A DNA stretch of 39,069 bases from Beijerinckiaceae bacterium (GTDB taxonomy: Bacteria; Pseudomonadota; Alphaproteobacteria; Rhizobiales; Beijerinckiaceae): NCBI GenBank assembly GCA_025459195.1, contig JALORF010000005.1:1-39069 (forward strand). The letters are read 5' to 3'. Every line of letters begins with the position of its first letter. Within the stretch, counting starts at the first letter, position 1. The position numbers were made by a program, and so were the translations under genes. Positions 1 through 39,069 of this stretch are shown here, in pieces. Under the pieces are notes generated by a model, which was not told the origin of the DNA, ran no database searches, and saw only the letters and a program-made list of their open reading frames with translations.

Positions 1-1
1 C

Positions 2-565
2 GATGTGATCCGCGTGCCCGACTGCCACCGCCTCGTGCGCGGGCTGATGGACCATGAACTCGGCCCAACGGTGCCGGGCTTCACACCCGCCCAGATCGAC
101 GCCTACAAGGCGGCGCTGATCGCGCGCTATCACAACACGGCGCTCAGGCACCGCACCGCCCAGATCGCCATGGATGGCTCGCAAAAGATCCCGCAACGCC
201 TGCTGAACACCGCGCGCGAGCGACTCGAAACCGGCCAGCCGATCTCGCGCATCGGCGTGGCGCTGGCCGGATTCTGCCGCTTCATGACCGGCACCGGCGA
301 GAATGGCAGCGCCCTTCCCGTCAATGACCCGCTCTCTGCCCGCTTTGCCGAAGCCAGCCGGTCAGCCGGCGCTGATGGTGTGGCGCGTGTGGGCAACGAC
401 GCAGAAGCCGCCGCGCTCTCTGCGCGGCTGACCGATGGCATGCTCGCCATCCGCGATTGCTTTGGCGAGGTCGGGCAGGATCCGCGTCTGGCCACAGCCA
501 TCAGGCAACCGCTGGCGTCGCTCTATCGCCACGGCACCCTGGCCACGCTCGCGGCCTTGACCTGA
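2..565 (+). CDS. Mannitol dehydrogenase family protein, C-terminal part (partial gene)
   Basis: The reading frame is open from the first bases of the window, so only the last 187 or so residues are present and the true start lies outside. The fragment has the all-helical C-terminal domain typical of the polyol-specific long-chain dehydrogenases (mannitol 2-dehydrogenase, fructuronate and tagaturonate reductases). The stretch RHRTAQIAMDGSQKIPQR, around residues 49-66 of the fragment, is the best landmark. These enzymes interconvert a polyol or aldonate with its keto form using NAD(P)H in the cytoplasm. The catalytic Lys-Asn-His region lies upstream of this part, so the exact substrate cannot be judged. 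The gene converges on the flavoprotein gene 16 bases downstream and probably belongs to a different operon outside the window. Confidence 0.85.
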   Translation, partial: DVIRVPDCHRLVRGLMDHELGPTVPGFTPAQIDAYKAALIARYHNTALRHRTAQIAMDGSQKIPQRLLNTARERLETGQPISRIGVALAGFCRFMTGTGENGSALPVNDPLSARFAEASRSAGADGVARVGNDAEAAALSARLTDGMLAIRDCFGEVGQDPRLATAIRQPLASLYRHGTLATLAALT

Positions 566-581
566 CCGGCAAACCAGAGCT

Positions 582-2006
582 TCAGGCTCCTGGCCGCAAC
601 GCCACTTCCGCGCTGGTCGCTCCGGCAATGAAGCCGAGCGCCACGGCGGTGAGCAGCCCATTGCCCGACAGATAGCCGGAGGCCTGCGCGCCCGACACGC
701 CGCAGGCCGCGCCGCCGGCCGCCAGCAGGTTGGGCAGCGGCGCGCCGTCATCTGACAGCACGCGTGCCGCGCCATCCACGACCAGCCCGCCTTGCGTATG
801 GAACAACGCGCCCGTGACCTTGACCGCCGCGAATGGGGCAGCAAGCGGCGCGCTGCCGGCCCAGTTCCGCCCGAACGCGTCGGTTGCGCCATCGCGCTTG
901 AACTGAGCCACCCCGGCAGCAGTCTCCTCCAGCGCTCCGGCTGGCAGCCGCATGCGGGCAGAAAGCTCGCCGAGGCTGTCCGCGACCAGCACGGCACCGG
1001 CAGCCTCGGCCTGCCGGAAGTCCTCGAACTGGCGGGCAATGGCGGCGATGCGGGCATCGAACACGGTCCAGGCCAGAGCCTCGCGCTGCGCGATCACGGT
1101 GGCGGCGCTTTCCGAATAGCCCAGCGCCTCATTGGCAAAACGGTTGCCGTCGAGGTTCACCTGAAAGCCGCCCTCGGTGATCGTCGCCCAGGTGATCAGG
1201 ATGCCATGGGGGTGCGCCACCGAGCCATGCCCCTGATGGCCGGACAGGTGGCGGCTGGCAGCGCCCAGCGCCCGCCCCCACAGCACCGCATCCCCCTGAT
1301 TGCCGGGATGGCCGAAATACAGCGCGCCAGCCATCTCGGGGATTTCGGCCGCGACAAGGGCCCGGTTGCCACCATAACCGTTGCAGGCCAGCACCAGTGC
1401 CTTGCAGCCGATCCGGTCGCTGCCGCCATCCGGCCGCAGCACACCGACCCCGGCGATGCGCCCGGAATCATCCTTGTAGAGCGTCGTCGCCGTGGCATGG
1501 TTGACGATGACGATGCCCGCAGTTTCCACGGCCACCCTGAGCCGGTCCATCAACTCGGCGCCGGAGCGGCTGGGCAACCCGTGCATGCGCCGGGCGGAAT
1601 GGCCCGGATAGGTGAAGTTGTCGATCACGGAGAAGCCTAGCCCATGGTTGTCGGCCAGCCATTCCAGCGCCGTTCCCGCAACATCGACCACACGATCAAC
1701 CGTCGCCCTGTCTGCCTCGCCATGGCTCTTGGCCATGATGTCGGCGGCAAAATCCGCCTTGCTGTCGGCGATGCCGGCTTCGCGCTGAAAACGCGTCTGG
1801 GCCGCCGGCACCAGCCCCGCCGACAGTGCAGTCGAGCCGCGCGGCACCGCATCGCGCTCAAGAACAAGCACATCGGCACCGGCCTCCGCGGCCCTGAGCG
1901 CCGCGATGAGGCCTGCTGCACCAGCGCCGATCACCAGCACATCACAGGCCGCGTCGAAGGAGACACCACTGGACAATGCAACCGCTGCCGCCATTTTCTC
2001 ACCCAT
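582..2006 (-). CDS. FAD-dependent oxidoreductase of the fumarate reductase / 3-ketosteroid dehydrogenase type
   Basis: A 474-residue soluble flavoprotein. Residues 22-50 form a Rossmann FAD-binding site (G27-A-G-A-A-G32, ending in E50, which would bind the ribose). The C-terminal part returns to FAD with a Gly-rich segment (LLAAGGAACGVSGAQASGYLSGNG is split across about residues 430-453). Members of this family reduce or introduce C=C bonds next to a carbonyl or carboxylate. There is no signal peptide or membrane segment. The start at 2006 follows AAGGGCG; a second ATG at 1994 also has a reasonable ribosome site. The gene diverges from the GntR regulator with about 70 bases between them, sharing the palindrome at 2035-2045, so it is probably co-regulated with the operon. 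A redox step on the imported compound is inference; the substrate is unknown. Confidence 0.85.
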   Translation of the reverse strand: MGEKMAAAVALSSGVSFDAACDVLVIGAGAAGLIAALRAAEAGADVLVLERDAVPRGSTALSAGLVPAAQTRFQREAGIADSKADFAADIMAKSHGEADRATVDRVVDVAGTALEWLADNHGLGFSVIDNFTYPGHSARRMHGLPSRSGAELMDRLRVAVETAGIVIVNHATATTLYKDDSGRIAGVGVLRPDGGSDRIGCKALVLACNGYGGNRALVAAEIPEMAGALYFGHPGNQGDAVLWGRALGAASRHLSGHQGHGSVAHPHGILITWATITEGGFQVNLDGNRFANEALGYSESAATVIAQREALAWTVFDARIAAIARQFEDFRQAEAAGAVLVADSLGELSARMRLPAGALEETAAGVAQFKRDGATDAFGRNWAGSAPLAAPFAAVKVTGALFHTQGGLVVDGAARVLSDDGAPLPNLLAAGGAACGVSGAQASGYLSGNGLLTAVALGFIAGATSAEVALRPGA

Positions 2007-2034
2007 CGCCCTTGACGCCGCTCATTTGTGCTAG

Positions 2035-2045
2035 ATGTAATACAT
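2035..2045. promoter_or_regulatory. Candidate operator of the GntR regulator
   Basis: ATGTA-A-TACAT is a perfect 5-base inverted repeat around one central base. Two further outer pairs match (CT at 2031-2032 with AG at 2048-2049). It lies in the only intergenic space between the divergent flavoprotein gene and the GntR gene. Short GT-N-AC palindromes are typical operators of GntR-family proteins. It also rules out the upstream ATG at 1976 as the regulator start. The function is inferred from position and symmetry. Confidence 0.5.
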
Positions 2046-2077
2046 TCAGGCAAGGCGCGCAGGAGCCTTTTCAGCAC

Positions 2078-2932
2078 GTGGATGCGATCGAGACATCGAA
2101 GACCCACCGGCTCTATCTGCTCCTCAAGGAGCGGATCGTGAGCGGCTCGCTCCGCAGCGGAGAACGCCTGCCGAGCGAACCGAGCCTGGCGGCAACCCAT
2201 GCCCTTTCGCGCGTCACCGTCAGACGCGCGCTGGACGGGCTGTCACGCGACGGCTTGATCACGCGGCAGCCGGGCGCGGGCACCTTTGTCAATGCGGCGC
2301 GGAGCCATGCGCCGCTGGTCGCCGACCTGTCGAACATGCTGACGCATCTCAAGGCCATGGGCCGTGCCACCGGGGTCCGGCTTCTGTCTTTCGACTACAT
2401 CACGCCGCCGCCAGCCATCGCGGAGGCTCTCGGCCTTGCCCCCGGCGAGCGCACCCAGTGGTCGGTGCGCGTGCGCAGTCTCGATGGCGTGCCGTTCTCA
2501 CACTTGTCGACCCATGTGCCGGAGCGGATCGGCTCGACCTACAGCGCCGACGACCTGTCGAGCCGCCCGCTTCTCGAATTGCTGGAGAGGTCCGGCATCG
2601 TCGCGGACAAGGCCGACCAGACCCTGTCTGCCACGCTGGCCGGGCCGGAGACGGCAGCGGCCCTCGGTGTCGAAATCGGCTCGCCGCTGATCGCGCTGAC
2701 CCGCGTCGTCAAGGGCGCGGACGGCCGCGGCATCGAGCATCTGTCGGCGCTCTACCGGCCCGACATGCACAGCTTCCATATGGAGATGCTGCGCAGCGGC
2801 GATGGTGCCAACCGCCACTGGCGGCCCTCCACGCGCGTTGCACCCGAGACGACGCCTAACCCACCATCCCACCGACACCCTGCACCCCATACGGATCGCG
2901 CAGGCCATTCATCAGCAAGGAGACGAGCATGA
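2078..2932 (+). CDS. GntR family transcriptional regulator with UTRA ligand domain (HutC/FarR subfamily)
   Basis: The protein has an N-terminal GntR winged helix (about residues 5-75, with LYLLLKERIVSGSLRSGERL and SRVTVRRALDGLSRDGLI). A UTRA effector domain follows (about 90-235) and ends near the SFHMEMLR segment. A Pro/Arg-rich tail of about 30 residues looks unstructured. The frame is open up to an ATG at 1976, but that start would lie inside the opposite gene and put the operator in the coding region. GTG at 2078, after AGGAG at 2061-2065, gives 284 residues and a normal domain start. The stop overlaps the start of the binding-protein gene (ATGA), so the regulator is the first gene of the operon. 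It probably senses the imported compound or an intermediate and controls both directions through the palindrome upstream. Confidence 0.85.
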   Translation: MDAIETSKTHRLYLLLKERIVSGSLRSGERLPSEPSLAATHALSRVTVRRALDGLSRDGLITRQPGAGTFVNAARSHAPLVADLSNMLTHLKAMGRATGVRLLSFDYITPPPAIAEALGLAPGERTQWSVRVRSLDGVPFSHLSTHVPERIGSTYSADDLSSRPLLELLERSGIVADKADQTLSATLAGPETAAALGVEIGSPLIALTRVVKGADGRGIEHLSALYRPDMHSFHMEMLRSGDGANRHWRPSTRVAPETTPNPPSHRHPAPHTDRAGHSSARRRA

Positions 2933-4134
2933 CCAGCCTCAACCGCCGCACCATCCTGCAAGGTGCCGCCGCAACCGGCGCCCTGATTGCAGCCCCCGGC
3001 CTTGTCCGGGCGCAGGCACCGGCCATCAAGATCGGCATTCTCCAGCCCGTCACCGGCGCTCTGGCGCAGGATGGCGAGTATGGCCGCCTCGGTGCCGAGA
3101 TCGCGCTGAACGAGATCAACGCCGCCGGCGGCATCAAGTCGATGGGTGGCGCGCGCCTGCAGATGGTGTTCGGCGATGCGCGCTCGAACCCGGAAGGGGG
3201 CACCGCCGAGGTGGAGCGCATGCAGGGCGAAGGCGTGGCCGCCATCGTCGGTGGCTTTGCCTCGCCGATCGTGCTGGCTTCGAGCCAGGCCGCCTCGCGC
3301 TATGACATACCCTACATCTGCGATGTCGGCGTCTCGGACCAGATCGTCGGGCGCGGTCTGAAGAACACCTTCCGCTTCGGCCCCGGCTTCGGCAATGTCA
3401 CCTCGACCGCCATCGAGAATCTCGTCAAGCTCAACGATGCCGCCGGCAAGGCTGCCAAAACGGTCGTCATCGTGCATGAGGATGGTCTGTTCGGCTCCGG
3501 CATGGCCAAGCTGCTCCAGACCCAGTTGCCGCCGCGCGGCTTCGAGATCCTCGAAACCATCGCCCACCCGACACCCTCGCGCGACATGTCGAACGTGGCC
3601 CTGCGCATCCGCGCCCTCAACCCCGACCTTGTGATCCCGTCGAGCTACTATGCGGAGTTCGTGCTGCTCTCGCGCACCATGCAGCAGCAGCGCATCCGGC
3701 CCAAGGGCATCTATGCGATCCTCAATGGTGCAGCCTCGAACTTCCGTTTCGTCAAGGAGTTCCCGGACGCGGCCAATCTCGTGATGGACTGCAACCACTG
3801 GGCCGATCCGCGCAAGCCGAAGACCGCGCAAGTCAAGGCGCTGGCCGAACAGGGCGGCCGCTTCTGGCTCTACAACACCCCGCTGAACTACTCGTGCGTG
3901 CGGTTGCTGGCCGATGCCATCGAGCGTGCCGGCTCGGCTGATCGCGGCAAGATCACCGAGGCGCTCGCTGCCTCGACCTTCTCCGATCACATCATGCCGT
4001 ATGGTCCCACGAAGTTCGTCAACGGCCAGAACATGGGCGCCGGCCCGGTCAACACCCAGGTCCAGAATGGCGACATCAAGGTGATCTTCCCCGCCGAATT
4101 CGCCGACGCCAAACCCGTCTTCCCGGCGGTGTGA
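2929..4134 (+). CDS. Liv-type ABC transporter substrate-binding protein (HAAT family)
   Basis: A periplasmic binding protein of 401 residues. The first 28 or so residues form a probable Tat signal (N-R-R-T-I-L-Q-G, a hydrophobic stretch, then VRA-QA as the cleavage region). The mature protein begins with IKIGILQPVTGALAQDG, the usual start of the Leu/Ile/Val-binding fold. AAGGAG at 2917-2922 supports the start. The family binds branched-chain amino acids but also many other small acids, amides and aromatic compounds, so the name livJ would be misleading. It is the first of five importer genes placed directly behind the GntR gene and ahead of catabolic enzymes, which suggests it delivers the substrate of that pathway. 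Two palindromes separate it from the permease gene. Confidence 0.9.
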   Translation: MTSLNRRTILQGAAATGALIAAPGLVRAQAPAIKIGILQPVTGALAQDGEYGRLGAEIALNEINAAGGIKSMGGARLQMVFGDARSNPEGGTAEVERMQGEGVAAIVGGFASPIVLASSQAASRYDIPYICDVGVSDQIVGRGLKNTFRFGPGFGNVTSTAIENLVKLNDAAGKAAKTVVIVHEDGLFGSGMAKLLQTQLPPRGFEILETIAHPTPSRDMSNVALRIRALNPDLVIPSSYYAEFVLLSRTMQQQRIRPKGIYAILNGAASNFRFVKEFPDAANLVMDCNHWADPRKPKTAQVKALAEQGGRFWLYNTPLNYSCVRLLADAIERAGSADRGKITEALAASTFSDHIMPYGPTKFVNGQNMGAGPVNTQVQNGDIKVIFPAEFADAKPVFPAV

Positions 4135-4145
4135 GACCCTGAGCC

Positions 4146-4176
4146 TGTCATGGTCGGGCCTCGCCCGACCATGACA
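4146..4176. repeat. Perfect 14-bp palindrome (REP-like hairpin) after the binding-protein gene
   Basis: The left arm 4146-4159 (TGTCATGGTCGGGC) and right arm 4163-4176 are exact reverse complements with a 3-base loop. It starts 11 bases after the binding-protein stop codon. There is no T tract, so it does not look like a simple intrinsic terminator. It may act as an mRNA 3' stabiliser or a partial attenuator. Confidence 0.75.
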
Positions 4177-4201
4177 CGCAAGAGCGCAAAGATGAATGTG
4201 A

Positions 4202-4224
4202 ATGGCCGGGCCCCGTCCGGCCAT
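4202..4224. repeat. Second palindrome in the binding protein-permease gap
   Basis: The arms ATGGCCGG (4202-4209) and CCGGCCAT (4217-4224) pair perfectly around a 7-base GC-rich loop. The element resembles the one at 4146-4176 in its core (CATGG-C-GGGC), so the two may be members of one repeat family placed in tandem. It lies 28 bases before the permease start. Confidence 0.65.
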
Positions 4225-4252
4225 GACCCGGCGCGTGCTGTGAAACGAAACA

Positions 4253-5125
4253 ATGCTCAAGCTCGACATCTTCCTGTCTGCGCTCGCCAACGGCCTGATG
4301 ACCGGGGCCGTCTATGCGTTGATCTCGCTGGGCCTGACACTGGTCTACGGCGTGCTGCACATCATCAACTTTGCCCATGGCGCGACGCTCACGGCAGCCA
4401 TGTTCGCCGTGCTGATCGCCCACACCGTGTTCGGGCTCGACCCTTACATCGCGGTGTTCATCCTGACGCCGCTGTTCTTCGCGCTCGGCTATGGCGTGCA
4501 GCGCCTTGTCATCAACCCGGCCAGCCATGGCAATGACAGCAACATCCTTTTGGTCACGCTCGGCCTGTCGATCATCATCGAGAATGCCCTGCTTGCCGGC
4601 TTCCGCTCCGACACGCGGTCCATCGACGTGCCTTATGGCTTCTCGGTGATCGAAATCGGCAACCTCTTCCTGTCCGTGCCCAAGCTGGTGGCTTTCGTCG
4701 CCTCTTTCGTCGTGGCATTGCTGCTCTGGCTGCTGCTGGCGCGCACCGACACCGGCAAGGCGATCCGCGCCGTGTCGAAGGAAAAGACCGGGGCGGCCCT
4801 TTCCGGCATCAATGTCGACCACATCTATGCGGTAACCTTCGGGCTTGGTGCGGCCTGCTTGGCCATTGCCGCCTGCCTGCTGATGCCGACATTTCTGGTC
4901 AATCCGCGCGTCGGCAATGCCTTTGTGCTGGTGGCCTTCACCATCGTCGTGCTCGGCGGCATGGGGTCGATTGCCGGCGCGCTGATCGGCGGCCTGATCA
5001 TCGGCGTGGTCGAAAGCCTTTCGGGCCTGTATTTCGGCGAAAGCCTCGGCCAGATCGGGATTTTCCTGATCTTCATCCTGGTCCTGCTGTTCCGCCCCAC
5101 GGGCCTGTTCGGAGCGCGGGCATGA
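4253..5125 (+). CDS. Liv-type ABC transporter permease, LivH family
   Basis: A 290-residue inner-membrane protein with about eight hydrophobic segments. It opens with LSALANGLMTGAVYALISLG and contains GVLHIINFAHGA, both hallmarks of the LivH family. The ATP-binding-cassette contact loop (KAIRAVSKEKTGAALSGIN, about residues 169-187) is present, as is the conserved VLGGMGSIAGALIGG near the C terminus. It pairs with the next gene to form the membrane channel. It follows the binding-protein gene by 118 bases, has only a weak ribosome site, and overlaps the next permease by an ATGA. Confidence 0.92.
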   Translation: MLKLDIFLSALANGLMTGAVYALISLGLTLVYGVLHIINFAHGATLTAAMFAVLIAHTVFGLDPYIAVFILTPLFFALGYGVQRLVINPASHGNDSNILLVTLGLSIIIENALLAGFRSDTRSIDVPYGFSVIEIGNLFLSVPKLVAFVASFVVALLLWLLLARTDTGKAIRAVSKEKTGAALSGINVDHIYAVTFGLGAACLAIAACLLMPTFLVNPRVGNAFVLVAFTIVVLGGMGSIAGALIGGLIIGVVESLSGLYFGESLGQIGIFLIFILVLLFRPTGLFGARA

Positions 5126-6102
5126 ACCGGGCTCCTTACATGCCCATCGCGCTGGTCGTGCTCGGCCTTGCCCTGCTGCCGCTCGGGCTGACCTCGAACA
5201 CGGTGCTGAACTTCCTCAGCTTTGCCATGATCATCACGCTGGCAGCGCAGGGCTGGAACATCCTTGGCGGGTATGGCGGCCAGTTCTCCTTTGGCCACGC
5301 CGTGTTCTTCGGCACCGGGGCCTATGCCATGGCCCTGCTGCAGGTGCGGTTCGGCATCAACCCCTGGCTGGCGCTGCCGCTGGCCATGGCCCTTGGAGCG
5401 GCGGTGGGCTTTGCCATCGGCCACCTCAGCTTCCGGGCGCGGCTGCGGGGCTCGTATTTCGCATTGGTGACGCTGGCCTTCGCCGAGGTGTTCCGCATCA
5501 GCGCCAATGCCTGGGGCTTCACCGGCGGGGCGGCTGGCGTGCTGGTGCCGCTGCGCATCGGCCCCGAGCACATGCAGTTTGCTGACAAGCGGCTGTCCTA
5601 CTGGATGGCCCTGTCCTTTGTGGCGGCAACCCTCGTGCTGACCCTCGCCATGTCCCGCTCGCGCTTCGGCGCGCAACTGGTCGCCGTGCGGGAGAATGAG
5701 GAGGCGGCACGGGCGCTGGGTGTCGATGCCCTTGCCGTCAAGCTCAAGGCGATCACGCTGTCAGGCGCGATCACCGCCAGCGCGGGCTGCCTTTACACCC
5801 AGAAATTCCTCTATCTCGACGCCAATCTGGCATATGGGCCATGGATTTCAGTCGAAGCCCTGCTGGCTCCGATCATCGGCGGCGTGGGCACCGTGTTCGG
5901 CCCGCTTGTCGGCGCGGTGGTGCTGCTCGGCCTTGGCGAGGTCACCAAGACCGCCTTCGCCAACCTCACCGGCGGCGCCATTCCGGGCGTGGACCTCGTG
6001 GTGTTCGGCGTGCTTCTCATCCTGTGCGTTGCCTATGCGCCGCGTGGGGTGCTGGGCCTGGCGCAAGGCTGGCTCGGCAGGTTGAAGGGGGCAAGGCCAT
6101 GA
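5122..6102 (+). CDS. Liv-type ABC transporter permease, LivM family
   Basis: A 326-residue membrane protein, the LivM partner of the preceding permease. Landmarks are GWNILGGYGGQFSFGHAVFFG (split, about residues 46-66), typical of LivM, and the cassette contact region VAVRENEEAARALGVDALAVKLKA (about 191-214). The protein continues with the conserved IIGGVGTVFGPLVGA. Length is normal for the family. Start and stop both overlap the neighbouring genes by four bases, so translation is probably coupled through the importer genes. Confidence 0.92.
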   Translation: MNRAPYMPIALVVLGLALLPLGLTSNTVLNFLSFAMIITLAAQGWNILGGYGGQFSFGHAVFFGTGAYAMALLQVRFGINPWLALPLAMALGAAVGFAIGHLSFRARLRGSYFALVTLAFAEVFRISANAWGFTGGAAGVLVPLRIGPEHMQFADKRLSYWMALSFVAATLVLTLAMSRSRFGAQLVAVRENEEAARALGVDALAVKLKAITLSGAITASAGCLYTQKFLYLDANLAYGPWISVEALLAPIIGGVGTVFGPLVGAVVLLGLGEVTKTAFANLTGGAIPGVDLVVFGVLLILCVAYAPRGVLGLAQGWLGRLKGARP

Positions 6103-6926
6103 GCGCACTGCTCAGCGTCCAGGGCGTGACCAAGCGCTTCGGCGGCCTGACGGCTGTGGACAATGCCTCGCTTGACGTGGTGAAGGGCTCGATCACAGGG
6201 CTGATCGGGCCGAACGGGGCCGGAAAGACCACGTTGTTCACGGTCATCGCCGGCTTCGAGGCGGCCAGCGCCGGCACTGTCCTGTTCGAAGGCCGCGACA
6301 TCACCGGCCTGCCCGCCCATGTGCGCGCGGTCGGGGGCATCGCCCGCACTTTCCAGATCGTGCAGCCCTTTGCCGGCCTGAGCGTGCGCGAGAACATCGC
6401 GGTCGGGGCCTTCCTGCGCCACAAGGCCCGCCATGCGGCGCTCGAACAGGCCGATGCCGTCGGCCATCAGGTCGGCCTCGGGCCGCTGCTCGACCAGTCG
6501 GCGGGCCAGCTCACCGTGGCCGGCCGCAAGCGGCTCGAACTCGCCCGCGCCCTTGCCACCGCCCCTCGCCTGCTCCTGCTTGATGAGGTTCTGGCCGGGC
6601 TCAATCCATCGGAAATCCGCGACATGATGCCGGTCGTGCAGGCCATCCGCAGCAGCGGCGTCACCATCCTCATCGTCGAGCATGTCATGCAGGCGGTGAT
6701 GAGCCTGTGCGACACGGTGCATGTGCTGGCACAGGGCCGGATCATCGCCGCCGGCCCGCCCGGCACGGTCTCGCGCGATCCAGCCGTGATCGAGGCCTAT
6801 CTCGGCCACGGCGCAGCAGCCAGGATGCAGGCTCAGGACGTGCGCCAGGCAGAAGATGTGCGCCAGGCCGAAGACCTGCGCCAGTCACAGGCACGCGGTC
6901 AGGCTCCGGGAGCGCCCCATGCTTGA
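6099..6926 (+). CDS. Liv-type ABC transporter ATP-binding protein, LivG family
   Basis: A cytoplasmic ATPase of 275 residues. It has Walker A GPNGAGKTT (about 38-46), the LivG-typical ARTFQIVQPFAGLSVRENIAVGAF, a somewhat divergent signature (QLTVAGRKRLELARAL in place of the usual LSYG-Q-RLEIARAL), and Walker B LLLLDEVLAGLNPSE. The frame is open further upstream, but ATG 6099 overlaps the livM stop, follows GGGGGC and starts the domain normally. The last 30 residues are an unusual extension made of a sixfold-codon repeat (DVRQAE, DVRQAE, DLRQSQ) that is not part of the ATPase fold. Confidence 0.92.
   Translation: MSALLSVQGVTKRFGGLTAVDNASLDVVKGSITGLIGPNGAGKTTLFTVIAGFEAASAGTVLFEGRDITGLPAHVRAVGGIARTFQIVQPFAGLSVRENIAVGAFLRHKARHAALEQADAVGHQVGLGPLLDQSAGQLTVAGRKRLELARALATAPRLLLLDEVLAGLNPSEIRDMMPVVQAIRSSGVTILIVEHVMQAVMSLCDTVHVLAQGRIIAAGPPGTVSRDPAVIEAYLGHGAAARMQAQDVRQAEDVRQAEDLRQSQARGQAPGAPHA
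6837..6890 (+). repeat. Three tandem 18-bp repeats at the 3' end of the LivG gene
   Basis: Copies run 6837-6854, 6855-6872 and 6873-6890. They encode D-V-R-Q-A-E, D-V-R-Q-A-E and D-L-R-Q-S-Q. The copies differ at a few third positions, so the array is not brand new. It adds a charged, probably helical tail to the ATPase. Confidence 0.85.
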
Positions 6927-7620
6927 GATCAGCGATCTGGTCGCAGGCTATGGCGGCGTGCCGATCCTGCGCGGGGTCTCGCTCTCGGTCGGTGCCGGCG
7001 AGATCGTGGCCGTGCTCGGAGCCAATGGCGTCGGCAAGACCACGTTGAACCGTGCCATCTCCGGCCTGATCCGCGCCAGCAGCGGCGACATCCGTCTTGA
7101 CGGCCAGTCAATTCTTGGCCGATCCGCGCCCGACATCATGGCTGCCGGACTGATCCACGTGCCGGAAGGCCGCAAGATCTTCCCCAACATGAGCGTGCGC
7201 GAGAACCTCGAACTCGGCTCCTATCGCCGCGCCCGAGCCAACCGGGCCGGCAATCTGGAACGGGTTTTCGGCATTTTCCCGCGCTTGAAGGAACGCTCCG
7301 GTCAGTTCGCCGGCACCTTGTCGGGCGGCGAGCAGCAGATGCTCGCCATTGGCCGGGGCCTGATGGCCGAGCCGCGCCTGATCATCATGGACGAGCCCTC
7401 GCTCGGCCTCTCGCCCTTGCTGGTGGAGGAGATGTTCGCGCTGATCGCGCGCATCGCGGCGGAAGGGCTGGCTGTCATGCTTGTGGAACAGAACGTCGTG
7501 CAGTCCCTCGAACTGGCGGCGCGTGCCTATGTGCTGGAAAACGGCGCGGTCGTGATGGCTGGTGACGCTGCCACGCTCCAGCGCGATCCGAGGCTGATGA
7601 CAACCTATCTGGGAATGTGA
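6919..7620 (+). CDS. Liv-type ABC transporter ATP-binding protein, LivF family
   Basis: The second cytoplasmic ATPase, 233 residues. Walker A is GANGVGKTT (about 35-43), the Q-loop region has HVPEGRKIFPNMSVRENLELG (split), the ABC signature is LSGGEQQMLAIGRGL, Walker B is LIIMDEPSLGLSP, and the switch histidine position is replaced by Q in MLVEQNV, as is normal for LivF. ATG 6919 overlaps the end of livG by eight bases; the longer open frame upstream only translates livG DNA. The lyase gene starts four bases downstream, so importer and enzymes are in one transcript. Confidence 0.92.
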   Translation: MLEISDLVAGYGGVPILRGVSLSVGAGEIVAVLGANGVGKTTLNRAISGLIRASSGDIRLDGQSILGRSAPDIMAAGLIHVPEGRKIFPNMSVRENLELGSYRRARANRAGNLERVFGIFPRLKERSGQFAGTLSGGEQQMLAIGRGLMAEPRLIIMDEPSLGLSPLLVEEMFALIARIAAEGLAVMLVEQNVVQSLELAARAYVLENGAVVMAGDAATLQRDPRLMTTYLGM

Positions 7621-7624
7621 GCGG

Positions 7625-8503
7625 ATGGCGATGGCACCAACTCTGAAACAGCGCCTCGCCGGCCCGCCCATCCTCCTGGCGCCGGGCATCTTTGATCCGC
7701 TCACCGCAGCGCTGGCCAGCGATGCCGGCGCCGAAGCGCTGTATCTCTCCGGTGCTGCCCTCGCCTACACACGCCTCGGGCGGCCGGACATCGGCCTCGT
7801 GACCATGAGCGAAGTCGCCGAGACCATCACCCTGATCCGAGACCGGGTGGCGACACCGCTGATCGTTGATGCCGACAATGGCTATGGCAACGCCCTCAAC
7901 ATGCAGCGCACTGTGCGCCTGTTCGAACGGGCCGGTGCCAACGCCTTGCAGATCGAGGATCAGAGCTATCCCAAGCGCTGCGGCCATCTGGCCGAAAAGC
8001 GGCTCGTCAGCGCTTCTGAAATGGCCGGCAAGGTGCGCGCTGCCGCCGATGCGCGCCAGAGCGCCGACACACTGATCATCGCCCGCACCGACGCCATTGC
8101 CGTCGAGGGTTTCAGCGCCGCCATTGACCGGGCCGCGCTCTATGCCGAGGCTGGCGCGGATGTCCTGTTCGTCGAGGCCCCCGGCTCTGCGGAGGAACTG
8201 GGCAAGGTCGTGGCGGCATTGGGCCAACGCCTGCCGCTGATGGCCAACATGGTCGAGGGAGGCAAGACGCCGATCCTCACCAGCGCCGAATTGCAGGCGA
8301 TCGGCTTCTCGCTGGTGATCTTTCCCGGCGGCATCGTGCGCGCCATCGCCCGCACGGCGCAGGCGTTCTACGCGACATTGGTGCGCGACGGCACCAGCGC
8401 GGCTTTCCGCAACCAGATGTTCGATTTCGGCAGTCTCAACGAGGTGATCGGCACTGCCGGGATGCTGGCACTCGGCAAATCCTATGAGGGCGATGGCCAA
8501 TGA
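7625..8503 (+). CDS. Isocitrate lyase / PEP mutase family protein, probable 2-hydroxy-diacid lyase
   Basis: A TIM-barrel enzyme of 292 residues. It has the Mg-binding D82-A-D84-N-G-Y-G segment, I110-E111-D112-Q, and the active-loop motif K117-R-C119-G-H121, whose Cys is the catalytic acid/base in true lyases (isocitrate, methylisocitrate and dimethylmalate lyase). A later NMVEGGKTP at 208-216 resembles dimethylmalate lyase and its near relatives more than PrpB. Such enzymes cleave a 2-hydroxy dicarboxylic acid into a 2-oxoacid and a carboxylic acid. With a LeuCD-type hydro-lyase in the same operon, substrates of the citramalate or 2,3-dimethylmalate kind are plausible (inference). Oxaloacetate hydrolase or decarboxylase activity is an alternative. 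The stop overlaps hyuB by four bases. Confidence 0.85.
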   Translation: MAMAPTLKQRLAGPPILLAPGIFDPLTAALASDAGAEALYLSGAALAYTRLGRPDIGLVTMSEVAETITLIRDRVATPLIVDADNGYGNALNMQRTVRLFERAGANALQIEDQSYPKRCGHLAEKRLVSASEMAGKVRAAADARQSADTLIIARTDAIAVEGFSAAIDRAALYAEAGADVLFVEAPGSAEELGKVVAALGQRLPLMANMVEGGKTPILTSAELQAIGFSLVIFPGGIVRAIARTAQAFYATLVRDGTSAAFRNQMFDFGSLNEVIGTAGMLALGKSYEGDGQ

Positions 8504-10176
8504 GCGCGCTCGATCCCGTCACCTTCGCCATCCTTGCCGGCCGCCTCGAACAGGTGGCCGACGAGATGGATGCCACGCTCTACCGCTCGGCCTTCAATCC
8601 GATCATTGCCGAGGCGCGCGATGCCTGCCATGGGCTTTATCATGCCACCACCGGCGCGACGCTGGTGCAGGGAGCCAAGGGCCTGCCGATTTTCGTCGGT
8701 GCCATGGCTTTTGCGGTCAAGGCGGTGATCGACAAGGTGGCCGAAGGGGCCGGGATCGAAGATGGTGATACCTTCATCTTCAATGACCCCTATGCCGGCG
8801 GCACCCATCTAAACGATTTCAGATTGGTGCGCCCGCTCATTCGGCAAGGCCGGATTTTCGCCTGGCTGGCTTCGGTCGGCCATTGGCTGGACATCGGCGG
8901 AAATGTGCCTGGCGGCTACAATCCGCAAGCGACCGAGTGCTTTCAGGAAGGGGTGCTGATCCCGCCCGTCAAGCTCTTCAGGGCCGGCGTGCTCCAGCAG
9001 GATATTGTCGATATCCTGCAAGCCAACACCCGCCTGCCGCGCTCCAACTGGGGCGATCTCAATGGCCAGCTCAACGCGCTCGACCTCGGCGAAAAGCGCT
9101 TCCACGCCCTGATCGACGAGTATGGCGACGACGTCGTCACGGCGGCGCTCGATGCCGCCTCCGCCCGCGCCGACGCCCTGATGCGCCAGAACATCTCAGC
9201 CCTGCCGGACGGCCGCTACAGCTTCGAGGACTATCTCGACAATGACGGCATCGTCGACGAGCGCCTGACCATTGCGCTCGACCTGACCATCGCAGGCGAC
9301 ACGATGAGGCTGGATTTCTCGCGCTCGTCGCCGCCTTGCCGGGGCCCGGTCAACATCGCCCGGTCCACTGCCGTCGCCTGCTGTTATGTGGCGCTGAAGC
9401 ATGTCTTCACCACCGTTCCGGCCAATGCCGGCTGCCTCAATCCGATCAGCTTCGACATCCCCAACACGACCTTTCTCGGCGTCAGCGCCCCGCGCCCGGT
9501 GGCCGGCTATACCGAGACGATCCTGCGCATGATCGGCGTCGTCTTTGGCGCGCTGGCCAAGGCAGACCCCGCCCGCGCCACGGCCGCGCCCTTCGGCACC
9601 ATCAACGCGCTGTCCATCGCCGGCCACAGACCCGGCGGCGAGCGCTGGGTGATGTTCTCGTTCTTCGGCGGCGGGCTTGGCGGCAATCCGCTCTCGGATG
9701 GCCTCAACCATGCCAACAACCCGATCTCCACAGCCACGATTCCGCCTGCCGAGATCATGGAAGCATCCTACCCGGTCATGTTCACGCAATGGGCCTTGCG
9801 CCCCGACAGCGCCGGGGCCGGTGAGCATCGCGGCGGCTTCGGCGCGATCTACGAAATCGAGATCCTGTCGCCTGCCGGTGCGGACATCTCGCTGCTGGGC
9901 GAACGCGGACGCTATGCGCCTTTCGGTGTCGATGGCGGCGGCCCTGCTGCGCTCAACACCTTCACCTGGGACAGCGACGAAGGGCCGCGCACCGCGCCCA
10001 TGGCCTCGAAGATCACCGGCGTTCGGCTCAAGCAAGGCCAGCGCCTCAGGCTGGAAACGCCCGGCGGCGGCGGCTGGGGAGACCCGGCCAAGCGCTCGCC
10101 TGACGCCATTGCCCGCGATGTCCGGCAGCAACTCGTCACGCCTGGCGCTGCCGGCGCAAGGGTGGCCGCGCCATGA
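8500..10176 (+). CDS. hyuB: Hydantoinase/oxoprolinase family protein, subunit B
   Basis: A 558-residue HyuB-type subunit. It starts with the family hallmark DPVTFAILAGRLEQVADEMD, has FNDPYAGGTHLNDF near residues 90-105, and ends with the conserved GGGGWGDP at about 522-529. HyuA-HyuB enzymes use ATP to hydrolyse cyclic amides (N-methylhydantoin, 5-oxoproline, caprolactam), and related pairs carboxylate ketones, so sequence class alone does not settle the reaction. The absence of a small third subunit argues mildly against the acetone carboxylase type. Start and stop overlap the genes on both sides by four bases, which indicates coupled translation with hyuA. Confidence 0.87.
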   Translation: MSALDPVTFAILAGRLEQVADEMDATLYRSAFNPIIAEARDACHGLYHATTGATLVQGAKGLPIFVGAMAFAVKAVIDKVAEGAGIEDGDTFIFNDPYAGGTHLNDFRLVRPLIRQGRIFAWLASVGHWLDIGGNVPGGYNPQATECFQEGVLIPPVKLFRAGVLQQDIVDILQANTRLPRSNWGDLNGQLNALDLGEKRFHALIDEYGDDVVTAALDAASARADALMRQNISALPDGRYSFEDYLDNDGIVDERLTIALDLTIAGDTMRLDFSRSSPPCRGPVNIARSTAVACCYVALKHVFTTVPANAGCLNPISFDIPNTTFLGVSAPRPVAGYTETILRMIGVVFGALAKADPARATAAPFGTINALSIAGHRPGGERWVMFSFFGGGLGGNPLSDGLNHANNPISTATIPPAEIMEASYPVMFTQWALRPDSAGAGEHRGGFGAIYEIEILSPAGADISLLGERGRYAPFGVDGGGPAALNTFTWDSDEGPRTAPMASKITGVRLKQGQRLRLETPGGGGWGDPAKRSPDAIARDVRQQLVTPGAAGARVAAP

Positions 10177-12233
10177 GCCCGCACCGCACCCTTGTCGGCG
10201 TCGATGTTGGCGGCACCTTCACCGACCTCGCCTTCTTTGACGAAGCCACGCGCACATTCCGCACCGCCAAGGCCCCTTCCAACCGCGGCGATGAGGCCGT
10301 TGGCTTCATCGAGGGGCTGAAGCGGCTCGGGCCGATTGCGGAGCTCGGTGCCATCATCCATGGCACCACGGTTGGAACCAATGCGCTGCTCGAACGCAAG
10401 GGTGCGAGAATTGGCCTGATCACCACGCCGGGCTTTCGCGATGCACTGGAAATGCGGCGGCGCGACCGGCCAAACACCTGGGGCCTGTGGGGTGACTTCA
10501 CGCCGATCGCCAGCCGCGAGATGCGCCTGGAAGTGCCCGAGCGCACCCTTGCCGACGGCACCATCCGGACCGCCATCGACAGCGCCTCCGTCCAGGCTGC
10601 CTGCCGCGCCCTGCTTGCTGAAGGAGCGGAAGCGCTGGCCATCGTCTTCATCAACGCCTACGCCAACCCTGCCAACGAACGCGCCGCCTATGAGGCCGCC
10701 AGGGCGATCTGGCCCAATCCGCATGTGGCGCACTCAGCCCAGATCCTGCCCGAAATCCGCGAGTTCGAGCGCACCTCGACCACTGCCCTCAATGCCTATC
10801 TGCAACCCGTTGTCGCCAGCTACCTGACGCGGCTGGAGGCAGGCCTTGAGGCTGAGGCTTTCAGCGGCTCGTTCCACATCGTCCAGTCCAATGGCGGGGT
10901 GATGTCGACGGCGACGGCCCGCAAATTCCCGGTCCGCACCGCCCTGTCCGGGCCGGCGGCCGGCGTGATTGCCGCGGCCGCCATTGCCTCCGCCGCCGGC
11001 TATCCCGACATCGTGACAGCCGATCTGGGGGGCACCTCCTTCGATGTTTCGCTGGTGGCAGGCGGCAAGGCTTCGCTCGCAGCCCAGACAACCATCGACT
11101 TCGGCATGGTGGTGCGCACACCCATGATCGAGATCACCACCATCGGAGCAGGCGGCGGCTCCATTGCCCATGTCGATGCCGGTGGCCTGCTTGGCGTTGG
11201 GCCGGAAAGCGCCGGCTCGCGGCCTGGGCCTGTCGCCTACGGGCAGGGCAACACCCGCCCCACCCTCACCGATGCCAACATCGTGCTGGGCCGGATCAAT
11301 GCCGACAAGCCGATTGGCGGCAAACTCGCCCGGCTCGATGTGGAAGCGGCGCGGGCCGCCATCCTCACGAGCATCGGCGAGCCGCTGGGGCTTGGCGCAG
11401 AAGCTGCGGCAGAAGCCGTCATCCGTGTCGCCAACGCCCGCATGGCCGGTGCGATCCGGCTGGTGTCAATCGAGCGCGGCCACGATCCGGCACGCTTCAC
11501 CGCGGTGCCGTTCGGCGGCGGCGGTGCGCTGCATGTCGGCGCGCTGATCCGCGATGTCGGCCTCAGATCCGCCCTCGTGCCGCGCTATCCGGGCATCACC
11601 TCGGCGCTGGGCTGCATCATGGCCGACATCCGCCACGATCAGGTCATGACCGTGAACCTGATGCTCGATGGCGTCGATGCCGGTGCGCTCGATGCGCGCA
11701 TGGTCGAGGCAGGCCGACAGGCTCACGCGGTGGTGGCCGCCTCCGGGCTCAGCATGGAGCGGATCGACATCACCTACGAACTCGACATGCACTATCAGGG
11801 TCAGACCCATACGGTGGCGGTGCCGCTGCCGGTGACCCTCGCTGGCGAAGCCGGAACGGGCATCTCGCAGGCCATCATCCGCGAAGCCTTCGAGCGCGCC
11901 TATGCGGCCGCCTTCTCGCGCCTGTTGCCCGGCATTCCGGTTCGCATCGTCAACCTGCGCACCGCTGCCATCGGCAGGAGACCTGCCTTTGATCTCAAGG
12001 CCCTGGCCCCGCCAGCGGATTCAACACGCGAGGCAGCACGGCTCGGCAGCCGCAAGGTCTGGTTCGATGGCGGCTGGCACGAGGCCTCGATCTGGGACCG
12101 GCTGGCCCTGCCCGTGGGTGCCGAGATCGCAGGCCCCGCCATTCTCGAACAACCCGATGCCACCACCGTGATCGATCCTGGCCTGGTGGCGCGGGTGGAC
12201 GGGTTCGGGAATTTGATCGTGGAGAGGATGTGA
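10173..12233 (+). CDS. hyuA: Hydantoinase/oxoprolinase family protein, subunit A
   Basis: A 686-residue HyuA-type ATP-binding subunit of the actin/hexokinase-like fold. The phosphate-1 motif is G9-V-D11-V-G-G-T-F-T-D18, followed by I-H63-G-T-T-V-G-T-N70-A-L-L-E-R-K-G. Later come SGPAAGVIAAAAIA and DLGGTSFDVSL (about 260-300), and GAGGGSIAHVD. It should phosphorylate the amide or carboxylate to drive ring opening in complex with HyuB. Length fits the two-subunit hydantoinase type (a fused oxoprolinase would be about 1,200 residues or more). A 142-base gap with an inverted pair of repeats separates it from the next gene. Confidence 0.87.
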   Translation: MSPHRTLVGVDVGGTFTDLAFFDEATRTFRTAKAPSNRGDEAVGFIEGLKRLGPIAELGAIIHGTTVGTNALLERKGARIGLITTPGFRDALEMRRRDRPNTWGLWGDFTPIASREMRLEVPERTLADGTIRTAIDSASVQAACRALLAEGAEALAIVFINAYANPANERAAYEAARAIWPNPHVAHSAQILPEIREFERTSTTALNAYLQPVVASYLTRLEAGLEAEAFSGSFHIVQSNGGVMSTATARKFPVRTALSGPAAGVIAAAAIASAAGYPDIVTADLGGTSFDVSLVAGGKASLAAQTTIDFGMVVRTPMIEITTIGAGGGSIAHVDAGGLLGVGPESAGSRPGPVAYGQGNTRPTLTDANIVLGRINADKPIGGKLARLDVEAARAAILTSIGEPLGLGAEAAAEAVIRVANARMAGAIRLVSIERGHDPARFTAVPFGGGGALHVGALIRDVGLRSALVPRYPGITSALGCIMADIRHDQVMTVNLMLDGVDAGALDARMVEAGRQAHAVVAASGLSMERIDITYELDMHYQGQTHTVAVPLPVTLAGEAGTGISQAIIREAFERAYAAAFSRLLPGIPVRIVNLRTAAIGRRPAFDLKALAPPADSTREAARLGSRKVWFDGGWHEASIWDRLALPVGAEIAGPAILEQPDATTVIDPGLVARVDGFGNLIVERM

Positions 12234-12263
12234 TGACCACGAACACACATCTCAACCCGCGCA

Positions 12264-12290
12264 GTCATCCCGGCCTTGAGCCGGGATCAA
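12264..12290 (+). repeat. REP-like palindromic element, forward copy A
   Basis: The element carries an 8-bp stem (ATCCCGGC 12267-12274 with GCCGGGAT 12280-12287) around CTTGA. The first 25 bases are identical to the copy at 33404-33428 and to the reverse complement of 12336-12360. It lies in the hyuA-isochorismatase gap. Confidence 0.85.
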
Positions 12291-12335
12291 CTGTTGCACC
12301 CCACAACACTGGACGTGTTTGGCTGCATGCCGAGC

Positions 12336-12360
12336 GATCCCGGCTCAAGGCCGGGATGAC
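12336..12360 (-). repeat. REP-like palindromic element, inverted copy B
   Basis: It is an exact 25-base reverse complement of copy A (12264-12288), with 47 bases between the two. As RNA the pair could form two small hairpins or one long stem of 25 pairs. The head-to-head arrangement is like that of BIME units built from REP sequences. It ends 15 bases before the next start codon. Confidence 0.85.
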
Positions 12361-12375
12361 AGCGAAGGAATTGGC

Positions 12376-12990
12376 ATGAGCATCTCACTTCTCAGCCCCG
12401 CCAACACGGCCCTGCTGCTCTGCGATTTGCAGAATGACTTCATTCATCCCGATGGCGCCTATGCGCGCGGCGGCCAGTCCGCCCCCGAGATCGCGGCGCT
12501 GCCGGCCCGCATCAGGCCGCTTGCCGATGCGCTCAGAAAGCGCGGCGGCCTTGTGCTCGCCACGCAGTTCACGCTGGTGCCAGGCCGGGCCGGCGAGCCG
12601 CTGATCGCACCGCACCTCAGGCAGTTGCGACCTTTCCTGCGCAAAGGCGATTTTGCGCCCGGTTCATGGGGCAATGCCACTGTCAATGAGCTGCAGCCAG
12701 TCGATGCTGCCGTGGAAAAGATCGCCTATTCCGCCTTTTACATGACACGACTCGAGTGGCTTGTGAGGAAGCTCGGCATCACGCGCCTTCTGGTCTGCGG
12801 CATCGTCACCAATGGTGGCGTCGCCTCCACGGTGCGCGACGCGCATGTGCGCGAGATCGACACGATTGTGCTTGAGGATGGCTGCGCCGCATTCTCGCCC
12901 GCCGTCCACGAGACCGCGATCAACGCCTTGCGCCCGGTCGGTCGCGTCGCCACCATCGCCGACATGATCGCCGAGGTGGAGGCGGCATGA
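12376..12990 (+). CDS. Isochorismatase-fold protein lacking the nucleophilic cysteine
   Basis: A 204-residue cysteine-hydrolase-fold protein. The catalytic Asp is present as D17 in LLLCDLQNDF and the Lys as K115 in VEKIAYSAFYMT. The segment that normally reads G-x-x-T-x-x-C-V is G142-I-V-T145-N-G-G148-V149, so Gly stands where N-carbamoylsarcosine amidases and nicotinamidases have Cys. True isochorismatases (EntB, PhzD) also have Gly there and hydrolyse a vinyl ether instead of an amide. An upstream frame opens at 12319 but lies in the repeat element; ATG 12376 fits the family start. The stop overlaps the leuC-like gene (ATGA). The role in the pathway is unknown: a non-amidase hydrolase or a lyase are both possible. 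Confidence 0.82.
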   Translation: MSISLLSPANTALLLCDLQNDFIHPDGAYARGGQSAPEIAALPARIRPLADALRKRGGLVLATQFTLVPGRAGEPLIAPHLRQLRPFLRKGDFAPGSWGNATVNELQPVDAAVEKIAYSAFYMTRLEWLVRKLGITRLLVCGIVTNGGVASTVRDAHVREIDTIVLEDGCAAFSPAVHETAINALRPVGRVATIADMIAEVEAA

Positions 12991-14399
12991 GTGCGGTGCC
13001 CCGCACCCTGTTCGACAAGCTCTGGGACGAGCATGTCATCGCCGTGCGCGAGGATGGCGAAACGCTGCTCTGGGTCGACCGGCACTTCGTGCACGAGGGC
13101 TCGCACCACGCCTTCCGCAAGCTCGACGAGCGCGGAGCCGCCTTGGCGGAACCGGCCCTGACCTTCGGCGTCGCCGACCACTATGTGCCGACGCGCGGCC
13201 GCCCGGTGATCGCCGACAGGGAGGTGGCCGGCATGGTCGAGCGGCTGTCCGGCAATGCCCGGCAGCATGGTTTCAGACTGTTCGGGCTGGATGATCCGGC
13301 GCAGGGCATCGTGCATGTCGTTGGCCCGGAACAGGGGCTGACATTGCCCGGCCTGCTGATCGTTTGCGGCGACAGCCACACCTCGACGCACGGGGCCTTC
13401 GGGGCCTATGCCTTCGGCATTGGCGCATCCGAGGTGGCGCATGTGCTGATGACGCAGACCTTGTGGCAGCGGAAGCCCAAGCGCATGCGCATCACGGTGA
13501 CGGGGCAACTCGGTGCCCATGTCAGCGCCAAGGATCTGGCGCTGCACGTCATCGCCAGCATCGGCACCAATGGCGCGCAAGGGCATGCGCTCGAATATGC
13601 CGGCCCGGCGATATCAAGCCTGTCGATGGAGGGCCGACTGACCTTGTGCAACATGTCGATCGAGGCTGGTGCGCGCTGCGCGATGGTGGCACCGGACGAC
13701 ACGACCTTCGCATGGCTCGCCGGCAGGCCATTCGCGCCTTCCGGTGCCGGGCTCGACGAAGCGATCGGCCGCTGGCGCGCACTTGCCAGTGACGCAAGCG
13801 CCGTGTTCGACCGCGACATCGTCATCGATGGCGATGCGGTCGCCCCGACCGTGACCTGGGGCACCAGCCCGGAGGATGCCCTGCCGATCTCCGGGCGCGT
13901 TCCCGACCCCGATGCGATCGTGGCCGATCCGGCCAGGCGGGCTTATATTGCCGATGCCCTTGGCTACATGGGGCTTGCGGCTGGCATGCCGCTGGCGGCC
14001 GTGGCTGTCGACCGCATCTTCATTGGCTCGTGCACCAATGCCCGCCTTGAGGACCTGCGCGCGGCGGCTTCGGTGCTGCGCGGGCGCAAGTCCCTTGTTC
14101 CAGGGCTGGTCTCGCCCGGCTCCAGCCTGGTCAAGCGACAGGCGGAGACGGAAGGGCTGGACCGGGTTTTCATCGATGCCGGGCTGACCTGGGCCGATTC
14201 CGGCTGCTCGATGTGCGTGGGCATGAATGGCGACCTGGTCGCCTCGGGCGAGCGCTGCGCCTCGACCACCAACCGCAATTTCAGGGGACGGCAAGGGCTG
14301 GGTGCCCGCACGCATCTGATGTCGCCAGCCATGGTCGCCGCCGCTGCCGTCACTGGCCGGCTGACGGATGTGCGGACCTTGCCACAGCTGGAGGCCTGA
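12987..14399 (+). CDS. Aconitase-family hydro-lyase, large subunit (LeuC-like)
   Basis: A 470-residue homologue of 3-isopropylmalate dehydratase large subunit, similar along its whole length. The three [4Fe-4S] ligands are C349 (GSCTN) and C407 and C410 (SGCSMC). The substrate region keeps CGDSHTSTHGAFGA (127-140), TLCNMSIEAGAR (219-230), and CASTTNRNFRGRQG (424-437). It should form a heterodimer with the next gene and add or remove water at a C=C bond of a dicarboxylic acid in the cytoplasm. LeuC is the nearest well-known family, but the catabolic operon, with importer, HyuAB and lyase, suggests a different substrate, such as citraconate or dimethylmaleate (inference). The gene overlaps the preceding one and is three bases from the small subunit. 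Confidence 0.9.
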   Translation: MSAVPRTLFDKLWDEHVIAVREDGETLLWVDRHFVHEGSHHAFRKLDERGAALAEPALTFGVADHYVPTRGRPVIADREVAGMVERLSGNARQHGFRLFGLDDPAQGIVHVVGPEQGLTLPGLLIVCGDSHTSTHGAFGAYAFGIGASEVAHVLMTQTLWQRKPKRMRITVTGQLGAHVSAKDLALHVIASIGTNGAQGHALEYAGPAISSLSMEGRLTLCNMSIEAGARCAMVAPDDTTFAWLAGRPFAPSGAGLDEAIGRWRALASDASAVFDRDIVIDGDAVAPTVTWGTSPEDALPISGRVPDPDAIVADPARRAYIADALGYMGLAAGMPLAAVAVDRIFIGSCTNARLEDLRAAASVLRGRKSLVPGLVSPGSSLVKRQAETEGLDRVFIDAGLTWADSGCSMCVGMNGDLVASGERCASTTNRNFRGRQGLGARTHLMSPAMVAAAAVTGRLTDVRTLPQLEA

Positions 14400-14402
14400 A
14401 GC

Positions 14403-15080
14403 ATGCAGCCCTTCACCAGCCTGACCGCCCCCGCCTGCCCGCTTGGCCTCGCCAATGTCGACACGGATCAGTTGATTCCGGCGCGCTTCATGAAGCGCTC
14501 GCGGGCCGATGGCTATGGCGGCGTCCTGCTGCATGATCTGCGCTTTGACGAGCAGGGCGAGCCGCGCGCCGCATTCCCGCTCGATGATCCGCGCCATGCC
14601 GGAGCACGCATTCTGGTCGCGCGCCGCACGTTCGGCACCGGTTCCTCCCGTGAGGCCGCAGTCTATGCGCTGTGGGATTACGGCATTGCCTGCGTCATTG
14701 CCCCGTCCTTCGGCGACATCTTCGCCTCGAATGCCGTCAAGAACGGGCTCCTTCCAGCCCAGGTGAGCGACGCCGACGCGGAAACCTTGCTTGCGCTGCT
14801 TGCCGGCGGTGGCCACCTCACCGTCGATCTGGAGGCGATGGCAATCACACTGGCGGGCAAGGACGGCAGCGGCCAGCCGCAACAGCGCTTCAGCTTCACA
14901 ATCGATCCGGTGCGCCGCCTGCAACTGCTGAACGGTTGGGATGACATCGACCTGACCATACGTCACACTGCCGAGATCGCCCGCTACCGGTCTGAACGTG
15001 CCCGGAGCCAGCCGTGGACCTTTCCCGAAGCGGCGGAGGAGACAAGGCCAGACCAGGCCGTTCAGGCCATGAAGCTGTAG
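14403..15080 (+). CDS. Aconitase-family hydro-lyase, small subunit (LeuD-like)
   Basis: A 225-residue swivel-domain subunit. It has NVDTDQLIPARFMKRS (about 18-33), the loop FGTGSSREAAVYALWDYGI (about 78-96), and FASNAVKNGLLP (about 106-117). It completes the active site of the large subunit. The loop reads T-F-G-T-G-S-S-R-E, against the usual N-F-G-C/S-G-S-S-R-E of LeuD, and the protein is longer by some 20 residues at the C terminus; both fit a specialised paralogue. It is the last gene of the operon. Its 3' end overlaps by 19 bases with the convergent gene on the other strand. Confidence 0.88.
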   Translation: MQPFTSLTAPACPLGLANVDTDQLIPARFMKRSRADGYGGVLLHDLRFDEQGEPRAAFPLDDPRHAGARILVARRTFGTGSSREAAVYALWDYGIACVIAPSFGDIFASNAVKNGLLPAQVSDADAETLLALLAGGGHLTVDLEAMAITLAGKDGSGQPQQRFSFTIDPVRRLQLLNGWDDIDLTIRHTAEIARYRSERARSQPWTFPEAAEETRPDQAVQAMKL

Positions 15081-15580
15081 GCCTGCACCATTGACGGGTG
15101 ATGATTGAGCTGAATGCGCGAGGCGCGGACCTGCTCGGTGGCGGTGGAGGCACTGACCAGCAAAACCAGCGCGCCGCTGCGCAGACTGTCGAGAACCGCC
15201 TTGGACTGGCCTGGCGTCATCCATGGTGCCAGCGTCTTGCCGGCATCCGTGGATGGGGCCGCCGCTGCTTCCTGCCAGACCCGGTCGAACAGTTCGGGGG
15301 CTGTCACCTCGACGACCTGCCCCGCGAACTGGCGCTGTTCCACGCAGGGCACGCGGTCAACAGGCAGAGCCGAAGCCGACGCACCGATCACGCAGACCTG
15401 TGTGTCCGCCAGCCCGTCCTCATGCAGATCCCGCGTGGCAGAGGCTGCCAGATCGGCACCTTTGAAGGCTCCGATCACGATCCGGAACAACTGCTTGGCG
15501 TCGTCCATCGCTTCATCCGCCCGCTGTCGGGTTCGAGAACCGGTGCCGCTGGCACCCGCCCTGCATATGGCGTCAATCAT
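15062..15580 (-). CDS. Hypothetical protein translationally coupled to the FixK-like regulator
   Basis: A protein of 172 residues if started at ATG 15580, which overlaps the last codons of the fixK-like gene (ATGATTGA) and follows GAAGGCGAA. A shorter start at ATG 15508 gives 148 residues and begins right before the ordered part (DDAKQLFRIVIGAFKG). No signal peptide or membrane helix is seen. The N-terminal part, IVIGAF followed by a helix (AASATRDLHEDGL) and a strand (DTQVCVIG), resembles the alpha/beta start of general-stress YflT/DUF1269-type proteins, but this is a weak impression. It is downstream of fixK on the same strand, so it is probably expressed under low oxygen. Function is unknown. 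Confidence 0.65.
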   Translation of the reverse strand: MIDAICRAGASGTGSRTRQRADEAMDDAKQLFRIVIGAFKGADLAASATRDLHEDGLADTQVCVIGASASALPVDRVPCVEQRQFAGQVVEVTAPELFDRVWQEAAAAPSTDAGKTLAPWMTPGQSKAVLDSLRSGALVLLVSASTATEQVRASRIQLNHHPSMVQAYSFMA

Positions 15581-16286
15581 GTTCGCCTTCGCCTGCGGCC
15601 AGTGCCCTGAGCTTGGCAAGATCGCGGAAAACCACGACGTTGTGTTGATCCATCGCAATCAGGCCGGCATCGCGAAAACGCGTGAAGGTGCGGCTGACCG
15701 TCTCGATCGTCAGGCCGAGGAAATCGGCGATGTCGAGTCGCTTCATCGGCAGCAACACGCTCATCGGACTGAGGCCGTGGGCCTCGTTGCGGCGCGACAG
15801 GGCCATCAGGAAACTGGCGAGTCGCTCGTTGGCCGACAGCTTGGAAATCACCACCACATGCTGGTAGGCCGCGCTCAGGGCATTGGCGACCTGGATCGAA
15901 GCCTGCCGCCCGAACTCCGGGTCTTCGGCCACGGCGCGCTTGAACGCTGCCACAGGGATCGCTTCCAGCCGTGTCAGTTGCACCGTGTGCGCATCGCACG
16001 GCTGGGTATCGGCACCAAGCCCGATGATGTCGCCCGGATAGGCGAAATCGAGCACGATGCGACGGCCATTGGGCAAGGTCCGCGACAGGCAGACCGCGCC
16101 AGTCCGCACAACGAAGATGTGGGAACGCTCGTCCCCTTCGCACCACAAGGTCTCGTTGCACGCCACCTTGCGGATCGCCGACGAGTGCAGCCCCTTGGCT
16201 GCCAGCATCGGCGCAATCGCCATTGCAGGCTGTGGCAGCTTGATGGCGGTGGCGTCATGGAAGCTGTGAGCAGCAATGTTGATCAT
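15573..16286 (-). CDS. fixK: Crp/Fnr family regulator, FixK-like
   Basis: A 237-residue DNA-binding protein with an N-terminal cyclic-nucleotide-like barrel (about 30-145) and a C-terminal helix-turn-helix (about 184-205). The recognition helix contains E195-T-V-S198-R199, the E--SR pattern that lets FNR and FixK read TTGA half-sites. Cysteines are at 43, 49, 66 and 97. There is no cluster of N-terminal cysteines before the barrel, so it is FixK-like and not an oxygen-sensing FNR. ATG 16286 has GAGGAG at 16295-16300, eight bases upstream; the longer frame from 16331 would run through the TTGA box. It likely activates the cbb3 operon via the identical type of box at 19502-19515. Confidence 0.85.
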   Translation of the reverse strand: MINIAAHSFHDATAIKLPQPAMAIAPMLAAKGLHSSAIRKVACNETLWCEGDERSHIFVVRTGAVCLSRTLPNGRRIVLDFAYPGDIIGLGADTQPCDAHTVQLTRLEAIPVAAFKRAVAEDPEFGRQASIQVANALSAAYQHVVVISKLSANERLASFLMALSRRNEAHGLSPMSVLLPMKRLDIADFLGLTIETVSRTFTRFRDAGLIAMDQHNVVVFRDLAKLRALAAGEGEHD

Positions 16287-16317
16287 CGTCGCGTCTCCTC
16301 GTCTTGTGTGCGTCGGG

Positions 16318-16331
16318 TTGACGAGGATCAA
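16318..16331. promoter_or_regulatory. FixK/FNR box at the fixK promoter
   Basis: TTGA-CGAGGA-TCAA is a perfect TTGA-N6-TCAA palindrome, centred 39 bases upstream of the fixK start codon. On the minus strand a TTTAAT hexamer (16332-16337) directly precedes it and could be a -10 element. In that case the box would cover the transcription start, which suits autorepression more than activation. It might also influence the plus-strand response regulator gene. Confidence 0.7.
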
Positions 16332-16494
16332 ATTAAACGGTTCAACCCACCGGGGTGCGACGAAGGATCACCATTGTGTGCAGTTATGTGACAGTGTGTA
16401 ACAACATTGGCATGGCGAGCCCCTGCTTCGTCATCGCGTGGCGCCGGGGCCGCGCAGTCATGCCCGCTCCTGCCCTGTCGACGTCTGAAGACTG

Positions 16495-17274
16495 ATGCCG
16501 GAATCACCCCATATCCTAGTGGTCGATGATGACGAGGCGGTGCGCGAACTCCTGCGTGATTGCCTTGAACTCGACGGCTTTCGCGTATCGGAAGCAGCCG
16601 ACAGCCGGGCCATGGCCGCCGTCCTGGCAGGCGGGAGCATCGATCTGGTCACGCTGGACCTGATGCTGGGTGGCGAGAACGGGCTGATGCTGGCGCGGCA
16701 GATCCGGGCCAGTCACGAGATGCCCATTGTCATGATCAGCGGCAAGGGCGACACGATCGACAAGGTTGTCGGGCTCGAACTGGGAGCCGACGACTACATC
16801 ACCAAGCCGTTTCATCCGCGCGAGGTGGTGGCCCGCATCCGCGCCGTGCTCAGGCGGCAGCAGCCCGCGCAGGCCCGGCCCAATGGCCCCGCGCCTGTTG
16901 TCGAGGCGCTTGCCCATCCAGCCTCCGTCGCCGCCCCGGCTTCGGCGAGGCCGGGCAACCGCGTGACCTTTGCAGGCTGGACGCTTGACCTGGCCAGCCG
17001 CGAGCTGACCGGGCCGGACAGCACCGTGCTTGATCTGACCACGGCGGAATTCAATCTGCTGGAAGCTCTCGTGCTGCGGCCCCAGCGCGTGCTCTCGCGC
17101 GATACGATCATGGACGTCCTCAAGGGCCATGACTGGACCCCGTTTGACCGCTCCATCGATGCGATGGTTTCACGGCTCAGGCGCAAGATCGAGCCGGATC
17201 CGGCAGCCCCACGTCTGGTCAAGACCGTGCGCGGCGTCGGCTACATGCTGTCCTGCCCGGTCGAACCCGCCTGA
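16495..17274 (+). CDS. OmpR/PhoB family response regulator
   Basis: A 259-residue transcription factor. The receiver domain (about 6-122) has the acidic pair D11-D12, the phosphoacceptor D55 (VTLDLMLGG), S/T in MISGKGD and the Lys of TKPFHP. A flexible Pro/Ala-rich linker (about 123-155) leads to an OmpR winged helix (about 160-255) with LTTAEFNLLEALV and the closing TVRGVGYML. It lies between the fixK-like gene and a hybrid histidine kinase gene. The kinase converges on it with 58 bases between the stops, so the two may work together, although each has its own promoter. Its targets are not known. Confidence 0.9.
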   Translation: MPESPHILVVDDDEAVRELLRDCLELDGFRVSEAADSRAMAAVLAGGSIDLVTLDLMLGGENGLMLARQIRASHEMPIVMISGKGDTIDKVVGLELGADDYITKPFHPREVVARIRAVLRRQQPAQARPNGPAPVVEALAHPASVAAPASARPGNRVTFAGWTLDLASRELTGPDSTVLDLTTAEFNLLEALVLRPQRVLSRDTIMDVLKGHDWTPFDRSIDAMVSRLRRKIEPDPAAPRLVKTVRGVGYMLSCPVEPA

Positions 17275-17332
17275 TGCGACCCACGGCACGGGCTGGCTGA
17301 CCGCCCGGCTGGCCCTGCTGCCAGCTTCACCG

Positions 17333-19330
17333 TCAGGCCAGCACCTCGGCGACGACCCGCGCCAGTTCGGCTGTGGAATAGGGCTTGCGCAGCACCTTGT
17401 GCGGCGGGCTGCCCACGCCCGGCACTTCCGCCGTCTTGTCGGCAAAACCCGAAGTCAGCAGCACCGGCAGGCCCGGGCGATTGTCAGTGACCCAGCGCGC
17501 GACGTCGTGCCCCGACATCCCGCCCGCCATCATGATGTCGCTGAACACCAGATCGATGTGCTCGCCGCCTTCCAGCAGCGCGATGGCGGCCGGGCCGCTG
17601 TCGCAGGCCAGCACGCCGTAGCCCAGCCGTTGCAGCCGTGCGATCGCCACCTCGCGCACATCCGGATTGTCCTCCACCACCAGCACGCGCACCCCTTGCG
17701 GGGCCTGGACCGGCCCATCATCATCGTTGCGCACCACCGTTGCCTCACCGGTGCCGACCTGTGGCAGATAAAGGTGGATCGTCGTGCCGCGCCCCAGTTC
17801 GCTGTCGATGGTGGCTCCGCCATTGGACTGGCGGGCGAAACCATAGATGCTGGCAAGGCCAAGCCCGGTGCCGCGCCCCGGCTCCTTGGTCGTGAAGAAC
17901 GGCTCGAAGGCGCGGGCCAGAACCTCGGGCGACATGCCGGTGCCGGTGTCGGATACCGAAAGACGGACATACGGCCCCGGCGCGATCGCATCGATCTGCA
18001 TCGCGGCGCGGAAGCCGGCGTCGATCAGCACATTGGCCGTCTCGATCACCAGTTGTCCGCCACCGGGCATCGCATCACGCGCGTTGATCGCCAGGTTGAG
18101 AATCGCGTTCTCGATCTCGCTGGCATCGGCGCGCACCGGCCCCAGATCGGGGGCCAGTTCCGAGGAAATCGCGATGCTTTCGCCGATGGTCCGGCGCAGC
18201 AGGTCGATCACGCCCACCACCTGCTCGTTGAGATTGAGCACTTCAGGCTCAAGCCGGCTGCGACGGGCAAAGCTCAGCAGCCGCCGTGTCAGGCGCGAAC
18301 CCATGTCGACCGCATCGGTGGCCCGCTTCAGCATCCGCGACAGCCTCGGATCGGTAACATTCTCGGCGACCAGTTCAAGGTTGCCGCCGATCACGGTCAG
18401 CAGGTTGTTGAAGTCGTGCGCGATTCCACCGGTAAGCTGACCGTAGGCCTCCATGCGCTGCACTCTGACCAGCGTGCCCTGGGCCTGCTCACGTTGCACG
18501 ATCTCCGCTTCGAGCGCCGCCGTCCGCTCGGCCACGCGCTCTTCGAGCAACTGCTGCAGCGCCTTCTGCTCGGTGATGTCCTGGATCGTGCCGAACAGAT
18601 TGGGCCACGGTCCGCTCTGGCTGCCGCGCGAGGCGATGGCCCGGACCCAGCGGCGTGCGCCGTCGCTGCGCCGGATGCGGTATTCGATCTCGACCTGGTG
18701 CTGCCCTGAAGCGGCATGGCGGATGCTGTCGGCAACGCGCCCGGCATCGTCGGGATGGATCAGGGCGAACCAGGCATCGACGTCGATCTCCGCTGCCTGG
18801 AGTCCAAGAATGGCGGCTGCATGGCCGAGCAGACGAACCGTGTCCGTCTGCTGGTCATGCTCGAACGCCCCCAGCCGCCCCGCATCCATGGCAAGCCGCA
18901 GCCGCTGGGCCTCGAGCTGGCGTTCGGTTTCCCGCTGAACCCGGTCGCTGACATCGCGCAGCACGACCGTGTAGACCGCCTCCTCGCCGACCATGATCTT
19001 GCTGATGCTGGCATCGGCGGGAAACTCCTCACCATTCTTGCGCAATGCAAACACCGCCTGCCGGTCGGCCATGTGGCGCGAGACAGGGCCGCTGCGGGCG
19101 AACGCCCCGACATGGGCGCCGTGGCTGGCGCGAAAACGCAAGGGAATCAGCAGCTCGAGCTTCCGGCCAAGCACCTCTGTCGCGCCGTAGCCGAAGGTCC
19201 GCTCCGCCCCTTCGTTGAACAGCGTGATGATCTGGCTTGAATCGATGCAGATGATCGCATCGGCCGACATGGACACGATCTTGGAGAACCGCTCCTCGCT
19301 GCTTCTGACGACCTCGATCGGGCGATGCAT
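17333..19330 (-). CDS. Hybrid histidine kinase: PAS-PAS-HisKA-HATPase-REC
   Basis: A soluble 665-residue sensor with no membrane segment. The first PAS domain is about residues 11-131 and the second 141-256. A coiled region (LEERVAERTAALEAEI) leads to the phosphoacceptor H305 in GGIAHDFNNLL. The ATPase domain is about 376-526 (NLAINARDAMPGGG, DTGTGM, GTGLGL), and a C-terminal receiver at 548-665 has D598 (VFSDIMM). ATG 19330 follows AAAGG at suitable spacing; a TTG start at 19402 would add 24 residues. Its place beside fixK and the cbb3 genes suggests sensing of oxygen or redox state. The first PAS has a His (H86, SRHMADRQ) near, but not clearly at, the FixL haem-ligand position, so haem binding is open. 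Confidence 0.88.
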   Translation of the reverse strand: MHRPIEVVRSSEERFSKIVSMSADAIICIDSSQIITLFNEGAERTFGYGATEVLGRKLELLIPLRFRASHGAHVGAFARSGPVSRHMADRQAVFALRKNGEEFPADASISKIMVGEEAVYTVVLRDVSDRVQRETERQLEAQRLRLAMDAGRLGAFEHDQQTDTVRLLGHAAAILGLQAAEIDVDAWFALIHPDDAGRVADSIRHAASGQHQVEIEYRIRRSDGARRWVRAIASRGSQSGPWPNLFGTIQDITEQKALQQLLEERVAERTAALEAEIVQREQAQGTLVRVQRMEAYGQLTGGIAHDFNNLLTVIGGNLELVAENVTDPRLSRMLKRATDAVDMGSRLTRRLLSFARRSRLEPEVLNLNEQVVGVIDLLRRTIGESIAISSELAPDLGPVRADASEIENAILNLAINARDAMPGGGQLVIETANVLIDAGFRAAMQIDAIAPGPYVRLSVSDTGTGMSPEVLARAFEPFFTTKEPGRGTGLGLASIYGFARQSNGGATIDSELGRGTTIHLYLPQVGTGEATVVRNDDDGPVQAPQGVRVLVVEDNPDVREVAIARLQRLGYGVLACDSGPAAIALLEGGEHIDLVFSDIMMAGGMSGHDVARWVTDNRPGLPVLLTSGFADKTAEVPGVGSPPHKVLRKPYSTAELARVVAEVLA

Positions 19331-19390
19331 CTCAAACCTTTGAAAGCTCACATGAAACGATTGAACTGCCGGCATCATGCGCAAATCAAC

Positions 19391-19418
19391 ACGTGGCTGC
19401 AACAGCGCTTTGCCACGT
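19391..19418. promoter_or_regulatory. Inverted repeat upstream of the kinase gene
   Basis: ACGTGGC (19391-19397) and GCCACGT (19412-19418) are perfect inverted repeats with 14 bases between them. The pair is about 60-90 bases upstream of the kinase start in the kinase-ccoN gap. It could be an operator or a leader hairpin; nothing else supports either. Confidence 0.3.
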
Positions 19419-19501
19419 AGTAGGCCTTAGGGAATGCTCCGAATGTGGCTGCCGGATGCGACCTTGTATCAAGATTTCAGCGGCCTGACATGCCGTCGGG
19501 C

Positions 19502-19515
19502 TTGACCTGGATCAA
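19502..19515 (+). promoter_or_regulatory. FixK/FNR box of the ccoNOQP operon
   Basis: TTGA-CCTGGA-TCAA is a perfect TTGA-N6-TCAA site. If it is centred at -41.5, as in class II FNR/FixK promoters, transcription would start near 19550. This excludes the upstream ATG at 19524 as the ccoN start and leaves 19578 and 19605. Confidence 0.8.
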
Positions 19516-19604
19516 CACGGACCATGCCCGCAGCCGACAAGGCTAGTCGAGACAGGACACCTCTCCGTTCCGAGCAGATGTCCGCGAACACGCATGAGGG
19601 GCAG

Positions 19605-21260
19605 ATGGCAGCCACACTTCCCGCACCACAACTGAAGATCACCGATCTGGGAGCCGGCATCGCGTTTGGCGCGTTGGCCCTGCTGACCCTGATCATCGCC
19701 GGCAAGACCGAGTATCCGGGCTATGCCTTCCACGCGCTGGTCTTCGCCATCGCCAGCGGCTGGGCCTGCTTCAAGGTCTTCGACAACGCCACCAGCCGCG
19801 GGCCGGTGGCCATTGCCCAGGAGATCGACGGCAAGCCCAACTACAACATGGGCCCGGTCAAGTTCGCCACCATCGCGGCGATGTTCTGGGGCATTGCCGG
19901 CTTCACGGTCGGCCTTGTGATTGCGCTGCAACTGGCTTTCCCGGTGTTCAACTTCGAGCTTCCCTGGATCAGTTTCGGCCGGCTGCGCCCGCTGCACACC
20001 TCGGCGGTGATCTTCGCCTTCGGCGGCAATGTGCTGATCGGCACCTCATTCTATGTGGTCCAGAAGACCTGCCGAGCCCGGCTGGCTGGCGACATCTCGC
20101 CGTGGTTCGTGGTGCTCGGCTACAACCTGTTCATCGTCATCGCCGGCACCGGCTATCTGCTCGGCATCACGCAGGGCAAGGAATACGCCGAACCGGAATG
20201 GTATGCCGACCTGTGGCTGACGGTCGTCTGGGTGGCTTACCTGCTGGTCTTCCTGGCCACGGTCTGGAAGCGCAAGGAGCCGCACATCTATGTGGCGAAC
20301 TGGTTCTATCTCGGCTTCATCGTCACCATCGCGGTGCTGCACCTGGGCAACAACGCCACCATTCCTGTCTCGATCTTCTCGCCCAAGAGCTACATCGTCT
20401 GGTCGGGCGTGCAGGATGCCATGTTCCAGTGGTGGTATGGCCACAACGCCGTGGGCTTCTTCCTGACCGCCGGCTTCCTGGCCATCATGTATTACTTCAT
20501 CCCCAAGCGGGCTGAGCGGCCGGTCTATTCCTACCGGCTGTCGATCATCCACTTCTGGGCCCTGATCTTCCTCTACATCTGGGCGGGCCCGCACCACCTG
20601 CACTACACGGCCCTGCCCGACTGGGCGCAGACCCTCGGCATGACCTTCTCGATCATGCTCTGGATGCCCTCCTGGGGCGGCATGATCAACGGCCTGCTGA
20701 CGCTCTCGGGCGCCTGGGACAAGCTGCGCACCGACCCCGTGCTGCGCATGATGGTGGTGTCGGTGGCATTCTACGGCATGTCCACCTTCGAAGGTCCGCT
20801 GATGTCGATCAAGGCGGTGAATTCGCTCAGCCACTACACCGACTGGACCATCGGCCATGTGCATTCCGGCGCACTCGGCTGGGTCGGCTACATCTCCTTC
20901 GGCGCGATCTACTGCCTCGTGCCATGGCTGTGGAACAAGAAGTCGCTCTACTCTGATCGGCTGGTCAACTGGCACTTCTGGATCTCGACCCTTGGCATCG
21001 TGCTCTACATCACGGCGATGTGGGTCTCCGGCATCCTCCAGGGCCTGATGTGGCGCGCCTACACCCCGCTTGGCTTCCTCGAATACTCGTTCATCGAGAC
21101 CGTTGCCGCCATGAAGCCCTTCTACGTGATCCGTGCCCTGGGCGGAGGCCTGTTCCTCGCGGGGGCCCTGATCATGGCCTACAACCTCTGGATGACGGTG
21201 CGTGGCGCACCTGAGGCGCGCGAAGCGGGCCTTGGCGATGCCCTCCCCGCAACCCGCTGA
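19605..21260 (+). CDS. ccoN: cbb3-type cytochrome c oxidase subunit I
   Basis: The catalytic subunit (also FixN) of the high-affinity proton-pumping oxidase, with about 12 membrane helices. It has the haem and copper ligands in [39 protein letters not shown] and the pair HVHSGALGW. Haem b and the haem b3-CuB centre reduce O2 at low oxygen. ATG 19605 follows GAGG at 19596-19599 and gives 551 residues, the usual length; ATG 19578 is the main alternative, and 19524 lies upstream of the predicted transcript start. It is the first gene of a run of eight (ccoNOQP-GHIS) with very small gaps. The sequence is highly conserved with rhizobial FixN. Confidence 0.95.
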
Positions 21261-21277
21261 CTGGCGAGGACATTCCC

Positions 21278-22045
21278 ATGACCAACGTTCCCGCAACGGC
21301 TCCGCGCAAGACCTCGCTCTGGGCCAAGCACAAGATTTTCGAGACCAACTCGATCATCCTGATCCTGGGCGTGCTGATCGTCATCTCGATCGGCGGGCTC
21401 GTCGAGATCGCGCCGCTGTTCTACCTGCAAAGCACGATCGAGAAGGTGAAGGGCGTTCGCCCCTACTCGCCCCTCGAACTGGCCGGGCGCGCGATCTATG
21501 TGCGCGAAGGCTGCTACAACTGCCACAGCCAGATGATCAGGCCGCTGCGCGACGAGGTCGAGCGCTACGGACCCTACTCGCTGGCGGCGGAAAGCATGTA
21601 TGACAAGCCGTTCCAGTGGGGCTCCAAGCGCACCGGTCCCGATCTCGCCCGCGTCGGCGGCAAGTATTCGGACGAATGGCAGCTCCGCCACCTCATCGAT
21701 CCGCGCGCCGTCGTGCCCCAGTCGATCATGCCCGCCTATCCCTGGCTGGCAACAACAGACCTGAAATACAACGACATCGCCATCGACATGAAGGTCAACC
21801 GGCTCTCCGGCGTGCCCTACACCGACGAAATGATCCTCAACGCGGAGGCCGACCTGCGCGCCCAGATCAACCCGGAAGACCCCGGCGCGGCCGATGTCGA
21901 GAGGCGCTACCCCAAGGCCATCATCCGCTCGTTTGCGGGCGATCCCAAGCGGGTCACCGAGGCCGATGCCCTGATTGCCTACCTTCAGGTTCTCGGAACG
22001 ATGGTGGACTTCAAGCTCTACGACAACAAAGCCAACCTGAGGTGA
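21278..22045 (+). CDS. ccoO: cbb3-type cytochrome c oxidase subunit II
   Basis: The monohaem cytochrome c subunit (FixO), 255 residues. One N-terminal membrane anchor (about 26-43) holds a periplasmic domain with the haem motif C79-Y-N-C82-H83, followed by [18 protein letters not shown]. The axial Met is probably in [10 protein letters not shown] (about 150-158). It passes electrons from CcoP to CcoN. It starts 17 bases after ccoN. The C-terminal [18 protein letters not shown] is typical. Confidence 0.95.
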
Positions 22046-22046
22046 G

Positions 22047-22205
22047 ATGATGGCCAACATGTACGCCTACCTTGCCGGCATCGCCCAGTCCGTAGGGCTC
22101 GTCTACTTCGTCGGCATCTTCACCTGCGTGTGCGTCTACGCACTCTGGCCGAGCAATCGGGCGCGCTTCGATCGCGCCGCTTCCATGCCGCTGAACGAGG
22201 ACTGA
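22047..22205 (+). CDS. ccoQ: cbb3-type cytochrome c oxidase subunit IV, small membrane protein
   Basis: A 52-residue protein, starting with ATGATG one base after the ccoO stop and preceded by GAGGTGAG. It has one hydrophobic helix (about residues 10-34, IAQSVGLVYFVGIFTCVCVY) followed by ALWPSNRARFDRAASMPLNED, a classic FixQ/CcoQ tail. It stabilises the assembled oxidase, especially against oxygen, and is usually missed because of its size. The position between ccoO and ccoP settles the assignment. The second ATG at 22050 would remove one residue. Confidence 0.93.
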   Translation: MMANMYAYLAGIAQSVGLVYFVGIFTCVCVYALWPSNRARFDRAASMPLNED

Positions 22206-22209
22206 TCCC

Positions 22210-23097
22210 ATGGCTGACGACAAGCACACCCAACCCGAGGTGGATCGCCTGACCGGCATCGCCACAACCGGCCACGAATGGGACGGCATCAAGGAACTCA
22301 ACACCCCGCTGCCGCGCTGGTGGCTGTGGACCTTCTACGTCACCATCGTCTGGGCGATTGGCTACATGGTGGTCTATCCCGCCATTCCGCTGATCAGCTC
22401 CCACACGGTCGGCCTGTTCGGCTACACCAACCGCGCCGCGGTGCAGGTCGAACTCGACAAGCTCCAGGCCCAGCGAAACGCGCAGGCCGCCGGCCTCGCC
22501 GATGCGACCTTCGAGCAGATCAAGGCCAATCCGGACCTGAACCGCATTGCCCTCGCCCGCGGCAAGGCCGCTTTCGGCGACAACTGCATGGGCTGCCATG
22601 GTGCCGGCGGCATGGGCTTCGTCGGCTATCCGAACCTTGCCGATGATGACTGGATCTGGGGCGGCAAGCCCGAGCAGATCCAGCAGACCATCCTGCACGG
22701 CATCCGCTGGGACCAGAACACCGAAACCCGCGTCGGCAACATGCCCGCCTTCGGCCGCACCGGCATGCTCAAGCGCGATGAGATCGCGGAGTCGGTCGAG
22801 TATGTCCGCTCTCTGGCCGGGCTTGATGTCGAGAAAACGGCCAACCTGGCCAAGGGCAAGGAGGTCTTTGCCGCCAACTGCGCCAGTTGCCACGGCGACG
22901 AGGGCAAGGGCAATCAGGAACTGGGCGCACCCAGCCTGACCGACGCCATCTGGCTCTATGGCAACTCCCGCGCCGCGATGACCGAGGGTCTGGTCAATGG
23001 CCGCGCCGGCGCGATGCCGGCCTGGTCGGGCCGCCTCGATGCCGTCACCATCAAGGCACTGACCGTCTATGTCGGCAGCCTCGGGGGCGGCCAGTGA
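22210..23097 (+). CDS. ccoP: cbb3-type cytochrome c oxidase subunit III (dihaem cytochrome c)
   Basis: A 295-residue dihaem cytochrome (FixP). The N-terminal segment has the conserved EWDGIKELNTPLPRWW and one membrane helix (about 40-63). Two cytochrome c domains follow: C126-M-G-C129-H130 with axial M178 (NMPAFG), and C224-A-S-C227-H228 with axial M269 (AMPAW). It receives electrons from the bc1 complex via cytochrome c. It begins four bases after ccoQ, and its stop overlaps the GTG start of ccoG. Confidence 0.95.
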   Translation: MADDKHTQPEVDRLTGIATTGHEWDGIKELNTPLPRWWLWTFYVTIVWAIGYMVVYPAIPLISSHTVGLFGYTNRAAVQVELDKLQAQRNAQAAGLADATFEQIKANPDLNRIALARGKAAFGDNCMGCHGAGGMGFVGYPNLADDDWIWGGKPEQIQQTILHGIRWDQNTETRVGNMPAFGRTGMLKRDEIAESVEYVRSLAGLDVEKTANLAKGKEVFAANCASCHGDEGKGNQELGAPSLTDAIWLYGNSRAAMTEGLVNGRAGAMPAWSGRLDAVTIKALTVYVGSLGGGQ

Positions 23098-24551
23098 CAC
23101 ATCCTTCGGCGCCTGTGCCCTACACCGACGATGATGACATCCCGCTGTTCGCACCGACGCCGAAGGTCTATCCGCAGAAGGTCAGCGGCCTTTATCGCCG
23201 CATCAAGTGGGGCCTGCTGATCGTCGGCATGGCGATCTACTACTTCCTGCCCTTCGTGCGCTGGGATCGCGGCCCGAACCTGCCAGATCAGGCCGTGCTG
23301 GTCGATTTCGAACGCCGGCGCTTCTATTTCTTCTTCATCGAACTGTGGCCGCAGGAGGTTTACTACTTCACCGGCCTGCTGATCCTCGCCGCCATCATCC
23401 TGTTCCTGATGAACGCGCTGGCCGGCCGGATCTGGTGCGGCTATCTTTGCCCGCAGACCGTCTGGACTGATCTCTTCCTCCGGGTCGAGCGCTTCTTCGA
23501 AGGCGACCGGCGCGACCGCATCAAGCTCGACGACGCACCCTGGACAGCCGAGAAGGTCGCCCGCAAGGCCGGCAAGCATTTTGTCTGGCTGATGATCGCC
23601 TGGTGGACCGGCGGGGCCTGGGTGCTGTACTTTGCCGATGCGCCGACGCTTGTCCGCGACCTCGCCACCTTGCAGGCCCCGTTCACTGCCTATCTGTGGA
23701 TCGGCATCCTCACCACCACCACCTATGTCCTGGCCGGCCACCTGCGTGAGCAGGTCTGCCTGCACATGTGCCCTTGGCCACGCATCCAGGCTGCCCTCAC
23801 CGACGAGCACGCCCTGAACGTCTCGTATCGCTATGACCGCGGCGAGCCCCGCATGTCGGTCAAGGACGCCAAGCGTGCCCGCGAGGCGGAGCAGCCTGCT
23901 GGCGACTGCATTGACTGCCATCAGTGCGTGGCAGTCTGCCCGACCGGCGTGGACATCCGCCTCGGCTCGCAACTCGGCTGCATCCAGTGCGGCCTGTGCA
24001 TCGATGCCTGCGACACGGTGATGACCAAGGTCGGCCGCCCGACCCGCCTCATCGCCTACGACACTGACGAGGCCATCCAGGCACGCCAGACCGGCCAGAC
24101 GCCGACCTACAGGCCGATCCGCGCCCGCACCATTCTCTATGCCGCGATCATTGCACTGGTGGGCGGGGCCATGATCTACCAGCTTGCGACGCGTGCCTTC
24201 CTCGGCATGAGCCTGATCCATGACCGCACGCCGCTGTTCGTGACGCTGCGCGATGGCTCGATCCGCAATGCCTACACCGTGCGGCTGATCAACAAGCGCA
24301 CCGAAAGCCGCCAGGTCGCGCTGACCATCGATGGTCCGACGAGCGTGACCATGGAGGTTCAGGGGGCAACGGCGACCAGCGATTGGCGCCCCATCGTGAC
24401 GGTCGATCCCGACACCACGCGTGAGGTCCGTGTTCTCGTGACCATTCCGCGCGCCGCCCTGCAAAGCGGAACAAACATGATCCGGATCAAGGCATCAGAC
24501 CTGTTCGCAGGGGAAACTGTGACCATCGCGGAGAATTTCTTCGCGCCGTGA
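23094..24551 (+). CDS. ccoG: cbb3 oxidase accessory protein CcoG (RdxA/FixG), membrane ferredoxin
   Basis: A 485-residue membrane protein with five or so helices, probable polyferredoxin regions and an N-terminal cytoplasmic part. Membrane-side Cys motifs are IWCGYLCPQTVW and LREQVCLHMCPWPR. Two [4Fe-4S] clusters are bound by CIDCHQCVAVCP and CIQCGLCIDACD. A C-terminal immunoglobulin-like domain (about 370-485) is typical. CcoG is known as a cupric reductase that helps supply Cu(I) for CuB. The start is GTG 23094, overlapping the ccoP stop (GTGA). The open frame continuing to 22887 only reads ccoP DNA. Confidence 0.93.
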   Translation: MTHPSAPVPYTDDDDIPLFAPTPKVYPQKVSGLYRRIKWGLLIVGMAIYYFLPFVRWDRGPNLPDQAVLVDFERRRFYFFFIELWPQEVYYFTGLLILAAIILFLMNALAGRIWCGYLCPQTVWTDLFLRVERFFEGDRRDRIKLDDAPWTAEKVARKAGKHFVWLMIAWWTGGAWVLYFADAPTLVRDLATLQAPFTAYLWIGILTTTTYVLAGHLREQVCLHMCPWPRIQAALTDEHALNVSYRYDRGEPRMSVKDAKRAREAEQPAGDCIDCHQCVAVCPTGVDIRLGSQLGCIQCGLCIDACDTVMTKVGRPTRLIAYDTDEAIQARQTGQTPTYRPIRARTILYAAIIALVGGAMIYQLATRAFLGMSLIHDRTPLFVTLRDGSIRNAYTVRLINKRTESRQVALTIDGPTSVTMEVQGATATSDWRPIVTVDPDTTREVRVLVTIPRAALQSGTNMIRIKASDLFAGETVTIAENFFAP

Positions 24552-24598
24552 CGACAATCGTGTCGGCCGCCAGGGCCGGCGCGGGACGGAGAGGTCGA

Positions 24599-25162
24599 AT
24601 GAGCTGTTGTGGAGCCTTTGTCATGCCTATGGACCTCTCGCCTGCCAGACCCGCCGGTGCAGCGCCAGCGCCGCCAACCGCTGGCTCCTTCGTGCTGACC
24701 GGCAAGCATGTGCTGCTGAGCTTCGTGACGTTCTTTCTCGTGGTCGCGGCGGTGAATGCCTACATGATGTTCGCGGCCATCTCGACCATGCCGGGCCTTG
24801 ATGCGGGCCGGAACGGCTATGATGTCAGCCAGCGCTACAATGGCGAGATCCAGGCTGCCGAGGCCCAGGCCGCGCGCGGCTGGCGCAGCGATGCCGAATT
24901 GTCCGTCACGGCGGCAGGCATGCAGGCCATCGTGGTCTTCACCGATCGGGCCGGTGCCGCCATCGGTGGCCTCGATGTGGAAATGCGCCTGATGCACCCA
25001 TCGAGCCGGCAACTGGATCGGGCTCTGATCCTGAAGCCGATGGCACCCGGAACCTACGCCGCGCCGGTCGGCACCCTCGGGCCTGGTGCCTGGGATGTGG
25101 TCATCACCGCGAGCCGGGACGGGACCCGCCTTTACCAGAGCCGCAACCGCAAGCAGATCTGA
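24599..25162 (+). CDS. ccoH: cbb3 oxidase assembly protein FixH/CcoH
   Basis: A 187-residue protein with one N-terminal membrane helix (about 28-60, GKHVLLSFVTFFLVVAAVNAY) and a periplasmic domain beginning GYDVSQRYNGEIQAAEAQAARGW, the signature of FixH. It supports maturation of the oxidase together with FixG, FixI and FixS. ATG 24599 follows GGAGAGG; a GTG at 24548 overlapping the ccoG stop would add 17 residues, and ATG 24623 would remove eight. The segment before the helix is Pro/Ala-rich and carries a Cys pair (MSCCGAF), which is unusual and might not be translated if the shortest start is used. Confidence 0.9.
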   Translation: MSCCGAFVMPMDLSPARPAGAAPAPPTAGSFVLTGKHVLLSFVTFFLVVAAVNAYMMFAAISTMPGLDAGRNGYDVSQRYNGEIQAAEAQAARGWRSDAELSVTAAGMQAIVVFTDRAGAAIGGLDVEMRLMHPSSRQLDRALILKPMAPGTYAAPVGTLGPGAWDVVITASRDGTRLYQSRNRKQI

Positions 25163-25177
25163 GCGAGTTCATCCCCC

Positions 25178-27376
25178 ATGAGCAGCCTCGCCACCGATTT
25201 CACCAGTTTCGTGCGCCACAAGGATGGCCTCGCGGCCATCGATCTGGCTGTTGACGGCATCCAGTGCGCCGGCTGCATGACCACGATCGAAAAGGGCCTC
25301 AAGAGCGAGCCCGGCCTTGTTTCCGCCCGCGTCAACCTCGCCAACAAGCGCGTCACCATTGCCTGGCAGGACGGGCGAGAGAACCCGCAAGGGGTGATCA
25401 GCCGCCTCGACGAGATGGGCTTCAAGGCCTATCCCTTCGCGACCGAAAAAGTCGAGAGCGCCGAAGCGCGCGAAGAACGCCGCCTGCTGCGCTGTGTCGG
25501 TGTGGCCGCTTTTGCGGCCATGAACGTGATGCTGTTCTCCGTCTCGGTCTGGTCGGGCCATGAGACCCAGATGCCGGCCGAAATGCGCGATCTGTTCCAC
25601 TGGATTTCAGCGCTGATCGCCTTGCCCACGGCAGCCTATGCCGGCCGGCCCTTCTATGAGAGCGCCATGCGGGCGCTGCGCGCCGGCGCGGTGAACATGG
25701 ATGTGCCGATCACGCTGGGCGTCGTTCTGGCCCTCGCCATGTCGGTGTTCGAGACCATGAACTCCGGCGAGCACGCCTATTTTGATGGCGTGGTGATGCT
25801 GCTCTTCTTCCTGCTGATCGGCCGCTATCTCGACCAAGCCATGCGCCGCCGCACGCGTGACACCGCCGGCCATCTCGCGGCCCTGCGCTCGGAGACGGCT
25901 GTCAAGTTCATCGGCGAGCATGAGCTGTCCGAAGTGCCGATCTCGGCCGTGGCGGCCGGCGATCTGGTGCTGGTGCGGCCCGGCCAGCGGGTCTCGGTCG
26001 ATGGTGTCGTCGAGGCAGGCCGCTCGGAGATCGACCAAAGCCTCGTCACCGGCGAAACCCGCCATCAGCCGGTCGATGTCGGCTCATCGGTCTATGCCGG
26101 CACGCTGAACATCACGGGGGCTCTGCGCATCCGGGTTGCCCGCGCCAGCGAAGGCACACTGCTCGACGAGGTCGAGACGCTGTTGGCCCGCGCCACCGAA
26201 AGCCGCTCGGCCTATGTCCAGCTCGCAGACCGTGCGGCCCGGCTCTATGCGCCTGTCGTGCATGTCATCGCCGCCGCCACCTTCCTTGGCTGGATGCTGT
26301 TCGGCCTTGCCTGGCAGCAGGCGCTCGTCATCGCGATCACTGTGCTGATCATCACCTGCCCCTGCGCGCTGGGCCTCGCCATCCCGGCCGTGCAGGTCGT
26401 AGCCGCCGGCGCGCTGTTCCGTCGCGGCGTGCTGCTCGGCAGTGGGGATGCGCTCGAGCGGCTCGCGGCTGTCGACAGCGTGGTCTTCGACAAGACCGGC
26501 ACCCTGACCTTGCCGGCTGCCAGCATCGCCAATGCGGCCAGCATTGACCCGCGCGACCTGCAGCTTGCCGGCCGCCTCGCCCTGTCGAGCACCCATCCGC
26601 TTGCAACGGTTCTGGCCAAGGCAGCGAAGGCAGCCGATCCCCTCGACGGGGTGAAGGAGCGGCCCGGCCTCGGGCTGGATGCCGTGCATGACGGCGAACA
26701 GCTCAGGCTTGGCAGCGCAGGCCATTGCGGCGGGGACGCCGGTGCCGATGCCAGCATCAAGGCCATGACCGATACCCTTTCGGAGCAACATCCCGACGCG
26801 TCGTTCATCACCTTCCGGCGCGGCGATCACATCGTGGTCTTCGCAATATCGCAGGCGCTCAGGCCCGATGCGGCCGAAGCCATGGCGGCCCTTGGCGGGC
26901 TTGGCCTTGACCTGTCGATCCTGTCGGGTGACCGCCCTGCCCCCGTCGCCAAGGCTGCTGCGGCGCTCGGTATCCGGCTGGCAACGGCGGACCTCAAACC
27001 TGCTGGCAAGATCGCCGCCATCGAGGCCCTGCGCTCCGAAGGCCGACGGGTTCTGATGGTCGGCGACGGCATCAACGATGCCCCCGCGCTGGCCGCCGCC
27101 AATGTCTCGATGTCGCCGGCGAGTGCCGCTCACCTGACGCAGAACGCGGCTGATGCGGTTTTCCTCGGTGACAGGCTCGGCCCGGTCGTCGAGGCCATCC
27201 GCATCGCACGCCGGGCACGGCGGATCATGGTCGAGAATCTCTGGCTCGCCGTGATCTACAATGCCATCGCCGTGCCCATCGCCATTGCCGGCCATGCCAC
27301 CCCTCTGGTCGCGGCGCTGGCCATGTCCGGCTCGTCGATCATCGTCACCCTCAACGCGCTGCGCGCACGGGCCTGA
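25178..27376 (+). CDS. ccoI: Copper-transporting P1B-type ATPase CcoI/FixI
   Basis: A 732-residue heavy-metal P-type ATPase. The N-terminal metal-binding domain has C30-A-G-C33. Membrane helices surround the actuator domain (SLVTGET), and the metal-site motif is C394-P-C396. The phosphorylation site is D438-KTGT, and the hinge VGDGINDAPAL lies near residue 630. CcoI-type pumps export Cu(I) slowly to the periplasm, where it is inserted into the cbb3 oxidase. The operon position after ccoH and before ccoS is standard. Length and all key residues are intact. Confidence 0.94.
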   Translation: MSSLATDFTSFVRHKDGLAAIDLAVDGIQCAGCMTTIEKGLKSEPGLVSARVNLANKRVTIAWQDGRENPQGVISRLDEMGFKAYPFATEKVESAEAREERRLLRCVGVAAFAAMNVMLFSVSVWSGHETQMPAEMRDLFHWISALIALPTAAYAGRPFYESAMRALRAGAVNMDVPITLGVVLALAMSVFETMNSGEHAYFDGVVMLLFFLLIGRYLDQAMRRRTRDTAGHLAALRSETAVKFIGEHELSEVPISAVAAGDLVLVRPGQRVSVDGVVEAGRSEIDQSLVTGETRHQPVDVGSSVYAGTLNITGALRIRVARASEGTLLDEVETLLARATESRSAYVQLADRAARLYAPVVHVIAAATFLGWMLFGLAWQQALVIAITVLIITCPCALGLAIPAVQVVAAGALFRRGVLLGSGDALERLAAVDSVVFDKTGTLTLPAASIANAASIDPRDLQLAGRLALSSTHPLATVLAKAAKAADPLDGVKERPGLGLDAVHDGEQLRLGSAGHCGGDAGADASIKAMTDTLSEQHPDASFITFRRGDHIVVFAISQALRPDAAEAMAALGGLGLDLSILSGDRPAPVAKAAAALGIRLATADLKPAGKIAAIEALRSEGRRVLMVGDGINDAPALAAANVSMSPASAAHLTQNAADAVFLGDRLGPVVEAIRIARRARRIMVENLWLAVIYNAIAVPIAIAGHATPLVAALAMSGSSIIVTLNALRARA

Positions 27377-27415
27377 CAGGACCATGCGTGTGGTGAAGGC
27401 AACGGGAGATACGCC

Positions 27416-27556
27416 ATGGATGTGCTGATCGTGCTGATGCCGCTGGCGCTGGGCATGGGGTTGCTCGGCCTGCTGGCCTTCCTCTGGTCGCTGCGCAACC
27501 GCCAGTTCGAGGATCTTGACGGTGCTGCCTGGCGTGGCATTGCCGACGACGATTGA
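27416..27556 (+). CDS. ccoS: cbb3 oxidase maturation protein CcoS/FixS
   Basis: A 46-residue protein with one membrane helix (about 2-24) followed by FLWSLRNRQFEDLDGAAWRG, the conserved part of CcoS. GGGAG at 27404-27408 lies seven bases before the ATG. CcoS is needed for placing cofactors in the oxidase. It ends the ccoNOQP-GHIS operon. Only four bases separate its stop from that of the convergent permease gene, so the two transcripts overlap or end at shared signals. Confidence 0.93.
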   Translation: MDVLIVLMPLALGMGLLGLLAFLWSLRNRQFEDLDGAAWRGIADDD

Positions 27557-27560
27557 TCGC

Positions 27561-28430
27561 TCAGGGCGCGGCGACGTCAGATTCTGGTCCGGTTGCCCTG
27601 CCTAGTCGCGCGGACAGCAAGCGCCATGATAGCGCCCCGCAGAACACCAGCGCCTGCACCACCACAATGGACGGGCCCGTGGCGGCATCCAGATGAAAGC
27701 TCAGGATCGTGCCCGCCACGCACGAGAACACCGCTGCCAGCACGGCAGCCATCAGCATCGCATCGAAGCGCCGGGTCAGCAGCGAACCGATGCAGCCCGG
27801 CGCGATCAGCATCGCAATCACCAGGATGATGCCGACCGCTTTCAGCGCAGCCACGATGGTCAGCGCCAGCAGGATCAGCAAGCCGTAGTGCAGCCACTGC
27901 ACAGGCAGGCCGATGGCGCGGGCATGGGCAGGATCGAAGCAATACAGCATCAGGTCGCGCCGCTTTGCCAGCACCAGCACCGTCACCGGCACGGCAATCA
28001 GCGCGGTCTCGATCACGTCGCTCCAGCGTACGCCCAGCATGTTGCCGAACAGGATGTGCATCAGATGCTGCCCACCGCCGCCATCCCGCGCGAACATCAC
28101 CAGCCCGAGCGCAAACATGCCGGAGAACACGATGGCCATCACCGCATCTTCCTTGACGCGGCTGTTGTCACGCAGATAGCCGGTCGCAAGGGCACAGGCG
28201 AGACCGGCCGCGAAGGCACCGATCACCGCCGGCAGCGCCACGGCCTGCGCCAGCACGATGCCAGGCAGCACAGCATGCGACACCGCATCGCCCATCAACG
28301 ACCAGCCCTTGAGCACGAGATAGCACGACAGCAGCGCACACACCGTGCCAACCAGGATGGCCACCACGAGCCCTCGCTGCATGAAGCCGTGGACGAACGG
28401 ATCGAGGAGGAAGGCGCTGACCGTCATCAT
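27561..28430 (-). CDS. sitD: Manganese/iron ABC transporter permease, SitD-like
   Basis: A 289-residue membrane protein of the ABC-3 family with eight or more hydrophobic segments. It has CALLSCYLVLKGWSLMGDAVSHAVLPG (split, about 31-57), the family landmark, and GNMLGV. With the upstream gene it forms a heterodimeric channel. It overlaps that gene by four bases (ATGA) and ends the operon sitA-sitB-sitC-sitD on the minus strand. The choice of Mn/Fe over Zn comes from the binding protein and the regulator, not from this subunit. Confidence 0.85.
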   Translation of the reverse strand: MMTVSAFLLDPFVHGFMQRGLVVAILVGTVCALLSCYLVLKGWSLMGDAVSHAVLPGIVLAQAVALPAVIGAFAAGLACALATGYLRDNSRVKEDAVMAIVFSGMFALGLVMFARDGGGGQHLMHILFGNMLGVRWSDVIETALIAVPVTVLVLAKRRDLMLYCFDPAHARAIGLPVQWLHYGLLILLALTIVAALKAVGIILVIAMLIAPGCIGSLLTRRFDAMLMAAVLAAVFSCVAGTILSFHLDAATGPSIVVVQALVFCGALSWRLLSARLGRATGPESDVAAP

Positions 28431-29293
28431 GGGGTGACCGCGCCCTCAGGGGCCTGCCGAGCCGCCCGTCTCGCGGCCAGGCGGCCATGCTTCGGTGCGA
28501 ACACGAAGGCCACCAGGAACAGCGCCGTCTGCAGCAGCACGATCAGCCCGCCGGTCGCGCCATCCACGAAATAGCTGGCATAGGCCCCCGCAGCGCTGCA
28601 CCCCGCGCCGATGGCAACAGCAATCCAGACCATCCGGCCAAACCGGTCGGTGAGCAGGTAGGCCGTCGCGCCTGGCGTCACCACCATGGCAATGACGAGG
28701 ATCGCGCCCACGGTCTGCAGCGCCGCGACCGTGCAGGCCGAAAGCAGCACGAAGAACAGCACACGCAGATGCAGCGGCTCGAGGCCGACGCTGCGGGCAT
28801 GGCTCTCATCGAAGAAAGCCAGCATCATGTCCTTCCAGCGCAGGCCGAGAATGGCCAGCGACACACCGGCAATGATCGCGACCTGAACCACATCCTCGTC
28901 GGAGATCGCCAGCACATTGCCGAAGATCACCGCCTGCAGATTGACTGCCGTCGGGTTGATCGAGACCAGCAGCAGGCCGGCGGCAAAGAAACTGGTGAAC
29001 ACCAGCCCGATCACCGCATCCTCGCGCAGCAAGGTCAGCCGCTTGACCACCACGATTCCAAGTGCTGCGATCAGCCCGGAGGTGAACGCCCCGATGGCAT
29101 AAGGCAAGCCCGCAAGATAGGCGACCGCGACGCCCGGCACCACCGAATGCGAGAGCGCATCGCCCATCAGCGCCCAGCCCTTGAGGATGAGATAACACGA
29201 CAGGAAGGCGCAGACCCCGCCAACCAGCGCACTGACCCATATCGCCCGCACCATGTAGCCATAGCCGAACGGCTCGAGCAGAACCCCGATCAT
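28427..29293 (-). CDS. sitC: Manganese/iron ABC transporter permease, SitC-like
   Basis: A 288-residue ABC-3 family permease, a paralogue of the next gene. Landmarks are [27 protein letters not shown] (split, about 28-54), [12 protein letters not shown] and [20 protein letters not shown]. It overlaps the ATPase gene upstream and the second permease gene downstream by four bases each. The C-terminal tail is cationic and Ala-rich ([17 protein letters not shown]). Confidence 0.85.
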
Positions 29294-30216
29294 GGCCTGT
29301 CCGCTGGCTTGTCGGGGCGCGCAGCCCCGTCCGCCGGCGTGCCCTCGGGCGAGACGATCCGCTGCGACTGACGTTCGCCATAGAGCACCAGCGGCCGCTC
29401 ATCGTCGGTCAGCACCGTGATCGAACGCTGGTCCTCGTCATCGTGCAGGTCAGACCCGCCCAGCCGGACATGGCGCAGCACGCCGCCGAAGGCCGCCGCC
29501 AGATGCGCCTGGGTGAACACGTCGGCTGTCGGGCCGTAGGCCAGCACCGTGCGGTTGATCAACACGACCTGATCGCAGAACTCGGGCACCGAGCCAAGGT
29601 TGTGTGTGGAAACCAGCATCAGGCAGCCCTGATCGCGCAAGGCGCGCATCAGATCGATGATGGCGGCCTCGGTCTTGACATCGACGCCGGTGAACGGCTC
29701 GTCAAGCAGGATGACGGATGCGCCCTGCGCCAGAGCACGCGCCAGGAAGACGCGCTTGCGCTGCCCGCCGCTGAGTTCGCCGATCTGCCGCTTGCGGAAG
29801 GCGGCCATGCCGACACGTTCCAGCGCCTCGTCGACCGCCTTCTTGTCATGTTTCGAGGGCAGCCGCAGAAAGCCCATGTGGCCAAAGCGGCCCATCATCA
29901 CCACATCCTCGACCAGCACCGGAAAGGTCCAGTCGACATCCTCGCTTTGCGGCACATAGGCCACGAGACCGGATTTCAGCGCCTGCCGCACGGCAAGGCC
30001 GCTGATGCGGACATGACCGCTGGATGGCTCCAGAAACCCCATCAACGTCTTGAACAGCGTGGACTTGCCTGACCCGTTGACACCCACAAGCGCGCAGATC
30101 GAGGCCGGGCCCAGAACAAAACTGGCGTCACGGATCGCCGTCACGCCACTGCTGTAGCTGACGGAGATGCCCGAAACCTCGATCCCCGCCACGGGCTGCC
30201 CGGCGCTGTGTGCCAT
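29290..30216 (-). CDS. sitB: Manganese/iron ABC transporter ATP-binding protein, SitB-like
   Basis: A 308-residue ATPase. Walker A is GVNGSGKST (about 44-52), the Q-loop segment [24 protein letters not shown] (split) is typical of the SitB/MntB/YfeB group, the signature is [15 protein letters not shown], and Walker B is [12 protein letters not shown]. About 50 extra residues at the C terminus contain an acidic patch (SDLHDDEDQ). It overlaps the binding-protein gene by one base (30216) and the permease gene by four. Confidence 0.88.
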
Positions 30217-31265
30217 CAGGTCCCGAACCCTTTCGCAATCGTCTCGACCGTGGTCTCAAGCAGCTTGAGATAGGTTGGGACCGGCCCGCCGGCAGCGCTG
30301 AGCGAATCGACATAAAGCACGCCGCCGTAGCGCGCCCCGGTTTCGCGGGCGATCTGCCGGGCCGGCCGGTCGGAAATCGTGCTCTCGCTGAAGATCACCG
30401 GCACCTTGTTGGCACGCACGAGGTCGATCAGGCGGCGCACCTGCTGCGGGGTGCCCTGCTCGTCGGCGTTGATCGGCCACAGATACGCCTCGCGCCAGCC
30501 AAGATCGGCGGCCAGATAGCTGAACGCCCCTTCACTGCTGACCAGCCAGCGCTGCGGCTCGGGCACCTTTGAGAGCCGCGCCTTCAGCGGTGCCTCCAGC
30601 GCCCGGATGCGGGCTGCATAGGCGCTTGCATTGGCGGCGTAGACCGCGGCATTGGCCGGATCGGCCGCAGCCAGCGCCTTGCGGATGTTCTCGACATAGA
30701 CCAGCGCGTTGGCGGTGGACATCCAGGCATGCGGGTTCGGCTTGCCCTGATAGGGCCCGTCCTTGATGGCCAGCGGCACGATGCCATCGGTCACGACCGC
30801 GCTTTGCACCTTGCCGACATTGTCGAAGAAACGCTCGAACCAGCGCTCCAGATTCATGCCGTTCCACAGCACCAGATCGGCGGATTGCGCCTTCACCACA
30901 TCCTGCGGCGTGGGCTGATAGTCGTGGATCTCCGCTCCGGGCTTGGTGATCGATTCAACGATCGCGGCCGAGCCGGCGACGTTCTGCGCGATGTCCTGGA
31001 TGACGGTGAACGTCGTGACGACACGCAGCGGCCTGCCCGCCGCACGACGGGCCGGATCGCTCTGTGCCAGCGCGCGGCCGGCAGGGACCAGCGAGACGGG
31101 CACCAGAGCGCCGAAGGCGAGCAACGCGCACAAACCCCGGCGGCTGAGGCGAAGCGGTGCGGGTTCGGCATGGCCAGCCCTGCCCTGCGCCTGGGCGGCA
31201 TGACTGCCCACACTGTCGGATGACCTGTCAGACGAATCCTTCATCGTTGGCTCCATGGTTCGCAT
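30216..31265 (-). CDS. sitA: Manganese/iron ABC transporter substrate-binding protein, SitA-like
   Basis: A 349-residue periplasmic cluster A-I binding protein. A long N-terminal region (about 40 residues) precedes a signal with twin arginines ([17 protein letters not shown]) and the cleavage region ALA-QS near 68. Expected metal ligands are the His in EIHDYQPTP, the His in NPHAWMS, the Glu in SSEGAF, and the Asp in VDSLS. The His-His-Glu-Asp set is that of Mn/Fe binders (PsaA, SitA), whereas ZnuA uses three His. GGAAGAG before the ATG at 31265 supports the start. It diverges from the Fur-family gene, with a candidate operator between them. Confidence 0.88.
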
Positions 31266-31314
31266 TGTGCTCTTCCGAACCGTTATTGCAACTGGGTTGC
31301 ATCTGTCAATGCTC

Positions 31315-31331
31315 TTGCGAATGATTTGCGA
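31315..31331. promoter_or_regulatory. Candidate Mur/Fur operator between sitA and the regulator gene
   Basis: TTGCGAAT-G-ATTTGCGA is an imperfect palindrome with two mismatched pairs in eight. It lies in an AT-rich stretch that stands out from its GC-rich surroundings, 50 bases upstream of sitA and 37 bases upstream of the regulator. TTGC motifs recur close by (31297-31300, 31336-31339 and 31345-31348). The match to a defined Mur box could not be tested. Confidence 0.4.
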
Positions 31332-31367
31332 TAAGGTTTGCTATTTGCACATGCGACGCAACAAGCT

Positions 31368-31859
31368 ATGAAACCGGGCATGGACACAGCCAAGGGCAAA
31401 ACCGCCGGCATGCCGCAGGCGCTGCCGCGCACCGCAGCGCAGAACCGGGCCGTGCTGTTCGAGGCGGAACTGAAGCAGGCCGGACTGCGCATGACGCAGC
31501 AGCGCCGCTTGATCTTGCGCATCCTGTCGGAAGCCAATGATCACCCGGATGCCAAGACGATCTTTGGCCGGGCCTTTGCGCATGATCCGACCCTGGCGGT
31601 CTCGACCGTGTATCGCACCATGAAACTGCTCGGCGAGCGCGGTGCCATCGAGCGCCACGCCTTCGATGATGGTGTCTCGCGCTATGAGCATGCCGACCAG
31701 AAGCACCATGACCATCTGATCGACATCGAGACCGGTCAGGTGATCGAGTTCACCTCCGACGAGATCGAACGGCTGCAGGCCAAGATCGCCGCCGAACTGG
31801 GCTATGACATCGTCCGGCACCGGCTCGAATTGTATGGCCGCCGGCGCAAGGCGGATTGA
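31368..31859 (+). CDS. Fur family metalloregulator, Mur-like
   Basis: About 163 residues. The winged helix has AGLRMTQQRRLILRILSEANDHPDAKTIF and VSTVYRTMKLL (recognition helix), followed by the metal-site segment HADQKHHDHLIDIETGQVIEF. The usual CxxC of Fur and Zur is absent after HHDHLI; this is normal for rhizobial Fur/Mur proteins that respond to manganese. It diverges from a SitABCD-type operon, which Mur represses in related bacteria. The start is uncertain: ATG 31368, ATG 31380 and a TTG at 31338 are all in frame, and none has a strong ribosome site. Calling it Mur is inference from family and context. Confidence 0.8.
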   Translation: MKPGMDTAKGKTAGMPQALPRTAAQNRAVLFEAELKQAGLRMTQQRRLILRILSEANDHPDAKTIFGRAFAHDPTLAVSTVYRTMKLLGERGAIERHAFDDGVSRYEHADQKHHDHLIDIETGQVIEFTSDEIERLQAKIAAELGYDIVRHRLELYGRRRKAD

Positions 31860-31972
31860 GCATCGCATCCCCTGCCAGCACCGTGGAAAGCATCGCCTGG
31901 CCTCGTGTCGGCCCTATGCCGCCGCCGCAAGACGCACTATGTAGCTAGCTAAGCAGACAGCAGAGACCAAGG

Positions 31973-31990
31973 GTGTCATGCACCTGTCAT
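31973..31990 (+). promoter_or_regulatory. Near-consensus Pho box
   Basis: GTGTCAT (31973-31979), four bases, CTGTCAT (31984-31990). The PhoB consensus is two CTGTCAT repeats with an 11-base period, so 13 of 14 key bases match and the spacing is exact. It lies 43 bases before the chosen start of the binding-protein gene, a normal distance. It also overlaps the ATG at 31989, which is therefore not the start. Confidence 0.6.
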
Positions 31991-32033
31991 GGTTCATCTG
32001 TCCAAGCCTGCAGGGTTTCAGGGAGAACAACCG

Positions 32034-33374
32034 ATGCTTCATCGCCGCATGCTCTTGGCCGCCGCTGCCGTGGCCGTGTCCACCACCCTTGCCAGCCCGG
32101 TGCTGGCACAGGCCCCGACCGGAAAGGTCACGATCGTGACATCCTTTTCCAAGGATGTGACTGACCCTTACAAGAAGGCCTTCGAGGCAGCCTTTCCGGG
32201 CGTAACGCTGGAAGTGCAGAACCGAAACACCAATGCCGGCGTGCGCTTCGTGCAGGAAACCCGTGCCAACAATCAGGTCGATCTGTTCTGGGCCTCCGCT
32301 CCGGATGCATTCGAGGTGCTCAAGACCGCCGGCCTGCTCCAGACCTACAAGCCGAACACACCGGGCATCCCTGCCAAGATCGGCCCCTACAACATTTCCG
32401 ATCCTGACGGCATGTATTTCGGTTTTGCCGCATCTGGCTACGGCATCATGTGGAACGAGCGCTACCTGCGCGCCAACCGCCTGCCCGAGCCGAAGGAATG
32501 GTCCGATCTGGCCAAGCCCGAATACTACGATCATGTCATGATCACCACGCCGTCGCGCTCCGGCACCACCCATCTGACCGTCGAGACGATCCTGCAGGGT
32601 GAAGGCTGGGACAAGGGCTGGGCCACGATGAAGGCCTTCTCCGGCAACATGCGCTCGGTCACGGATCGCTCGTTCGGCGTGCCGGATGCGGTCAATTCCG
32701 GGCAGGTCGGCCTCGGCATCGTCATCGACTTCTTCGGCTTCTCTGCCAAGGCTGCCGGCTTTCCGGTGAAGTTCGTCTATCCGACTGTCTCCACGGTGGT
32801 TCCGGCCAATGTCGGCATCGTCGCCAATGCGCCCAATCAGGCCGGCGCCCGCGCCTTCGTGGATTTCATCCTGTCCGACAAGGGCCAGGAGTTGCTGCTG
32901 CTTCCGGCAATCAGCCGTCTGCCGGTCAATCCTGCCATCTACGCCAAGGCGCCTGAGGGCTATCCCAACCCGTTCAAGGGCTCGGTCGGGCTGCCCGGCT
33001 TCCAGTTCGATGTCGGGCTGTCCGGCAATCGCTATGCCGTGGTTGACACCCTGTTCGACCAGTTGATCACCTTCAACCTCGAACCCTTGAAGGCCGTGAC
33101 CAAGGCCATCCACGATGTCGAGGCCAGGCTCGCCCGCCGCGACAACGCCCAGGCGCGCGCCCTGATCGCGGAAGCACGCGCCCTGATCGCGAAGATGCCA
33201 GTGACGACCGCCGAAGCCGTATCCGACGAGATCACGGCCTCGTTCAAGGGCTCGACCGCCCAGCAGAAGGCCCCGCGCCAGGCCGAACTCGAACAGAAAT
33301 GGTCGACCTTCGCCAAGGAAAACTACGCCGCCGCTGCCGCCAAGGTCGCCGACGCTGCCAGGCTCGCGCCCTGA
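32034..33374 (+). CDS. ABC transporter substrate-binding protein (family 1 / iron- or phosphonate-type), substrate unknown
   Basis: A 446-residue periplasmic protein. The signal peptide ends near residue 27 (ASPVLAQA). The fold begins with VTIVTSFSKDVTDPYKKAFEAAFPG and continues with VDLFWASAPDAFEVL and ASGYGIMWNERYL, typical of the FbpA/PhnS/PgtC-like group. Beyond the normal end near residue 350 there is a helical extension of about 95 residues, with a duplicated ARALIAE/ARALIAK heptamer (33157-33198). AGGGAG before ATG 32034 supports this start. The Pho box upstream suggests a phosphorus compound such as an aminoalkylphosphonate or a phosphate ester; iron(III) is the alternative for this family. 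Confidence 0.85.
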   Translation: MLHRRMLLAAAAVAVSTTLASPVLAQAPTGKVTIVTSFSKDVTDPYKKAFEAAFPGVTLEVQNRNTNAGVRFVQETRANNQVDLFWASAPDAFEVLKTAGLLQTYKPNTPGIPAKIGPYNISDPDGMYFGFAASGYGIMWNERYLRANRLPEPKEWSDLAKPEYYDHVMITTPSRSGTTHLTVETILQGEGWDKGWATMKAFSGNMRSVTDRSFGVPDAVNSGQVGLGIVIDFFGFSAKAAGFPVKFVYPTVSTVVPANVGIVANAPNQAGARAFVDFILSDKGQELLLLPAISRLPVNPAIYAKAPEGYPNPFKGSVGLPGFQFDVGLSGNRYAVVDTLFDQLITFNLEPLKAVTKAIHDVEARLARRDNAQARALIAEARALIAKMPVTTAEAVSDEITASFKGSTAQQKAPRQAELEQKWSTFAKENYAAAAAKVADAARLAP

Positions 33375-33403
33375 TCCGGGCCTCCTCCGCGTCACCGCAA
33401 CCC

Positions 33404-33428
33404 GTCATCCCGGCCTTGAGCCGGGATC
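33404..33428 (+). repeat. REP-like palindromic element, copy C
   Basis: It is identical over 25 bases to copy A at 12264-12288. It sits 29 bases after the binding-protein stop and 57 bases before the permease start, the same kind of position as the palindromes at 4146-4224. Confidence 0.85.
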
Positions 33429-33485
33429 AGGGGCTGTGGGCACATCTGCGTTGACACAGACTGGACGAGCAGCGGAAGCCAATCG

Positions 33486-35210
33486 ATGAGCGCCATTCCC
33501 ACACCGACAACCGGCCTGCTGTCCGTGCCGCGCCGGCCGGCGATCCCGCTTGGCCAGTGGCTGGTGGCCGGTGCGGTGGCGCTGTTCCTGCTGTTCTTCC
33601 TCGTCATTCCGGTGGCGACCGTCATCATCGTGGCGTTCGTCGACCAGCGCAGCGGTGGCTTCACACTGATCAACTTCGCTGATTTTCTGCGCAATGACCT
33701 GTTCATGCGCTCGTTCTGGAACTCGGTCTATGTCTCGGCCATGTCGGTCGCCTGGGGCACGGTGTTCGCCCTGCCGCTGGCCTACATCACCTCGCGCTTC
33801 CAGTTCCGCGGCGCGGTGCTGATCCAGACACTTGGCGTCATTCCGCTGATCATGCCGCCCTTTGCGGGCGCGGTCGCCATGCAGCTCCTGTTTGGCCGCA
33901 ATGGCTCGATCAACCTGATGCTGGGCGATCATTTCGGCATCAATATCCCGTTCATGGAAGGCCTGAACGGCGTCATCCTGCTTCAGGCCATCCACTATTT
34001 CCCGTTCATCCTGCTCAACGTCTCGGCCAGTCTCGCCAACATCGACCGGGCCATGGAAGAAAGCGCGCAGAACCTCGGCGCGTCAGGCTTTCGCCTGTTC
34101 CGCAAAATCGTGTTTCCGCTGGCCATGCCGGGCTATGTGGCCGGCGCAAGCCTTGTCTTCATCAAGGTCTTCGATGATCTGGCAACGCCGCTGCTGCTCA
34201 ATGTCAAGGACATGCTGGCACCGCAGGCCTATCTCCGCATCACCTCGATCGGCCTCACCGACCCGATGGGCTATGTCATCTCGGTGGTGCTGATCGCCGT
34301 CTCGATGGGCGCGATGTGGATTGCCACGCTGGCCACCAGGGGCCGCGACTATGCCACGGTCCAGCGCGGCGGCGGCGGTCTCGCCAAGCGCGCCATGAAG
34401 GGCCGCGACAAGCTCTTCGCCTATGCGGTGGTCGGCCTGATCCTGGCACTGACGTTGGCGCCGCATGTCGGCCTGATCCTGCTGTCGCTCGCCACGGTCT
34501 GGTCGTTCTCGCCGCTGCCCGATGGCTTCACGCTGGTCCACTACGGCAAGGTCTTTGCCGAAAGCCCGCAGTTCATCTGGAACACGCTGCTCTATGCGAC
34601 GCTGGCCGGCCTGATCTCGGTCGTCATCGGCTCGGCCATCGCCTGGCTCGTGCAGCGCACCCGCATCCCTGGGCGTCAGGTGCTCGACTACCTGGCCATG
34701 GGCGCGCTCGCCGTGCCCGGCGTGGTGATCGGCATCGGCTACCTGCGCACCTATTACGGCGTGACCCTGCCCTCCGGCCAGTCGCTCGCGACGTTCTGGT
34801 TCATGATCGTGATCGCGCTGGCGGTCCGCCGCCTGCCCTATGCCCTGCGCGCCTGCACGGCAGGCCTGCAACAGGTCTCGCCGCAACTGGAGGAAGCCGC
34901 CGAGAATCTCGGTGCCACCAAGGCCCGCACCGTGCGCCGCATCCTCTTGCCGCTCATGGCCGGCGGCATGCTGGCAGGCTTCGTCACGGCCTTTGCCACC
35001 GCGTCGGTGGAGTTATCGGCCACCATGATGCTGGTGCAGAACACGTCCGACGCCCCCCTCGCTTACGGGCTCTATGTCTACATGCAGTCGCCTGCGGGGC
35101 GCGGTCCTGGCGCGGCGCTCGGCATGATCGCGGTCGTGATCGTCGGGCTGTGCACCTATCTCTCCCATTGGTTGCTGGACCGCGAGCGGTCCGGCACCGT
35201 CAAGCACTGA
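33486..35210 (+). CDS. ABC transporter permease with two fused membrane domains (FbpB type)
   Basis: A 574-residue membrane protein with two BPD-type permease halves. Each half ends in an EAA loop that meets the ATPase: EESAQNLGASGFRLFRKIVFPLAMPG (about 191-216, split) and EEAAENLGATKARTVRRILLPLMAGG (about 471-496, split). This head-to-tail fused type is found in iron(III), thiamine and 2-aminoethylphosphonate (PhnU2-type) importers. It starts 111 bases after the binding-protein gene, with a repeat element in the gap, and is followed nine bases later by the ATPase gene. Confidence 0.9.
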   Translation: MSAIPTPTTGLLSVPRRPAIPLGQWLVAGAVALFLLFFLVIPVATVIIVAFVDQRSGGFTLINFADFLRNDLFMRSFWNSVYVSAMSVAWGTVFALPLAYITSRFQFRGAVLIQTLGVIPLIMPPFAGAVAMQLLFGRNGSINLMLGDHFGINIPFMEGLNGVILLQAIHYFPFILLNVSASLANIDRAMEESAQNLGASGFRLFRKIVFPLAMPGYVAGASLVFIKVFDDLATPLLLNVKDMLAPQAYLRITSIGLTDPMGYVISVVLIAVSMGAMWIATLATRGRDYATVQRGGGGLAKRAMKGRDKLFAYAVVGLILALTLAPHVGLILLSLATVWSFSPLPDGFTLVHYGKVFAESPQFIWNTLLYATLAGLISVVIGSAIAWLVQRTRIPGRQVLDYLAMGALAVPGVVIGIGYLRTYYGVTLPSGQSLATFWFMIVIALAVRRLPYALRACTAGLQQVSPQLEEAAENLGATKARTVRRILLPLMAGGMLAGFVTAFATASVELSATMMLVQNTSDAPLAYGLYVYMQSPAGRGPGAALGMIAVVIVGLCTYLSHWLLDRERSGTVKH

Positions 35211-35219
35211 GGCACGGCC

Positions 35220-36311
<1,092 letters not shown>

Positions 36312-36647
36312 GCGGCACCCGACCCCGCAGCCCGCCCGCACTCAGGGGTTGAGTGCCGGGTCGGTGAACAGGTGGGCGCACAAGGCCATCGCGACCATCT
36401 CGCTCATCATCGCGGGGACTCTTGCGGGCTGGAGACGGTGCAAGGGAAGCAGGAGCGGAATGCGGCAAGGACGCCGCGTCTCCTCGCAATCCGGCAGCAT
36501 TTCCACCCGATCCCTCAAGCATCCGTGCCTGCCAGCGCCGTTGGGGCGCACCGCTTGGCCCAATGGCGGATGGGAAACCGGACGTGCCCATGGCAAGGTG
36601 TCTCGATGCCGGGGTCCGTCAGATTCCCGGCATGGGTGAGGTCCGGG
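36312..36647. other. 336-base intergenic stretch with one hairpin and no convincing gene
   Basis: It holds the hairpin at 36338-36356 shortly after the ATPase stop and otherwise ordinary GC-rich DNA. A minus-strand frame ending at 36342 could encode about 52 residues (from MLPDCEETRR to FTDPALNP), but it has no recognisable domain. The frame that runs in from 36372 into the phosphoesterase gene lacks coding character before 36648. Confidence 0.5.
36338..36356 (+). terminator. Terminator-like hairpin after the ABC operon
   Basis: GCACTCA and TGAGTGC pair perfectly around GGGGT, starting 27 bases after the ATPase stop codon. There is no T tract, so termination efficiency is doubtful, and a Rho-dependent or 3'-stabilising role is as likely. 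Confidence 0.35.
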
Positions 36648-37388
36648 ATGCGGTATGCTCTTCTCTCCGACATTCATGCCAACCGCGAAGCCTTCGATGC
36701 GGTCCTCGCCCAACTGGGCGGGCACAGGATCGACAAGATCGTCCTGCTCGGCGACCTTGTCGGCTATGGGGCCGATCCTGCCTACTGCGTCGAGCGTGCC
36801 AGGGACCTGCTGGACACCGGCGCCATCGGCATCCTGGGCAATCACGATGCAGCCATCGCCGGATCGCACGAGGACATGAACAGCGCGGCCCGGGCGGCCA
36901 TCGACTGGACACGGACACAACTGATGGCGGACCACCTGGCCGTTCTGGCGCGACTTGTCCCCGCGCACCGCGAGGATGATCTGCTGCTGGTTCATGCCAG
37001 CGCCCGCACACCCCTCGCCTGGCACTACATAATCGACGCGGCTTCCGCCGAGCGCTCCTTACGCGCCACGGATGCGCGGTTGACCATTGTCGGCCATGTC
37101 CACGTCCCGTGCCTGTGGCGGCTGATCAGCACCGGCACGGCAACGCGGCACGTCCCGGTGACAGGCCAGGAGATTCCCCTCGCTGCCAGCCAGATCTGGC
37201 TCGGCGTGATGGGCGCGGTCGGGCAGCCGCGCGACGGATCACCCGCCGCAGCCTTCGGCATTCTCGACACCCGGGCAAGGACGCTGAGCTTCGAGCGCAT
37301 CGCCTACGATCACTATCAGGCCGCCCGCAAGGTCAGGGAGGCCGGCCTTCCGATGTCGCTCGCCGAACGCCTGCTTCTGGGTCGTTGA
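36648..37388 (+). CDS. Metallophosphoesterase family protein
   Basis: A 246-residue calcineurin-like phosphoesterase. All metal motifs are visible in order: D-x-H (LLSDIHAN), GD (LLGDLVGYGADP), GNHD, H in LLVHAS, and GHVHVP. ATG 36648 has GTGAGG six bases upstream and puts the first motif at residue 7, as in the family. Substrates in this group range from phosphodiesters to phosphoproteins. The kinase-Usp gene begins 39 bases downstream, and the two are probably co-transcribed. A kinase/phosphatase relation is possible but unproven. Confidence 0.87.
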   Translation: MRYALLSDIHANREAFDAVLAQLGGHRIDKIVLLGDLVGYGADPAYCVERARDLLDTGAIGILGNHDAAIAGSHEDMNSAARAAIDWTRTQLMADHLAVLARLVPAHREDDLLLVHASARTPLAWHYIIDAASAERSLRATDARLTIVGHVHVPCLWRLISTGTATRHVPVTGQEIPLAASQIWLGVMGAVGQPRDGSPAAAFGILDTRARTLSFERIAYDHYQAARKVREAGLPMSLAERLLLGR

Positions 37389-37427
37389 GGCAGCCGTCTC
37401 GGCCTTCGGCACAAGGGGAACACAGAC

Positions 37428-38852
37428 ATGGCAAGGATGCGCGTTCGGACCGGGGACCTCCTCGACGGATTTCTGGTCGGCGAAAAGCTGCATCAGGGCG
37501 GCATGGCCGAAATCTTCGCGGTCACGAAGGAGGGCATCGACACCCCGCTGGTGATGAAGGTTCCCCTGATCCTCGATGGCGATGATCCGACCATGATCGT
37601 CAGCTTCGAGCAGGAGATGACCATCCTGCCGCGCCTGACCGGCCCGCATGTGCCGCGCTGCTTCGGCATCGGCGATTTCGCAACACAGCCCTACCTCGTG
37701 ATCGAGCGCATCAGCGGGGATTCGCTGCTGTCGCGCTTCCAGCAGGCACCGCTTGCACTCGACGAGGTGGTGGATCTCGGCGCCAGGATCGCCCTCGCCC
37801 TGGCCAGCCTGCACCAGCAGGAGGTGATCCATCTCGACCTGAAACCATCGAACATCATGCTGCGCCCAAGTGGCGAGGCCGTGTTCATCGATTTCGGGCT
37901 GTCGCGCCATTTGCGCCTGCCGGACCTGTTGGCCGAGGAGTTTCGCATTCCGATGGGGACCGCTCCTTACATCGCGCCCGAGCAGGTGATGAAGCTGCGC
38001 GAGGAGCCGCGCAGCGACATCTTCGCGCTCGGTGTCCTGCTCTATGCGCTGGCAACCGGAGAGCGCCCTTTCGGCAACCCCAAGCACAAGACCAAAGCCC
38101 TGATCCGGCGGCTCCATGAGGCCCCAAGGCCTCCGCGCTTCCTGCGCAAGGACATGCCCGGTTTCCTCCAGGAAATCATCCTGCGCTGCCTCGAGGTCAA
38201 ACCCGAGCAGCGCTACCCGACAGCACGGCAACTCGCCTTCGATCTCCGGCATCCGGAGCATGTCACCCTCACCGAGCGCAGCACCCGCAAGCCTGTCAGC
38301 CGCCTGCGCAATTTTCTGGCGGGCCGCTTCTGGAACGCGAGCGCCGCCCCGCTCTCGACAACAGCAAGCTATCGCCACGCCACCACGGCCCCGATTGTCA
38401 TGGTCGCTGTCGACCTGTCCTCGGAGGGAGCGCCGCTGACAGGCCCGATCCAGTCCCTCGCGACAACATTGCTCGATGCGCGGCCGATGGCGCGGCTGGC
38501 CTGCGTCAATGTCCTCAAGACAGCCAGGATCGGCCTCGATACGCTGACCGAGAACGACGGCAGTTCAATCCATGTGAACCGGCTGGTCGAGTTGAAGAAC
38601 TGGGCCGCCGATTTACGCCTGCCAGCTCACCGGCTCACCTTCCATGTGCTCGAAGGCGCAGACCCTGCCGACGTGCTGCTGACCTTCGCCCGCAACAACC
38701 ATGTCGACCATCTGGTGGTCGGTGCGCGCGGTTCTGGCGGCGTCAGGCGCTATCTGGGATCGGTCTCGACCGCCATCGTGGCCGAGGCCACCTGCTCTGT
38801 CACGGTCGTGCGCGCGCCAGATACCCGCGAAGAACCTGCCGTTGCCAACTGA
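37428..38852 (+). CDS. Bifunctional Ser/Thr protein kinase / universal stress protein
   Basis: A 474-residue cytoplasmic fusion. The kinase domain spans about 12-280, with ATP-site Lys K44 (VMKV), the catalytic loop H-L-D137-L-K-P-S-N142, D155-F-G, and the activation end GTAPYIAPEQ. The Gly loop is weak (LHQGGMAEIF), and the HRD Arg is Leu, so it is a non-RD kinase. A basic linker (about 280-320) joins a UspA domain (about 322-465) with the nucleotide-binding pattern G432-A-R-G435 ... G444-S445; the inner spacing is 8 residues, where ATP-binding Usp proteins usually have 9. It probably couples stress or nucleotide sensing to phosphorylation. Targets are unknown. Confidence 0.9.
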   Translation: MARMRVRTGDLLDGFLVGEKLHQGGMAEIFAVTKEGIDTPLVMKVPLILDGDDPTMIVSFEQEMTILPRLTGPHVPRCFGIGDFATQPYLVIERISGDSLLSRFQQAPLALDEVVDLGARIALALASLHQQEVIHLDLKPSNIMLRPSGEAVFIDFGLSRHLRLPDLLAEEFRIPMGTAPYIAPEQVMKLREEPRSDIFALGVLLYALATGERPFGNPKHKTKALIRRLHEAPRPPRFLRKDMPGFLQEIILRCLEVKPEQRYPTARQLAFDLRHPEHVTLTERSTRKPVSRLRNFLAGRFWNASAAPLSTTASYRHATTAPIVMVAVDLSSEGAPLTGPIQSLATTLLDARPMARLACVNVLKTARIGLDTLTENDGSSIHVNRLVELKNWAADLRLPAHRLTFHVLEGADPADVLLTFARNNHVDHLVVGARGSGGVRRYLGSVSTAIVAEATCSVTVVRAPDTREEPAVAN

Positions 38853-38970
38853 TCGGCGAGGCGACGCTTGCTGCCCGGCCCAGGGCAATCAAGGCGCCAG
38901 ATTCCTTGGGGCAACAGCGCAGGCACTTGAATCAAGGTCAGAGCCAGCCGATCCAACCGTTTGAAAAATC

Positions 38971-39044
38971 TGGAGCGGGTGAAGGGAATCGAACCCTCGT
39001 ATTCAGCTTGGAAGGCTGCTGCTCTACCATTGAGCTACACCCGC
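38971..39044 (-). tRNA. tRNA-Gly (anticodon TCC)
   Basis: The 74-base gene reads on the minus strand from GCGGGTG to CACCCGC-T-CCA, so the seven acceptor pairs are perfect and CCA is encoded. The D arm has AGCTCAATGGTAGAGC, the anticodon loop is CT-TCC-AA, and the T loop contains GGGTTCGATTCCC. The TCC anticodon reads GGA and, by wobble, GGG codons. Confidence 0.95.
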
Positions 39045-39069
39045 GCTGGCTCCTGAGGACCAGATTTGG

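Follow-up and report, generated by a model that had tools for sequence, protein, structure and literature searches.

The DNA analysed (the window) is a stretch of 39,069 nt from a Beijerinckiaceae bacterium (assembly GCA_025459195.1, contig JALORF010000005.1, positions 1 to 39,069, forward strand). The following features are considered here, each with the basis of its assignment.

582..2006, minus strand: FAD-dependent dehydrogenase/reductase (FAD_binding_2; 60 of the 90 loci with full flanks have a homologue)
2035..2045, no strand: inverted repeat ATGTAATACAT of the divergent promoter, a candidate operator for GntR
2078..2932, plus strand: GntR/HutC-type regulator with UTRA domain (profile matches)
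2929..4134, plus strand: Liv-type periplasmic binding protein, SBP (profile matches)
4253..5125, plus strand: LivH-type permease (profile match)
5122..6102, plus strand: LivM-type permease (profile match)
6099..6926, plus strand: LivG-type ATPase (profile match)
6919..7620, plus strand: LivF-type ATPase (profile match)
7625..8503, plus strand: PEP-mutase/ICL-superfamily lyase, predicted 2-alkyl- or 2,3-dialkylmalate lyase (profiles, motifs)
8500..10176, plus strand: HyuB, hydantoinase B/oxoprolinase subunit (profiles, PDB match)
10173..12233, plus strand: HyuA, hydantoinase A/oxoprolinase subunit (profile matches)
12376..12990, plus strand: isochorismatase-fold protein (Iso) with Gly148 at the nucleophile Cys site, predicted half-amide hydrolase (sequence, structure model)
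12987..14399, plus strand: LeuC-like large subunit, predicted substituted-maleate hydratase (profiles, identities)
14403..15080, plus strand: LeuD-like small subunit (profile match)

According to the ORF coordinates, neighbouring genes overlap by 4 bases (GntR/SBP, LivH/LivM, LivM/LivG, lyase/HyuB, HyuB/HyuA and Iso/LeuC) or 8 bases (LivG/LivF), and the remaining gaps are of 3 (LeuC-LeuD), 4 (LivF-lyase), 118 (SBP-LivH) and 142 bases (HyuA-Iso). An earlier reading of the sequence alone (the sequence-only reading) had described a tight GntR-led operon with a divergent flavoprotein gene, and every gene was found where it had been placed.

The FAD gene diverges from the GntR gene, and ATGTAATACAT, between the two, contains the sole TGTANTACA of the whole window. 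A TGTANTACA site is also present between the GntR and tautomerase genes in another locus (L113). Among the 39 mapped loci with GntR, however, only one has TGTANTACA upstream of a mapped gene, which rules it out as a general operator of these loci. The palindromes previously noted in the two larger gaps are present, but at least one of them is not specific to the operon: that in the 142-base gap is a dispersed repeat with 46 matches (≤ 2 mismatches) in the same genome, both strands being summed so that a few palindromic sites are counted twice, against 0 for the reversed control. The palindromes in the 118-base gap are similar to those in the 142-base gap.

Conservation was assessed in 90 distinct loci with full flanks, picked solely by the isochorismatase-fold gene (111 distinct loci when full flanks are not required); the identical loci L117/L126, L058/L145 and L060/L146 were counted once. 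HyuAB adjoins the isochorismatase-fold gene in 86 of the 90 loci, the lyase is present in 81, and the flavoprotein in 60. Since the loci were picked by Iso alone, the presence of HyuAB beside it in 86 of them places the conservation of the neighbourhood far above chance. The module with HyuAB is found in Hyphomicrobiales, Rhodospirillales, Rhodobacterales and Burkholderiales. The sequence-only reading had claimed one conserved module, naming co-occurrence of its gene families as the check and lack of conservation elsewhere as the point that would tell against it; the neighbourhood proves to be conserved in other genomes.

A hydratase-type gene, of either of two LeuCD types or of the MmgE/PrpD family, is present in 73 of the 90 loci (LeuC with PrpD, 20; PrpD only, 20; LeuC only, 17; second-type LeuCD only, 15; second-type LeuCD with PrpD, 1). 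PrpD and the second-type LeuCD occupy the same position, after LivF. The 17 loci with no hydratase-type gene, and those with no lyase (9) or flavoprotein (30) in the stretch, count against the pathway proposed below.

HyuAB carries the Pfam domains A_N, A, A_C and B, all four over their gathering scores. The best curated match of HyuA and HyuB is caprolactamase CapAB, yet the scores of 502 and 294 bits, respectively, fall short of the cut-off of 1000 set for either; in the PDB, HyuB best matches N-methylhydantoinase. For the flavoprotein (FAD_binding_2), the best model is flavocytochrome c and TcuA-like models are also matched, all under cut-offs; tricarballylate dehydrogenase TcuA (NF006130) scores 140 bits, under its cut-off of 369.

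Iso belongs to PF00857 (140 bits over 27), and its AlphaFold2 model has a pLDDT of 88 and a best Foldseek match at E 6e-14. Asp17 and Lys115 are kept in all 112 sequences, while the position of the nucleophile Cys is occupied by Gly (Gly148) in 111 and Ala in one, and never by Cys. The triad Asp-Lys-Cys, by which isochorismatase-like cysteine hydrolases are recognised, is thus incomplete, and the earlier description of a Cys-less isochorismatase-fold protein is borne out. The nearest characterised entries, by sequence and by fold, are amide/ureide hydrolases (biuret, triuret and ureidoacrylate hydrolases); 3kl2 ('putative isochorismatase', function unassigned) also stands high, and maleamate amidohydrolase has rank 42 among the best 50 Foldseek matches listed for the model. 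Iso is predicted to be a half-amide hydrolase working without Cys, against which it counts that Cys is essential in its Cys-type relatives.

EntB and PhzD have Gly in place of Cys, and Iso might therefore hydrolyse an enol or vinyl ether as true isochorismatases do, or might only bind a ligand. The near-invariant Gly148 agrees with this, as do the EntB-, PhzD- and VibB-type isochorismatases among its sequence matches. It is nevertheless an unlikely explanation, given the closer amide/ureide hydrolases and a set of accompanying enzymes that implies no vinyl ether. A further alternative is that the substrate ring is a hydantoin or dihydropyrimidine. N-Methylhydantoinase and N-carbamoylsarcosine amidase open a ring to an N-carbamoyl compound and then remove the carbamoyl group; HyuAB and Iso would do likewise, and LeuCD and the lyase would degrade the side chain. 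The PDB match of HyuB, the ureide hydrolases nearest to Iso, and the two Asp/Glu-racemase-family genes in 5 of the 90 loci are consistent with such a route. It appears improbable, however, because Iso is missing the Cys that those carbamoylases use, Iso remains with LeuCD where HyuAB is absent, and a hydantoin alone would not give rise to a substituted maleate.

The window LeuC and LeuD pass TIGR00170 (617 over 560 bits) and TIGR00171 (173 over 116), respectively, and these scores above curated isopropylmalate dehydratase cut-offs are a point against a catabolic role. The same genome, however, has a second, separate LeuCD on contig C169. In pairwise comparison the window LeuC is 63-90% identical to 45 cluster rows (admitted at ≥ 55%, two being duplicates) and 55% identical to the second LeuC, which reaches at most 58% with those rows and the window. 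The pair is therefore distinct from the genome's own LeuCD and is unlikely to serve leucine synthesis alone. An apparently conserved LeuD tail was discarded as a gap-column artefact of the consensus (0 of 45 sequences).

Members of the LeuCD and PrpD families act on substituted maleates. Against PrpD models, for which the cut-off is 950, the MmgE/PrpD-family protein reaches no more than 20-30 bits; in the PDB it best matches cis-aconitate decarboxylases and an iminodisuccinate epimerase. As its gene coexists with LeuCD in 21 of the 90 loci, the protein may carry out another step, and these loci contradict its being a plain substitute for LeuCD in general.

The best NCBIfam model of the lyase is PrpB (TIGR02317), at 283 bits under a cut-off of 354, and its overall scores (PrpB entries, 184 bits; petal death protein, 179; dimethylmalate lyase, 166) count against a dialkylmalate substrate. 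Its motifs FVEAP and ANMVEGGKTP, however, have the form common to the petal death protein (FVEAP and ANM(V/I)EGGKTP), whereas the aligned PrpB entries have FPEA and ANITEFGATP or similar. Of 96 sequences, 95 or all 96 retain each catalytic-motif residue that was checked. In a loop, Tyr48 (96 of 96) and Arg/Lys50 (92 of 96), absent from aligned PrpB and petal death proteins, might bind another carboxylate. The lyase is predicted to act on 2-alkyl- or 2,3-dialkylmalates; the window's genome has no second homologue at 1e-20.

In this genome (96.7% complete), a search with the cluster's PrpD-family protein, run without a positive-control genome, gave no PrpD match at 1e-5, and the one citrate synthase scores 324 bits, under the TIGR01800 cut-off of 421. 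Together with the PrpB score and petal-death motifs of the lyase, these results make a methylcitrate-cycle role of the operon unlikely. Ordinary leucine-synthesis and methylcitrate-cycle genes lying adjacent by chance would explain the LeuCD scores and PrpB as the best lyase model, but not the separate LeuCD, the missing cycle partners or the linkage with HyuAB kept across four orders, and this explanation is extremely unlikely. The same evidence of a separate LeuCD, a PrpB score below cut-off and no PrpD match makes it unlikely that the LeuCD-like pair and lyase act only in these two pathways, which the sequence-only reading had set against its own proposal.

HyuA (at ≥ 50%) is absent from 8 of the 111 distinct loci. 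In three of these (L032, L045 and L079), Iso and LeuCD are accompanied by a monooxygenase set, and in two of the three by the lyase as well; the HyuAB-less variant contains a flavin monooxygenase and a maleate-isomerase-like gene; the entry compound may therefore be broader than cyclic amides. Two loci (L142 and L143) have Iso without any other enzyme of the set. In one Methylocystis genome, a paralogous lyase and a second-type LeuCD adjoin two allantoinase-like proteins, with HyuAB absent there.

In the two Tistrella genomes read, the gene set is divided between two clusters, HyuAB-Iso-glutaryl-CoA dehydrogenase-glutarate CoA-transferase-LeuCD and transporter-PrpD-lyase-tautomerase-FAD. A CoA-transferase 74% identical to that of Tistrella lies beside HyuAB, Iso, LeuCD and lyase in genome G525. 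The best model of these two CoA-transferases is succinate-glutarate CoA-transferase NF052585 (533/513 bits, under the cut-off of 750; next-best model, 295/277 bits). The Tistrella dehydrogenase matches 1sir at 620 bits, followed by other glutaryl-CoA dehydrogenases, and carries DSGYRS and YEGTHD, which we take to be active-site motifs; the NCBIfam model of the anaerobic form gives 215 bits, below its cut-off of 470. Such a link to glutarate genes occurs in just 4 of the 111 loci, from two genera. Distant CaiB-family genes near L009 and L144 were left out as a glutarate link (NF052585 best at 251-296 bits against 750, near the mesaconate model).

These neighbours would also fit a direct route to glutarate, in which HyuAB and Iso convert glutarimide or a delta-lactam derivative and LeuCD and lyase form a separate branch; caprolactamase as the curated family nearest HyuAB points the same way. 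The same Tistrella operon includes LeuCD, however, and most loci combine HyuAB with the lyase and FAD genes, which in Tistrella are kept, together with PrpD, in a second cluster. We consider this route very unlikely.

From gene content, conservation, family membership and conserved residues, we infer a series of reactions, their order and a class of substrate. We give an even chance to the interpretation that the operon, under control of GntR, serves to import and break down a substituted cyclic amide, which would most likely be an imide or lactam with a five-membered ring. The Liv-type system would import the cyclic amide, HyuAB would open the ring with ATP to a half-amide, and Iso would free its nitrogen, catalysis falling to Asp17, Lys115 and a cis-carboxylate of the substrate itself. 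Where the compound is saturated (succinate-type), the flavoprotein would convert it by oxidation into the maleate-type acid. Hydration to a substituted malate would be due to the LeuCD-like pair, or elsewhere to the second, DmdAB-like LeuCD and in some species perhaps to the MmgE/PrpD-family protein. The lyase would then cleave the malate, giving a 2-oxo acid together with a carboxylic acid, the latter probably being glutarate in at least some species. The second LeuCD type, the MmgE/PrpD-family gene, the HyuAB-less monooxygenase variant and the glutarate link are additions to the earlier picture.

A specific substrate may be suggested tentatively, although we consider the full scheme rather unlikely: hematinic acid, 3-methyl-4-(2-carboxyethyl)maleimide, along with the dihydro form. 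Both are single-pyrrole remnants of chlorophyll, heme and bilins. The imide would be opened by HyuAB and Iso, the flavoprotein would oxidise the dihydro form, the LeuCD-type pair (or PrpD-family protein) would hydrate the dialkylmaleate, and the lyase would yield pyruvate and glutarate, the latter going to crotonyl-CoA. The amidase would dispense with Cys, as the carboxylate of a substituted maleamic acid itself brings about the cleavage. Also considered were routes for vitamin B6, pyrrole-2-carboxylate and citraconimide, and one from isonicotinate to tricarballylate.

According to passages of PMC7318184, chlorophyll is made and degraded at a scale of 10^12 kg yearly and hematinic acid has been detected in leaves; passages of PMC11442138 and PMC10343206 state that Escherichia coli ChuS liberates it from heme. 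No bacterial use of hematinic acid is described in the passages considered of PMC7318184, PMC8669743, PMC8751315, PMC7948467, PMC10343206, PMC6018153 and PMC11442138. Searches of the open-licence PMC literature, in which subscription journals are mostly missing, brought up no description of this gene set, which is weak evidence of novelty.

The operon would define a so far unassigned catabolic pathway present, to judge from record titles, in many Alphaproteobacteria and some Betaproteobacteria, and would assign functions to families that now go under the names of cysteine hydrolase, leucine-synthesis enzyme and PrpB-like. Should hematinic acid prove to be the substrate, the pathway would give the final fragments of tetrapyrrole decay a biological fate. 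A Cys-less amidase leaning on a substrate carboxylate would be an instructive enzyme as well.

Several known systems resemble parts of the proposed pathway. The methylcitrate cycle (PrpD, aconitase-like, PrpB) likewise has a substituted-maleate hydratase and an ICL-superfamily lyase, but the window's genome differs in its citrate synthase, PrpD and lyase results, as given above. Creatinine breakdown by N-methylhydantoinase and N-carbamoylsarcosine amidase likewise has an isochorismatase-fold hydrolase acting after ATP-dependent ring opening of the HyuAB type; here Iso lacks the Cys, and LeuCD-like and lyase genes are included. The aerobic nicotinate route employs maleamate amidohydrolase NicF and maleate isomerase NicE. 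An isochorismatase-fold enzyme is similarly expected to act on a maleamate in the present operon, and the HyuAB-less variant has a maleate-isomerase-like gene, but the Cys is absent and the acid is proposed to be hydrated and cleaved, not isomerised to fumarate. In anaerobic nicotinate fermentation, dimethylmaleate hydratase (DmdAB) is followed by 2,3-dimethylmalate lyase, and the proposed pathway is alike in the LeuCD-type hydration of a dialkylmaleate and the subsequent cleavage by an ICL-superfamily lyase. The operon differs in having HyuAB, the Cys-less Iso, a Liv importer, a flavoprotein and a bacterial-type LeuCD, and glutarate may be among its products in some species.

The catabolic module around Iso (the isochorismatase-fold protein without the nucleophile Cys) is real and conserved, apparently uncharacterised so far, and the general chemistry proposed for it is plausible: an imide or lactam would be opened to a half-amide by HyuAB (hydantoinase/oxoprolinase-type subunits) and converted by Iso to a substituted maleate, which would be hydrated and then cleaved by the lyase (a PEP-mutase/ICL-superfamily protein) to a 2-oxo acid and an acid. 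The Iso protein was scanned against 84,980 species genomes; at least 595 stretches matched, at least 324 of these encode a relative, and the best 80 of the at least 324 relatives were kept. Thirty records came from a plasmid search, and six of them were examined. With tblastn, 114 loci were mapped, 111 of them distinct, and 90 of the 111 have at least 7.5 kb upstream and at least 4.5 kb downstream; gene presence in these full-flank loci was scored at fixed identity thresholds. At E 1e-40, Iso is found in 4 of 299 genomes of a phylum sample and in 26 of 385 of a class sample, the window's own genome being included in both.

Because the loci were picked by Iso, the counts describe what stays with Iso, not the overall frequency of the set. 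Co-occurrence in other genomes, which the sequence-only reading had put forward as a check, was borne out in these Iso-selected loci: HyuA and HyuB are present in 86 of the 90 and the lyase in 81, and in 86 HyuA directly precedes Iso among the mapped genes. HyuAB and the lyase co-occur in 79 loci, or in 67 when a hydratase-type gene is also required. The flavoprotein (FAD) is present in 60, LivH in 67, LivM, LivG and LivF in 68 each, the binding protein in 61, and GntR in 33 (many loci are truncated upstream). HyuA at 50% identity or more was not found in 8 of the 111 distinct loci.

The window is contig 247 of a 3.2 Mb genome that is 96.7% complete. All the genes claimed for the operon were recovered by ORF and family searches. 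The claim of one tight operon at 2078-15080 holds for the spacings: overlaps and intergenic gaps do not exceed 8 bases, save for two gaps of 118 and 142 bases. The palindrome of the second gap is part of a dispersed repeat, with 46 genome matches at two mismatches or fewer (strands summed) and none for the reversed control. The 118-base gap has palindromes comparable to those of the 142-base gap.

This repeat, GTCATCCCGGC(N4)AGCCGGGATC, occurs in the window at 12264-12360 and 33404-33428; it is palindromic, dispersed in the genome and in some places arranged as facing pairs.

Elsewhere in the window, the contig start (5-565) carries a mannitol dehydrogenase/fructuronate reductase-family gene of which only the C-terminal part is present. 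The stretch between the operon and a set of cbb3-oxidase-type genes (COX1, FixO, FixG and FixH domains) with a heavy-metal P-type ATPase (19524-27376) encodes a FixK/Fnr-like regulator (15573-16331, minus strand), an OmpR-like response regulator and a PAS-hybrid kinase. The oxidase-type genes are followed by a ZnuABC-type importer gene set with two ABC-3 permeases (27561-31265) and by a Ser/Thr protein kinase domain fused with a universal stress protein domain (37428-38852).

In L004 and L005, the closest relatives among the matches listed, an MmgE/PrpD-family gene (PrpD; the family name is taken from the annotation of the relative L116) lies between LivF and the lyase gene. It is missing from the window at this junction, 7620-7625, where it looks, from the junction itself, as if a deletion had fused the first PrpD-family codons to the lyase gene; at 1e-5, a search of the window's genome found no counterpart of the PrpD-family protein. 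Among the 90 loci, LeuC and PrpD occur together in 20, PrpD only in 20, and LeuC only in 17. A second LeuCD type, a DmdAB-like pair distinct from the bacterial-type LeuCD of the window, occurs alone in 15 and with PrpD in one, and no hydratase-type gene was found in 17 of these full-flank loci. The second type of L078 and L082 is 36-38% identical to the window LeuCD, and the L114 pair clears the thresholds set for the hacA-family and LeuD/DmdB models. Of the 46 mapped cases of PrpD, 45 are located between LivF and the lyase; the second LeuCD type comes immediately after LivF in 9 of 17, and bacterial-type LeuC is preceded by the FAD gene, Iso or a CoA-transferase gene in 35 of 43. Therefore, from mapped positions and co-occurrence counts, PrpD and the second LeuCD type share one position and nearly exclude each other, unlike bacterial-type LeuCD and PrpD, which are often found together.

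A substituted maleate is placed in the pathway mainly because known LeuCD, DmdAB and PrpD-family members act on such compounds (isopropylmaleate, dimethylmaleate and 2-methyl-cis-aconitate). The PrpD-family protein, however, may be an epimerase or isomerase rather than a simple LeuCD substitute, because it scores only 20-30 bits against PrpD models and resembles, in the PDB, cis-aconitate decarboxylase and iminodisuccinate epimerase (50-65 bits). The separation of the LeuCD-like pair from leucine synthesis is upheld in part: a second LeuCD in the genome favours it, but the pair also scores above the curated LeuCD thresholds. The window LeuC is at least 63% identical to 45 cluster rows (two of them duplicates; rows were admitted at 55%) and 55% identical to its own-genome paralogue, which is at most 58% identical to the cluster rows or the window.

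Several Iso loci differ in content. L032, L045 and L079 have no HyuAB or Liv genes beside Iso. Their gene set comprises Iso, LeuCD, an SsuA-like importer, a PnpA/HspB-like flavin monooxygenase and a maleate-isomerase-like protein; L045 and L079 also carry the lyase, which was not seen in L032. A distantly related HyuAB pair (30 and 37% identity) lies farther off in L045. In L032, a class III extradiol dioxygenase-like gene (10764-11759; 80 bits, under the cut-off) comes next after Iso. L056, L072 and L073 have Iso and the lyase with no HyuAB within the stretch covered, and L142 and L143 have Iso without other enzymes of the set. The Sulfitobacter locus has extra tautomerase and TRAP genes. The L010 genome, a Methylocystis MAG, contains another lyase (57%) accompanied by second-type LeuCD and two allantoinase-like proteins, which score 121.5 and 59.5 bits against a cut-off of 424.6. 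In L119, an allantoinase PuuE gene (12035-12949; 435 bits, above the cut-off) closely follows the FAD gene in the same orientation. The composite relative L144 (1515-17317) combines HyuBA and Iso with two CaiB-family genes, a cyclase-like gene, a distant PrpD-like gene, a second isochorismatase-fold gene, a flavin monooxygenase and, judged by eye, an IclR-like regulator.

The lyase scores 283 bits against the PrpB model, below the cut-off of 354. Its FVEAP and ANM(V/I)EGGKTP motifs recur in the plant 2-alkylmalate lyase known as petal death protein, where four aligned PrpB-type entries instead have FPEA and ANITEFGATP or ANLTEFGSTP; in overall score, PrpB entries (184 bits) exceed petal death protein (179) and dimethylmalate lyase (166). 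Of 96 sequences, 95 or 96 keep each of the checked catalytic-motif residues. No further lyase homologue turned up at 1e-20 in the window's genome, whose sole citrate synthase match scores under the TIGR01800 cut-off.

Through the proposed steps, hematinic acid (3-methyl-4-(2-carboxyethyl)maleimide) would yield pyruvate and glutarate. A Tistrella cluster without the lyase has the order GntR-HyuB-HyuA-Iso-acyl-CoA dehydrogenase-CaiB-type CoA-transferase-LeuC-LeuD, and glutaryl-CoA dehydrogenase and glutarate CoA-transferase were predicted from the annotations and the hematinic route before scoring. The best PDB matches of the dehydrogenase are glutaryl-CoA dehydrogenases (620 bits), and it contains DSGYRS and YEGTHD, which we take to be the active-site motifs of that enzyme. 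The best model for the CoA-transferase is succinate-glutarate CoA-transferase (533 bits, under the cut-off of 750), the next scoring 295. A lyase orthologue (68-69%) lies away from the HyuAB cluster in all three Tistrella genomes, one of which holds the same locus as the Tistrella mobilis record; its cluster, in two genomes, comprises GntR, Liv genes, PrpD, the lyase, a tautomerase-like gene, FAD, two racemase-family genes and a second PrpD. In genome G525, the CoA-transferase (513 bits) adjoins HyuAB, Iso, LeuCD and a divergent GntR-lyase, and the glutaryl-CoA dehydrogenase is on a different contig from this HyuAB-Iso locus. Both glutarate genes of the window's genome are on another contig, C58, away from the operon, and count as a weak sign because lysine breakdown also uses them. 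At 60% identity the glutarate link is seen in only 4 of the 111 distinct loci, in two genera, and two order-wide searches (Iso in 4 of 17 and 3 of 3 genomes) gave no further glutarate-linked loci.

If glutarate is the lyase product, the substrate malate must bear a 2-carboxyethyl group, and hematinic acid would fit. Chlorins could give its dihydro form, in which case the FAD protein would have a task. For leaves, one study gives hematinic acid amounts similar to those of propentdyopents, but maleimides as undetected there (PMC7318184). The substrate may instead be another imide, lactam or hydantoin.

The Cys position of Iso is Gly in 111 of 112 sequences and Ala in one (a pattern first noticed with 81 sequences), and Asp17 and Lys115 are invariant in all 112. 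The best structural matches of its AlphaFold2 model (pLDDT 88) are biuret, triuret and ureidoacrylate hydrolases; 3kl2, a 'putative isochorismatase' of unknown function, ranks 9 and the maleamate amidohydrolase NicF 42, and no EntB- or PhzD-type enzyme by name is among the best 50 of 140 matches (E 0.001). Kirby and Lancaster (1972) is reportedly the source for the carboxylate effect on hydrolysis of substituted maleic amides. Substituents on the maleic double bond accelerate hydrolysis of such amides, an effect credited to the neighbouring carboxylate (PMC8751315). In TrtA the Cys attacks, water activation is proposed for the Asp, and replacing the Cys by Ser abolishes activity (PMC7948467). 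Because Iso is without the Cys that TrtA needs, and maleic substituents speed amide hydrolysis, we propose that amide hydrolysis by Iso would be assisted by the substrate itself, through its neighbouring carboxylate.
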